The notes beneath the pieces were generated by a model that ran no database searches, was not told where the DNA came from, and saw only the letters and a list, made by a program, of their open reading frames with translations. A stretch of DNA of 64,000 nucleotides from Phymorhynchus buccinoides (taxonomy: Eukaryota; Mollusca; Gastropoda; Neogastropoda; Raphitomidae), in contig CM065703.1 of NCBI GenBank assembly GCA_017654935.2, forward strand, positions 37,835,278 to 37,899,277, given 5' to 3'. Position numbers and translations under genes: made by a program. This document shows, in pieces, positions 1 to 64,000 of the stretch; the first letter of the stretch is position 1, and every line of letters starts with the position of its first letter.

Positions 1-50
1 TAAATGTAATGGTAATTTTGGCTGAAAAATGGTTGGCGGTGAAAGGGTTA

Positions 51-195
51 AAGTGATTTCTCACTGCATTAATCATTTTTGGTAATCTTTAAGAACTGAT
101 TTTAGTGTTGTCCCTTCGCGGTCTGTGGACTTGGTGGCCCTTGTACCGCAGTTTTCAGAGGATTGGACTTCAGACCATTCTGATGCCTGCTACTT
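51..195 (+). repeat. partial TIR element (TGATGCCTG family)
   Basis: Homologous to 35164-35302 (AGTGATTTCTCACTGCATTA, TTTTCAGAGGATTGGACTTC, TTCTGATGCCTG). Its left part is replaced by the end of a TTAACCC MITE (1-51). Confidence 0.75.
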
Positions 196-300
196 TACAT
201 CTGTTCAATTATCTGTGTGCGTGTGTGTGCGTTTAAATGTGCGCATGCATGTATATGTATGCGTGCATGAATTTACTCAATTACTGTTGGGTTTTTTCAG

Positions 301-388
301 ATGAAAATTTTAAATTCAAGCATGAGAAGGATTTTCTCCTTTCTATGGCGAACCGTGGTAAAGACACCAACGGATCCCAGTTCTTCAT
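301..388 (+). CDS. NKTR: NKTR exon a (cyclophilin core)
   Basis: The acceptor TTTTTTCAG ends at 300 and the donor GTAAGT starts at 389. The exon enters with two bases completing an Asp codon and leaves with AT. It encodes [18 protein letters not shown] followed by [11 protein letters not shown], the highly conserved cyclophilin segment that lines the substrate pocket (the NGSQFF strand). Confidence 0.92.
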
Positions 389-3300
389 GTAAGTTTGAAC
401 TGTAGTCGGACTTTTTGCATTTCTTTTACAGACCTGTGCAATCTATTGCTAAGTTCCATCTCTATTAGCTTGACCCTTCTCATTTTGTATTGAATTTTTT
501 TTTGTTAAGGCTTAATAAAGCACACAGAATTGTCAAACTCATGATTGGATGCAAGTTCTTTTTGTGATGCAATGGAGCCTCCCTAATACAGGGTTCCCAC
601 TGTCCTTACAGGTGCTTATAGGTTTTTATGTTTGTGGATGGGCCTCATAAGGCCTTATAGGTGCTTATATTTAACCTATCGGTCCTTACAGAAAGTACTT
701 GGGTCCTTATGGATAACAAAAAGTCATCATTTTTTGGCAAAGGACGAAAAAAAAATCGAAAGTGTGCACATTTAGTCTTAAAACTTTGAAAAATGACAAA
801 TAGTTCCCCCACCTTTTGGGAGTTCTGTGCTTGTAACTTCCTCTAATCTGCGACTCTCTTTAACTCTGCCCTTTCCCTTTGCTTTCTATCTCCTATCTTT
901 CTGATTTATTGGCCCATTCTCCTGACTTTGATAAAAAAAATCTTCCAAATAATTTTTCTCCCTTAAGCTCCTCCGAAATCGGAATGTGTCGGCTGTACGC
1001 AGCGGGGAGACCAGTGAAAATTGAAAACCGGACACATATGTGCCTTGCCCATTATGGCCATATGGCCTGGGAACACAGAAGAAGACAATAAATTATGTGT
1101 CTTTATATCGATGTGAGAAAAATGGAATTGTTTGTACATGTTGAGCTATGTTTAGAGAAAGATGGTGAACAAATCTTCAGCATAATGTATCTCATTAACC
1201 CCTTCACTGCCTGCCCCGTGTTTACTGCGGTGTGTGATGTCATTGATGATGTCATAACTTTTGATGTCATAGCCCTGGAATGATGGATTTGGGTTTAGAC
1301 AAGTCGGAAAAGATATATCTCTAGACCATTTTCTTTTATCGATTCTAGCAGGTCTCTTTTCATTTCTATAAGAAATCGTTAATTTCTCAGTTTTCCTTTG
1401 GCAGTGAAGGGGTTAAGCCTGATGAATGGATTGGTTTGTTTCATGGATTATGTGTTGTGAACGGTAACTTGAACTTTCTCTTGACTCTGTTATGTCAGTT
1501 CAGCTTTTGAAAGAAAATGAAGGGGGGGGAAAAGGCTCTGTATTATCTACTCCTTCTTCCCCCTTTTCCTTTTCACATTCTAATGTTGGGCACACCAATC
1601 TCTATCTCTCTATTTCCCCTCTTGATTCAGTTGGTTGAAATGTCAAAAGTTTCCCACAGCCTTTGATACTTTAGATGTTTGTGTACTTAAATATTGTGTT
1701 TCTGCTTTCGTTTTCTTTAAGCTTTAAAATGTGTGTGTGCATGTATGTTTGTGTGTGTGCAAGCATGCATGCGTGCGTGCTTGCATACGTTTAACCACTT
1801 TAAGTTTGATCAGTTGAATGGAATCACAGAGAAAAGATGATGATTTGTCCGTGTGTGTATTGCTCGTGTTATTTCTTCTTATTTGATGTGGATATTTAGA
1901 TAGTTGGCTTGAGTAAAGGTATATTGATTGGACAGACATGTACAGTCTGTCCAAGATACACATTTTTGCCGATGTGATTTCACTTTGTGCGACAACGATT
2001 TTTTTGTATTAGATTTGTTAAAACTATCATAATTATGTTGATGCAATAGCTATGACGATGACTTTTCAATATGCCTTACATTCACAGGTTGATAATGTTT
2101 TGACAGGTAAGTGAAAAACAAAACAAACAAAAAGTAAAAATCGTCGAAACAAAGTTGACGGGGATTTTACCGTGTTGTGTACTTGCCCCCACAGAGCCGA
2201 CGAGCGGCGAAAAATGGACCCAGGAGGGGCAGGTAACTGGGGTCAGCCTGGAAGATGATTGAAATCCCGTCTGGTTGATTCTGGTGGGGGCCCATCCGGG
2301 AGACTTGTTTGCCCATTTTCTCAGGCACAGTACTGGCTGGATGACTGGCTGGCTGGCTGGCTGGGGGGAGAGAACTCTCTGCCTCCGTTGCTTCTTCGTT
2401 CCCCTCCCCTCCCCCCCCCCCCTTTTTTGCTCCCTTGGCCCTGCCCCACATTACCCTTGTTGTTTATTTAATATGATCATAAGTGTACCGTTGTTTCTTT
2501 CGTTGCAGATTTAGAAGGGGGGGGGGGGGGGGGGGAGTTAATGTTTGGGGATTTTAAGAACTTGGTAGATTTGCACTACTTTTTATCAGGAAGCAAGTTT
2601 GAGAGTTTCTAATTGTTATTTAATTGATCAAGAGCAAGGCTTGTTTGGCCTTAAGAGTTGGAAATTTTGAAACACGGGGTATAGTATATATTTGAGAGTG
2701 GATTAACCATTTAGTTTGGAAACCAAACGGATGAAATGTTTTCTTTCAAGCATTTTAGCAAAGTGAAATTTTAAAGAAATCTCAGAGTACAGTAGTGGTA
2801 GAGACTAATACATGTAGTGTGAAATAAGGTTTCACTGTTTAATGTTTCTGGTCATTTTGAAATTGTGAATTTGTTCATTTTTGCTATTGGTTTTAAAAAA
2901 AAATGATGAAAGAAAATATAAAAGTTGTTGACAACTTCGTTTTTTTCTCTCCCAAACTTTGAAACTCCGAACTTTATTCACTGTTTTTTTAAAATTGTGT
3001 TTGGGATGATTGATTGCAAGCTTGTTGTTTTTGTCAGTTGGCCAACTGTTTTAGCTATCAAAGGTTTTAAAATAAACCGACAATTCGCTGCCACAACTAC
3101 GGTGGTGTTGTTTTTATTTATTCTAGCTTTTATTTTCTTCAAAGAAAGGAAGGGGGGAATATTTTGATTAAAATAAAAAATCTTTATAAGATGTCATTGA
3201 TTAGGCAACCACTTAGGGGTAGTGTGAATTTCAGAGTGTGTGCTAACAGTGTAGTGTAATCGGTGCTACCGTTGTTTGTGATTTTCAGAACCACAAATCC

Positions 3301-6300
3301 TGCTCCACATTTGGACAAGTGAGTATGCGTTACATTCTTTCTATCATTCACAGACCTGTTTACCCTTCCGGATTTGCCGGAATTATTCCGAAAAGTTGCT
3401 AAAAATCTGGGTAAAATAGTAAATTGCGGGTGAACGCTGAATATTCTGGGATTTCGAAAAATCGTCTATTATTTGTTTCCGTTGGTATGAAAAGACGCAA
3501 GGGTTGACCGAAACCGAATGTAAATGGCGGCCAGGCTTTTACTGTCGATTCGAAGAGCTTTTCGGGCATTTTTTTAATGGTAGAGATTGTAATTAGGGCT
3601 TGAAATGAGTCCGTTTAGATTAGATTATCACTGGAAAATACGATGATGTGAGAATTTTGAACTTTTCAATAGAAAATTAAGTGAAAATTGATCGCGATGG
3701 CGCCGAGTTGAATCGGTGTAACAATAATGTTTTATCGCGAGTCATGTACCGATGTGAATTCTGGTTGTTTTTTTCTCAAATTCTGGGTTTTTGTGTGGCA
3801 AATTCCAGGTTTTTCATTATTAGGGTAAACAGGTCTGCATTCGTTCAGTCTTCACACAAAAATACTTTCAATCATCATTTGTTTCTTCAATCGTGGATTT
3901 TTGTTTTATCTGAAGAAATGGCTTCAAATCTTCGAACAACTTCCTCGTAATGTTGTGCATAGTTGATTTTTATTAAACAAAGAATCTGTGTTTATGCAGA
4001 CCTGTTTACCTTTACGATTTTGCCGTAATTTTTAGTCAAATTATGAGAATTACGGCGACAAAAAACATACAAACTAAAAAATCCGGAAAAAAACCACTAC
4101 AGTTGCGTCAGCAAGCGATGCTTTTGAAACAATGCAGTGAAAAGTAATTCCGGTTCCCAGCATACAATGCGTGTCAATTTCTTTTCATTCTGTTTCAAGA
4201 TGGCGTCAAAGCGTCCGCGTGGTGAGAGTTCTAGGTCAAATGATTCAAAATCTGATGGAAAGACACGAAAGAAAAGGCAAATACATGATTTAAAAAATGT
4301 TTTAAAGGCCTCCCAGTGCACTATTGCTTGCATATAATTGTGTAATTACAAATACAGTGGAATCCGCTTTATCGGCCACTTTTGGGACAAGGCAAAATGT
4401 GGCCGATAAAGCGAATCGGCCGATAAAACGAACATCGAGATACTGTATGACGCAATTATGCAAGTCAAAAGCAATGACGTCAAAATTGAATGTTGCAGTT
4501 CAAATTCCAATTCTTTCCCTTTTTGTGATGTTTGTGTGTGTGTTTTGAGTCTGGATACATACAATGTACATGTAATTAAAGCCGAATCGCTATGTTGAAA
4601 ACAACAATTTTATTTTGATTACAGATGTACATGTAGATTTTAAAATCTCTCGCTTATACGAGCCATCCTGTCAGCTGTCAGTTCTTAGTGTGAAGTGACT
4701 TCCAGTGTGAGAGACAAATTGAAATGAATAAAATCTGTCAAAACACAAGAGTTCATACAGTACAGTGTATGTGTACTGTATGTGAACACTTTATTAATCC
4801 TACAACTTGACAGAAGCACGAGTAAAAGACAATGATTTTGTTTTCTTGAGTGATTTTAATGCCATGCAGGGTCTTTCAATTGACAACAGCTCACCTTCCA
4901 ACTTCACACTCAACCATGTAAACGTCAAAAGCGTGTTGTCAGTTTGTCTGTTGTTCTCCCCCTCAAAAAAGGGGGGGGGTAAAGATTACTTTTTTTTTTC
5001 TTTTCAAAATTACTATTTTTTGTTTCAGAAATTACAAATTTGCAAAATAGGGGTAAATAGGTCTGGTTTATGTTGATGGTGAGGATTATTTTGACATGAT
5101 TTTTTTTCAACTTTAAAAGCCGTCGGATCAGAGAGGTATTGTGAATAAATGATAATGTATATGATTGAGATAAGACGTTGCGATAAAATGGAAGGGAGGG
5201 AACTGGGGAGGGATAGAAAAGTGGAGAGGAGGGTGGAGAAAATCAGTGACATTTTTAGGTAATATTTTCACAGTGTTGCAACATTCTTTATTCCAACTTG
5301 TTTCTCTTCCATTTTCTCTTCCTTTGTGTCTTTTTTTTATTCATTGTTGACTACCGTATTTTTCTGACAAAAAGTCGATACTTTTTTCCCCAGACTGAGA
5401 CCCCTGCGCCTTATAATATGAGTGATAAAATAGTAAGAAACTATAATAACAGTATCTTAATGTTGCGTAAGATTTGGGGTGGGTGGGGGTGTTACCATAT
5501 TCAGGGTTCATACGCGTCAGGGAAAACTGGAAAAGTCAGGGAATTTAGACAAATGTTTTCCAGTCACTTAAAATTTCTGCTCAAAGTCAGGGAAAAGTCA
5601 AGGAATGTGATCATATACACATCCAAAAGATAATCAGCGCTTAAAAATATGGGTTGAAAAATTAGAGATAAAACATAAAACATTTTTTTAAATGCTTGTC
5701 GGTGATCTTTGCGATTTGTTATGTATTCCGGTAAGTTGTTTTTGTTTGCCATTTACACTGTATTTGTGTGGCACATGGTGACTGGAAAACGAGTTTGGGG
5801 TCAGGGAACCCTGCATATTTTACGGACTACAAGGCGCACCTGATTATAAGGCGCATCCCCAAAATTTTACACCAAATTTTGATTTTGTTGTATTATCTTA
5901 CTAATTTCTTAGTCATATTATAAGGCGCAGGGGTCTTGGTCTGGGGAAAAAAGTATCGCCTTATAGTTCGTAAAATATGGTATATTAAAAAAAGTGCGCC
6001 TTATATTCCAAAAATACAGTATATTTTTTTTCAGTTTTTCTCTCAGGGGTCTTGGTCTGGGAAAAAAAGTATCGCCTTATAGTCCGTAAAATACGGTATA
6101 TTAAAAAAAGTGCGCCTTATATTCCAAAAATACGGCATTCTTTAATCCATCTTTTTTCTCTTCTTTTGTGTATTTTTTTTCCATTGTTGATTACCGTATT
6201 TTTTGCCCGGACTGAGACCTCTGCGCCTTATAATATGAGTGATAGAATAGTAAGAAACTATAATAACAGTATCTTAATTTTGCGTAAGATTTGGGGTGGG

Positions 6301-7837
6301 TGGGGGTGTTACCATATTCAGGGTTCATACGCGTCAGGGAAAACTGGAAAAGTCGGGGAATTTAGACAAATGTTTTCCAGTCACTTAAAACTCATGGAAT
6401 ATAAAATTTCTGCTCAAAGTCAGGGAACAGTCAGGGAATTTGATCATATACACATCAAAAAGATAATCAGCGCTTAAAAATATCATGGGTTGAAAAATTA
6501 GAGAGATCAAAAAAATAAAAAAATTTAAAAATGCTTGTCGGTGATCTTTGCGATTTGTTATGTATACCGGTAAGTTGTTTTTGTTTGCCATTTACACTGT
6601 CTGTGTGGTACACGGTGACTGGAAAACGAGTTTGGGGTCAGGGAATTTGATCATGAACTTGCTGTGCGAACCCTGCATATTTTACGGACTACAAGGCGCA
6701 CCTGATTATAAGGCGCATCCCCCAAATTCTACAATATTTAGATTTTGTTTTTGTATTATCTTACTAATTTTTTAGTCATATTATAAGGCTCAGAGGTCTT
6801 TGGATGGGAAAAAAGGTATCGCCTTATAGTCCGTAAAATACGGTATATTAGAGGGAAAAAAAAGTGCGCCTTATATTCCCCAAATACGGTATTTTTCTTT
6901 CAGTTTTAAGTTCCATCATAATAGACAATTTTTGAAAAAAACCTAGGGGAGAGCACTTCGTGAAAATTAGAATTGTTTACCTCCATTACTCGGTCAGATA
7001 ACATTGCAACAATGGTGTCGAAGCTTAAGGTAGAGTAGCTCCCCCTGTTTGACCGATTGAATTAGGCAAGATCACTCCCACACACCATGAAATTACTCCC
7101 CTTAATTATTTCCGAGCAATTCCTGTTATGCCAATGTTCACCTCTGTGTGTGTGTGTGCAGTGTCCATGTGGTTTTCGGTCACGTGCTGAGCGGTCAGGA
7201 TGTGGTGAAGAAAATCGAGCAGCTGCCCACGGACTCTCGCGGCCGGCCAGAGGTGGAGGTGAAGGTTGCCAACTGCGGGGAGCTGGTGCTGCTCAAGAAA
7301 GGAAGAAGCAAGCGTAAGGAGAGAGAGAGAGAGAGAGACAAAGAGAGAGAGAGTGAGGGAGATAGAAAGAGAGAGAGAGAGAGAGAGGTGAGGTGAAGGT
7401 TGCCAACTGCGGAGAGCTGGTGCTGCTCAAGAAGGGAAGAAGCAAACGTAAGGAGAGACAAAGAGAGAGAGAGACAGAGGGAGAGTCCGGAGAGAGAGGT
7501 GGAGGTGAAGATTGTCAACTGCGGAGAGCTGGTGCTGCTCAAGAAAGGAAGAAGCAAACGTAAGGAGAGAGAGAGAGAGAGTGAGGGAGAGAGAGACGGA
7601 GGGAGAGTCCGGAAAGAGAGAGAGAGAGGTGTAGGTGAAGATTGCATACTGCGGAGAGCTGGTGCTGCTCAAGAAAGGAAGAAGCAAATGTAAGGAAAGA
7701 GAGAGAGAGGGAGAGAGAGAGGAGGAAGAGAGAGAAAGAGGTGGAGGTGAAGATTGCCAACTGCGGAGAGCTGGTGCTGCTCAAGAAAGGAAAAAGAAAA
7801 AGTAAGGCTGTGGGTGATGAGAGAGAGAGAAGACACA

Positions 7838-7882
<45 letters not shown>

Positions 7883-9839
7883 GCAGAAAGACACACAGAT
7901 CGACAGACAGTCAGTCGGAGAGAAAGCGACAAAAGCTTAGCTTTGAAATAGAGAACAAGAGAGAGAGAAACATGCACAAACAAGCAGAGGCACAAACATG
8001 AAGTGTGTATGTGTGAGAGTGCGCACTTGCACGCATAGATGTGCAAACCCTGTTGTCTGAAACAAACGCATAAACAAAGCAGGATGATGAAGAATTTAGA
8101 TAAGCTGCTGTGTGTGTGTGTGGCTGAGTTTTAACATTTTCTAATGAAGTAAGGTTCACATGTGTCAGTATGTTGGTTCCAGATAAAAAGAAAGTCCCCG
8201 TGCCATCGGAATCCTCTTCGTCTAGTTCTGATTCTGAATCTGATTCGGCGGAGGAGGAGAAGAAGAAGAAGAAACACAAGAAGAAGAAGAAGAAGCACAA
8301 GAAGAAAGACTCCAAGAAGAAGAAGAAGAACAAGGACAAGGACAAGGAGAAAGACAAGGAGAACAGACGGAAGAAAGAGCCGTCGGAAGAAGGAGAGATC
8401 GAAGAGTAAGTTTATGACCCAAGGTGCTAGCTACGAAACACTACTTCCCCTCTTCATATTGAATCTGCCACACAGATTGAACAGCATGTTGGATGTGAAG
8501 TGGGGAGGTGTTTTGTTTGCTGTGTTCATTGTTGTATGCTGTATGTTTGATGAAGGCGTATTTGCCCTGGTTGACATTAGACTCTCGCCTCTTTTTCATT
8601 CCTTTTTTTTGTTCTGCAGGAATCTCATCTCTTTACTAATGTGCTGTTTGTTCCCTGGTTTTGTCAGCAGTGGGGAGATAGAGAAGGTACCCACAGTGTT
8701 TGTGGAGAACCTTGTGGAATGTTGACTTCTCCCTATGTTGTGTCAGCAGTGGGGAGATAGAGAAGGAGAAGGTTCACACAGTGTTTGTGGAGATCCTTGT
8801 GGAATGTTGACTTCTTCTCCCTATGTTGTGTCAGCAGTGGGGAGATAGAGAAGGAGAAGGTTCACACGGTGTTTGTGGAGATCCTTGTGGAATGTTGACT
8901 TCTTCTCCCTATGTTGTGTCAGCAGTGGGGAGGTAGAGAAGGAGAAGGTTTCCACAGTGTTTGCGGAGATCCTTGTGGTATGTTAACCTGTTCTCTCTAT
9001 GTTGTGTCAGCAGTGGGGAGCCAGAGAAGAAGAAGGTACCCACGGTGTTTGTGGAGATCCTTGTGGTATGTTAACCTGTTCTCTCTATGTTGTGTCAGCA
9101 GTGGGGAGCCAGAGAAGAAGAAGGTACCCACGGTGTTTGTGGAGATCCTTGTGGTATGTTAACCTGTTCTCTCTATGTTGTGTCAGCAGTGGGGAGCCAG
9201 AGAAGAAGAAGGTACCCACGGTGTTTGTGGAGATCCTTGTGGTATGTTAACCTGTTCTCTCTATGTTGTGTCAGCAGTGGGGAGCCAGAGAAGGAGAAGG
9301 TACCCACGGTGTTTGTGGAGATCCTTGTGGTATGTTAACCTGTTCTCTCTATGTTGTGTCAGCAGTGGGGAGCCAGAGAAGGAGAAGGTACCCACGGTGT
9401 TTGTGGAGATCCTTGTGGTATGTTAACCTGTTCTCTCTATGTTGTGTCAGCAGTGGGGAGCCAGAGAAGGAGAAGGTACCCACGGTGTTTGCAGAGATCC
9501 GGCCCGACGAGATCCCGGACGTGCCGTTCCAGCAGTTCTTGTTCCGCGGCAAGAAACAGGAGGAGGAGGAGGAGGGGGTCACTGCCGCCGGAGATGCCAA
9601 GTAAGACTTCTTTAGGTTAGGTACATTATAGTCACAGAGGCGTCTCTGAAATTCGGGTTGCTCCCACCTGGAGAGCGCGTCGCAGCCAGAGGCACGCCAC
9701 CCAATTTTTTTTTTAAAATGTGCATGCGATTTTTGTGTGACTGATGAGGAAGGAAGGAAGGGAGGGGGGTAAATTTTGACCAAATGACAACTTTTTCGTT
9801 GCCACTGGGTTTAACATGTGCTAAGTGCATGAGCACACG

Positions 9840-9870
<31 letters not shown>

Positions 9871-12800
9871 TCCACGTTCAGACCGCAAGGCCTAGTGCGA
9901 AGTGAGAGGAAAAATCCCCTGTACCCAGGTTGAAAGTGACAACCAAAAAGTAATGCTTCTTGTTTATGCTAAACATGTGATGATAATCCTCTTGAACAAA
10001 GTGTTTGCATTCTTTCTGACAAAAGATAAAAAAACAGAGAAATTTGCACACACCTGTCCCTGTTAAATAAGATGCTGCTCATTGTTATGTTATTGTTGTT
10101 TTGTTTTTCTGAATAGGCTGTGGCCAGCATCTAATGTTTTGTCACTATAAATACATAATCATTAACATTCTACTGTTAGTTAACTTCTTTTTTTCCCCAG
10201 CTGAATAACCCTATATATGTACCCCACCTAAGGATAGGGTTTGGGAGGGAGGGATAGCTTAGAAGATAATGTAGTATTCATGAGTGTATCTGCATGGTAC
10301 TGATTGGGGGGGGGGGGGGGTGGGGGGGGGTTCACTGTGCATACGTTTTTGCTTTTCTTGGGGGGAGCCTAAACTTTGATGGTTTATAATTCTATGTACC
10401 TTTGCCCATTTATACTTTTACCCTTTTTTTTGTACACAATTCATAATCATGACTTACCCTGTGCTCACCCCTGGTTTATTGTTGGTGTTATCAATTATTG
10501 GTGACAGTTATGATAGAGATGGAATTACTATTGTAGTCATAATTTTTATTATGACTATTATGTCACTGTCTGTGTATGTATCATTTTTGTATGTGTGTGT
10601 GTCTTTGTTTTGTTTTCGTGAAATTTGTAAAATGGAAAACAAATTTCAATAAAAAACAAATTTAAAAAAAGCAAGTTTCATGGCAGATAAGAGAAGGAAA
10701 CGACTATGGTTTTTTGTTGCAGGGAAACTGAGCGAGAGAGACGTCGGTCGTCCCAAGATAATCGCCGAGAGAGAAACGTGCGAACCCGTGTGATGTACTC
10801 ATCTACGGGGAGACGCATCAAAGGCCGGGGAAGTATTGTGAGTGGAATGAAAAATGAATAACTGCAGGATTTCACAAAATCTCCGGAAAATTTTAAAATA
10901 AAGTGGTGGGTTAGGGTAATCCCAAACATTAAACAACAACAAAACTTAACACACTCAGGACGAATGAGCCAGATCCGGCTCATGGCTCGCCCAACCGTTT
11001 AGGACGAATGGCCCGGATCCGGCTCATAAGAGTTTTCTGGCGTGTAACCAGCTTTCCGGTGCGACGTCATAGCCTATTTTCAGTTTGCTTTGACCTTGCC
11101 TCTCTTGAAATCAACCAATCATTGCAGACTTTACATTCAGGTTTGGTTGTAGAGGGGGGTCAAAGATCGGAATGTGAAATTTTCCTTCTTTCTATGTGTT
11201 AGCTGTTTTCGTCAATAGGAGACAAACGACGAAGGTATGGAATCTGATATTTTACAATCGTTTAGTGCATGGCATTAGTAATGTTATCTGAAAATATCAG
11301 TCCGTAACTTTTCATAACTTTTTTGTGGTGATGGGTTTTTGAACCTAGTCGAATGGCTCGTCCTAAGCGGTTGTAAGGGGAAGCAACTGGCCAGTGCCGA
11401 GTGAGTTAATCTTCTGTCGAAGAAGAATAGAGTAACCCCTCACCCTTCTTCCTTCTCATCGTTGCTCTAATTTCAAGACCAACACTGCAGGTGTCTGTAG
11501 TTCTCTGGCCTGGTTTTATTTTTGTTGTTGCTTAGTGTTTTGGATTTCCCCAACCCACCACTTTATTTTAAAATTTTCCTGAGACATTGTGAGTGGACCG
11601 AAATGTTTTCGAAAAGGTCATTTTGCTGACGGTAAAGAAAGAGTCACGGACTGGGAGGTCACGGGTTCGAATCCCATCAGTGGCGAGGTTTTTTTTCGGT
11701 CCTGGACCGACTCCTACCCAGAGTGAGTGGTTATGGGCTCAATGGGATGACTGAAACCACACAGTCGAGCTTCGTCCGCTTAACTGGATGCGATTCTGAC
11801 TGAGAGTGTTCCTCTAATTTCAAGACCAACACTGCAGGTGTCTGTAGTTTTCGGGCCTGGTTTGCTGATGGTAAAGAAAGAGTGATAAAACTAGTTCACA
11901 AATTGGTGGTTTATGGCATCAGTAAACAAGTAACCATTTCGATAGACATAAGAAGAAATATCAACAGTTTTTAAGTAGTTATATTGAAAAACAGTTGTAA
12001 TAATGTCAACAATTAAAGACTACCATTTTTTTTAGGACTATAATAATAAAGCGATACTATTTCCCCAGAGTGATAAAAATTCTGCTTAACGTCCTCCGGT
12101 CTGGAACAGACACATATGGGACATTAGTAGATATAAAGATGGTGGGAACGATCCTGGAGGCAATGACTGGAGGCAGTGCAACACCAGGAAACTCCCAAAT
12201 TTTTGACAATACAAATGTACTATTATGCGGTGACTCCCCAGACTGAGACCCCTGTGCCTTATAATGTGACTGATAAAATATTAAGAAAATATAATAACAA
12301 AATCTGAACTTTATGTAAAATTTTGGGGGCGCACCTTATAATAAGGTGCGCCTTATAGTCCGAAAGATAAAAATATGAATATGAATTCTACTGTCTGCCT
12401 ACCGTACATCTTTTCTAAATTTGGCAACACTGTCTGAATAATGTCAGAACTTGGCTGTTGTACTTTTTTTTAAAATCAGGCCACTTCTCCTGCCTTTTTT
12501 CAACTGAATCTTCCAAATAACTCTTCTCCCTTGAGCTCCTCCGAAATCGGAATGTGTCGGCTGTACGCATCGTGGAGACCAGTGAAAACTAAAAACCGGA
12601 CACATATGTACCTTACCCATTATGGCCGTATGGCCTGGGAACGTGGACCAGAAGAAGAAATCAGGCCACCTTTTTCATATTTCCATCCCAATTTTTTAAT
12701 TTGTCTTCTGTGTGTCGTTTCTTCTGTGTATGGAATAAAACGCTACCTCCAGAGTTATCATTTTTTGGGGGTTAATTATTTTTAGGGAGAAGCAAAGGGA

Positions 12801-15800
12801 TGTAATTTTAGGCGTGTGACTGCATCTTGATTCTCTCCATCATTGCAGAGGTTCCGGTCTCGCAGTCGCTCTCGCAGCTTCACCCCCCCTCACTGGCGCC
12901 GGGAGATGGAGCGCATGGTGAAGGGCAGGGACCCGGTGGAGCCCCAGGCTGAGGACAAGTGGAGCAGGGGGGATTTCCTCCCTCACCAGAACCAGCAGGA
13001 CCCCCGGCCCTCCGCCAAGGCCCGGCTGGGGGCTCGCGCAGACGTGGACAAGGACAAGGACGACGCCGCGCCGACCCTGGGCAGACGCTTCCAGCCGGGG
13101 CCAGACGACGAGAAGGAAGAAGGGTGAGGGGTTACGCTCTTCTTCTTCTTCTTCTTCTTCGACAGTCGCCAAAATCTATGCTGATCGTTACTGTCACTGG
13201 TAGGGCTAAAAACAGCCGTATTGTACTATTATCTGAACAGCCAAGGCTCTGCAACCCCAACCCCAACTCTGGCACCATTCGCCCAATGCATCACACTACA
13301 CTCCCACCAAGTGCATAGACATTCACTGCCAAGCACCATGCCATGTGTTTAGTCTGTTTTTTAGAGCTTACATCTTCCATTGAAGCAACACAAGCACACT
13401 CGAAAAAATAGTTATTTCCCCTCTAATTGTCGGTTGAGATGCAACGGACAACTAAGAATGTCAAAAAATGCATAGCACCAGAAGAGTTAAAGTCGTCTTG
13501 CATTTCTTTGTTCAAAACACTTGGATTCTGTTTGTATTTTGTCGAAATACTGTTCTTCTGTTGCAGGGTTGTGGGGAGTCTAAAATGCGTATTATTACTG
13601 GTGCTATTTTTGAGCATTTTTTTAATTTATTTCAGGAAACTAGATGATTCTGTTTGTTGAGAGAATCTGTTTGAATGTATCCAAGATCTGTGACATGAAT
13701 ATGATTTAACCCTTTCACCGCCAAAGTCGCATTTTAGCACCACATTGATTTTACACCTATGTCACTAAAAAGGCATCACATTGGGGTCCATTATCCAAAG
13801 ACCCTATTATCTTGGTTTTGGGAAGTAAGGATAGACCATATTTTATATACCATATTTTTCAGACTGTAAGGTGCACCTTTGCATAAGGCGCATCCTCAAA
13901 ATATTACCCCAATTTCAGATTTTGTTACTACAGTGGAATCCGCTTAATCGGCCACTTTTGGGACCAGGAAAAATATGGCCGATAAAGCGAATCGGCCGAT
14001 AAAACGAACATCGAGATACTGTATGACGCAATTATGTAAGTCAAAAGCAATGACGTCAAAATTAAATGTTGCAATTCAAATTCTTTCCCTTTTTGTGATG
14101 TGTGTGTGTGTTTATTAATCCTACAACTTGACAGAAGCACGAGTAAAAGACAATAATTTTGTTTTCTTGAGTGATTTTAACGCCATGCAGGGTCTTTCAA
14201 TTGACAACAGCTCACCTTCCAACTTCACACTCAACCATGTAAACATCAAAAGCGTGTTGTCAGTTTGTCTGCCTCTGTTGTTCTCCCTCTCAAAAAGGGG
14301 TAAAGAGGAAAAATTAGAGAGAAAAAGTGGCCAATAAAGCGAAATTGAAGATTTCAGCTTTGGCCGTAAAAACGAACAAAATAACACATGCTTAAGAAGA
14401 AAAAAATCCGTTCCAGAGGAAATAGGGCGTTTGCCACGAGTGTTCATTCCCTATACTAGACTACTAATTTGCCCGAGCTCGTTCTGCCCGAGTTGCGCTG
14501 ACCTCTCTAATTCAACTCTCTAAATTTAACTCAGTGAAATTCAAGGTCACTGGCGCGTGGCAAATGCTCTATTGGCCGATTAAGCGGCTTTGGCTGATTA
14601 TCCGATGGCCAATTAAACGGATTCCACTGTATATATCTTCTTACTGTTTCACCAGTCACATTATAAGGCGCAGGGGGCTGAGTCTTGGAAAAGAGTATCG
14701 CCTTGTAGTCCAAAAAATAGGGTATGTCACAGAAGAATCCCCAATACTGCATATGGATTTTGTTCTCTACCCAGGTAAATTTAATGGACATTTATGGCTG
14801 AAATAGGCTGGCGGTGAAAGGGTTAAGAAAAAAAGACGGCAAGAGTTTTACACAAATGTGACAAATGCCTAGAAATTTGAATGCAAGCATACCACTATGA
14901 ATGAGTAGTAAGAAGCTTGACTTGGGGTAAGGGTGGAGTGGGGGAGGGGGGTATATTTGCAATGGCAGTGTAAATAATTGTCCACTGAAAAACCAATGCA
15001 TCTGCAGATCAAGATTCACACTTTATATATGGGACTAAAAACCAACTTGATATAAGTACACTTAGTTTGACTCTATTTTTTTTAATTTCTGTTACCTTTT
15101 TTACCTGAATAACAAACATTCAGTGCAAAGGAGCAAACTTTCACATGCTTTGAAGAAGCAGAAAAGCAAGTTGTGATTTTGTTTAGGATTTCTTTTCCTT
15201 CGTTTGACGACTTTTTTTTTATAGTAAAAGTGATGTTTTTGTTCTCTCCCAGGGAGGAGAGTGACGAAGAAGAGGAGGGGGAAGTGGAAAAGCACAAGCA
15301 CAAGAAGAAGAAAGACGGCAAGAAGTAAGCCAGTGTCAAAGATATTGTGTGTTTAGACAGTTTATTATTTCAGGTACTGTGTCATATGTGAATGCAAGTT
15401 GTATGTATGTGTAAACATATGTGTATATACGTATAAGTTAGATGGATGGGTAGTTAAATGGTTCTATGCGTGCGCATGATGTGTGTGTTGTGTGTGTGTA
15501 TATGTGTGCGTTTGTATGTGTGTGTGTGACCAAGAATTGTATGTGCGCACAGTGTTCAAAATAGTCGCATATTTAATTTTTTGTCTTTTCTGTATACTAT
15601 GTCTCTGTCTTTATTGTTTTGTTGATTGTTTTATTGCTGCAAAAAGAATTTCCTGTAAAATGGACAATAAAAATATTGATTGATTGATATGTGACCCAGC
15701 ACCACGAAGGGGACATTAAGTCACTGGGCTAGTTTCTAACAGCAGGCTTGGAAAGTCCAAAATCTTTTTTTTAAATGTCAATTTTTAGTTATGCATAATT

Positions 15801-17316
15801 TCTTGTTCTCTGACATCTTATCTTTCATATTTATAAAGGATAATCCTTAATATGGTCTTATGAAACGAGTTGGTCAATGCATTTTCTTCAGCTAGGCTAG
15901 ACTTAACACTGTGCTTTCTCAGAATGGCCGATGCTCACCCTACTAACTTTAAATGCTCATCACTTTGGAACTGAAAAAGATACTACAAGAATCGTTCTTA
16001 TATCATTAGAGAGAGAATTGTCTAAATTTTTCAAATGTACACTTTTCTCAGAATGGTCAGCTTGACACTTAATGTCCCTTTCGTGGTGCTGGGTCACATG
16101 TACTTCATGTTAAGCTTGCAGCCTGTGACCGTTATTTGATTAGACTGTTTATCATTTTGGGTACTACAGTGAAAATCACATCAGTCAAAATTGAAGGGAC
16201 TGAAATTTAATTTTGAGATAGCCAGTATTATGAGTTAAAAAGACCTTTTTATAAAGACTAGCGCAACGCCGAGTACCGGTAACGCCTAGTACCGGTAACG
16301 CCAAGTACTGGTAACACTGAGTACAGCAAATTTGAAGCGATTTGGTTAAGAAACGGCGGAGTTATAAGGCCCCGTTTCCCGTTGGCGGTGCTCTGAGAGT
16401 GACGCGCTCTCCCGATTCTCTTTGAATTTGCTGCCAGGCTTCGCCCCTGCCACAGCAAGCCTGACAGCAAATTTGAAGCGATTCGGTTAAACAACGGCGG
16501 AGTTATTTGTGAAAAGGTGAAGCGGCATATATTGCGCGCGTTTCTGCATTGATTCGCTTCGGGTTTGGCACATCGATAGTCACTGTCCTCGGTCATCTAC
16601 CTGCCAAATTCGAAGGCAATCGGTCCAGAAATACCGGAGATACGTGCGCTGAGAGGCCGGCGGATACGCGTTTCGCGCATTTGCCAAACCGTGCAAATAA
16701 CACGGCCGCCTCGGTTGCCATCGCCATCGTTAGGGCTCATAGCAAATTTGAAGCGATTCGGTCGAAAAATGGCAGAGTTATAAGGCCCGTTTTGTGTTTC
16801 AGACAGACAGACACACACACACACACACGGACACTTGGCTTTTTATTATATGATTGTTAAACTAGGACCAGTGATTTTGAGTTATCCATTTTTGAGTTAG
16901 CAGGAATCCACTGTATGTGATGTCGATCATGTTTACTTTAACTTGCAATGTTTTCTTTGCTCTGTTGAAAGATTTCTTTATCATCTGGACAGTTCCAAGA
17001 TGTTCATTTGCTCTGTAGTGCAGTTACTTCTGATAATTGTAATGAGCTGAGCGTGATGATCAAAAGTTTATCTTCAGTTAATAAACTATCGCTGATTTCA
17101 TCATTTGAATCTGTATAGCATACCTGTAGTGTGTGTGTATGCGTCTTTATGTCTGCTTACTTCATGGGATATTAAACGATGCATTTCATATTTAGAGAGG
17201 TGTAGAGTGGCACAGTGGTAACGCGTTCGCCTTGTGTCAAGTAAACCCGAGTTCGAACCTGGGTACAGTGGATTTTTCCTCTCACTTTGCACTAGGCCTT
17301 ACGGTCTGAACGTGGA

Positions 17317-17347
<31 letters not shown>

Positions 17348-20300
17348 CGTGTGCCCGTGCACTTAGCACACGTTAAACCCAGTGGCGACGAAAAAGTTGT
17401 CATTTGGTCAAAATTTACTCCCCCACCCCCCCTTTCCTTCCTCATCAGTTTCAAAAAAATTGCATGCATAAAAAAAATTGGGTGACGCGCCTCTAGCTGA
17501 GACGCGCTCTCCAGGTGGGAGCAACCCGAATTTCACAGAGACGTCTCTGTGACTATAAAGTACCTAATACGTAATATTTAATTTTGCTCTGTAGACACAA
17601 GAAGCACAAGAAGGACTCCAAGCACAGGAAGAAGCACAAGAAGAGCAAATCGAGCAGCGAGGAGGAATCGGACTCTGACAACAAGGATGAGAAGAAGAAA
17701 CGCAGCGGGAAGAAGGACCACAAAGACGACGGCGACGGCAAGAAGAAGAAGAAAGAAAGCAAGAAGAAAAACTACCGCAAGAAAACCACCACCAGCAGCG
17801 ACAACGACGACTCCGAGGACGACGAGAAGGGGAAAGAGAACAAGGAGAAAGACGGGAAAAGAGCGGAGAAGGGCAAAGAGGGGAAGAAGAAGAAAGACGA
17901 CCCCTCCAAGCGCCGCCATCGGTCGGGATCCACAGACGCGAAAAAAGACCGTCCGGAGAGCCGGCGAAAGAGGAGCAAAGAGAGGGAGGGTCGGCGCTTG
18001 GACCCTAGCAGAAGGAACCGGTCGTCCAGCGCGGAGAAGATGAGGAACGGGCTGGTGGTGGTGGTGGGGAAGAAGCCCGGCAGGAGGGAGAGGGACGGCT
18101 CCACCACCGACCAGGAGAAGTCGCGCGAGCGGCGCAAGTCCAGGTCGGCGTCGGACGACAGGGGCAAGGACAGGAAGAGGTCGGCATCCAGGTCAAGGTC
18201 GAAGGAGGCGGTGAGGAAGTGGAGGGGAGACGACTTTCGTCAGCGGCGGTCGGGGTCGAGGGAGCGGAGGAGGTCTGGCTCGAGGTCTGGGGACAGGAGG
18301 CGGCTGGATCGCTCCCCGGACAGGTACAGGTAAGAAGGATTGCATCTTTTTATTTTTTTGTAATTTTTTTTTTTATTGATCTATACGGATATTGGCCACT
18401 GCGAAGAACATGTTTTGCAAGAGTGAATGCCTTTGGTGGGTGGGCGAAGATGGTTGAGTACTGACCAAACAAGGGTATAACTCTCGCCAATTACCCTGTT
18501 TGAGGCCACTTGACTTAATGGCTTCCTTTTGCAAGAGTGAATGCCCTTTTGGATACTGATCAACAAGGGCTTAACTCTTGCCGTCAAGGGCGTTAATAAC
18601 CCTACTTGCAGTGGCCAATAGAGAGGGCTCATGTGTTGCTGTTGTCACTTTTTTTAGTATGGATGCAGTGATGTACCGAGGATCAAAAAGTGATAGGACA
18701 AAGTTTTTAACTGTCCTGAGATGAGATAAATCAACAGGACAATGTCCTGGCTCTTGCAGAAATCAATAAGACAAAGCATGACTGTTAAAAATGTAATCAG
18801 ACGTTTGTCCTGACAGGGGAGAACATAATAGGACATTTCCAATTTTAATAGGTCAATGTCCTATGACCGGGGCCTTGGGAAATCACTGGCTGTACCATTG
18901 GTATTGATATGTGTACACATAGTGGTTAGAGTTGATCGTTTGTTGCTATGCATTTTATGTTGATGGGTTTTGATTCAGTTTTTGCTTAGGTTTGGTTGGG
19001 TTTTCAGCAAGTAAACTGTTTGCTTGGATTCGTTGTTGTTTTTGTTGTCATACCCTGGCTAAAGGATTCGTTGTTGTTGTCGTACCCTGGCTAAAAGATT
19101 CCAGGGATCATCCCAACAGTCGAAGCACTTGAACACTATGGTACAAATGCAGCAGCTAGGAATGATAGCATTACGTGTGTGACCGTTTTTTATTACCCCG
19201 CCACATGGGCAGCCACACTCCCGACTTCGGAGAAGAAGCTTGAAATTCGTTAAATGTGAGTTGTAAAGAAGTTATTGTCAATTGTTGATTGTTTTGTTTT
19301 ATCCTGTTCCTGATTCTTCTTCGTTCGCTCAGACAGTTTCCTGTCATGTGAGCGTAGATACGTCATGCTGCCGTTATGCGCCTAACTAAGAAATAGTGAG
19401 GCCCAGCATGTCCGACTTCGGCTGAAGAAATCTTTGTAAGAATTTGTGGAAAAAAGACAGGAGAACGGACCGGTAATATAGAAAGATAGCAGATGACAGT
19501 AAGCAAAGGGAAAAGGCAGAGTCAAATAATAATAATAATAATAATAGTACATTTATATAGCGCTTTACCTCAGGTGAACCCAAAGCGCTTTACAATCAAT
19601 TATTTCATCAACAAGTAGACAACAAAAACAGCATTCAAGAATAACACAAACCAGCAACAACGCATATACAAAGCAACTCTCTCTCTCAAAGAGAGAGATG
19701 GATTAAAGGAAGTTACAAGCACAGAACTTCCAGAAGATAGGGGAACTATTTGTACGAAAGAACCCCCGGTATCCCCATGGGGCGGGGAAGGGGGGGGGGG
19801 GGAAGCAATGATTGATATAAACAAAAAAGACCCCCCCCCCCCCCGGTATCCCCTCGGGGAGGTGGGTTCCTGATTAAAAATCGATATTTTAACAGGAGAC
19901 GTTCGCGGTCGCCCGATCGTCGCCGGAATCGGTTCTCCCCGATGAGGCGCGGTGGGGGCTTCGGCGGTCGGCGCGGGGCCAGCCCCGCCTTCAGCCGGAG
20001 GAGCCCCCTGCGCTCCACCCCGCCCTTCAAGCGGCGGGAAAACAGGAAGCGCTCCTCGTCCAGCTCCGACGACTCTGACGACGACAAGGACAGGGAGCAG
20101 CGACGCAGGGCCGCCGTCGAGAGGAAAGCCAAGATGTTTGGGTGAGTGAGACGAGTCACTGGGATGCCTGTGTTTACCGTTCAGTACTTTTGTCATTTCA
20201 ATGACATTGCAATTAGCTACAATTTCCTGAATTTGTAATCCTACTCCCCCCGTGGGGATACCGGGGGGTCTTTTGTACAAATAGTTCCCCCACCTTCTGG

Positions 20301-23300
20301 AAGTTCTGTGCTTGTAGCTTCCTCTTATCTGTCACTCTCTTTGACTCTGCCTTTTCCCTTTGCTTAGTGTCATCTGCTATCATTCTATCTTACTGGTCCA
20401 TTCTCCTGCCTTTTTTCTATAAATTCTTACAAAGATTTCTTCAGCCGAAGTCGGACATGCTGGGCCTAAGTATTTCTTAGTTAGGTGCATAACGGCAGCA
20501 TGACGCATCTACGCTCATGTGACAGGAAACTATCTGAGCGAACAAAGAAGAAGAAAGAAGAGAAGAAGTAATCCTACTACTAGTACTAGTGGCAAACACC
20601 GTATTTTTCAGACTTGAAAAAAAAAATTCTTCTCAAGACTGAGACGTCTGCGCCTTATAATGTAGTTAGATAATATAAGAACAAAATCTGAAGTTTGTGT
20701 ATAATTTTTGGGGTGCAGCTTATAGTCTGAAAAATTCGGTATGTTCCTCTAAAGTGGACCTTTACGAAAAACGACAATATCAGTTGGCTCTTATTTGTGA
20801 CCCAGCACCACGAAAGGGACATTACGTCGCTGGCATAGTTTCTCACAAAAGGCTTGCAAAGTCAAAAATCTCATATTTTATCAATTTTGAATTATTGGTA
20901 TTTTTGTGCTCTATAACATATGTTTCATATGCATAAAGGAGAACGTTTAATATTGTCTATGCAGACAAATTTTTTGGGGCAAGTAGAATAGTGTTATGTT
21001 TTACCCATTTTACCCCAAAGGCCCAATGGCTCACCGGTGAAACAAACAAAAAAAGTAGGTTAAAATTATGATAAAAGAAATCTGATTGAAGATTGTCATA
21101 AGATGGCTCAAAGTGAATCCTTGAAACAAATTTTATAATTTTATTTCAACCAGAACCTAATTTGGGCCTCTGATGGGTTAAATGCTCATAACTCTGCAGC
21201 AAAAAAAAGATACAAGAATGGTTTTTATATCATTAGAAAGAGAATGGTCTGAAGTTTCCAACTGTGCCATTTTCTCAGAATGGTCATTTTGACACTTAAT
21301 GTCCCTTAACTTATAACGTCCTATAAGGAAGTGGCTGAGCCAAGCCCACAATCCTGTAAGGATTTGGCAGAATGAGCTAGAAATGGGTATGCTTATTCAA
21401 AATATATTGAAATCATTTGTGAATAAAAGTTAATAAAACTTTGTAGTAATATTGCTATGATATTGTTTTCTGTGTTGACAATGTTATTTTTGCCAATCTG
21501 ACATTTTGTTTGTTTATTTTGATTGATTATTACGAGAAAAAAACAAAATAAAAATGTGCTCAACAAAGATGTTAAAAAACAATGTGTGGTGTGTTTATTA
21601 TTAAAACGTTGCACGCACAAGTCACTTGCATGATCAGAGAAACACTAAAAGCACAAAATAAACTTAGTACTTGCCTTTCTGTAGTATTTTGGTAATGCAA
21701 TCAACAGGCAAAAATTATGTTCGGTTACGCACACCTGTCGGTCTATGCTTATCCCATATCTATATTGTTAAAAACTCAGGACTTTACTGGTGTTGCACTG
21801 CCTCCGGGCATTGCAGCCAGTATTGTTCCCACCATCTTTGTATTTACAAATGTCCCATATGTGTCTATGACCGAGAGGACGTAAAACACCATTGTTCATT
21901 CACACCTGTCGGTCTTACTGCCGATCATTCGCGATCGAAGTTTTCATGTGAAAAGTATCTCTATCATGCTTTGTACAAAGTGTTAAACCACTTTAAGTCC
22001 GATAAAAATCATTGAAACTGTCCAATTCGCTGTCTAAAATAGTGTGAATGCTCGGCAGATGACCGGTTGTTGGAATCGTTCGATTGATTTTCTGCCGATC
22101 GATAGTCAAAGTTAACCATAGTAGGCACTGCACTAGCATGAATCTCAACAGTCACTTCACTCTGGCCCCTATAACTAAGTCCAAAAGCACGATTGGCACA
22201 CAATTTATCGGTAAAAACATCGATAACATCGTCATCCATCATTCGGAACGCCGCCATTTTGATATAAAAAATTGTTAAAAACAAATTCGAAGAAAATCGA
22301 TCAAATTTAGACTTCAATCGACCTCCATGCAAATGGCGGCCATTGCAACAGGAAGTCAAATGCTTTCCGGCTGTCGTTAAAGCTTCCTCTCTGCATTAGA
22401 GAGTTCCCACTTCCTTAGCAATATGACTAAACAATGTGCATGGATAGGTGCGCTTTCATGCGGTTTAGGACTGACGGTGAGGTGCGGTTTAGGACGCTAA
22501 GAGTTAAAGGTCACATTTTTATTTTTTATCAGCAAACCAAATGACATTACTAATGAGGGTAGCGTATGATTATGCCTTTTGTTTTTTCAGAGTGCCCATG
22601 ATTCGCAAGTCTGAGAGCCCTCCCCCCACACACTGGAAGCCAGGGCAGAAACCCCTGGTCATCAAGTCCACCACCAGCCTCAACAGCGAACAGTAAGGGT
22701 CGGGATTTGGGTGTTTTCACTGTCCCGTTTCTTTGGTTATTCAGGCATGGCAGTCCTCTGCGCATCGAGGAGAATCCGCGAAAGTGAAAATGTGACCCCC
22801 CCCAAAAAAAGCAAAAAAAAGCTGGGGTAAAAATTCGCTCGGGTGCCTAAAAATTACGTGAGTTAAAACCTATGCAATCGCTTTGCGGAACCGGATGTGA
22901 ATGACTGAACAAGCAACTTCCCGCCAAAGTTAGCAGTCGTGCGTGGCCTAGTTCACGCAACACGTTTCCAGATTTGTGATCCTAGTGCTTCTTTTTCTTC
23001 TTCTTCCTCATTTTGACGTCCAACATTTGGTGGGAGTGAAGTGAAGTGATGCATTCGCCCATGGTAACTAGAAGAGTTAAACGGATTTTCGAGTGCGTAT
23101 GGGTTGCTTCAACCTAAAAGAAATCACTGACATAATCTCTGAAAGTAGACAAACATATGGCAGGGTGCTTGGCAGTGAATGTCTTTGCATTTGGTGGGAG
23201 TGAAGTGTGATGTAATGTATTCGCCCATGGTAACTAGAAGAGTTAACCCTTTCACCGCCAACATCGCATTTTTGCACCACAATGATTTAACACCCATGTC

Positions 23301-26300
23301 ACTAAAAGGCATCAAATCAGGGTCTGTTATGCAAAGACCCTGTTTTCTTCATTTTGGGAGGTGGGGATAGGCCTTACTTTAACCCCTTGACTGCCAGAGG
23401 AAAATAAAAGAAAAAATGATTGAGCAAATCATGCCATGAAAAAGACAACTGATAGAGACAATCTGGAAAAATGGTCTGGGGATATTACTCTCTTGACTGT
23501 GTTAGAACAAAAGCCAGCATGTCAGGGTTATTCCTCTTCATCTGATGACATCATCAGCGATGTCATCAGGTTAGTACGTAATACGTTGGTGGCAGTCAAG
23601 GGGTTAATTATGTCACAGAGGAATCCCCAATATTGCAGAGATTTTTTTCTCTACCCAGGTAAGTTTAATGGAATATTTTTGCTGAAAAATGGCTGGCTGC
23701 GAAAGGGTTTTTCGCAGGAAATATGACTTATGGTAGGAAATATGACTATTATAGTAGGAAATATGATTATTATGGTAGGAAATATGACTATTATAGTAGG
23801 AAATATGATTATTATGGTAGGAAATATGACTATTATAGTAGGAAATATGACTATTATAGTAGGAAATATGACTATTATGGTAGGAAATATGACTATTAAA
23901 GTAGGAAATATGACTATTATAGTAGGAAATATGACTATTATAGTAGGAAATATGACTATTATAGTAGGAAATATGACTATTATAGTAGGAAATATGACTA
24001 TTATAGTAGGAAATATGACTATTATAGTAGGAAATATGACTATTATGGTAGGAAATATGACTATTATAGTAGGAAATATGACTATTATAGTAGGAAATAT
24101 GACTATTATAGTAGGAAATATGACTATTATAGTAGGAAATATGACTATTATAGTAGGAAATATGACTATTATAGTAGGAAATATGACTATTATAGTAGGA
24201 AATATGACTATTAAAGTAGGAAATATGACTATTATAGTAGGAAATATGACTATTATAGTAGGAAATATGACTATTATGTAGGAAATATGACTATTAAAGT
24301 AGGAAATATGACTATTATAGTAGGAAATATGACTATTATAGTAGGAAATATGACTATTATAGTAGGAAATATGACTATTATAGTAGGAAATATGACTATT
24401 AAATTAGGAAATATGACTATTATAGTAGGAAATATGACTATTATAGTAGGAAATATGACTATTATAGTAGGAAATATGACTATTATAGTAGGAAATATGA
24501 CTATTATAGTAGGAAATATGACTATTATAGTAGGAAATATGACTATTAAAGTAGGAAATATGACTATTATAGTAGGAAATATGACTATTATAGTAGGAAA
24601 TATGACTATTATGGTAGGAAATATGACTATTATAGTAGGAAATATGACTATTATGGTAGGAAATATGACTATTAAAGTAGGAAATATGACTATTAAAGTA
24701 GGAAATATGACTGTAATGCATTCACCCATGGTAACTAGAAGAGTTAAACAGATTTTGACAAGCGTTTTGCACCCTGTTCCCCAGGCCCCCAGCTAAAGCC
24801 CTGGCGCCCACAGAAGCGCAGACGGCAGCAGTGAGCCAGTCCCTGCATGACATCAGCCTGCCCCCGGACGGATCCATCCCCGTGCCTGCTGTCTCGGAAA
24901 AACCCAACAAGCCCAGCGAATCGGCGGAGAAAGCCAAGATCATGTACAACCTGGATAAAGGGGACCCCATTCCCACCGCCTCCGTCAAACCTTCCCAGGT
25001 GGGTTTTTTTTGTACTTTTCTTTTCTAGCTTATGTATTTGTTCGATAAGAGTATTTTCAGTGTTCAGTGTTTTTCTTTTTCTTCATGGTAGCAAAAGCGA
25101 TAGTCTTTGCTCTGATCTTCATAAGCAATGTATCAAGCCGTAATTGATTACAGATTGTAGTTGATCCTTAGGAATTGTATCTATGTTGCTACGTGAATAG
25201 GGTGTTAATGCATATTCATTAAGTACTTCTTCTATTTCATCTCTTCTATTTCATCTTTAACTTTTACATAATCCTTATCAGTTAATAAAGAGGAATTAAA
25301 TGTCCATAGACCTGATCTTTTCTGTTCAGTTTTCAGAACGAATGACAAGGTGATTATTGAATGGTCTGTTCTATATCCAGGCAATATGTCTGCATCTATA
25401 GAACTACCCCCCCCCCCCCCCCCCATGTGGATACCGGGGGGTCTTTTGTATAAATAGTTCCCCCACCTTCTGGATGTTCTGTGCTTGTAACTTCCTCTAA
25501 TCTCTGTTTAGAGGTTGTTGAACGTTGGTAAGATACATTCATGAGTGTTTTGTAATAAGTGGTCGAACTTTACGCGGTGACAGTCCTGAGATGACCATAC
25601 CTGTTGACGGGAATATAATGGAAAAAAATATAAAAAAATTATCTCACTCTCTTTGACTCTGCCTTTTTCCCTTTGCTTGCTGTCATCTATTATCTTTCTG
25701 CCTTACTGGTCCATTCTCCTGCCTTTTTTTCATGAAATACTTTCAAACACATTTCCTCTGGCCGAAGTTGGACTTGCTGGGCCTAACTATTTCTTGGTTA
25801 GGCGCATAATGGCAGCATGACGCATCTGCGCTCATAATTGACAGGAAACTGAGCGATCGAAGAAGAAGAATAGAACTACTAAATAAAGTTTCAGAGATAA
25901 GGGAAGAACCTAATCGGATTTGTTGCAGGGGGGGGGGGGGGGGGGGGGGGGGGTCCTTCTCCATGTGTATCTTCTCATTTCTGGATTTAAAACCTCCCCA
26001 GGTTATGGACAAAGGTCGTAGGTCAAGGTCGAGGTCGGGGTCGTCGAAGAGTTCCAGGTCATCCCACAGCTCGCGGTCATCCAGCGGGTCGAAGTCTGCG
26101 TCGCCGGTTCCCCCCGCCGTGTTGAAGAAGAAGAGCCCGTCCACGGAGCCCGATGCTGACCGCAAGAAGGAGAGGAAAGTGGTGGAGGTGAGTTCAGTCC
26201 AGTTTGGATGTAGCTTTGGGTATTTGGTACTTTATAGTAGCCCCTCCACGGAGCCCGATGCTGACAGCAAGAAGGAGAGGAAAGTGGTGGAGGTGAGTTC

Positions 26301-29300
26301 AGTCCAGTTTGGATGTAGCTTTGGGTATTTGGTACTTTATAGTAGCCCCTCCACGGAGCCCGATGCTGACCGCAGGAAGGAGAGGAGAGTGATGGAGGTG
26401 AGTCTGGGGTCCGGTTTGAATGTAGCTTTGGGTATTTGGTACTTTATAGTAGCCCCTCCACGGAGCCCGATGCTGACCGCAGGAAGGAGAGGAGAGTGAT
26501 GGAGGTGAGTCTGGGGTCCAGTTTGAATGTAGCTTTGGGTATTTGGTACTTTATAGTAGCCCCTCCACGGAGCCCGATGCTGACCGCAGGAAGGAGAGGA
26601 GAGTGATGGAGGTGAGTCTGGGGTCCGGTTTGAATGTGGCTTTGGGTATTTGGTACTTTATAGTAGCCCCTCCACGGAACCCGATGCTGACCGCAGGAAG
26701 GAGAGGAGAGTGATGGAGGTGAGTCTGGGGTCCGGTTTGAATGTGGCTTTGGGTATTTGGTACTTTATAGTAGCCCCTCCACGGAGCCCGATGCTGACCG
26801 CAGGAAGGAGAGGAGAGTGATGGAGGTGAGTCTGGGGTCCGGTTTGAATGTGGCTTTGGGTATTTGGTACTTTATAGTAGCCCCTCCACAGAACCCGATG
26901 CTGACCGCAGGAAGGAGAGGAGAGTGATGGAGGTGAGTCTGGGGTCCAGTTTGAATGTGGCTTTGGGTATTTGGTACAGTGGAACCTCCATTATAAGGAA
27001 AAATCCCCTGTGTCACACCCGCACCTCCTGTCCCAAAAAGGATAAACAAATAGCCTTATTCCCAAATATTTTGTTTATGTGAGTGAGGGAGAGGATGAAG
27101 GAAATATACCTGGCTGTTCTCCGTGAATTCTGTGTTTACATGTTCGGATAGACTATAAAACGTAAATTATTCCTGTTACAGACCTGCCTACCCATACGAT
27201 TTTTCTGTATTTTGTACACGATTTTGAGCCCCAGTACGGCAGTACGGTAAAGGGAAAATTAACACGGCAAAAATTTGAACTTAAGGTCTTCTAAGATCGG
27301 TCAAAATCGAGTGTTTTTCGTCATTTCGCATGGCGGTTTAATGTTCTGTAATGTTCCTTCCTTCCGTTTTTGGGTCTCCTTGCAAAATACAGAATTTTGA
27401 GAAAAAGTACGGAATTTTATTTCGTGGAGTACTTAAAGGAAAAAATTGGGGGTAGGCAGGTCTGCTGTTAAAATGTTCATGTAAAATGAAACTGTTGGAA
27501 CAAAGCATATTGCCTTACTATTATTTGAGAAAATGGTCTAAGTATTTTTTACATGATGATGTTTGTTGCCTGTCTGTCGTTTCCAACAATGACTGCCAGA
27601 TAGCAGAGGGGGCTGATGCTATTCCGGCGGGCTGGGCTACAATTTGTTATAGTGGAGAAGCCTTGCGCAGGGTACATCCCCACTCTCTCTGCCAAAGGGA
27701 TTCGAGGATGAGAGTTGGCGTTGGGGAAAGTTCCCAAAGGCCAACCAATCCCACTGGCTGCAGTACTAGATCCAGTGCAAATGCCCCCTTGTTTGAGAGT
27801 CATAGTCTTCCACAAAAGACTAAGCTGTACCATCATAATTCCAAAACTGTTGAAAAGCGCTTAGAGCTAAAGATTAGGCGCTATAAAAGTTGTCTTAATA
27901 AATAAATAAATAAAATCATATATAGTACAACATTGCACTAAACTGTAATGAATGTTCTATATTAGTGCGTTATATGAAAATGTTTTTTTTCCCCAGGAGC
28001 GGATGAAGTGGCAGCCACCCCCAGAACCAGAGGACATGGAAGTGGACGAAGAATCTGTACCCAAACCCCCCATGGCTGTAAGTGAACCCTTCCTAGTCTG
28101 TACCCAAACCCCCCCCCCATGGCTGTAAGTGAACCCTTAGTCTGTACACCCCCCCCCCCATGGCTGTAAGTGAACCCTTCCTAGTCTGTACCCAAACCCC
28201 CCATGGCTGTAAGTGAACCCTTCCTAGTCTGTAACCCCCCCCCCCCATGGCTGTAAGTGAACCCTTCCTAGTCTGTACCCAAACCCCCCATGGCTGTAAG
28301 TGAACCCTTCCTAGTCTGTACCCAAACCCCCCATGGCTGTAAGTGAACCCTTCCTAGTCTGTACCCAAACCCCCCTATAGCTGTAAATGAACCCTTCCTA
28401 GTCTGTACCCAAACCCCCCATGGCTGTAAGTGAACCCTTCCTAATCTGTACCCCCCCCCCCCCCCCCCCCCCCCCCTGTAAGTGAACCCTTAGTCTATAT
28501 CCAAGCCCCCCATGGCTGTAAGTGAACCCTTCCTAGTCTACCCAAACCCCCTTATAGCTGTAAGTGAACCCTTCCTAGTCTGTACCCAAACCCCCCTATA
28601 GCTGTAAATGAACCCTTCCTAGTCTGTACCCAAACCCCCCATGGCTGTAAGTGAACCCTTCCTAGTCTGTATGCAAACCCCCTTATCCTGTAAGTGAACC
28701 CTTCCTAGTCTGTACCCAAACCCCCCATGGCTGTAAGTGAACCCTTCCTAGTCTGTACCCAAACTCCCTTATAGCTGTAAGTGAACCCTTCCTAGTCTGT
28801 ACCCAAACCCCCTTATAGCTGTAAGTGAACCCTTCCTAGTCTGTAACCCCCATGGTAAGTGAACCCTTCCAGGCGTATACCCACTCCCCTTTGTCTGTTG
28901 TTTTCATTATTAAGTTTTTTTAAATTGGTAATGGTATGAAATGGTCAAATATTCAGTATATTAGAATGATTAAAATGCAGCATGTATATGAAACGCACGC
29001 GCATACAAAAATAATTTTGATTTTTGCCTACCATGGGGGCACATTCCAAATTTAATGATTCCTTTTTGTTAAAACTTGACAATGCGGCTCAGCTCTCTGA
29101 CAATTTAGCGTAGTAACTGTCTGGAACTCCTTGCCTGTTCACCTCCGTCACCAATCAGCACTTCCCGCTTTCAAAACCCAACTCAAAACTCATCTGTTTC
29201 AAAGAACTTTCTCTCTGTAACTTTCACTTAAGTTAGATGATGGTCGAATGAATGTGTAGAATGATAGTGTATGTTAGCCCAATTGCGTGTGAATCAGTGA

Positions 29301-32300
29301 ATGTGAGGGCCTTGAGTTTAATTCTAAAGAAAGGCGCTATGTAAATGCTATGTATTATTATTATTGATATCCATGATATTACTTTGCTGTTGAAAACTGG
29401 CAATTGTTGGTGAGCCATTGCTTTCTGCGTCCTGCGTGCAGGTGTCTGCCATGGATGTGGGCAGGGACAACCCCACGGTGCACATCAAGACTCCTCCCCT
29501 TCCTCCCATGGAACAGGTGGCTGTGGCTACTGCGGAAATGGCTAGGTGGGTTCAGCAAAGCTGCAGTTTAGCTACCCCCCCTTCCCGCCCCAAAGCAAAA
29601 TTTGATATTCAACATCCTCTTGGCCCGACGGACATCCCCTTCCCTCGCCCCATGTGTTCTCTGCTTTTAGTCTCAATGTTTTGTTCCTTCCGTTTCTTCT
29701 TCTTCTTCTTCTTCTCCGTTCGCTCAGACAGTTTCCTGTCATATGAGCGTAGATGCGTCGTGCTGCCGTTATGTGCCTAACTAAGAAATAGTTAGGCCCA
29801 GCATGTCCGACTTCGGCTGACGAAATCTTTGTAAGAATTTATAGAAAAAAAGGCAGGAGAATGGACCACCAGTAAGATAGAAAGATAGTAGATGACAGTA
29901 AGCAAAGGGAAAAGGCAGAGTCAAAGAGAGTGACGGATTAGAGTAAGTTACAAGCACAGAAGGTAGGGGAACTATTTGTACGAAAGAAAGAAAGAAAAAA
30001 TGTTTTGAGATGAGAGAGGTTGGGGACAGTGAGTACGCAATCATAAATGGAAACAAGGGTCAGTTGGGTGTAGAGTAGGGGGGGAAAAAAGAGAGAGAAA
30101 AAAGTTTAGATTCTTGGGTGAAGAGAACACAAAGTTACAAACCAACCAGAATACTTTCCACAAGGAAATGCACTGTAAAACTGCAACGCATACCACCACA
30201 CACTTTACTCTAGTAGACTTCATGTGAATCCCCCCCCATGGGGATACTGGGGGAGACTTGTACAAATAGTTCCCCCGCTCTCTTTGACTGTCTTTTCCCT
30301 TTGTTTACTCTCATCTACTTACTATCTTTCTGCATAACCGGTCCATTCTCCTGCCTTTTTTTTCAAGAAATTCTTACAAAGATTTTCTCCAGCCGAAGAC
30401 GGACATGCTGGGCCTAACTTTTTTTCAGTTAGGCGCATAATGGCAGCATGATACATCTGCGCTCATAATTGACAGGAATTTCTGTTCGATTGATGAAGAA
30501 AAAGACGACTTCATGAAGTTAATGTTTCTGTTTGCTTCTTCTTCTTTTTTAAATTAAGAATTTTCAATTTTGCGTAACTTGATATCCTAACAAATTGTGG
30601 TTTTTTTTATTGACATTAAAACAAACAAAACGCCAAATAGTGGAGCGGAAATATTTCAGAGGATTTAGCCTCCTTTGCACATCCATTAGGTATTATTAGA
30701 TATTAGATACTTCATATTCACAAAGATGTCTGTGAAATTCGGGTTGCTCCCACCTGGAGAGCCCGTCGCAGCCAGAGGTGCGCCACCCATATTTTTGTGT
30801 GACTGATGAGAAAGGAGGGGGGGGGGGGGGATACATTTTGACTAAATGACAACTTTTTCGTTGCCACTGGGATTAACGTGTGCTAAGTGCATGGGCACAC
30901 AGGACCTCGGTTTATCGTCTCATCTGTAAGGCCTAGTGCAAAGTGAGAGGAAAAATCCCCTGTACCCAGGTTCGAACCCGGGTCCACTTGACACAGACTG
31001 ATTATGTTGTGGGTTTGTCCTCCAGGAAAAGAGAGGAGCTGATCCGGCAGGCCTCCAGCATCCCTCTGCCCGTGGAGGAAATCAAGCCATCTGCCCAAGG
31101 CCCTCCCACCCTGGAGCCACACTCCCCCCAGTCCACCCCTCCACCCTTACCCGCAGGGGACAAACCCCCCAGGCGGCGCAGCAGCAGCAGCAGCAGCGGG
31201 AGCTCATCACACTCAGGTTCTAGCGGCTCCAGGTCAGGGTCAGAATCCCCTACCAAGACCAAGGCCAAGGAAAACGGTTCTGCCCTTCCAGGTGTGGATT
31301 TGCCCAACCTGATCCCTCTGCCGCCCGGCGTGATCCTGCCGGAACCCGGGGTCAAAGGGGACAGCGCTAAGAAAAAGTCGAGGTCCTCTTCTTCGTCTTC
31401 GTCGGAATCGCGATCGCCTTCCAGAGAGAAAGCAGCGGTGGCGGCGGCTGGCAGCAAGGCACAGGAGAAAGAGAGCGAGGGAAACGGCGCGAAGGGAGTT
31501 CAGGAAAGCACAGCTCCTCCCCCTAAACTGCATTCTCGCTGGGACTCCAAACCGAAGCCGGTCCCTGCGCCTGTTTCAGCTCCTGTCCCTGTCCAGGCTC
31601 CGGTTGCCATACCGGTCCCCGTTCTGGCTCCTGTCTCAGCCCCTGTCCCTGCGCCTATAATGGCTCCTGTCTCGGCCCATGTCCCTGCGCCTATAACGGC
31701 TCCTGTCTCGGCCCTTGTCCCTGTGCCTATGCCGGCTCCTGTGTCGGCCCCTGTCCCTGTCCTGCCTGCAAACGACGAACCCGTGCTAAGCCAAGAACCA
31801 GAAAGCAAAGAGGCTGAAGTGAAAGAGGTGGAAGCGAAAGAGGCGGAAGTGAAGAAGGCGTCTCCTCAGGCGGAGAAGGCCCCGAAGAAGGCGGCAGAGA
31901 AGGGCGAGAAGAAGAAGGGTGGCCGGAGCAGCAGCAGCAGCAGCAGCGATAGCGACTCCAGCAGCAGCGGGTCCAGCAGCGACAGCAGTCAGTCCTCTGC
32001 AGGGAAGAAGAAGAAGAAGGCCGTGGCCCCCAAAGCCAAGAGCCCCGAGCCCAAGAAGAAGGCCAGCCGATCCAAATCCAAGTCGCGCTCACCCTCCTCC
32101 GCCAGGAGAAAGAGCTCCGCCGGGCGCGGTGACAGAGCCAGGTCGAGGTCGAGATCGGATCGACGCAGCTCAAGGTCGCCAAGAAGAAGGTCACCCTACA
32201 GAGGGCGCCGGTCTCCCGTCCGTCGGCGCAGATCCCCGCGGCCCCGCCGGTCCATGTCACCTCTCAGGTCGCTGTCGTGGCGATCCAAGATGGTGACGCC

Positions 32301-34080
32301 CCGGATGATGTCGCCCGTTCGCCGCAGTCCTCGCCGGTCTCGCTCGCGGCGAAGATCTCGCTCCAGGTCTCCGCGGGGAAGGAGATCCCGATCAAGATCC
32401 CCTCGAAGGAGGAGGTCCCGCTCCCGCTCGCCCCGAAAATCGAGGAAGTCGCGGTCCAAATCGCCGCGCAGGAAGAAGAGCCGGTCCAAGTCACCGTCTC
32501 GCCAGAAGAAAGCCAAGTCGCCGTCGCCCCGCAAGAAGTCCCGGTCCAAGTCGCCCGAGCGGAAGAAAGCGTCGAAATCGCCAGCGCCGGCACCGGCCAG
32601 GAAATCGAGGTCGGCTTCAGCGCAGAAGGAGAAAGCCAAGTCTAAATCCAAGTCCAAGTCCAAGTCGCCCAACGCAAGAGCCAAGTCTCCGGCTGACAAG
32701 TCTGGGTGAGTGCGTGTGGATGACTAACTATGGCTGTGAGTATGATGCTTTGAACAGTGTTTTTGTGGTGTTGCTTTGGAGTAGAATTGAGGCAAACATG
32801 AAAACTTTCTTGAAACTAACTAGCTTTCTCTTTAGGTCTTTGTCATATTTTTGCTGTCTATAGGCCTCTGTAACTGGGGTTATTAACGCCCTTGACAGTG
32901 AGAGTGATTCCCTTGCTGGTCAGTACTGACAAGGGCATTCACTCTTGCGAAAGGCAGCCATTTAGTGGCATCAAATAGGGTTATTGGCGAGAGTTATCCC
33001 CCTGTTTGGTCAGTACTGAACCATCTTTCCCCACCCACCAAGGGCATTCACTCTTGCAAAAGGTGTTTCAGACCTGCCAACCCATACGATTTTGGCGTAT
33101 TTTGTACGCCAATTTACTCAAAATGCGACCAGTACATCAGGTGAATAAAAAATACGACATTAAAAAATCCTAGGGAACATTTAAAAAAATTTATGCAGCT
33201 AAAACGATCGAAATTGGCGCGATTTAGTGTAACAGCGAAGTGCTGGAGTGGAGCCACAACTTGCAAACAAATCTCGATTGGCCAAATCCCGCGGCGCGAG
33301 AAGCATGCGCGCCATTTTGTTTCATCAACTCGTGCACCGAAGCGAAGCCTCAAGATGTCGAGGCGAAAAAACACGACCCATCTGACGAAGGCAAAGCCAA
33401 GAAGACGCCAGTAGCGCCAGCAAGATCACAAAAATTTCTTCAGCGATATACAACAATCCCTGGAATTAGAGAGTCGACGCTGGGAATCAATCACGCATAC
33501 TGCAGCTACTGTAAAGCGGACTTCTCCATTGCCAGTTCTGGAAAGTTCGACATTGAGCGGCACTGCGGCAGGAAAAAGCACCAAGACGCAGGCTCAGTGT
33601 GCATAAAAGCATTTATGCCGAATAAGACTTTGTCTGCCGGGGAAAAAAGACACAATTCGTGCTGAAGCGATGTTCACTGAACTCATCGTAAAAATGCTCA
33701 TGAGAAATGAGGTCAGTTTTTTTCCACCCATAACTGACAAGTAAAACTGATTTAATTCTTTGAAGAAACTCTTTAAAAAGTGCGTGGAAGGAACTGAATT
33801 CTTTCTTGCATTGTCCGTTGCTGTTTTAAAATCGTCACTATGAAAAAATTGAATAGATCTGTGTTCTTCTTGAATGTGAATTGTATTTTTTTTTTAGGTA
33901 TTAGGTACTTTATAGTCACATAGGCGTCTCTGAAATTCGGGTTGCTCCCACCCAAAAAAATTTTTGGGGGCAATCAATTTTTGTGTGACAGGAAGGAAAG
34001 GGGTTGGGGGTAAATTTTGACCAAATGACAACTTTTTCGTTGCCACTGGGTTTAACATGTGCTAAGTGCATGGGCACATG

Positions 34081-34111
<31 letters not shown>

Positions 34112-34931
34112 TCCACGTTCAGACCGTAAGGCCTAGTGCAAAGTGAGAGGAAAAATCCCCTGTACCCAGGTTCGAACTCGGGTTTACTTGACACGAGGCG
34201 AACGCGTTACCTCTGTGCCACTCTACACCTGGCAATTGTCCATTGCTGTGTTAAACCTCCGTGGCATTTCCCAGGCATGTAAACTCCGCCGTCTCCACCG
34301 ATTGTTTTTCTCGAAAACGAGCGATCTCCGCCGGGGAAAAAAAAATGACCAAAAATTATCTTTTCACGGCAGTCTTCATTTCGCGCCTTTTTGCTCTTCC
34401 ACTGTTGTCATTTCCAAGATGGCGTCTGCTGAGAACACGTGTATCGAGTTGGCAAAACCAAAATGTAAAAAAAAGAAAAAGTACGTGAATCATTGGAGAA
34501 GTGACTGGCTGCAGAATGTAGTTTGTGGCCGAAGAGTCGGCAATGTTATTCGAAAAAGAGACAGACAGTTTGAAGCTTTTTGCGAACCTTGTGAAAAAGT
34601 TGTCAGTTGGAAGGCAAAGTCGGATGTGAAATGAGTACTTGCCCCCCCCCCCCCCTAACAAAACTTCTGATGTTAGCTGCAAATCCAAGTGGAAGGATTT
34701 CTCGGTTGAAAACATTTTTTTTTTAAAGTCGTTTTCATGCCTGATTTCTCTCTCTGTCATCCTTGCAGACGCGATTCCCAGAAAGCAGAGGCAGCCTCCA
34801 AGAAGCGCGAGCGCAAGGCCTCCTCCTCCGACAGCAGCGGAAGCAGCAGCAGCGATGCCAGCCCGGAGAAGAAGCGCACCAAGCGAGCGTCATCGTCGTC
34901 GTCATCATCATCGTCATCCTCTAGCGATTGA
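301..34931 (+). CDS. NKTR: NKTR-like nuclear cyclophilin (PPIase + RS tail), 17 exons, 5'-partial
   Basis: Joined exons: 301-388, 3289-3318, 7162-7313, 8183-8405, 9451-9600, 10723-10837, 12849-13123, 15253-15324, 17595-18329, 19896-20141, 22591-22692, 24785-24998, 26002-26187, 27997-28077, 29442-29545, 31026-32705, 34769-34931 (about 4.6 kb, 1,538 codons). Every junction has AG/GT and every phase agrees. Exons 1-3 encode the C-terminal half of a cyclophilin domain ([27 protein letters not shown]). Later exons carry landmarks in the order of vertebrate [34 protein letters not shown] with [20 protein letters not shown], then [10 protein letters not shown]. The rest is Lys/Glu-rich and Arg-Ser-rich. 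Family knowledge: a large nuclear cyclophilin with an SR-like tail, linked to pre-mRNA processing bodies. PPIG is the alternative, but the WKPGQKP and WQPP motifs and the length favour NKTR. The N-terminal PPIase exons with the catalytic Arg are outside the window. Confidence 0.9.
800..1088 (+). mobile_element. GAA-tailed repeat, variant subfamily
   Basis: Begins AATAGTTCCCCCACCTTTTG, then GATTTATTGGCCCATTCTCC and ATCGGAATGTGTCGGCTGTA, ending GGGAACACAGAAGAAGAC. The 70-aa frame across it is not a gene. Confidence 0.75.
1195..1416 (+). mobile_element. 222-bp MITE, TTAACCCCTTCACTGCC termini
   Basis: Starts TTAACCCCTTCACTGCC and ends GGCAGTGAAGGGGTTAA, a perfect inverted pair. No coding capacity. 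A relative lies at about 23382-23606 (CCCCTTGACTGCCA / TGGCAGTCAAGGGG). Confidence 0.85.
3289..3318 (+). CDS. NKTR: NKTR exon b (30-nt microexon)
   Basis: A 30-nt exon between ATTTTCAG and GTGAGT encodes (I)TTNPAPHLD(N). It continues the NGSQFFI strand exactly and supplies the PAPHLD loop. His occupies the position of CypA Trp121, as in NKTR and PPIG. It is too short to stand out as an ORF and is supported by frame and cyclophilin alignment on both sides. Confidence 0.9.
3351..3837 (+). mobile_element. TIR element, CAGACCTGTTTACCC family
   Basis: Begins CAGACCTGTTTACCC and ends GGGTAAACAGGTCTG, about 490 bp, between NKTR exons b and c. Interior AT-rich, no intact ORF. Relatives at 3997-5065, 27179-27464, 33069 onward and 46263-46827. 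Confidence 0.85.
3997..5065 (+). mobile_element. TIR element, CAGACCTG family, with nested CAGTGGAATCCGC element
   Basis: Outer ends are CAGACCTGTTTACC (3997) and GGGTAAATAGGTCTG (5065). A short frame at 4201 begins [11 protein letters not shown], a possible remnant of a transposase start. A second repeat begins TACAGTGGAATCCGCTTTAT at 4353 and matches the 13929-14631 element to about 4985, without its right TIR. Confidence 0.8.
5282..6895 (+). repeat. ~0.8-kb tandem duplication of a palindromic element cluster
   Basis: 5282-6134 and 6135-6895 are two diverged copies of the same segment. Both open with CATTCTTTA...ACCGTATTTTT. Both contain CAGGGTTCATACGCGTCAGG, ACTGGAAAACGAGTTTGGGG and the ACAAGGCGCACCTGATTATA block, and both close with CGCCTTATAGTCCGTAAAAT. 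Several arms inside are inverted relative to each other, so each copy is itself nested or palindromic. Confidence 0.85.
7162..7313 (+). CDS. NKTR: NKTR exon c (end of cyclophilin domain)
   Basis: The acceptor is embedded in a (TG)n run ending GTGCAG at 7161. The exon encodes (N)[19 protein letters not shown], then [20 protein letters not shown] and LLKKGRSK. This is the last helix and strand of the cyclophilin fold. The donor GTAAGG follows at 7314 in phase 1 and joins exon d. The exon end and donor are repeated four more times downstream; reading through the first donor meets a stop at about 7394, so 7313 is the productive end. Confidence 0.88.
7250..7801 (+). repeat. tandem duplications of the NKTR exon c end and donor (5 copies)
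   Basis: Five copies of the exon segment GAGCTGGTGCTGCTCAAGAA with its GTAAGG donor end at 7313, 7447, 7559, 7689 and 7801. They are separated by (GA)n-rich spacers of varying length. Read-through of the first donor meets a stop near 7394, so the later copies act only as decoys or spliced variants. Confidence 0.85.
8183..8405 (+). CDS. NKTR: NKTR exon d (Ser/acidic and poly-Lys linker)
   Basis: The acceptor GGTTCCAG precedes the exon and the donor GTAAGT starts at 8406. It encodes [20 protein letters not shown], an acidic patch, then runs of Lys broken by His and Asp, ending PSEEGEIE. This is the low-complexity linker that follows the PPIase domain in NKTR and PPIG, a probable nuclear localisation region. 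Enters in phase 1, leaves in phase 2. Confidence 0.88.
8663..9505 (+). repeat. 88-bp minisatellite carrying the NKTR exon e acceptor (10 copies)
   Basis: Units of about 82-88 bp each contain TGTGTCAG followed by CAGTGGGGAG and about 55 nt of exon e-like sequence, then TTGTGGTATGT, which resembles a donor. AG ends lie near 8666, 8747, 8834, 8922, 9010, 9098, 9186, 9274, 9362 and 9450. Only the last copy is followed by the full exon. Confidence 0.9.
9451..9600 (+). CDS. NKTR: NKTR exon e (RPEEIPP-type motif)
   Basis: The exon starts after the last of ten repeated TGTGTCAG acceptors and ends at a GTAAGA donor at 9601. It encodes [16 protein letters not shown], then [19 protein letters not shown], an acidic run and TAAGDAK. 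The RPDEIPDVP segment matches the RPEEIPPVPENRF motif of vertebrate NKTR and PPIG, which anchors the orthology. Confidence 0.9.
9612..9945 (-). mobile_element. tRNA-derived SINE (head truncated)
   Basis: Inverted copy of the 17197 family with AGTTTTTCGTTGCCACTGGG-type and CGGTTTATCATCTCATCCGA blocks. The tRNA head is lost after CCCAGGTTGAAAG. It starts about 12 bases after the NKTR exon e donor. Confidence 0.82.
10723..10837 (+). CDS. NKTR: NKTR exon f (GRKIKGRG motif)
   Basis: The acceptor TTTTTTGTTGCAG and donor GTGAGT flank the exon. It encodes an Arg-rich stretch, then [20 protein letters not shown]. The GRxIKGRG box is the signature of the region after the linker in NKTR and PPIG. The exon leaves in phase 0, and the next exon starts with the expected [10 protein letters not shown]. 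Confidence 0.92.
10838..11463 (+). other. NKTR intron stretch without assignable feature
   Basis: A short internal repeat AGGACGAATGRCCCRGATCC and GGCTCAT occurs twice near 10958-11030. Then AT-rich sequence without coding signal. Confidence 0.5.
11464..11883 (+). repeat. second tRNA-like SINE family with flanking duplications
   Basis: GGGTTCGAATCCCATCAGTG at about 11662 is a pol III box B-like site. The body reads GACTCCTACCCAGAGTGAGT and GTCGAGCTTCGTCCGCTTAA. Before and after it are direct repeats of GCTGAYGGTAAAGAAAGAGT (11622 and 11865) and of TAATTTCAAGACCAACACTG (11469 and 11817). Confidence 0.6.
12049..12376 (+). mobile_element. AAGGCGC-type palindromic element with insert
   Basis: Contains AAGCGATACTATTTCCCCAG, the GTCTGGAACAGACACATATG insert and ends GCGCCTTATAGTCCGAAAGA. 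A degraded member of the same family as 40831-41178, in the NKTR intron before exon g. Confidence 0.65.
12849..13123 (+). CDS. NKTR: NKTR exon g (RS run, [10 protein letters not shown])
   Basis: The acceptor CATTGCAG ends at 12848 and the donor GTGAGG starts at 13124. The exon encodes [20 protein letters not shown], then [10 protein letters not shown]. It matches the vertebrate TPPHWKEEMQRL and GEKWSKGDKL blocks in the same order. The second half is a charged, Pro-rich segment ending in [15 protein letters not shown]. Confidence 0.92.
13706..14826 (+). mobile_element. three nested TIR elements (MITE in MITE in MITE)
   Basis: The outer element has TTAACCCTTTCACCGCCA at 13706 and TGGCGGTGAAAGGGTTAA ending at 14826. 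Inside it, an element runs from TACCATATTTTTCAGACT (13848) to AGTCCAAAAAATAGGGTA (14724). Inside that, a ~700-bp element runs from TACAGTGGAATCCGCTTA (13929) to AAACGGATTCCACTGTA (14631). Short ORFs in it are not coding. Confidence 0.87.
15253..15324 (+). CDS. NKTR: NKTR exon h (acidic/Lys linker)
   Basis: A 72-nt exon between TCTCCCAG and GTAAGC encodes [20 protein letters not shown] and DGKK. Phase 2 in and phase 2 out. Its composition and phase fit the flanking exons. It has no motif of its own, so support comes from frame and splice sites. Confidence 0.8.
15690..16098 (+). mobile_element. palindromic MITE, TGTGACCCAGCACCACGAA termini
   Basis: Starts TGTGACCCAGCACCACGAAG and ends TTTCGTGGTGCTGGGTCACA, about 409 bp. 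The inner arms repeat CTCAGAATGGYC and TTTATAAAGGATAA motifs. Non-coding, in the NKTR intron after exon h. Confidence 0.87.
16257..16855 (+). repeat. ~600-bp dispersed repeat, GCGCAACGCCTAGTACCGG family
   Basis: Nearly identical to 42837-43452. It contains three copies of GCAAATTTGAAGCGATTCGG with AACGGCGGAGTTATAAGGCC, a (CA)n stretch and ends ACACTTGGCTTTTTATTATA. No TIR or coding frame found; class uncertain (a Helitron-like or SINE-like end is possible). Confidence 0.8.
17197..17570 (+). mobile_element. tRNA-derived SINE, near full length
   Basis: The head GTAGAGTGGCACAGTGGTAA carries a box A-like TGGCACAGTGG, and GAGTTCGAACC is a pol III box B. The body has CTTTCGGATGAGACGATAAA and ACCGAGGTCCCGTGTGC, a core common in mollusc SINEs. 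The 3' part ends ATAAAGTACCTAATAC. Minus-strand copies: 9612-9945, 30693-30997, 33893-34232 and 47036-47306. Confidence 0.87.
17595..18329 (+). CDS. NKTR: NKTR exon i (long Lys-rich and RS-rich exon)
   Basis: A 735-nt exon between CTCTGTAG and GTAAGA. The first third is [20 protein letters not shown] followed by mixed Lys/Glu/Asp/Ser repeats. The last part is RS/RD dipeptides ([21 protein letters not shown]) ending RSPDRYR. This is typical disordered SR-like sequence. Other frames are also open here because of the biased composition, but only this frame joins both neighbours. Confidence 0.9.
18389..18621 (+). mobile_element. ~230-bp MITE, TATTGGCCACTGC termini
   Basis: Begins ATATTGGCCACTGC and ends GCAGTGGCCAATA. 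The interior has repeated TTGCAAGAGTGAATGCC. Other copies: 32868-33064 (right end replaced by another element), 36419-36634, 49851-50070. Confidence 0.82.
19311..19795 (-). mobile_element. GAA-tailed ~320-bp repeat, with nested LINE-like tail
   Basis: Inverted copy, from TTCTTCTTCGTTCGCTCAGA to AACCCCCGGTATCCCC. A foreign piece (about 19527-19690) with (AAT)n and TATATAGCGCTTTACCTCAG splits it. It is unrelated to the NKTR coding sequence. Confidence 0.82.
19896..20141 (+). CDS. NKTR: NKTR exon j (Arg/Gly and Ser-Asp rich)
   Basis: The acceptor TTTTAACAG ends at 19895 and the donor GTGAGT starts at 20142. The exon encodes [16 protein letters not shown], then [16 protein letters not shown] (an RGG-like patch), a Ser run with DDSDDDKD and ends ERKAKMFG. 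The GC-rich, codon-regular exon lies inside AT-rich repeats. A GAA-tailed repeat ends about 100 bases before it and another begins about 100 bases after it. Confidence 0.87.
20246..20575 (+). mobile_element. GAA-tailed ~320-bp repeat (good copy)
   Basis: Starts CCCCGTGGGGATACCGGGGG, then TTTGTACAAATAGTTCCCCC. It continues through TGGTCCATTCTCCTGCC and CCGAAGTCGGACATGCTGGG and ends GAGCGAACAAAGAAGAAG. Other copies: 25425-25880 (split), 29691-29990(-), 30229-30512, 42371-42708(-), 45926-46235, 47478-47703(-), 53898-54226, with variants at 800-1088, 12520-12660, 39540-39842(-) and 52478-52620(-). No ORF or clear pol III promoter; type uncertain. Confidence 0.84.
20796..21312 (+). mobile_element. 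MITE of the TGTGACCCAGCACC family, right end lost
   Basis: Left end TGTGACCCAGCACCACGAAA; the right side reaches CACTTAATGTCCCTTAA but lacks the final GTGGTGCTGGGTCACA. It contains an additional AGGCCCAATGGCTC segment. Confidence 0.8.
22591..22692 (+). CDS. NKTR: NKTR exon k (SPPPxxWKPGQKP motif)
   Basis: A 102-nt exon between TTTTTTCAG and GTAAGG encodes (G)[19 protein letters not shown], then [15 protein letters not shown]. It matches the SDSPPPSRWKPGQKPWKP box of vertebrate NKTR, which PPIG does not carry as far as I recall. It is the best evidence for calling NKTR over PPIG. Confidence 0.92.
23245..23708 (+). mobile_element. nested MITE pair
   Basis: The outer ends are TTAACCCTTTCACCGCCA (23245) and GGCTGCGAAAGGGTT (23708). 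The inner element is AACCCCTTGACTGCCA ... TGGCAGTCAAGGGGTT (about 23381-23607). The same outer family occurs at 13706-14826 and 62396-62635, and its last bases form 1-51 of the window. Confidence 0.82.
23709..24718 (+). repeat. 21-bp minisatellite (about 48 copies)
   Basis: The unit is GTAGGAAATATGACTATTATA with few variants (AAA or GGT in place of ATA). It is open in two frames because 21 is a multiple of three, giving false ORFs of VGNMTII repeats. It ends in AATGCATTCACCCATGG, the same flank that precedes other repeats at 23046. It lies about 70 bases before NKTR exon l. Confidence 0.95.
24785..24998 (+). CDS. NKTR: NKTR exon l
   Basis: The acceptor TGTTCCCCAG ends at 24784 and the donor GTGGGT starts at 24999. 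The exon encodes [13 protein letters not shown], then [16 protein letters not shown] and a C-terminal [17 protein letters not shown]. Phase 2 in, phase 0 out. The protein segment is not of low complexity, so it may be a conserved short region. A 21-bp tandem array of about 1 kb ends about 70 bases before this exon. Confidence 0.88.
25425..25880 (+). mobile_element. GAA-tailed repeat, interrupted
   Basis: Same family, with an inserted ~140-bp piece at about 25503-25645 (GTTGTTGAACGTTGGTAAGA). That piece also occurs inverted at about 43780-43862. Ends GAAGAAGAAGAATAG. Confidence 0.78.
26002..26187 (+). CDS. NKTR: NKTR exon m (RS-rich)
   Basis: The acceptor CTCCCCAG ends at 26001 and the first donor GTGAGT is at 26188. 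The exon encodes [20 protein letters not shown], then [20 protein letters not shown] and KKERKVVE. Phase 0 at both ends. The last ~50 nt and the donor recur seven more times to 26938. The donors at 26293 and 26398 remain in frame with this exon. Confidence 0.87.
26155..26975 (+). repeat. 105-107-bp minisatellite carrying the NKTR exon m donor (8 copies)
   Basis: GTGAGT donors preceded by GAGAGGARAGTGRTGGAG recur at 26188, 26293, 26398, 26505, 26612, 26719, 26826 and 26933. The spacing is 105, 105, then 107 five times. The array ends where a TACAGTGGAACCTCC MITE end begins (26975). Confidence 0.92.
27179..27464 (+). mobile_element. 286-bp TIR element, CAGACCTGCCTACCC
   Basis: Ends CAGACCTGCCTACCC and GGGGTAGGCAGGTCTG. 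The interior has inverted ACGGAATTTT/TTTTCTGTATTTTG-like arms. Non-coding, in the NKTR intron after exon m. Confidence 0.85.
27480..27912 (+). mobile_element. SINE/LINE tail-type repeat
   Basis: Ends AAAGCGCTTAGAGCTAAAGA, TTAGGCGCTATAAAAG and then (AATA)n, a 3' end typical of RTE/CR1-mobilised retroposons. A 139-aa frame across it has no recognisable domain. In the intron before NKTR exon n. Confidence 0.55.
27997..28077 (+). CDS. NKTR: NKTR exon n (WQPP motif)
   Basis: An 81-nt exon, phase 0 to 0, between TTTTCCCCAG and GTAAGT encodes [20 protein letters not shown] followed by VPKPPMA. It corresponds to FHWQPPLEFGEEEEEE of vertebrate NKTR. Its last 24 nt and donor seed a ~42-bp tandem array that runs to about 28870. 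Confidence 0.9.
28054..28875 (+). repeat. ~42-bp minisatellite carrying the NKTR exon n donor (about 19 copies)
   Basis: Each unit is TCTGTACCCAAACCCCCC, ATGGCT, then GTAAGTGAACCCTTCCTAG. It therefore repeats the last 24 nt of exon n plus its donor, and ends in a pyrimidine-rich CTAG. Units vary by poly-C length (up to 26 C at about 28451) and ATAGCT variants. Confidence 0.9.
29095..29372 (+). mobile_element. LINE 3' end (CR1/L2-like remnant)
   Basis: A frame at 29108-29221 reads [18 protein letters not shown], then [11 protein letters not shown] before a stop. This is the usual C-terminus of ORF2 in many CR1/L2-type LINEs. It is followed by GGCGCTATGTAAATGCTATG and (TTA)n, a LINE-type tail. 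Only the 3' end is present. Confidence 0.75.
29442..29545 (+). CDS. NKTR: NKTR exon o
   Basis: The acceptor GCGTGCAG ends at 29441 and the donor GTGGGT starts at 29546. The exon encodes [18 protein letters not shown], then [17 protein letters not shown]. Phase 0 in, phase 2 out. It has no recognisable domain; splice sites and frame support it. A GAA-tailed repeat starts about 145 bases downstream. Confidence 0.85.
29691..29990 (-). mobile_element. GAA-tailed repeat
   Basis: Inverted copy from TTCTTCTTCTTCTTCTCCGT to GGGGAACTATTTGTACGAAA. It lies about 145 bases after NKTR exon o. Confidence 0.8.
30229..30512 (+). mobile_element. GAA-tailed repeat
   Basis: Starts CCCCCATGGGGATACTGGGG and ends AATTGACAGGAATTTCTG. 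Opposite orientation to the 29691 copy, only about 240 bases away. Confidence 0.8.
30693..30997 (-). mobile_element. tRNA-derived SINE close to NKTR exon p
   Basis: Inverted copy with box B (GGTTCGAACCCGGGT as seen on +) and the CGGTTTATCGTCTCATC core. The head is truncated at CACTTGACACAGACTG. It ends only about 28 bases before exon p. Confidence 0.84.
31026..32705 (+). CDS. NKTR: NKTR exon p (1,680-nt RS-domain exon)
   Basis: The acceptor TGTCCTCCAG ends at 31025 and the donor GTGAGT starts at 32706; 560 codons. The order is [20 protein letters not shown], Ser-rich acidic blocks, a Pro-Ala-Val repeat at about 31558-31763 (variants of PAPVSAPVP), Lys/Glu repeats and poly-Ser blocks. From about 32100 come dense RS and SPRR repeats, many of the form RSKSPxRKK, ending AKSPADKSG. 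This is a strong SR-type domain with many potential SR-kinase and SP sites. Two further frames are long here because of the repeat codons; they are shadows. Confidence 0.93.
33069..33664 (+). mobile_element. CAGACCTG-family element with partial transposase-like ORF
   Basis: The left end CAGACCTGCCAACCCATACG matches the 27179 element. A frame from 33240 to 33665 (141 aa) holds [18 protein letters not shown], then [13 protein letters not shown]: a C-x2-C ... H-x-C-x4-H cluster resembling the BED-type zinc finger at the start of hAT-like transposases. It stops soon afterwards, so the ORF is a fragment. No right TIR was found. Confidence 0.6.
33893..34232 (-). mobile_element. tRNA-derived SINE, full head
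   Basis: Inverted copy from AGGTATTAGGTACTTTATAG to GTGCCACTCTACACC. Carries both the tRNA-like head and the GGATGAGACG core on the - strand. In the last NKTR intron. Confidence 0.87.
34415..34634 (+). pseudogene. fragment of BED-finger-like transposase ORF
   Basis: The frame from ATG 34419 reads [20 protein letters not shown], then [14 protein letters not shown] and [18 protein letters not shown]. The C-x2-C pair with following basic residues looks like the same kind of finger as 33500-33590. It ends at a stop just before a poly-C tract, upstream of the last NKTR exon. Function is unknown; the transposase link is an inference. Confidence 0.4.
34769..34931 (+). CDS. NKTR: NKTR last exon with stop codon
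   Basis: The acceptor CATCCTTGCAG ends at 34768. The exon encodes (G)[16 protein letters not shown], a Ser-rich run, [12 protein letters not shown] and a terminal poly-Ser run ending in Asp, with TGA at 34929-34931. The phase matches exon p. The acidic/Ser tail is a plausible natural C-terminus. The 3' UTR follows; its end cannot be fixed from sequence. Confidence 0.88.
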
Positions 34932-35043
34932 TGGGGTTGTTGTCGTTGTTGAATGTTGGTTTTTGTTGTGTTGTGTTGGGGTTTGTTGTTTGTTGTTGGA
35001 AGGTACAAAAATTGGTTTTTTTTTGTCAATGTAAACTATTCTT

Positions 35044-35302
35044 CAGGCATCAGAATTGTCAGAGGATTTCAGAAAATTCAAAATTTCTAACAGAGGATTG
35101 GCTTCTCTTGTCAGAGGTTTTGCCTTTTATTGAGTGTTATCCTTTGTGTTAAATAGCATTTTAAAAGTGATTTATCACTATATTAAGCCTTTTTGGTGAT
35201 GTTGGGAACTCATTTCAGTGTTGTCCCTCTTAGTCTAGGGCCTTGATGGCCCTTTTACCGCGGTTTTCAGAGGATTGGACTTCAGACTGTTCTGATGCCT
35301 GA
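35044..35302 (+). mobile_element. TIR element in NKTR 3' flank, TCAGGCATCAGAA termini
   Basis: Begins TCAGGCATCAGAATTGTCAG and ends CTGTTCTGATGCCTGA. Its right half (35164-35302) is clearly homologous to bases 51-190 of the window, in the intron before NKTR exon a. If the 3' UTR extends this far it would be part of the mRNA. Confidence 0.75.
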
Positions 35303-35375
35303 TTCTTACAAGAAATTGATTTTTTTTATCTGTGTAAACTGTTTAGTAGCGATTCCTTTGTGTGTGGTTTTGATT

Positions 35376-35847
35376 AACCCTTTCACCGCCAGCCACTTTT
35401 TAGCCCCAAAAAGCGAACAGGGTAGAAATAAAAATGTCTGCAGTTATTGGGAATTATCTCCGTGAAATGCATAACATTAACAGGCATGGGAATTAATTTG
35501 AAATTGTTACTAAATACTTCGTTTTTGTTACTAAATACTTCAGTTGAGGGGCTTTTCAGAGTTTTTTGTCTCCGACAATTCCCATGCCTGATTAAGCTTA
35601 TTCTTACCTCCAAAATTAATTTGAAATTGTTACTAAATACTTCATTTTTGTTACTAAATACTTCAGTTGAGGGGTTTTTCAGAGTTTTTTGTCTCCGACA
35701 ATTCCCATGCCTGATTAAGATTATCCTTACCTCCAAAAATGAAGAAAATAAGGTGTTCAGATAACAGGTCCTGATTTGATGCCTTTTAGTAACATGGGTG
35801 TAAAACCATTGTGGTGCATTAATTCGACATTGGCGGTGAAAGGGTTA
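35376..35847 (+). mobile_element. MITE with internal duplicated 118-bp palindromic repeats
   Basis: Ends are TTAACCCTTTCACCGCCA and TGGCGGTGAAAGGGTTAA. Inside are two copies (about 35480-35592 and 35600-35713) of a small element starting AGGCATGGGAATT or AATTTGAAATTGTTAC and ending GACAATTCCCATGCCTG. A third copy of the small element is at about 45520-45641. Confidence 0.8.
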
Positions 35848-36418
35848 AATCTGTTGCTGTAGATTACGTCTCATCTCTTGAACTTCTGGTAAAGTGAAAA
35901 AAAAAATCTGCATACTAATTACTGTCCCTTGATCTTGTAAAGCGAAAAATCTTTTCGCTCAGTCAGATTGAAAAGTCTTTTTTAGAGCAGTCGGTGAGTG
36001 GATCCATCTGTTGCATCAAGATCGATCGATATTCATGCAGATGATCAATTTGTTCCTGTTGCTTCTTACCAGGATGTGAACATGCAAATAACGTCTCTGT
36101 TGCAATAATTCACGGCAAAAAAGACACCTCGGATGCAACAGCCAACCCTTTGCAGCGCTTTGTCTTTTTCTAAACCCTCTTTTTTTCAGCGAGGCTAGGG
36201 TAATGCTAGGCATGTTGTCTGAAATCAGTATTCGTGTGAAAAGACATTAAATTAAAGATTCATTCATGGTCAGTTTTCATTGGTCAAAGAGAAGGGGAGG
36301 CAAACTTAGAGAAATAACGTCCATTTTCTGTTTAGACCCACACAAGAGAAAAAAGTTTGAAACTTAGGGATACTGCGGGGTGACAGTGCAAGCCTTGCAT
36401 TCAGTGACCTTTGTTCTT

Positions 36419-36634
36419 ATTGGCCACTGCAAGTAGGCTTATTGACGGCAAGAGTTAAGCCCTTGTTGATCAGTATCCAAAAGTGCATTCACTCTTGCAA
36501 AAGGCAGCCATTAAGTGGCCTCAAATAGGGTTATTGGCGAGAGTTTTACCCTTGTTTGGTCAGTACTCAACCATCTTCCCCCACCCACCAAGGGCATTCA
36601 CTCTTGCAAAAGGTGTTCTTTGCAGTGGCCAATA
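36419..36634 (+). mobile_element. MITE, TATTGGCCACTGC family
   Basis: Full copy from TTATTGGCCACTGC to TTGCAGTGGCCAATAAA, inverted relative to the 18389 copy. It lies in the NKTR downstream region; its end creates an AATAAA hexamer at 36631. Confidence 0.8.
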
Positions 36635-38834
36635 AATTGATTTCCACACATGATTAGGGCAAGCAGATCGATCAGTCTGCGCTGGTTTTATTATGCATGA
36701 CATCGTTATAGTGTGTATCATTTGAAGAGCTGCGCAGTTCGATGTGCTTGTGGTAGGTTTACTGCGAGTCTCCATGCTTTCTTCACGATTCATTCATGTT
36801 TGTCCCACTGTGGTTGCCGTTGTGTAAGTTTATCATTTTCTTGTAGAAAAAATTAGAGATGCCTTCATGTCTTCCCCGGCTTTTTTTTTCTTCTCCTGGA
36901 GACCATAAGCATGCCATTGTAAAGATTTCATGGTTGTGGGGAAGAGAAGAGAGAAAGAAAACTGAGGTTACAAAGTTTTATCAACATCAAAATTGCTATG
37001 TCTTTACTATGCGATGATGTTTTTCTTTGGGACTTTTTTTTTTAAAGAGATGAAATTGGTGGAAGAGGGGGGGGTGGTGGTTTTTTTATTAATGATTTGA
37101 ACAACTTTGTCTGGTACCACCAACGCTTTCTTTAGTCTATATTACCAGTATTAAAGTAGTAAGCAAACAAACGGTAGCAGAGCGAATTTGATGCAGGTTG
37201 GAATAAAGTAGTGCAAATGTCCACGCACGCTCTGAATGGGTGCCGCTTACCTCCCTTCTGTCATCAAAAATTAATTTAAGTGCAGTTCACTTTTTGAACT
37301 GTAGATAGAAATGCTGGAAAGCCAAACTGAATAACTTTTGGTGAGTGTTTCTGTGTGTTTTTATTATCAGCGTTGATTTATCGATTACTGTAAGATGCTA
37401 TGACAATTTTTTTGGATCACCTCTGATTGCAAAGCTTAGCTTTTTTTTAAAAAACAACGCATTTCATGAATTTATTCAGTTTTAAAGTTTTTGTTTGCAT
37501 GCACACCACCCACCCTACACACAAAACCCGACATTGCATGATTATTGAAATAGTTTTAAAGATAGAGTTCTTTTGTTGGTTACGAAACGTTTGCCGTTAA
37601 TTTTTTAGAATTTTCTTCGCAACAGATTTTGTCTTGGAGAATCACATCCTCTTTACCATGACCGATAGTAATTAAAATAATATGTTCCACATTTTCACTT
37701 ACACTCGCAGATGGAATTTTTTTGGATTATTCAAAACAAGAAATGTTAATTTCAGATGATGAGATCTTGTGAAAGCTTGCGATCAACTTTACGAATAAAG
37801 CTTGGCATGTGCGGAGAAGTGGAAGTTGATGTTGCGTTTGTGTTTATTGGGCAAAGATTGACAATCTGACCACCTGTTCTCATCCCCACCCACTTCTTCC
37901 CTTCTTTAATCCTACCTTCTGCAACAGTTTTTTATATTTTTCTACATCCTTTTCAACTCCCAGAAAAGTTTGACAAACTATAATAATAATAATAATAAAA
38001 ACATATATACCGATGTACAAGTAGTGCAAAGAGGCCTGCCAGCCGTGAGATATAAAACAATATCCAGAGATATTTGCATATATTAACCCATAGGCTTAGT
38101 GTCAACGTGCGTGAGAAAAAGTGTAAGAATACACCGTTGCTATTAGAAACTTGACGTCACAGTTATATATCTCACGGCTTGTACACTCGCACGCGACTAT
38201 CTGCAGTACTCGAACCGTATTTTCTTTATTTGCATCAAGTGATGTTTAGTAAAACAAAAAGCCCAAACATACTCCTAACCCTGTGCCTTAACCCGATAAA
38301 TGCAAAAGGTTGTTTCTGATGAACATTTTACATTGAAAAAAAAATTGTGAATAGTAACTTTTAGTGAAATTGCAAATGATAAAAATAGCGGCCAGCAACC
38401 TTAACTCAAGTTAGTATCACTGCAAATAGCGCCTTCTGAGCAGGACACCAAAAAACGTCATCTTGGTGAACTTACGCAATCACTGAAATTACGTCGTCAT
38501 TGAAAGTTCGTCATTGGCGAAATGACAATAACTATGGCCTGTGATTGCAGTGTAAAACGAATATGTCATTGTAAAGGCTATTTTTTTATACAGCAAATAC
38601 CAGTAGGTTCATGTTTCGATTAATAATCAGTTTCCTTTCATAATGTATCAATGAGCAAGATCAAAATAGCTCACGACTTTCTAACTTGGAGAACTATATT
38701 ATTTGTGGATGAGTGGGATTTTCTTGCTACGGTGAAGTGGTTAGTATTATTTTAGATCTGCATGCATGGCCGTCTGGCTTCTTCGTTGCGTGTTTGATTA
38801 TCACCTGAAAGAGGTAAAATATCGGTATATATCC

Positions 38835-38961
38835 GTTATTAGGATTTGCGAGTGTGATATTGCTTTTATCCTATCTCTCGTGGCTTGCTGTTTATCACAC
38901 TCGGTCTTCGACCTCGTTGAGATAGGATAAAAGCAATATCACACTCGCAAATCCCAATAAC
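38835..38961 (+). repeat. 43-bp-arm hairpin
   Basis: The arm GTTATTAGGATTTGCGAGTG... (38835-38877) is complementary to 38919-38961 with one mismatch, around a 41-nt loop containing TTTATCACACTCGGTCTTCG. Possibly the tip of a foldback transposon. Confidence 0.85.
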
Positions 38962-39275
38962 ATATTATAGAGCGTACATTCTAGACGAACTACTCATGGC
39001 GCTTAACAAAAGTAAAATTCACTCCACATGCAAGATTACATCATACATATCGAACATACTCAGACGCTCTCGCATTCCCACCATCACCCCCACGCAAACA
39101 CGTACTCATAGATATACAAACATGCACACGCATATATACACATTGGTATACAAAAATGCATCCTTCCCTCCCCACACACAAACACACTCATATCGACGCA
39201 CACAAACACATATGCAGAAAGTTGTTTATCAGTGGACATTCTCAACGTGAACATTCGAGAGAGGAGTGTTCGCGT

Positions 39276-39525
39276 CACACAGTATGAAGTACAAGATAGC
39301 TGATCGTTCAATCACCTGTCACGCGTCACACAGTATGAAGTACAAGATAGCTGATTGTTCAATCACCTGTCACGCGTCACACAGTATGAAGTACAAGATA
39401 GCTGATTGTTCAATCACCTGTCACGCGTCACACAGTATGAAGTACAAGATAGCTGATTGTTCAATCACCTGTCACGCGTCACACAGTATGAAGTACAAGA
39501 TAGCCGATTGTTCAATCACCTGTCA
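39276..39525 (+). repeat. 51-bp minisatellite (5 copies)
   Basis: Five near-identical units of GCGTCACACAGTATGAAGTA, CAAGATAGCTGATTGTTC and AATCACCTGTCAC. The unit is a multiple of three, so a false ORF (HASHSMKYKIADCSITC) results. It lies in the intergenic gap between the two genes. Confidence 0.93.
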
Positions 39526-39539
39526 AATTCTTCTGCGTT

Positions 39540-39842
39540 CCCAGGCAATATGGCCATAATGGGTAAGGTACATATGTGTCTGGTTTTCAGTTTTCACTGG
39601 TCTCCCCGCTACATACTGCCGATGCATTCCGATTTCGGAGGAGCTCAAAGGACAAAAATTATTAGCGAGATTTTTTTTTTTTAAAGGCAGGAGAATGGGC
39701 CAATAAGTCGGAAATAGTAGATGATATAAAGCAACAGGATAAGAGGCAGAGTCAAAGAGAGTGGTAGATTAGAGGAAGTTACAAGCACAGAAGGTATGGG
39801 AACTATTTTTACAGAAGATCCCCCGGTATCCCCACGGGGAAC
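39540..39842 (-). mobile_element. GAA-tailed repeat, variant subfamily
   Basis: Shares the AGTTACAAGCACAGAAGGTA half with the main family, but the other half is TGGCCATAATGGGTAAGGTA, CATATGTGTCTGGTTTTCAG and GTCTCCCCGCT. The same hybrid is seen at 800-1088 and 12520-12660, so it is a distinct subfamily. Confidence 0.72.
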
Positions 39843-40158
39843 CTGTAAAATAATCATACACTTCTCACATCTTTTTTTATTTCATCTCGGCAATATATAT
39901 ATTTTTTTTATTGTGCACAAAATAGAATAAAACATAAAACTAGACATGTTTTTTTTCACACAAAATAAAACATACCTGCAATCTAGCAATATATGAGATT
40001 CGCATGGGTGCTCCTGGGAAATTTCAGTAATCCTGCAAGAGTGCAGGAGCAGCGCACACACAAACACACACACATTTACTGCTCTTTTTTTTTCACCCCT
40101 CTAGACTAGTACAAGTGCTACATTCCTTTGAATATAGCAAATGCTTCTATAGGCCCTT

Positions 40159-40164
40159 TTTATT
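40159..40164 (-). promoter_or_regulatory. candidate ELAC1 polyadenylation signal
   Basis: AATAAA on the - strand lies about 210 bases after the ELAC1 stop codon. A second AATAAA occurs near 39907-39912. Position is plausible for a short 3' UTR, but no transcript evidence is available. Confidence 0.35.
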
Positions 40165-40372
40165 GTACAAGTTGTGTATGTGTGTAAAAAATTAAGTTTC
40201 TAAAAATCTCATAATCCGGCGACACCGGCTCTACGCAATTTAAAAACCCTGCAATTCAGGACGTCCTCAAAGAAGGAACATCCATGGATTTGCGGTGCAA
40301 GATATTGTAGATGGAAAAAGTGACTATTTTTACACCCTAAAAATGCCCTCCCTACTAACGATGCAGCCGTCG

Positions 40373-40495
40373 TCAAAGTTGGCGGGATTCCTCTCGGTTC
40401 AAGGTGAACACCAAGAGATCCTCGGCACACGTCACGCGGCTGCCTAATATCTCCTGGGCCTCTCTCAGCAGTGTTTGCACCGACTGCTCTCCTTC
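40373..40495 (-). CDS. ELAC1: ELAC1 last exon with stop codon
   Basis: The acceptor is a (TG)n run ending TGTGTGCAG. The exon encodes EGEQSVQTLLREAQEILGSR, then VTCAEDLLVFTLNREE and SRQL, stop TGA at 40375-40373. It matches the family C-terminus (KKQAESVLDLQEVTLAEDFMV-like). It is separated from the previous exon by a 4.4-kb intron. Confidence 0.93.
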   Translation of the reverse strand, partial: EGEQSVQTLLREAQEILGSRVTCAEDLLVFTLNREESRQL

Positions 40496-43400
40496 CTGCA
40501 CACACACACACAACACATAACACACACACACACACACCACAACGCATACACACACACACCACAACGCATACACACACACACCAAAACACACATCACACAA
40601 CACACACACACAACACACAAACACCACACCACACACACACACCACACACACACACACAAATAAAGTATTTTTGACTTGACACCACACACACCACACACAC
40701 CACAAACCCACACCCAAACACAACACACACAATATTTTTGGTGTACTATTCCCAGTTCTACAAGAACAGGAGTACTTTGGAATGGGAAAGAGGCCAGTGT
40801 TTTTGTCCGTATGTGTGTGTCACTGAGTGTACTGTATTTTTCAGATTATAAGGCGATACTTTATTCCCCAGAATGAGACACCTGCGCCTTAAATATGACT
40901 ACTAATATTGTAAGAAAATAACAAAATCTGAATTTTGTGGGGGTGCGCCCTACGAAAAATGGTGTTTTACGTCCTCTCGGTCTGGAACAGACACATATGG
41001 GACATTTGTAGATACAAAGATGGAGGGAACGATACTGGAGGCAGTGCAACACCAGTAAAGTCCCGAATTTTTAACAATACAGATAAGTGTAGCAGTAACC
41101 ACGCCTCGGTTAAACCTCATCGGATATGGTACCACCACGATAATCAGGTGCGCCTTATAGTCTGAAAAATATGGCATGTGTGTGCATCTGTATGTGAACC
41201 AAAATAATATTCCGCATCACTACCTAAACCACTGAACCAATCCTGAAAAAGATTGGTACCGTAGTTTTCGGATTACAGTGGAACCTCCCTTGTAAGACCT
41301 CCCATTAAAAGACTCCCTCCCATATAAGACCTACTTTTCTCAGACATTACCCTTCTTTATAATTGAACTAAAAAACATCAAAACGCTACACTCACACAAG
41401 CACATGAAGGTGAAATAAACACTACACAAGGCGAATAAAACCAAATTTTCGTCTTTAAAAAGACTTTGACGAGGTGACAACACACTAAACTTAACAATGA
41501 CGGCAGACATACTTACCCTTCTTTGTAAGTATTAAAATTACCTCCCTATAAGACCTCATTTTGGATGATTTTTGAAGGTCTTATAAAGGAGGTTCCACTG
41601 CATAAGGCGCACCCCCCAAATTTAACACAAAATTCACTTTGTTATTATATTTTTCTTTCTATATTAGTAGTCGTATCATAAGGTGCAGGGGTTTCACTCT
41701 GGAAAAAAAACCTATCGCAATTAACTCGTCCATATATGTCCAGAATTAATAGGTAGCTGTCAATTTGCTTCAAGGGAAGTAAATCTGTGTGCACACCATA
41801 CCTTGGTCACTTCTAAACTCGCTTCACTCCCTTAGACCACAATTTTGCCCCTGACTTTGCTTTTGTAGTGGTTTGTTGGGGAACCAATCGGTGTGGAGAG
41901 TTTTTTCTATTCTATGACCTCCACTATTGAATCCTTCACTGGATCCACCAACATGGCGTCCCATCTCTTCTACTCTCTTCGAGGGATTGTAATTGTAGAA
42001 CATTATTATTTTTGTTATGTTACATAAGATTTTTTACCATTTCTTTTGAACTCTATATATAAAAAAAAAGTCTGATCTACCACTTCCCTATGTCTAAACC
42101 TGAAGTTAAAAACCTGTAATCTTCCTTCATTTCTCCTTTTCTTTGTGTATGTTTTGTTTGTGTGCATGGCTGGAGTGATTTGTGAGGTTTTTTAATCATT
42201 CGAAATCGTTGCGATGCGAATGAGTTAAAAGTCCGAAAATTACGGTACAAGGATTCCTCACGTCCTCTAGATCTTGTTCTTGTTGAATGTTCCACCTCGG
42301 TCATCCAATGACGTTGCTTCCATGCCACTCATCAAAGTTCCAACTCACAGCCGCAACCTGATTTGCTTGGTCTCGGATCTTCTTCTTCTTCTTCTTCGAT
42401 CGCTCAGACAGTTTCCTGTCAATTATGAGTGCAGATGCGTCATGCTGCCGTTATGCGCCTAAGTAAATAGTTAGGCCCAGCAAGTCCGACTTCGGCTGGA
42501 GGAAATGTTTTTTGAAAGTGTCTCGTGAAAAAAAGGCAGGAGAATGGACCGGTAAGGCAGAAAGATAGTAGATGACAGTAAGCAAAGGGAAAAGGCAGAG
42601 TCAAAGAGAGTGACAGATTAGAGGAAGTTACAAGCACAGAACTTCCAGAAGGTGGGGGAACTATTTATACAAAAGACCTGTATTCCCACAGGGGGATCTT
42701 GGATCTTAAAACCAGCTTTCCATAGGCTGGGAGCAAATTAATGTTAGATCGCCGAGAAGCAACTACTACTAGAGGAGACACTGCTGCTAGGTCACTTTCG
42801 GAGTTCAGTGGAGCCTGTTGTGATCGAATAATAATTACTAGCGCAACGCCTAGTACTGGCAATGCACCGTACTGGTAACGCCTAGTAACGGTAACGCCAA
42901 GTACTGGTAACGCTGAGTACAGCAAATTTGAAGCGATTCGGTTAAGAAACGGCAGAGTTATAAGGCCCCGTTTCCCGTTGGCGCTGCTCTGAGAGTGACG
43001 CTCTCTCCCGATTCTCTTCCAATTTTCTGCCAGGCTTTGCCCGGGCCATAGCAAGCCTGACAGCAAATTTGAGGCGATTCGGTTAAGAAACGGCGGAGTT
43101 ATTAGTGAAAAGGTGAAGCGGCGTATAGCACGCATGTTTCTGAACCGATTCGCTTTCGGTTTGGCACACCGATAGTCACCGTCCCAGGTCATGTACCTGC
43201 CAAATGAAGGCAATCGGTCCAGAAACGCTGGAGATACGGGCGCCGAGAGTCCGGCGGATACGCGTTTCGCGCATTTGTGAAACCGCGCAAATGACACGGC
43301 CGCCCCGGTTGCCGTTGCCATCGCCCCGTTAGTGCTCACAGCAAATTTGAAGCGATTCGGTCAAAAAACGGCGGAGTTATAAGGCCCGTTTTGTGTTTCA

Positions 43401-46400
43401 GACAGACAGACACACACACACGGACGGACACTTGGCTTTTTACTATATGATGCAGGACACCACCTACTAAGCCCTCAACTTTACAACAATAATGTGAAAG
43501 TCAGGGAGCCCGTGTGAGTGAAGACCATTCCTTACGTGAGATACTAAAGTTTTGATGAATACCCTGAGAGTGTAATACAACCATGATACAACCATTCCCG
43601 TGATCCCAGAGAAGGGAGGCAACTCTCATGGGCGCGACACAGTCGCTGCCTTTCGGCTGCACAAAAATGAAATTGTGGAATTGGAATTGAATTATCCCAA
43701 CACATCATTAGGTCATAGACCAGAGTGGTATTTATTTATTTTATTTTTTCCATTACAGTCCCGTCAACAGCTATGGTCATCTTAGGACTGTCACTGCGTA
43801 AAGTTTGACCACTTATTGCAAAACACTCATCAATGTATCTTACCAATGTTCAACAACCTGTAAACAACAAAACATACAGTACAATTCATAGCATGACACC
43901 TCCATCATTGCACCCTATAGCACATAAGTCCACACACGAGTGGTAATGGAAACAGGTCAATATGACAACAGGGCAAGCAGTCAACTCGAGTCAATCTCAA
44001 AGTTTCCCTATTCTCAGATTTTATTAAAATGCAATCCGGGATCTTCACTAAAGACACTACAGTGGAACCTCCCTTACAAGACCTTCAAAAATCATCCAAA
44101 ATGAGGTCTTATAATAAGGGAGTGAGTTGTATAAGGGAGGCTTACAACGAAGGGCAATGTTTCGGATAAGTAGGTCTTAAGTGGGAGGGAGTCTTATAAT
44201 GGGGGGGGGGGGGGTCTTAATAAGGGAGGTTCCACCGTATTGGAAATTTATATTTTAACAAATCAACATTCCGGTTTACATTTGGTTTTACGAGTTCAAC
44301 GCACACACACACACAAAACAAGCAAAAATGTTTTTCCCATTGAAGCGTACCTTGAGTTCACAGGAGAGAGGTCTTACCTCGAGTTCACAGGACAGAGGTC
44401 TTACCTTGAGTTCACAGGACAGAGGTCTTACCTCGAGTTCACAGGACAGAGGTCTTACCTTGAGTTCACAGGACAGAGATCTTACCTTGAGTTCACAGGA
44501 CAAAGGTCTTACCTTCACAGGACAGAGGTCTTGCCTTGAGTTCACAGGACAGAGGTCTTACCCTGAGTTCACAGGACAGAGGTCTTACCTTGAGTTCACA
44601 AGAGAGAGGTCTTACCTTGAGTTCACAGGAGAGAGGTCTTACCTCGAGTTCACAGGAGAGAGGTCTTACCTTGAGTTCACAGGACAGAGGTCTTACCTTG
44701 AGTTCACAGGAGAGAGGTCATACCTTGAGTTCACAGGAGAGAGGTCTTACCTTGAGTTCACAGGAGAGAGGTCTTACCTCGAGTTAACAGGACAGAGGTC
44801 TTACCTTGAGTTCACAGGACAGAGGTCTTACCTCGAGTTCACAGGACAGAGGTCTTACCTCGAGTTCACAGGACAGAGGTCTTACCTTGAGTTCACAGGA
44901 CAGAGGTCTTACCTTGAGTTCACAGGACAGGGGTCTGTAGCGCTGACTGAAGTGGGTGATGATCAGGTGCCTGGCGTTGAGGCTGTTGGCCAGATCTGCT
45001 GTCATCTCTGACCAACGGAAATTGATACAACTATACAGGTATATTGTTGTCTTAAGAAGTCAAATGAAAAGAAAAGAAAACGATTAAACATATCATTCCA
45101 TATATAGACTGCCTTAAAAAAAAAAGCGCAAGGAAAAAAAGAAAAAACGATGTCAAATCCACGTGAAAGTCAATATGCGTACCGTTTCCACAGCCATTCC
45201 AAATGCCAATCCAACACTTATTATCCCGGAAACCATAACCTGCACATGTGCAGTAAGTTTCTCTGTTGAACCGCAAAAATGCGTCAAGTTGACCAAAGTT
45301 TGCCCCTCGAGCCTCGGTATTGAGAACAATTACGCTTTCTGCACCGTGCGCCAACGCAACTTCGAAATTTCTTACGGGGATCTAAAATAACATCACCGTT
45401 CACGAGAAGCTTGTGCCGTGAAACTGAAAGCAGAAGTCTTCAGTTGTGAAAGCGATCGTGATAACATAGTCATGATATAGTGCTTTGTTGCCAAAACGGC
45501 ACAATCAGTGGAGAGGTAACAGGCATGGGAATTGTCCGCCAAAAAAATTGAAATTGTTACTAAATACTTTGTTTTTGTTACTAAATACTTCAATTGGGGG
45601 GCTTTTCAGAGTTTTTTGTCTCTGACAATTCCCATGCCTGGGTAAGCATGCCGTTTTATTCGGCTTGTGCAAGACAATGTTTACTTGTCGGGAGATGAAG
45701 CGTTTGCTTCTTTATATTAAAACAAAATGCTTCAGCTTCAGGGGGCTGCACACACACACACCCCCCCCAACCCCCAACCCCCCCCCCCCCCCCCCCCATA
45801 TTTCCAGTCTTTGAGTCTGGAAAGTTGCCAGCTAGGCTGCTGAAATATTAAGACTAAATACAATGTGAACAATTGATGAACACACAGACACACAATGTGG
45901 ACAAAGGTATTCATTCAAGCATCTCCCCCTGTGGGGATACCAGGGGGTCTTTTGTACAAATAGTTCCCTTACCTTCTGGAGGTTCTGTGCTTGTAACTTC
46001 CTCTAATTCTGTCACTCTCTTTGACTCTGCCTTTTCCCTTCGCCTACTGTCATCTGCTATCTTTCTATCTCACTTAGTCCATTCTCCTGCCTTTTTTCCT
46101 ATACATTTTTACAAAGATGTTCTTCAGCCGAAGTCGGACATGCTGGGCCTAAACTATTTCTTAGTTAGGCGCATAACGGCAGCATGACGCATATACGCTC
46201 ACATGACAGCAAACTGAGCGAACGAAGAAGAAGATTCAAGCATCTTCACAAAGCCATGGACTCGACCTGTTTACCCCAAATCTTTACTGTCAGTAATCCC
46301 AAGCTCTGAAATCAGTAATTTCAGGCATATGTCCGTAATTTTGCTGGCCGAGAAATCCTTTCACCCAAATTTTTCCCTCCCGTCAAACCTTTGTTGAAAG

Positions 46401-49400
46401 AGGGGGGGCAGGGGGGGGCAACTTCCACAACTGCTGAAATTTTGGTTGCGTTGAGGGTGCGGGTGTGGGGGGACCTCGCTTTTTTTTTTGGAGTCTGATC
46501 AGGATCCGAGTCGGAATCATCCGCTTGCGAGTGTTGTTTTTTTCAGCATGCCTTCAGATTGCACTTCGTACCTAGACAAATGGCGGCATGGAGAAATAAA
46601 CCGGAAGTTTTCATTCAAGGGACATCACTCGAAGTGATACCTTTGATAGCAGACGACACAGTAGCGAGTACGGCTCAAACGCCATGCCTTCTTTTGATTT
46701 CTTCTTCTTGTGTTTTTTCGCACTCGTTCAGTGGAAATGCAGATTTTTTTGTTGCTGACCGTAATAGCGTAATCGGAGGTCTCAAAACGTAATAATTACG
46801 GACAAATCCGTAGGGAAAACAGGTCTGATGGACTCACTGGGCGTAGAATGTCCCTTCTCCACACACATGGCGTGACAGGCGTTTTCCAGCGTGGTCTCAT
46901 GGACCAGCAGGTCGGCGTTGCAGGCCACCTTGAGCAGCTGTGAGGAATCGCTGGAGTCTCCCCCTATGGCCACCAGCAAGCCCTTCTGAGGCTGCCCCAC
47001 CACCTCTTCAGGACATATCTGCAACAGTCCACGTACTGTGTGACTGATGAGGAATGAAGGGGAGGGGGGGGGGTGCAAATTTTGACCAAATGACAACTTT
47101 TTCGTTGCCACTGGGTTTAACGTGTGCTAAGTGCATGGTCACACGGGAACTCGGTTTATCGTCTCATCCGAAAGACTCCATGTTCAGACCCGTATAAGGC
47201 CTAGTGCAAAGTGAGAGGAAAAATCCCCTGTACCCAGGTTCAAACTCGGGTTTACTTGACACGAGGCGAACGCGCTACCACTGTGCCACTCTACACCGCT
47301 AGGGAGGTTCCAGTATATTAGGTCAGGGTTATTTTCATGAAACGGAAAGAATGATACCTTGAGATTGAAAGCCAAAAACATGAGAGAGAGGGGGGGTAGC
47401 AAAACTACACTTTTTCCGACATCTTTTTTTTTCAACACTGATTCTTTGGATTTGATGAGTTGGGGCAATATCCAAATCTTCTTCTTCTTCTTCTTCGATC
47501 ACTCAGTCAGTTTGCTGTCAATTATGAGCGCAGATTTGAAAGTGTTTCTTGAAAAAAGGCAGGAGAATGGACCGGTAAGGCAGAGAGGTAGTAGATGACA
47601 GTAAGCAAAGGGAAAAGGAGGAGTCAAAGAGAGTGACAGATTAGAGGAAGTTACAAGCACAGAACTTCCAGAAGATGGGGGAACTATTTATACAAAAGAC
47701 CCGGTCACCGATTCAGGATTGGGAAGATTCACAGAACCTTGAAATGTGTCATTTCAGGACTGAGAGAATGCTTCACCTTCAGTTTCACCCATGTATTACA
47801 ATAGAAATACGGTAATAGAAATAAAATCAATCGGAGTGATCTATTGCCACAGAAATAAAATCAATTGGAGTGATCAATTGCAATAGAAATTAAATCAATC
47901 GGAGTGATCTATTGCCATAGAAATTAAATCAATCGGAGTGATCTATGAAATAAAATCAATCGGAGTGATCTATTGCAACAGAAATATAATCAATCAGGGT
48001 GATCTATTGCCACAGAAATACAATCAATCGGGGTGATCTATTGCCACAGAAATACAATCAATCGGGGTGATCTATTGCCACAGAAATACAATCAATCAGG
48101 GTGATCTATTGCAAGAGAAATACAATCAATCAGGGTGATCTATTGCAAGAGAAGTATAATCAATCAGGGTGATTTATTGCAATAGAAGTATAATCAATCA
48201 GGGTGATCTATTGCAATAGAAGTATAATCAATCAGGGTGATCTATTGCAATAGAAGTATAATCAATCAGGGTGATCTATTGCAATAGAAATATAATCAAT
48301 CGGGGTGATCTATTGCAATAGAAGTATAATCAATCAGGGTGATCTATTTCAAAAGAAATATAATCAATCAGGGTGATCTATTGCAATAGAAGTATAATCA
48401 ATCAGGGTGATCTATTTCAAAAGAAATATAATCAATCAGGGTGATCTATTGCAATAGAAGTATAATCAATCAGGGTGATCTATTGCAATAGAAATATAAT
48501 CAATCAGGGTGATCTATTGCAATAGAAATATAATCAATCAGGGTGATCTATTGCCACAGAAATATAATCAATCAGGGTGATCTATTGCCACAGAAATATA
48601 ATCAATCAGGGTGATCTATTGCCACAGAAATATAATCAATCAGGGTGATCTATTGCCACAGAAATATAATCAATCAGGGTGATCTATTGCCACAGAAATA
48701 TAATCAATCAGGGTGATCTATTGCCACAGAAATATAATCAATCAGGGTGATCTATTGCCACAGAAATATAATCAATCAGGGTGATCTATTGTAACAGAAA
48801 TATAATCAATCAGGGTGATCTATTGCAATAGAAATATAATCAATCAGGGTGATCTATTGCCACAGAAATATAATCAATCAGGGTGATTTATTGCCACAGA
48901 AATATAATCAATCAGGGTGATCTATTGTAACAGAAATATAATCAAGCAGGGTGATCTATTGCAATAGAAATATAATCAATCAGGGTGATCTATTGCCACA
49001 GAAATATAATCAATCAGGGTGATCTATTGCCACAGAAATATAATCAATCAGGGTGATCTATTGCAACAGAAATATAATCAATCAGGGTGATCTATTGCCA
49101 CAGAAATATAATCAATCAGGGTGATCTATTGCCACAGAAATATAATCAATCAGGGTGATCTATTGCAATAGAAATATAATCAATCAGGGTGATCTATTGC
49201 AATAGAAATATAATCAATCAGGGTGATCTATTGCCACAGAAATATAATCAATCAGGGTGATCTATTGCCACAGAAATATAATCAATCAGGGTGATCTATT
49301 GTAACAGAAATATAATCAAGCAGGGTGATCTATTGCAATAGAAATATAATCAATCAGGGTGATCTATTGCCACAGAAATATAATCAATCGGAGTGATCTA

Positions 49401-50129
49401 TGAAATCAAATCAATAGGGGTGATCTATAAAATCAAATCAATCGGAGTGATCTATAAAATAAAATCAATCGGAGTGATCTATAAAATAAAATCAATCGGA
49501 GTGATCTATGAAATAAAATCAATCGGAGTGATCTATGAAATAAAATCAATCGAAGTGATCTATGAAATAAACTCAATCAACAAATCGATGCTGCACGGAC
49601 CTTTCTTCCATCGGGTAAGGTCACAGATTCTCCATCTTTGATGCGTTTGTAGTCAGGGCCCGGAGGTACTCCCAACGATTTGAGCTTCTCCACATCCAGT
49701 CTACCACAAGCAGTGATTAGGGTCACATGCACAGAAAATGCAACGGTTTTCTTTTAAGTTTTATGTTATTATTGTTATGTGTGTGTGTGTCAAGTCAAAA
49801 TGATCTTTATTGACGATAACGTGTGTGTGTGTGCAAGCCTGTTTATTGTGGTCTGCAACGAACACCTTTTACAAGAGTGAATGCCTTTGGTGGGTGGGGG
49901 AAGATGGTTCAGTACTTACCAAACAGGGGGATAACTCTCGCCAATAACCCTATTTGATACCACTAAATGGCTGCCTTTCGCAAGAGTGAATGCCCTTGTC
50001 AGTACTGACCAGCAAGGGCATCACTCTCACTGTCAAGGGCGTTAATAACCCTAGTTGCAGAGGCCTATAAGAGAGAGAGAGAGTGTGTGTGTACTGTAAA
50101 TGTGTGTGTGTGTGCCTGTTTATAATAGA

Positions 50130-50221
<92 letters not shown>

Positions 50222-51918
50222 ACATTAACATAGATAATTCATATTTATACACACAGATACAAACAAATATGCATAGAATCACATGTGAGCACACACACAC
50301 ACACACATACAATGCTAATTTCTCAGCATTGAGATTTACTTGAACTTGAACACACACACACACACCTGCCTGGTTTATCGGCCTCTCTGACAACATAGGC
50401 AAAGCACGGCACGCGGTGTTGAATCCAAACCGCCTGCACCGTATAACAGCCATCCCTAAGGCTGAAGCACAAAAGATGTAACCCACGTTAGCTACCGCAT
50501 TATGACATACATTCACTTCAAATGTCCAGTCGACTGACCCGGACTTTGGGACAAGTTGTCCAGTCACCTTGCAGCTGAAATAACGTGTAAATCTTAACTT
50601 GTTTTATAACTAAGTTGACTAGCTAAACTCTCTCTCTCTCTTTGGTATTTCCGACTTGTCTGTTCACCACTATGGCTCCCCACCACCTGCGTACGCATCT
50701 CGACCCTTCCAACGGAAGTGTCGCCATCTTAGTCCTTATTTGTGTGTAAACAAAGTGAAAATGTTATCTAAATGTGTAAAAAAAAAAAAATGAAACAGAC
50801 TGCAACGTCACTGGAACATACAGCAAACAAACAACTACACGACAAGTGCAAAGTGACGTTATTTTATTCACAAGAGACAAAACAAAACTACTGGATATTT
50901 CGGCGAATGCGCCTTTATCAACACAGACAAGCAATTAAACAGCAAACATCAAATATAGCAAAAGGAGCAAAAAGTAGGCAACAGAAGGAGCAAAAAATAA
51001 AAACACACACATCAAGATCAAAATAAAAACAATACTTCCCCTCTACAGTCCAACGTGTAAATGATACAACAAAGTTGAAACCAAAGAGCAAGGCTGTGAA
51101 CACAAATCAAGGGGGGGGGGGGATTGAAGTGAGAGAGGTTGGGGACAGTGAGTACGCAATCACAGATGGTAGAAGTTGGAAATAAGGGTCAGTTGTGTTT
51201 AAGGGGTGGGGAGGGGGAGGTTTGGTGAAAAGAACAAATCTCGTGCTAAAGTGAACACATGTAGCAAAAGTTGACATTACATTTCAATTGAAAAATGAAA
51301 GGGACATCTTTTTTTTTTTAAATGTGTAAAGAAAACATCCAGATGTTATAAATACAGTTTAGATAAGTTTCGAATTGGAACAGCCAAATACGCAGCATCG
51401 ATCTGGCATTTTTCAAGCAAAGTTACTGACTAAGATGGCGGTCTCCCATAATATGGCGCGCTCCTTGTGGCCGGATATGACGACACGTGGGTACAAGCCA
51501 TAGGTATAGAAACAACAGGCCACAAAATTTAATTTGTAAACTATGTGAATTTTCTGTAGAAAACAAAATGCACTTCTTGTTATGTTGTCCATTTCATAAT
51601 AGCATAAGAGAAAAGTTCATAGCACAGAAAAAAGTACTGTCGTAATCCAAATGATTTTCGTTTGTCTCTATTGTTGTCCTCCACGAATAGTGAGACGGTC
51701 AGAAAACTAGCCATTTATATTTATCAAGCGTTCAAAGCGCGGCAGATTGCTATAACCTGAATGCTTATTTGTGTGCATGTACTGACGCTTATATGTATTT
51801 GTTATGTTCCCCCCTTCTAAGGGGGGCCTTGGCCTTATGGAATACAAATTTTCATTTCATTTCTCTCTCTCAGTCTCTGTCTCTCTCTCTGTCCCTCTCT
51901 CTCTCTTTCTCTGCCCCC

Positions 51919-51953
<35 letters not shown>

Positions 51954-54900
51954 TCTGACTTTCTCTCACAGGATTCATACAGATTAATCATATAAAAATT
52001 CACTAACTTTCAAGAACCTTTTTAAGTCGAATTCTGATCGCTTCTCGGCCTTTTGGCTAAAACAGTGATTCAGGAACATAAATTTTTGTTTATACCCTGG
52101 TTGGTTTGTTCAGCCCATCGTACATGGCGAAAGCCGATACGCGACGTTAAACTGAACTTCCAAGAACCTTTTCAAATACCCGTTATCCTATTTTCAAAGA
52201 CCTCTCACAACATGCAATGATGATTGCTTCGATCATGATCATTCAAGTTGCACCGGTGTAACTCGACCAATCGAGGATGTATGATTTTCACAGACCAAAG
52301 CCAATTTTCAAGGACTTTCAAAGACTTGAAAATGGCACTCCATTTCTCAAAGACTTTCAAAGACTGCGAACCCTGTCTCATGCTATTTGTGATCAAGCCA
52401 ATTGAATGAACCCGCTTTTACGAAGGCATCTATGTGTGACTAATAAACTGATCTGCAAAAACAATACTGTAGTAGAAGAAAGAAAAGGAAAAGGCAGAGC
52501 CAAAGAAGATACCAGGGGGGTAGAGATAGATTGGAGAACTTCCAGAAAGCGGAGGAACTATTTCCACTGAAAGATATTCCCCTCCCTCCGCCCCAGTATC
52601 CCCACCAGGGGGCTCATCAAATGCAAATCAGTCGTCCGATCACCAAGCTCTCCGACCCTCAATTTACTATGGGCCCTGGTCAGATCACCAAGCTCTCTGA
52701 TCCTCACTTTACTATGGGCCCGTTAATGACAAACCAGTCATCCAATCACCAAGCTCTCTCTCACTTTACTATGGGCCTGTTAATGACAAACCAGTGGTCA
52801 GCTCACCAAGCTCTCTGACCCTCACTGTACTATGGGCTGTCAATGACAAACCAGTGGTCTGCTCACCAAGCTCTCTGACCCTCACTGTACTATGGGCCCG
52901 TTAATGACAAACCAGTGGTCTGCTCACCAAGCTCTCTGACCCTCACTGTACTATGGGCCCGTTAATGACAAACCAGTGGTCAGCTCACCAAGCTCTCTGA
53001 CCCTCACTGTACTATGGGCTGTCAATGACAAACCAGTGGTCTGCTCACCAAGCTCTCTGACCCTCACTGTACTATGGGCCTGTTAATGACAAACCAGTGG
53101 TCTGCTCACCAAGCTCTCTGACCCTCACTGTACTATGGGCCCGTTAATGACAAACCAGTGGTCAGCTCACCAAGCTCTCTGACCCTCACTGTACTATGGG
53201 CCTGTTAATGACAAACCAGTGGTCTGCTCACCAAGCTCTCTGACCCTCACTGTACTATGGGCTGTCAATGACAAACCAGTGGTCTGCTCACCAAGCTCTC
53301 TGACCCTCACTGTACTATGGGCTGTCAATGACAAACCAGTGGTCTGCTCACCAAGCTCTCTGACCCTCACTGTACTATGGGCCTGTTAATGACAAACCAG
53401 TGGTCTGCTCACCAAGCTCTCTGACCCTCACTGTACTATGGGCCCATTAATGACAAACCAGTGGTCAGCTCACCAAGCTCTCTGACCCTCACTGTACTAT
53501 GGGCTGTCAATGACAAACCAGTGGTCTGCTCACCAAGCTCTCTGACCCTCACTGTACTATGGGCCTGTTAATGACAAACCAGTGGTCAGCTCACCAAGCT
53601 CTCTGACCCTCACTGTACTATGGGCCCATTAATGACAAACCAGTGGTTAGCTCACCAAGCTCTCTGACCCTCACTGTACTATGGGCCCATTAATGACAAA
53701 CCAGTGGTCAGCTCACCAAGCTCTCTCACTTTACTATGAGCCTGTTCATGACAAAACAGTGGTCCACTCACCAAGTCCACACCTGTTGGTCATCACAGGT
53801 GATCACCGATCCGTGCACTTCGTTTGGGTGTGCCCCAGCGTCCGGCGACTGGTCAATGGGCCATTTCTAAAAACAAACAAACGTACAAAAAAGAAAAGTG
53901 GTATCCGTGGGGATACAGGGGGGGGGTCTTCTGCATAAATAGTTTACCCACCTTCTGGAAGTTCTGTGGTTGTAACTTCCTCTAATCGGTCACTCTCTTT
54001 GACTCTGCCTTTTCCCTTTGCTCACTGTCATCTACTATCTTTGTGCCTTACTGGTCCATTCTCCTGCCTTTTTTCAAGAACCACTTTCAAAAAGATTTCC
54101 TCCAGCCGAAGTCGGACATGCTGGGCCTAATTATTTCTTAGTTAGGCGCAAAACGGCAGCATGACGCATCTGTGCTCATAATTGACAGGAAACTGTCTGA
54201 GCGATCGAAGAAGAAGAAAAAGAAGAAAATGAATCACTAAAGCAGTAGACAATAGGTATATAGGTGTAACTCACTTTTAGACATACGGGATAAATGTTTA
54301 TGTGTTCTATTGTGTGACTTAGAGCATGTATATGTGACCTAGCACCACAAAATTAAGAGAAAATTATACAATAGAAAACTTCAGACAACTCTCTTTCTAT
54401 TGATACAAGAACCATACTTGTATCTTTTTCCGTTCCCGAGTTATGAGCATTTAAATTAGGTAGGGTGAGTGTTGTCCATTTTGAGAAAACACAGTCTGAA
54501 GTCTAGCCTAGCTGTAGAAAATGCATTAACCTACTCATTTTAAAACATTTATAAGACCATTTAGAGACCATAGTAAAGAGTATCCTTTATAAATATGAAA
54601 TATAATATGTTAGAGAACACAAAAACACCCATAACTCAAAATTGACAAAAAATGGGATTCTTGACTTTGCAAGCCTGTTGTGAGAAACTAGCCCAGCGAC
54701 TTAATGTCCCTTTCGTGGTGCTGGGTCATATATTATAAGTTTACATGCATTATCTAACATTTGAAGACTACAGAAAGCAAAAAAAAAGGAAAATGGAAAA
54801 TGAAAAAATATAAGCTTGAAATATAGAGTCAGTGCAAGTGTTGCCCCCCCCCCCCCCCCCCCCCCCCACTCCAACCATACCCCTTCACCCCAGTTTTAGG

Positions 54901-56307
54901 GCTTGTGCACATTGGATCCGCAATCTGCAAGTTCTGTACGGAAATCCCATCCTGTGAATATAATAAGAAATAAGGGGATGAGTTTCACGTGTGTAATGTG
55001 CAGACTCCATACTTCTTACTCTTATTTTTCGGATTGCTGATGAGTTTCCGTAAGGAAGTTTTTGTAAATGTGCATCATGCCCTAACCCGCGAATTCAATC
55101 AATCAATTATTTTGATTGTCCCCATTTAAAACAAGGAAATTTGTCTTGCAGTCAAAATAAAAGAATGCAAAATATAATGCCATACAATAAATACATACAC
55201 ATTAAAGAGACCGACCGCACACGGCAACACAGCGAAAGGCCAGTCACAATATAACTTGCCCATCACTATGCCGCCATGGTGAAAGAGTGAAAAATGCCCA
55301 CACGCAAAGACACCCCAACAAATAAACACACACACACACACGCACGCACGCACACACACACACACGCACACATTTTTTCTTTGCATTTAACCCCCCCCCC
55401 CCCCCCACCCCCCCAACACCGTCCACCTAACAGCCAATCAAAGAACCAACATTTTTACAGTTTAAACATTTTTTTTTTTTAAAGACACGCAAATGTATTT
55501 TGTATAAGTTACTGAAACTTTTAAGCACCACCACCACACACACACACACACACAATATATATCGTCAGTTAAATTTAAAAAAATTGTATCTCCATTTTGG
55601 AGGGTTTTGAGTTAGATACATAGTCAGCTCTCTAATTCTTCCCGCCACCTTCCACCAAAAGCTCGTATCTCTAACGACTTTCTATCTGGGGTCAATGAGG
55701 TTGTGAAAATAGAAGAAAAACTCGTTAAGTCCCAAATTCAGATCTAGTTAAGGACAAAAACCTCGTATCTTCGTTCTTTTCAAGTCTAACAAACAAAAAT
55801 TTGGAGAAATGTGAATGAAATACAGGAGTAAACTCACAATGTCTTGAACAACAACCTTGTATCTTCATTCTTTTCAAGTCTAAAACCCCCCAAATATTTC
55901 GGTGTAATTTTAACAAAATGCAGGACTAAACTCGCAATGTCTTGAACAACATATTCATCACAGTTAAATCAATTATGGTCAACGGGGTTAATTTTGCAAA
56001 ACAGGTTTTTTCATTTTTCTCAAAACTACCAAAATTGAGATACAAGGTTTTTGTATTTCACCGACGATATATCTCTCTCAAACTTCCCCCCCCCCCCCCC
56101 CCTCTCTCTCCCTCTCACTTCAGGAGGCAGTTGTTGCTGCACCGGCTCCAGTTCGTGGACGACAAAGTTGAAGCCCAGTTCTGACCGGGAGTGGCCCAGG
56201 GTGACCCGCAACAAGTTCCTCAGGCCCCGCGGGCCGTAGATCTCCACGGGTTCGGACCTCTGGTTGTTCTGGCTGACTGTGCACAGCAGCCCTGGCAGCC
56301 CGAACAC
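40373..56307 (-). CDS. ELAC1: ELAC1, short-form ribonuclease Z (tRNase Z), 3' seven exons, 5'-partial
   Basis: Exons in transcription order: 56307-56119, 53866-53772, 50461-50366, 49700-49601, 47018-46838, 45007-44913, 40495-40373 (879 nt, 292 residues plus stop). All junctions have AG/GT and phases agree. The product follows human ELAC1 from its FGLPGLL segment to the end, with matching length (human 363 residues). Visible motifs: FGLPGLLCTV, PVEIYGP, VVHELEP, HRVPCFAYVV, LGVPPGPDY, GDSSDS (metal-ligand Asp), LLVHETTLE and ITHFSQRY (metal-ligand His). The enzyme is a metallo-beta-lactamase-fold endonuclease that removes 3' trailers from tRNA precursors. The upstream exon or exons with the HxHxDH signature are beyond the window end; the DIRS element lies in the intron before the first exon listed. 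Confidence 0.94.
40499..40735 (+). repeat. (CA)n-rich tract at the ELAC1 last-exon acceptor
   Basis: About 230 bases of CACACA with ACC interruptions. On the - strand it supplies a (TG)n tract in place of a polypyrimidine tract, ending in the GTGTGCAG acceptor. Confidence 0.92.
40831..41178 (+). mobile_element. TACNGTATTTTTCAGA...AAGGCGC palindromic element
   Basis: Left arm TACTGTATTTTTCAGATTAT and right arm CGCCTTATAGTCTGAAAAAT. It contains an inserted segment GTCTGGAACAGACACATATG also present at 12100-12220 and, inverted, at 21740-21900. Relatives: 12049-12376, 13848-14724, 20598-20743 and the 5.3-6.9 kb cluster. Confidence 0.75.
41274..41602 (+). mobile_element. ~329-bp MITE, TACAGTGGAACCTCC termini
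   Basis: Starts TACAGTGGAACCTCCCTTG and ends AAAGGAGGTTCCACTGCA, Tc1/pogo-like in style. It is inserted inside an element with TAAGGCGCACC ends (41262 to about 41700). Non-coding; in the ELAC1 intron before the last exon. Confidence 0.82.
42371..42708 (-). mobile_element. GAA-tailed repeat
   Basis: Inverted copy from GGATCTTCTTCTTCTTCTTC to CCTGTATTCCCACAGGGGG. In the ELAC1 intron before the last exon. Confidence 0.82.
42837..43452 (+). repeat. second copy of the GCGCAACGCC dispersed repeat
   Basis: Same order of blocks as 16257-16855 and the same orientation, ending ACACTTGGCTTTTTACTATA. A 224-aa frame on the other strand across it is not conserved as protein in the first copy and is taken as chance. 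Confidence 0.8.
44058..44239 (+). mobile_element. ~180-bp MITE, TACAGTGGAACCTCC termini
   Basis: Starts TACAGTGGAACCTCCCTTAC and ends AGGGAGGTTCCACCGTA. Shares AAAAATCATCCAAAATGAGG with the 41274 element in inverse order. One further isolated end is at 26975. Confidence 0.82.
44340..44936 (-). repeat. 27-bp minisatellite carrying an ELAC1 donor (about 21-22 copies)
   Basis: On the - strand the unit is CTGTCCTGTGAACTCAAG, then GTAAGACCT. Each copy reproduces the CTCAAG|GTAAGA junction of the 45007-44913 exon. The first copy is the exon end itself. Because 27 is a multiple of three the units read through in frame (VRPLSCELK) until a TAA in the copy at about 44784. Confidence 0.93.
44913..45007 (-). 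CDS. ELAC1: ELAC1 exon (ITHFSQRY motif)
   Basis: A 95-nt exon encodes (K)MTADLANSLNARHLIITH, then FSQRYRPLSCELK. It contains the metal-binding His of the THFSQRY motif. The donor CTCAAG|GTAAGA at 44912 is the first of about 21 copies in a 27-bp tandem array. The next exon joins in phase 0. Confidence 0.94.
45926..46235 (+). mobile_element. GAA-tailed repeat
   Basis: From CCCCTGTGGGGATACCAGGG to GAGCGAACGAAGAAGAAG. In an ELAC1 intron, followed by a CAGACCTG-family element at 46263. Confidence 0.82.
46263..46827 (+). mobile_element. TIR element, CAGACCTG family, abutting an ELAC1 donor
   Basis: Runs from GACCTGTTTACCCCAAA to AGGGAAAACAGGTCTG. It ends about 10 bases from the ELAC1 exon 46838-47018 on the donor side. 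A short frame at 46559 begins inside it; no recognisable protein. Confidence 0.82.
46838..47018 (-). CDS. ELAC1: ELAC1 exon (GDSSDS, HETTLE motifs)
   Basis: A 181-nt exon between GACTGTTGCAG and GTGAGT encodes ICPEEVVGQPQKGLLVAIGG, then DSSDSSQLLKVACNADLL and VHETTLENACHAMCVEKGHS. It holds the metal-binding Asp and the conserved HE(A/T)TL and GHST motifs. The intron sides carry a SINE about 20 bases upstream and a TIR element about 10 bases downstream. Confidence 0.95.
47036..47306 (-). mobile_element. tRNA-derived SINE next to an ELAC1 acceptor
   Basis: Inverted copy, same sense as ELAC1, running from the tRNA-like head at 47306 (GTGCCACTCTACACC on +) to about 47036. It lies about 18 bases from the 47018 exon start. 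Confidence 0.86.
47478..47703 (-). mobile_element. GAA-tailed repeat, internally deleted
   Basis: Inverted copy from TCTTCTTCTTCTTCTTCGAT to ACTATTTATACAAAAGACCC. It lacks the GCTGGGCCTAACTATTT block. Confidence 0.78.
47805..49572 (+). repeat. 34-bp minisatellite (about 50 copies)
   Basis: The consensus is TATAATCAATCAGGGTGATC followed by TATTGCCACAGAAA. Variants are CAATAG, GGAGTG and a deleted 27-bp form near both ends (GATCTATGAAATAAAATC). It fills most of the ELAC1 intron downstream of the 49601-49700 exon, starting about 30 bases from its donor. Confidence 0.95.
49601..49700 (-). CDS. ELAC1: ELAC1 exon (LGVPPGPDY motif)
   Basis: A 100-nt exon encodes (R)LDVEKLKSLGVPPGPDYK, then RIKDGESVTLPDGRK, matching KLNAQKLKDLGVPPGPAYGK of the human protein. 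The acceptor is TTGTGGTAG and the donor AAG|GTCCGT, a weaker 5' site. A 34-bp tandem array of about 1.8 kb begins about 30 bases into the following intron. Confidence 0.94.
49851..50070 (+). mobile_element. MITE, TATTGGCCACTGC family (diverged)
   Basis: Runs from TGTGGTCTGCAACGAACACC to AGTTGCAGAGGCCTATAAG, with the same interior as the 18389 copy (GAATGCCTTTGGTGGGTGGG). In an ELAC1 intron. Confidence 0.75.
50115..50218 (+). repeat. (GT)n microsatellite
   Basis: About 85 bases of almost pure GT after CTGTTTATAATAGAGT, in an ELAC1 intron. ORFs across it in both directions are artefacts. Confidence 0.95.
50366..50461 (-). CDS. ELAC1: ELAC1 exon (HRVPCFAY motif)
   Basis: The acceptor is TTGTGCTTCAG. 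The exon encodes LRDGCYTVQAVWIQHRVPCF, then AYVVREADKPG. It aligns with the family stretch FHRIPSFGFSVVEKKRPG. The donor is GGCAG|GTGTGTGTG, meaning the 5' splice site is the start of a (GT)n run. Confidence 0.93.
51505..51860 (+). mobile_element. LINE ORF2 C-terminal remnant
   Basis: The translated frame contains ICKLCEFSVENKMHFLLCCP followed by FH, a C-x2-C...H-x4-C knuckle found at the end of many LINE reverse transcriptases. Stops follow. The tail is GGGGCCTTGGCCTTATGGAA and TACAAATTTTC, then a (CT)n run. Confidence 0.65.
52037..52060 (+). pseudogene. U2 snRNA 5'-end fragment
   Basis: ATCGCTTCTCGGCCTTTTGG plus CTAA is identical to the first 24 nt of U2 snRNA. The following bases (AACAGTGATTCAGG) do not continue U2. 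It has no upstream U2 promoter elements and is a truncated retro-fragment, not a gene. Confidence 0.75.
52180..52395 (+). repeat. CAAAGACCTCTCACRACATG repeat, first copy
   Basis: CAAAGACCTCTCACAACATG, GCAATGATGATTGCTTCGAT, then TTCAAGTTGCACCGGTGTA and AAAATGGCACTCCATTTCTC. All blocks recur at 63030-63400 in the same order. No coding potential. Confidence 0.75.
52638..53790 (-). repeat. ~61-bp minisatellite carrying an ELAC1 donor (about 19 copies)
   Basis: The - strand unit contains GAGCTTGGTGAGCTGACCAC, TGGTTTGTCATTAAC and GGGCCCATAGTACAGTGAG. The first copy is the exon junction ACTTG|GTGAGTGGACCACTG at 53772. Units of 60 and 62 bp alternate (GGGCTGTC versus GGGCCCGTTA forms), suggesting higher-order duplication. 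Confidence 0.9.
53772..53866 (-). CDS. ELAC1: ELAC1 exon (KWPIDQ...)
   Basis: A 95-nt exon after TTTTTAG encodes KWPIDQSPDAGAHPNEVHGS and VITCDDQQVWT. It is the poorly conserved insert region before the HRVPxF motif. The donor TTG|GTGAGT is the seed of a ~61-bp tandem array. Phase 0 in, phase 2 out, matching the single base that opens the next exon. Little family conservation, so support is mainly splicing and frame. Confidence 0.82.
53898..54226 (+). mobile_element. GAA-tailed repeat
   Basis: From TGGTATCCGTGGGGATACAG to TGAGCGATCGAAGAAGAAG. It starts about 30 bases upstream of the ELAC1 53866 exon start, i.e. in the intron just before that acceptor. Confidence 0.82.
54332..54729 (+). mobile_element. 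MITE of the TGTGACCCAGCACC family
   Basis: Begins ATGTGACCTAGCACCAC and ends TTTCGTGGTGCTGGGTCAT. About 400 bp, close to full length and inverted relative to the 15690 copy in its interior. In the first ELAC1 intron of the window. Confidence 0.83.
54740..56100 (-). other. ELAC1 intron stretch with simple repeats
   Basis: Poly-C runs (54845-54867, 55391-55407, 56085-56101) and (CA)n (55325-55372). A LINE-type end ATCAATCAATTATTTTGATT is at about 55095, and a short direct repeat CTTGAACAACAACCTTGTAT or ACATATTCATC with CTCGTATCTTCGTTCTTTTC is at 55740-55960. No exon seen. Confidence 0.5.
56119..56307 (-). CDS. ELAC1: ELAC1 exon (FGLPGLL segment)
   Basis: Sixty-three codons, phase 0 to 0: VFGLPGLLCTVSQNNQRSEP, then VEIYGPRGLRNLL and VVHELEPVQQQLPPE. 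The acceptor is TTGCTGGGCAG and the donor GTGAGA. The residues directly before it in the family are HLHGDH, which must be in the previous, unseen exon. Only 18 intronic bases separate the acceptor end from the DIRS element. Confidence 0.94.
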
Positions 56308-56365
56308 CTGCCCAGCAACAAGACTGAGGAATTTTTATTAATTCTACTATCTATTTTATCTATAT

Positions 56366-56495
56366 ACTTACCATTCCACTACAAAGTGCATATTTGTACA
56401 AGATTAGCTTGGAAGACAGAACAAAATCCAGAGTGTCTTACTACCACAACTCCCAATCCACGTAACTTCCGGTGTAGCAGACTACTCACTTTCTT
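56366..56495 (+). repeat. DIRS left inverted terminal repeat
   Basis: About 130 bp that are the near-perfect reverse complement of 62239-62367. They include CTTACCATTCCACTAC at the outer side and ACTACTCACTTTCTT at the inner side. Confidence 0.92.
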
Positions 56496-56572
56496 GAAAG
56501 CAAGCACCCAAAAAAAAGGGAAGGTACACATTCAAAAACCATTAGGAGGGAGGTGGGAGGGTCAATTAAATG

Positions 56573-56672
56573 TAGTGGAATGGTAATTATATATATAAAA
56601 TAGATATTAGAATTAATAAAAATTCCTCAATCTATTCTATCATCCTTACCATTCCACTACAAAGTGCAAGAT
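56573..56672 (+). repeat. DIRS internal complementary region
   Basis: The first half (to about 56627) is the reverse complement of 56326-56378. The second half (about 56629-56672) is the reverse complement of about 62343-62382. The two are fused at TTCCTCAATCTATTC. This defines both ends of the element and fits the circle-templating model of DIRS replication. Confidence 0.9.
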
Positions 56673-56855
56673 TACCAACAAGGAGGAGGGTAATGGTAAA
56701 GCACTACTCTGAGACCACGGAACAAACCATGACAGAGATATCACATAAACACACACATACCCTCTAGAATAAGAAGGTAAATCCGCAAAGCATGTTACAT
56801 ATCCCCCAAAAGACTTAAAATAAGTCTATAAAAACAAACAGACAAAAGTCATACC

Positions 56856-58067
56856 TCAAAAGGACACCGTCTTGGAGGACAACACAGCACGGCGAATACC
56901 AAAAGTGTTGTCCTGCCGGAGAGTGGAAAACTCGCGCAGATAGTAAGAGGTAAAGGTAGTCTCCGACTTCCAGAAGGCGGAGGACATAATGGCAGGGACT
57001 GGAACACCCCTGACCAAGGCTAGTGAGGTGCTAATAGCCCTAACTTCGTGAGCCCGTATACCTGGGGGCGCAGAACGATCGGCGTGGGAGTAGGCTAGTC
57101 GAATCAACTCGACTAACCAGCGAGCCAAAGTGGCCTTACGGATATCATTTGAATAGTTGGAATTCAAAGAAATGAAAAGGCGGCGCTTCTGGCTACGGAA
57201 CGAGGCTGACCGAAGGAGATACGTGCGCAAACAGCGAACCGGGCACAGACATCTATCCTCATCGTCCGGAGCGAGGATGTTAGAGAGACTCTCGATAACA
57301 ACCAACGGAGAAGCTTGCTGAGCCGATTGATTTTTCGCACGGAATTCCGGTAGAAAAGACAGGGAGATCGAGGAACCATCCTCCGCGAACTCAAAATCAT
57401 TAACTAAACCACTAAGAGCGTGGATACCACTCACACGTCTCGCTAAGGCAAGACTAACAAGGAAAAGCGTCTTAAAAGAAAGAAGCTTAAAAGATAACGA
57501 AGAAAGCGGTTCACATTCTGACCTGAGAAAGTGAAGCACAAGAAAAACGTCCCATTGCGGAAGTCTGATGGTCGGGCGAATTGACTTATTACGCAAACCA
57601 TCCAAAAAATGGGAAACCAAAACAGAAGAAGCAAAGGAAGGTTGACGACCAGTAGCAATAGAAATAGTGCTAATAACTGCCGACTTATAACCTGACAAAG
57701 TTTGGGCCAAGAGGCCCTTCTCATTATGCAAATGAGACAAAAAGGAAACAAACTGAGCACCAGTCGGGTGCAAAGGTGAAAAAGACTCAACTGTACAGAA
57801 ATTGAACCAAGAGGTCCAACGCAAGGAATATAAGGTATTAGTGCTTTGACGGCGGGATTGAAGAATCACTTCAATGGCTTCACTTCTCAGACCCTGTGAC
57901 CGCAACCCTGACCGCAAAGTAGCCAAGCGGTCAGATGAAGGACGGCAGGATTTCGATGCGGAACGCCTGTGCGCGGTTGAACCAGAGACCTTGGTGTCAA
58001 CTGGAGGGGAACACCCGGCACGTGGGTGAGAGCTAACAGCTCGGGGAACCACGGACTGTTTTCCCAT
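56856..58067 (-). CDS. DIRS tyrosine recombinase ORF (about 403 aa)
   Basis: The frame is open far upstream, but the part before about 58070 is a shadow of the RT gene. The ATG at 58067 (MGKQSVVP) is a sensible start. An N-terminal SAM-like core-binding region (STNTLYSLRWTSWFNFC, QTLSGYKSAVIST) leads to the catalytic domain. That domain shows LALARRVSGI (Arg I), GIRAHEVRAIS (the HxxR box) and a C-terminal FTSYYLRE (nucleophile Tyr). These are the R-HxxR-Y residues of tyrosine recombinases that integrate the circular DNA. Confidence 0.92.
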   Translation of the reverse strand: MGKQSVVPRAVSSHPRAGCSPPVDTKVSGSTAHRRSASKSCRPSSDRLATLRSGLRSQGLRSEAIEVILQSRRQSTNTLYSLRWTSWFNFCTVESFSPLHPTGAQFVSFLSHLHNEKGLLAQTLSGYKSAVISTISIATGRQPSFASSVLVSHFLDGLRNKSIRPTIRLPQWDVFLVLHFLRSECEPLSSLSFKLLSFKTLFLVSLALARRVSGIHALSGLVNDFEFAEDGSSISLSFLPEFRAKNQSAQQASPLVVIESLSNILAPDDEDRCLCPVRCLRTYLLRSASFRSQKRRLFISLNSNYSNDIRKATLARWLVELIRLAYSHADRSAPPGIRAHEVRAISTSLALVRGVPVPAIMSSAFWKSETTFTSYYLREFSTLRQDNTFGIRRAVLSSKTVSF

Positions 58068-59803
58068 CTTGGCGCTATGAGAATGAGAGCAGGACGCTCC
58101 CGAGCGCACTTTTCCAACACCCTTGGAAGAAGAGCTGTGGGTGGGTAGGCGTAGGCCCACAGACCCGACCACTGGAGACTGAAGGCATTCCTTGCCCATG
58201 CCAAGGGATCTGCCATCGGGGAGACGAAGAGCGGAAGACGCCGGCTGAAGCGAGTTGCAAACAAGTCGACGTGTGGCTTTCCCCACATCGACCAAATGGG
58301 TTGAAGGACCCGATGGACGAGAGTCCACTCCGTTGCAATCACCTGGTTGGAACGGCTCAGCTGGTCGGCGAGAACATTCAGCTTCCCGGGAATGAACTCC
58401 ACGGTTAGATGAATGGAATTCCGTGCAGTCCAAAGCAGGATCTCCTCTGCCTTCCTGGAGAGTGAAGGCGATTTCGTGCCCCCCTGACGCCGAAGGTATG
58501 AGAGGCACGTGGTGTTGTCGCCACAAACTGTGACCCACTTGCCTCGTAGCAGGGGAAGTAGCGCTTTGAGCGCGAGCGAAACCGCCTCCATCTCCAGAAA
58601 ATTGATGTGGAGAGACGACTCTGCTTCGGACCACAACCCCGAAACCTCCCGCCGGTCCAGATGAGCCCCCCAACCTTCCTTTGACGCATCCGTGAAAAGG
58701 AATTCTTGATGGTGGAGAGGCCGAATGGGAACTGAGGACCCCAGCCAAACCGGGTCCAACCACTGGAGGACTGAACTGCGAAACCACGGGCCCAAAACGA
58801 CCTGAGATTCCAGAGGAAGATGAGAAACCCCGAGTTCCGCACACTTCCGTTGTAGAGGACGCTTGTGCAGACGACCCAGAGGCAAGAGGTCTGCCAAAGA
58901 CTCCATGATGCCCAGCAACTTGAGAAGTTGACGAACCGTTGCTGAACCCGCCAACAGAAGGCTTTCCAGGAAGGACTGAATGGACTGGATTCGCTCCGAA
59001 GACGGACAGACCGTGAACGTCTGGGTATTGAATACCATCCCCAGATATTTGAATTCCTGGGCCGGAGTCAAATCCGACTTTTTGACGTTCACGTTGAAGC
59101 CAACCTGGACGGTTAGGTCCTGGAGCTCCGAGGTGTGTTCCTGGCACCGGTCCCTGGACTGAGCCAAGGTGAGCCAGTCGTCCAGGTACACCTTGAGACG
59201 GATCCCCCTGGACCTGGCCACGCCGACGAACTCCCTGACCACCATGGTGAAAATCCATGGGGCCAGAGAGAGCCCGAAGGGAAGGGCTACGAACTGATAA
59301 GTCGTGTTCCCCCATACGAACCTTTGCCTTCGATCTGGGTGGATCGAAATATGGAAATAGGCATCCTTGAGGTCTATGGAAGTCGCCCAATCCCCCGGCT
59401 GGATGAAGTTGCGAACCGAAGCAGCCGTCTCCATTCTGAACGCCATGGGGCGCAGAAAAGCATTGAGAGGAGACAAGTCCAGCACTGGACGGAACTCGCC
59501 GTTCTTCTTTGGTACAGTGAACATGCGCGAGTAGAAACCCGGGCCCGGGTTGGGTACTGGAATCACAGCACCCTTGTCCAGAAGGGACTTGACCTCTGCG
59601 TCCAAGATCTGAAAGCGAAGAGGATCTGCAGGGGGAGGAAAGACAATAGGCACCCGCGAGAGAGGAGGTTCCGCGAGCAGCGGAAAGCGGAACCCATCCC
59701 GCACGACACGGAGGATCCAAGAGCTGACTGACAGCAGAGACCACTGAAGGTGATGCTGAGCCAGAGAGTCCACACTTGATGGAACAGCCAACTCGGGATC
59801 CAC
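57887..59803 (-). CDS. DIRS reverse transcriptase-RNase H ORF (638 aa)
   Basis: RT motifs are clear: VPKKNGEFRPVLDLSPLN, SIDLKDAYFHI (catalytic Asp), ALPFGLSLAPWIF and VYLDDWL (catalytic Asp pair), then FKYLGM. An RNase H domain follows with FTDASKEGWGAHL (Asp), NFLEMEAVSLAL (Glu) and VCGDNTT (Asp). Next comes a conserved HVDLFATRFSRRLPLFVSP block and PWFPELL, a post-RNase H region typical of DIRS elements, described in the literature as methyltransferase-like. The 3' end overlaps the recombinase frame by about 180 bases. All catalytic residues are present. Confidence 0.94.
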   Translation of the reverse strand: MDPELAVPSSVDSLAQHHLQWSLLSVSSWILRVVRDGFRFPLLAEPPLSRVPIVFPPPADPLRFQILDAEVKSLLDKGAVIPVPNPGPGFYSRMFTVPKKNGEFRPVLDLSPLNAFLRPMAFRMETAASVRNFIQPGDWATSIDLKDAYFHISIHPDRRQRFVWGNTTYQFVALPFGLSLAPWIFTMVVREFVGVARSRGIRLKVYLDDWLTLAQSRDRCQEHTSELQDLTVQVGFNVNVKKSDLTPAQEFKYLGMVFNTQTFTVCPSSERIQSIQSFLESLLLAGSATVRQLLKLLGIMESLADLLPLGRLHKRPLQRKCAELGVSHLPLESQVVLGPWFRSSVLQWLDPVWLGSSVPIRPLHHQEFLFTDASKEGWGAHLDRREVSGLWSEAESSLHINFLEMEAVSLALKALLPLLRGKWVTVCGDNTTCLSYLRRQGGTKSPSLSRKAEEILLWTARNSIHLTVEFIPGKLNVLADQLSRSNQVIATEWTLVHRVLQPIWSMWGKPHVDLFATRFSRRLPLFVSPMADPLAWARNAFSLQWSGLWAYAYPPTALLPRVLEKCARERPALILIAPRWENSPWFPELLALTHVPGVPLQLTPRSLVQPRTGVPHRNPAVLHLTAWLLCGQGCGHRV

Positions 59804-59820
59804 CCGAAGCCGCGCGGGCC

Positions 59821-62169
59821 CTACTGAAAAGGAGGGTAGCGTTTTGAGTTCTGCAAACGAGTAGAGCGATTTGCACCGCGCTGGAATGGCCTGCCCCGAG
59901 CCGAAGGAGAAGGGTACGGCTGAGAAGAGCCACGGAACGAGTTCCTCAACGGCTGTGGAGTACGAAAGCGAGAGGAAGAAGAAGAGGCCCGACGGGCTGA
60001 AAATGCACCACGCTGCTGGAAACGAGCAGGAGACACAGAAGCAGAACGAGAGGGTGGCCTAGCCCTAGCCGCCAAGGTCTGCAAAGTAGCCAGGACCCTG
60101 TCATTGTGAGAGAGAGACTGACGACCCGAACACGCCTCCTTAACTTTGGACACCCTTGCCGAAGCAAAAATTCCTGAGGAAGGGATTGGGTCCGAACGAA
60201 GGGCACGACGTTCCACCTCCAACATGGCAAGAGAGGACTGTTGGAGAGCTTGATCCCTGAAAAAGGCCGAAAGCCTACTACGCAAGGTAGCGAGGCCCAG
60301 AGCGGTGAGTTGAACTGAATCACGCAAGGCTGACAGAAGGCAGCCTAAAGCCTGCTCATCAATGGCATCCGCCAGACGAAAATCCTCAGGACGGCCCGTG
60401 GAGGTCCTGCCCAACAGAGTGGGAAGACCGTGCAGCATAGAAGTAGCCGTGGAACAATGCATCAATGATTGCGAGACAGCCTTCTCCAGAGCCAAGTAAG
60501 ACTTGGCAGGGATGGACACCGACCTGATGGAAGGACCATTCAGCAACAGACCAAGATCAGAAATTTCCTCCTGGGAAAGAGCCGAAAAGGCTGGAATCGG
60601 CAAAAACTCACTCTCCATGGGAAGAACTGGGGCGAACTGAGGAACCACAGGACATGAACCGGACAGAGAAGGAATAGGTGGGGACACCTCCTGTTCCCTT
60701 CTAGACTGTTTAGCTCTAGACCACATGTGTGTGTCAGCCAAATCGAGAGCATCACAAATCGACGAAGAGCACTGCAAGACCAGTCTATGACCACGCCGAG
60801 ACTGAAGGGTACCGAAAGCATCATCCTGGGGCAGAACCTGAGAGGACTCCACCGAGACAACATCCTGGCAGTAAGGCTGCAAGGCCGCCAGATACCCTTG
60901 TATGCCAGAAACAGAAGGATCAGAAAAATCCTCTTCCATAGGATCCACCGTGTGATCCGAAGCCGTAACCGACGCCGCCGGCTGAGCTGACTGACCCAAG
61001 GAAGAACGACGCGACAAAAGGTCCATAACTTCCTGGTGAGAGTAGGACCGCTGAGGAACCTGCCCTGAAACCGGTGGAACCATACCAGCGGTAACGGGCG
61101 TGACCGGTACGGGCCGAGGCAAACGTCCCATGGACTGAATGCCTGCCGTCGTACGGTCCTGGGCCTGGGGACCACCCACGGCAGAGGCCGTAGCCGCCGT
61201 GCCCGTGGTGGACCCGCGAGACCATGTCGCCGTGGCCGGTCCGCTCCGGAGAACCCCGGGTGCGGATGCCGGCCCGGTGCCTAAGGCACCGAGGCTGCCG
61301 TCGCCAGGGAAGCTACCCCCATTAGCGGCATCGTCCGTTTTTCGGCCGGCATCACCAGGCGTAATGGTGGCATCGGTGGGTACCGCCCGGTTGTCTATAG
61401 CTCTGTAAGACAAGTCGGACAGTACCACCGGTTTCTTCGCAGCTTCTTCTTCCAGAACCGGAAGTGCCCGTGCGGTATCATGAACGCCAGGAACCAATGG
61501 GGTACGGGAGCTAGCTTGGCTAGAAGAGCCGTACTGACCTTGTTCGGGAAAAACCCGGATGCCGGTTTGCAGCTCCATCCGTGAGAGAGCTTCAACGGAC
61601 AACGAATCCTGGAGTGGAAGACCAACCGTCGAAAAGGCCGGGTCATCGTCCAAAACACCCAACAAATCAACATGAGAATCATCCACCGAAATGTGCTGGA
61701 CCAAACCAGCCGAGTCCACTTGGGAGAAGGAGAACGGCATGGCCGAAGACAATTCGCCCGTAGAACGCAAATGAGCCAGCAATTCCGACACCACTTGCTT
61801 TGTATCTTGAACCGAACGCGAAGAGTGAGACCTACTCGAACTTCTTGACCGAGAATTTGACTTGGACAAAGACTTCTCTGAAGGACTCGATTTTAGAAAA
61901 CGGCCCTTGTCATCCCTGGGAGGAGTAGGCTGAGGTTCCTTAGTTGAACTACTTGAAGGTTTGCCAACTAACGCCGAAGAATCTACAACTTTTTTAGAAG
62001 GAGTAGATTCCATAACGCGAAACCCGAAGCCAGAAGCCACGCCCACCTTTTGACCAACAGGCCCGAAATCTTCACAAAGATTACAACCAAAAAGGGGGGG
62101 AGGCCGAACGAACTTACCCAAGTAGCAAAGCAACACAAAGAAAACTAAAGGAAAACAAAAGACACTCAT
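59821..62169 (-). CDS. DIRS gag-like ORF1 (782 aa)
   Basis: The longest frame starts at 62169. A more likely start is the ATG at 62013 (residue 53, MESTPSKK), since the upstream residues look like untranslated leader. The N-terminal part is Ser/Lys/Arg-rich (SKSNSRSRSSSRS), the centre Pro/Gly/Ala-rich, and the C-terminus basic and RGRPFQRG-like, fitting a nucleic-acid-binding structural protein. No zinc knuckle is visible. It ends 18 bases before the first ATG of the RT frame. The assignment as gag rests on position in the DIRS element. Confidence 0.8.
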   Translation of the reverse strand: MSVFCFPLVFFVLLCYLGKFVRPPPLFGCNLCEDFGPVGQKVGVASGFGFRVMESTPSKKVVDSSALVGKPSSSSTKEPQPTPPRDDKGRFLKSSPSEKSLSKSNSRSRSSSRSHSSRSVQDTKQVVSELLAHLRSTGELSSAMPFSFSQVDSAGLVQHISVDDSHVDLLGVLDDDPAFSTVGLPLQDSLSVEALSRMELQTGIRVFPEQGQYGSSSQASSRTPLVPGVHDTARALPVLEEEAAKKPVVLSDLSYRAIDNRAVPTDATITPGDAGRKTDDAANGGSFPGDGSLGALGTGPASAPGVLRSGPATATWSRGSTTGTAATASAVGGPQAQDRTTAGIQSMGRLPRPVPVTPVTAGMVPPVSGQVPQRSYSHQEVMDLLSRRSSLGQSAQPAASVTASDHTVDPMEEDFSDPSVSGIQGYLAALQPYCQDVVSVESSQVLPQDDAFGTLQSRRGHRLVLQCSSSICDALDLADTHMWSRAKQSRREQEVSPPIPSLSGSCPVVPQFAPVLPMESEFLPIPAFSALSQEEISDLGLLLNGPSIRSVSIPAKSYLALEKAVSQSLMHCSTATSMLHGLPTLLGRTSTGRPEDFRLADAIDEQALGCLLSALRDSVQLTALGLATLRSRLSAFFRDQALQQSSLAMLEVERRALRSDPIPSSGIFASARVSKVKEACSGRQSLSHNDRVLATLQTLAARARPPSRSASVSPARFQQRGAFSARRASSSSSRFRTPQPLRNSFRGSSQPYPSPSARGRPFQRGANRSTRLQNSKRYPPFQ

Positions 62170-62238
62170 AAAGCTGAAAGCAGGAGAAAAAATTCCTGGA
62201 GAAACAGAAAAACAAGCCTGCCTTCCATGCTAGCTTGA

Positions 62239-62367
62239 AAGAAAGTGAGTAGTCTGCTACACCGGAAGTTACGTGGATTGGGAGTTGTGGTAGTAAGACA
62301 CTCTGGATTTTGTTCTGTCTTCCAAGCTAATCTTGTACAAATATGCACTTTGTAGTGGAATGGTAAG
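62239..62367 (+). repeat. DIRS right inverted terminal repeat
   Basis: Partner of 56366-56495 in inverted orientation. The element continues 16 bases further (GGATGATAGAATAGATT-like end) before the flanking MITE sequence starts. Confidence 0.92.
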
Positions 62368-62391
62368 GATGATAGAATAGATTCAATAGTT

Positions 62392-62636
62392 TTAACCCGT
62401 TCACTGCCAATGTCGCACTTATGCACCACAATGGTTTAACACCCATGTCACTTAATGGCATCAAATCAGGACCTGTTATCCAAAGACCCAATCTTCTTAA
62501 TTTTGGGAGGTAAGGATAGGCCTAGTGTTATACATGTCACAGAGGAATTCCCAATATTGCAGGTATTTTATTTTCTCTACCCAGTTAAGTTTAATGGTAT
62601 TTTTTTGCTGAAAAATGGCTGGCGGCAAAAGGGTTA
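62392..62636 (+). mobile_element. MITE of the TTAACCC...CACYGCCA family, DIRS-flanking
   Basis: Begins TTTTAACCCGTTCACTGCCA and ends TGGCTGGCGGCAAAAGGGTT. The interior matches the 23245 copy (CACCACAATG, TTTAACACCCATGTCAC, AATCCCCAATATTGCAG-like). It starts about 10 bases beyond the DIRS right end. Confidence 0.8.
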
Positions 62637-62918
62637 AAATCATGTTAGACACTGGGAGGATTATATAGCTTCCAGACAAACTTTACTATCATTTAAATGT
62701 AAGAAGCAATGCGATGCCGCGCTTTGCTGCGCCCGGAATATTTACCAAAAAATAAAAATAAAATAAAAACCAAATACGAATGACTTGAAAGAGCAGGCAA
62801 AAGGCTATCTAAGCCTATATGTTGTACCTCCGATATGATATGTTAAGACAAGAATAGCAACAGCACAAATGGTTCATACAGAAAATAATTAGATGACCAC
62901 TAGGACCAATCGTAGACA

Positions 62919-62992
62919 CATGAAACACAAGACATTCAGGTAAGATTTGGTGGTAGTATTAACCAAATACTACCTGAATGTCTTGTTTCATG
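62919..62992 (+). repeat. hairpin with 22-24-bp arms
   Basis: CATGAAACACAAGACATTCA GGTA (62919-62942) pairs with TACCTGAATGTCTTGTTTCA TG (62971-62992). The loop contains a second pairing (GGTAGTATT / AATACTACC). Just left of the GGTTCATAC element. Confidence 0.8.
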
Positions 62993-63400
62993 GTTCATAC
63001 AGAGTTTCCAAAGAAAAATTCACAAACTCTCAAAGACCTCTCACGACATGCAATGATGACGATTGCTTCGAACACGATAATTCAAGTTGCACCGGTGTAG
63101 CCAAGGACCTGCGTATGGTGAAGGGAAGTAACTCTTGACAAATCAAAGACGTAAAACAGCTGTACGGAAGACAAGACAAATTAAATTGCTTCTTTATCAA
63201 TTCTGGAAGCAAACCACACAAAAACGTATGGTGTCAATAACATTTTTAGGCATTGGGGTGATCAATGACTTTTTCACAAACCATTTCACGATTTTCACAG
63301 ACCAAAGCCAATTTTCAAAGACTTTCACAGACTTGAAAATGGCACTACATTTCTCAAAGACCTTGAAAGACCTTGAAAGACTGTATGAACCGTGTAACAA
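62992..63400 (+). mobile_element. TIR repeat, GGTTCATAC...GTATGAACC
   Basis: Starts TGGTTCATACAGAGTTTCCA and ends GACTGTATGAACCGTG. It contains the CAAAGACCTCTCACGACATG block. Similar GGGTTCATACGCGTCAGG ends occur in the 5.5 and 6.3 kb repeats. Confidence 0.7.
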
Positions 63401-63639
63401 TTATATAGTAGGCCTTAAAGTTGATTTTAAATTGGAATTTTTTTTTATGAAAAATGTTAACTACTTCACTTGCCACAGTTTTCCCTCTCAACTTTGGCCC
63501 GTGCAACTTATACACTTACCGAGCTTGTCTGTGGAATTTTCCAATTCTTTATCCACCAGTATTTAAAAATCAATTTACTGTCACATTTTCAGTTCTATTC
63601 TGGGCATAATTTTAGGTCTCAAATCTGGTTTTGCTTCTT

Positions 63640-63682
<43 letters not shown>

Positions 63683-64000
63683 TAATATAATAATATGGAG
63701 CTAATAATAATAACAAAAATTAAAAAAGTGAATCATTTACATAGCGCACTCCTCCACCAAATGTGGAGCTCTATGCAGCATAGATAACAACACACAAAAC
63801 TAAAAAGCAAGAAATTCAACAACAAACACGCACAAATAATCGCTCACCCCACACATGCAAATAGGCATACACATACACACACCACCCCCACCCACGCAGG
63901 CACGCACGTACGCACATATGCATAACACACACACACACACAGCTTGACTTGAGAGCTGATTTGAAGCATTGCACGATATGCACGCACCATGCACACGCAC
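63401..64000 (+). other. right edge: simple repeats, no gene seen
   Basis: (ATA)n at 63640-63695 followed by CATTTACATAGCGCACTCCT, a LINE/SINE-type end on the - strand, then (CA)n-rich sequence. No frame resembling the missing ELAC1 N-terminus (GTGxAYPSP or HLHGDH) was found on the - strand here. Confidence 0.55.

Follow-up and report, generated by a model that had tools for sequence, protein, structure and literature searches.

The window, a stretch of 64,000 nucleotides from Phymorhynchus buccinoides, is located at 37835278–37899277 on a contig labelled C24 of an assembly of 2,119,302,774 bases (2.12 Gb). Two readable genes were found in it, encoding an NKTR/PPIG-type cyclophilin (forward strand) and ELAC1 (reverse strand). 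Within the window, the cyclophilin gene has 15 exons and ELAC1 has exons B to H; the 5′ part of each gene is missing. Exon positions came from tblastn matches of mollusc proteins in combination with splice signals, which gave 43 modelled junctions; exons d, g, h, m, n and o were placed more by open frame and order than by alignment. Joined at exon-proximal sites alone, the 15 cyclophilin exons form one frame of 1458 codons. Similarly, ELAC1 spliced at the exon-proximal copies alone is open to the stop, and its joins match those of the related protein P0001. The ELAC1 product shares 77% identity with a protein from a 1230-base contig, 72% with that of Babylonia areolata, 71% with Nucella lapillus, 70% with Littorina saxatilis, 60% with Pomacea and 41–48% with five Branchiostoma entries. 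These values point to a caenogastropod snail, and amphioxus, which the kind of array had brought to mind as a source, was rejected on this ground. Where exons C and D are joined, the Nucella protein (P0004) is shorter by about seven residues. Based on the gene models, both frames are explained without any new intron.

Tandem arrays in the two genes

Using Tandem Repeats Finder and unit decomposition, we found six arrays that each contain one of the 43 modelled junctions, and in each the junction is repeated. Five donors and one acceptor are affected. In total, the six arrays hold 84 copies of a splice site, with the GT/AG core intact in 83 of them.

Four of the arrays belong to the cyclophilin gene, on the forward strand. 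Exon c (7162..7313), supported by tblastn with Batillaria P0121 and by the open frame, carries a donor array at 7249..7807 with 5 copies spaced by 112–134 bp; the donor of the first copy, CAAGC/GTAAGG (a slash marks the splice position), is the predicted working site. The array of exon e (9454..9600, gene model) lies at 8681..9500 and repeats the acceptor with a unit of 88 bp and a spacing of 79–88 bp. It has 10 acceptor copies, one of them just before 8681, and the last, CAGCAG/TGGGGAG, is the one presumably used. For exon m (26002..26187, gene model), the donor array at 26134..26977 contains 8 copies of 105–107 bp, all with GAG/GTGAGT; the first copy is the putative working donor, and the resulting join, VE/ER(M)KWQPPP, is like that in P0123 and P0125. 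The donor array of exon n (27997..28077, gene model) occupies 28054..28849 and includes 19 copies of about 43 bp (mostly 40–47), with GTAAGT in 17 of the 19 and the first copy, GCT/GTAAGT, probably functioning as the donor.

The other two arrays belong to ELAC1, on the reverse strand. Exon G (44913..45007) has a donor array at 44348..44936 with 22 copies of 27 bp, in 21 of which the GT is present; use of the first donor, CTCAAG/GTAAGA, is suggested by the join ...CELK/EGE..., as in the relatives P0001 and P0004. Exon C (53772..53866), placed by tblastn and the gene model, has an array at 52677..53775 with 20 donor copies of 61 bp (mostly 60–61). Its predicted working donor is CTTG/GTGAGT, and the downstream donors are weaker (GTGAGC in 16 copies, GTGATC in 2 and GTGATT in 1). 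It should be noted that the exon C array is the weakest of the six cases and is nearly an intronic array starting at the donor, since just 4 exonic bases are repeated.

The initial annotation had also listed six arrays at splice junctions, with 5, 10, 8, about 19, about 21 and about 19 copies, and these numbers agree with ours (5, 10, 8, 19, 22 and 20) to within one copy. However, the arrays were said to begin exactly at the exon boundary, and this has to be corrected: they start inside the exon, with 65 nt of exonic sequence for c (at the start, plus GA-rich intron), 47 nt for e (at the end), 54 nt for m, 24 nt for both n and G, and 4 nt for C.

The units of the six arrays are mutually unrelated, as no cross-match between them was obtained by blastn at E 0.1. 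When the genome was searched with the unit of exon e, there were 10 matches among the best candidates scored, all within its own array. When the six units were compared with 25 sampled stretches of the genome, matches were confined to the GA-rich portion of c and a 19-bp segment of m. The proposal of the initial annotation that this is not one repeat family is thus borne out. A dispersed, introner-like repeat family inserted at splice sites would show one sequence at many sites; this does not fit the unrelated units, or the exon e unit, whose genome matches among the best candidates scored were all in its own array. By eye, the edge copies are unlike the inner ones in arrays c, m and C, and in n this holds for the far end. 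Considered as a possible cause, secondary structure was ordinary in the folded DNA of all six units.

Nine arrays in the window have four or more copies and are referred to as high-copy arrays. Two of the three that are free of junctions are intronic: one at 47817..49578 on the reverse strand (34/27 bp) ends 22 bp from the donor of ELAC1 exon E, and the other, with 47.6 copies of a 21-bp unit at 23716..24712 on the forward strand, stops 72 bp short of the acceptor of exon i, and neither carries the neighbouring splice site. The third is found past the ELAC1 stop, in sequence not covered by the gene models. Among the 11 low-copy arrays of the window (under 4 copies), none spans a junction. Exon-internal repeats of the window with a period of 20 or more have units of 33, 36, 24 and 27, all divisible by three. 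A weak row of 17 bp, not divisible by three, was observed in exon g (17849–17889). At another locus, L025, an 84-bp repeat reads as coding by eye.

Frequency of junction duplication

To reduce the effect of array length, each array was collapsed to one unit. Under random placement, 0.40 of the nine collapsed high-copy units would be expected across a junction, and 6 were observed (P = 3e-7); with GC-matched placement and exon interiors barred, the expectation is 0.71 (P = 3.5e-6). These P values for the window are too optimistic because the finding had been picked for standing out. Placement of the full-length arrays at random gives 3.1 expected vs. 6, a weak result (P = 0.044). In a 40-base junction-centred test, 5 of 43 window junctions were duplicated (the exon C donor was missed) vs. 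13% of random positions when these are unweighted, and vs. a copy-number-weighted baseline of 2.65% (P = 0.005). We consider full-length placement and unweighted random positions to be wrong nulls because one array fills many positions. When arrays are allowed to count in proportion to their length, the window has no excess and the CCT loci described below have little.

In 25 random 10-kb stretches, 14 arrays with a period of at least 20 and at least 4 copies were found in 175,569 non-N bases, that is, 8.0 per 100 kb vs. 9 in the 64 kb of the window. These stretches serve as a measure of array density and not of junctions, because exons are unrecognisable there. A Pfam scan of two ORFs from array flanks gave no hit.

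For replication in exons not selected for arrays, the whole genome was searched with the TCP1/CCT family (PF00118). Of the 54 matches, the best 18 by E-value were kept, on nine contigs, each exon being taken with 500 bp on either side. Four of the top 22 rows had been left out before the count, two as near intronless with long one-frame matches (C20:23344585 and C9:58714377) and two as near-duplicates of kept rows (C7:35956050 and C27:30632907). Junction positions were read by eye off the ends of the matches and checked for AG and GT; 35 of 36 could be placed, the exception being the L039 donor.

Tandem Repeats Finder located arrays over both exon ends at L035 (69 bp × 7.6 and 114 bp × 2.9) and L042 (108 bp × 5.0 and 119 bp × 4.9), and over one exon edge at L043 (140 bp × 2.5), L044 (139 bp × 2.6), L045 (39 bp × 13.2) and L048 (78 bp × 5.0). 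At L039, L046, L049 and L051, arrays are present and stop short of the junction; at L034, L036, L037, L041, L047 and L050, the program found no array of period 10 or more. The strict junction-centred test detected a copy at 11 of the 35 CCT junctions vs. 25% of unweighted random positions. Compared with the weighted baseline of the CCT loci themselves (0.088), this corresponds to P = 1.3e-4, and with a stiffer baseline (0.064) to P = 7e-6. A tolerance of 5 bp on either side raised the number to 14 of 35, spread over seven of the nine contigs; 9 of the 18 acceptors and 5 of the 17 donors are concerned. Some cases are diverged two-copy duplications, among them the L041 donor and the L038 acceptor with 8 mismatches in 40 each. 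All 41 extra copies of CCT junctions lie on the intron side and have an intact AG/GT core, the latter being partly built in because the copies were found by their likeness to the junction.

The location of the excess was determined from a profile in which the exon-proximal copy represents each duplicated stretch. This collapsed profile supersedes weighted distance bins, because weighting hides the exon-proximal copy. In the CCT loci, the duplicated fraction is 0.027 in exon interiors, 0.249 at 20–60 bp and 0.348 at 5–20 bp inside the exon, and 0.306 (31%) at the junction; into the intron it is 0.213 at 6–20 bp, 0.175 at 20–60 bp, 0.064 at 60–150 bp and 0.036 at 150–500 bp. In the window, the corresponding values are 0.016, 0.053, 0.092 and 0.092, followed by 0.116, 0.113, 0.025 and 0.028 in the intron; deeper, the fraction is 0.028 to 1500 bp and 0.008 beyond 1500 bp.

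As a null, 400 loci with the CCT geometry were simulated, with uniform initiation, purging of exon-internal events, and the observed unit sizes and copy numbers. Apart from exon interiors, all bins of the simulated profile had fractions of 0.022–0.040, and duplication affected 29 of the 800 junctions (3.6%). Since the simulated profile is flat, the junction peak is not made by the estimator. Against this null, the observed counts give P = 2.6e-8 for the CCT loci (11/35) and P = 0.019 for the window (5/43). All P values in this work are too small because junctions that share an exon or a gene do not vary independently. Based on the junction counts in the CCT loci and the window and on the collapsed profile, splice junctions are frequently spanned by tandem duplications in the sampled genes, which comprise two window genes and the exons on nine CCT contigs of one genome.

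Possible origin of the arrays and alternative explanations

Based on the above results, we suggest that the arrays are most likely minisatellites of the type called "mirages" (see below), grown from junction-spanning duplications, and that such duplication is far commoner at junctions than elsewhere in the genes sampled. The process may start when a genomic stretch of about 27–140 bp across an exon–intron junction is duplicated in tandem. The duplicate would then grow and homogenise as a minisatellite, presumably by slippage or unequal crossing-over, with growth on the intron side, as in every case seen. The copy touching the exon body would be the working splice site, held by selection on the protein, as the open frames suggest, and the remaining copies would be complete but surplus donors or acceptors within the intron. 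The units are contiguous exon plus intron, so their source is DNA or unspliced RNA and not spliced mRNA. Averaged over 14 arrays, exonic sequence makes up 0.55 of the unit (part of the lengths were read by eye); the breakpoint is thus not fixed at the junction, which may lie anywhere in the unit. As a possible cause, we prefer a proneness of exon-edge DNA to tandem duplication or expansion. The survivors would be duplications reaching over the junction into the intron, because exon-internal ones would probably harm the protein.

The initial annotation had named two processes, favoured duplication across splice sites and selection for redundant sites. Duplication across junctions is indeed in excess in the window (collapsed) and in the CCT genes, which either process might produce; a simple reading is opposed by the low-copy arrays of the window, none of which spans a junction, and by the counts that weigh arrays by length. 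Under selection for redundant sites, near copies would be kept because they make correct splicing more likely or recruit more U1/U2, and this is in line with the intact cores of 83 of 84 window copies and all 41 extra CCT copies, although copies found by junction likeness favour intact cores. Donors were scored with a position-weight matrix from the window's own 21 donors. A point for redundancy is that the exon-proximal donor of exon c has a low score of 3.1 bits, whereas the copies downstream of it score higher, with a maximum of 8.1. Donors no more than 0.5 bit below the first one (the first being counted) make up 5/5 in c, 8/8 in m, 17/19 in n, 12/22 in G and 1/20 in C; that none of the 19 other copies of exon C reaches this level argues against redundancy, as does the finding that 38 of the 69 distal donors of the five donor arrays are out of phase with the first donor. 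In the five arrays where this could be computed (G excluded), conservation is higher in the splice motif than in the remainder of the unit; the motif is nevertheless unexceptional, as 10 to 48% of 9-base stretches are conserved equally well. We regard selection for redundant sites as unlikely. A sieve acting alone, with duplication uniform along genes and exon-internal events purged, would account for the poverty of exon interiors in duplications (0.016 in the window, 0.027 in the CCT loci), for the multiples of three among exon-internal window repeats of period 20 or more, save the 17-bp row in exon g, and for the apparently coding 84-bp repeat of L025. However, the simulation implements exactly this sieve, and its 3.6% of duplicated junctions vs. 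the observed counts indicates that uniform duplication followed by such selection does not yield the peak; we find this reading quite improbable.

It has also been considered that the copies are in use as alternative donors, acceptors or mini-exons, from which longer isoforms or new introns would result. Read by eye, donors 2–5 of ELAC1 exon G would lengthen the protein in frame by one to four blocks of 9 residues, up to a stop in unit 6; a donor-like GTATGT is present in the units of array e after acceptor copies 4–9; and the units of arrays n and m carry AG sites. New introns have, moreover, arisen from boundary repeats in human and from a duplication in potato, as the excerpts of PMC2812944 and PMC4974935 describe. 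Against this, regular splicing was suggested by RT-PCR in amphioxus, according to the excerpts cited below, and repeat-derived residues at ELAC1 joins occur in none of six related proteins, whose genes may or may not contain arrays. We consider use of the copies very unlikely as the explanation. Repeated collapse or expansion errors of the assembly at exon ends would fit with the roughly 30% of N in the random stretches (175,569 of 250,000 bases non-N) and with the small size (25–87 kb) of five of the nine CCT contigs. Copies within arrays, however, differ by substitutions and indels, and junction duplications also occur on the long contigs C6, C7, C24, C27 and C33, so that an artefact seems extremely improbable.

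Returning to the growth of arrays from junction-spanning duplications, we tentatively propose a broader form of it, which is possible but more doubtful than the reading for the sampled genes. A process aimed at exon edges may make junction-crossing duplications genome-wide in this snail lineage, independently of amphioxus, leaving spare complete splice sites at a tenth to a third of junctions, from which introns could be gained, exons extended and splicing varied. If arrays do occupy such a share (a tenth to a third) of the junctions in a 2 Gb genome, the choice of the spliceosome among near-identical adjacent sites becomes testable, and the path from tandem duplication to new introns, as well as exon edges as mutational hot spots, could be tested directly. 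In genomes of this kind, exon ends would need checks both in predicted genes and in mappings of short RNA reads. Junction arrays thus offer a way to study the multiplication of splice sites and introns.

Comparison with boundary repeats in other organisms

In human segmental duplications, internal tandem repeats at exon–intron boundaries have an average unit of 30 bp and alter introns, according to the available excerpt (PMC2812944). Like the snail arrays, they are minisatellites overlapping exon–intron boundaries. In contrast to the snail arrays, which were read from DNA alone, they are described there as varying between recent paralogs, with new introns supported by transcripts. In potato, one duplication across an intron–exon boundary made a new intron (PMC4974935, excerpt). 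It crosses the boundary, as the snail units do, but it was a single event, whereas the snail cases are mostly arrays and their frames fit an old intron grown longer.

The closest similarity is to amphioxus. The initial annotation knew of no standard name for such arrays; however, exon–intron boundary tandem repeats are called "mirages" and were first described in amphioxus Adh, as the excerpts of PMC3087553 and PMC3902484 state. These excerpts mention them in Adh3, the globins BflGb6 and BflGb9, troponin C and PGBD5. They are minisatellite-like, lie at 5′ or 3′ exon ends, have a unit of 10–160 bp depending on the gene and contain many copies with AG/GT (PMC3087553, PMC3902484). Length polymorphism and somatic instability are reported in amphioxus. 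The same excerpts mention RT-PCR results suggesting regular splicing, and the authors of the globin study proposed a route to new introns (PMC3087553, PMC3902484). The snail units likewise span the exon–intron boundary, in the six window arrays and at L035, L042, L043, L044, L045 and L048; donors and acceptors are both hit, and the copies hold AG/GT. Unlike in amphioxus, the animal is a mollusc, the excess over distal intron was measured in exons not picked for it, and splicing was deduced from the open frames of one assembly and not by RT-PCR. Among the matches listed in the open-licence literature, we found no report of mirages in molluscs. The snail adds a second phylum for mirages, together with their frequency at junctions that were not picked for it.

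Splice sites of the cyclophilin gene and ELAC1

The cyclophilin domain of the NKTR/PPIG-type gene includes a 30-nt micro-exon (window 3289-3318), which encodes TTNPAPHLD and has an intron of about 2.9 kb on one side and one of about 3.8 kb on the other. The acceptor of exon e in the same gene (window 9448-9460) is a tandem NAGNAG with the sequence CAGCAG. This motif was kept in all 10 acceptor copies found in the exon e array, the minisatellite at 8681-9500 whose units copy this acceptor.

The exon E donor of ELAC1 (window 49601) reads AAG|GTCCGT and is the sole donor with C at +3 among the 21 donors of the window. Despite this C, its use is required for agreement with relatives. In the predicted ELAC1 of Nucella lapillus (P0004), some seven residues are missing where exons C and D join, and this gap adjoins the position where the window carries an ELAC1 donor array (52677-53775, minus strand).

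Open frames and a tandem repeat elsewhere in the assembly

Among the whole-genome matches to the TCP1/CCT family, paired matches share an open-frame length, 956 and 1012 aa (G000:C27:30848853-30851693 and G000:C3552:19065-20645). Because both matches of a pair report equal lengths, the DNA between the paired exons on these two contigs is suggested to be stop-free.

The random stretch L025 (contig G000:C2) carries a tandem repeat of 9.6 copies of an 84-bp unit (L025:131-935), which, when read in frame, translates as 28 residues. On this reading, the array would be a coding repeat internal to an exon. A donor-like GTGAGT site lies about 265 bp past it.

Dispersed repeats and a reverse-transcriptase element

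Dispersed repeats common to the window and random stretches of the same genome occupy window 9612-9935, 17198-17582, 16272-16822, 12067-12216 and others. The megablast comparison gave 124 matches of at least 80 bp, with 77-97% identity among the 40 listed.

Upstream of ELAC1 exon B, presumably within an intron, lies a reverse-transcriptase-bearing element (window 56859-62226, minus strand; Pfam RVT_1, E 2.7e-20). An overlapping frame may resemble a DIRS-type recombinase, but a Pfam scan of it returned no match.
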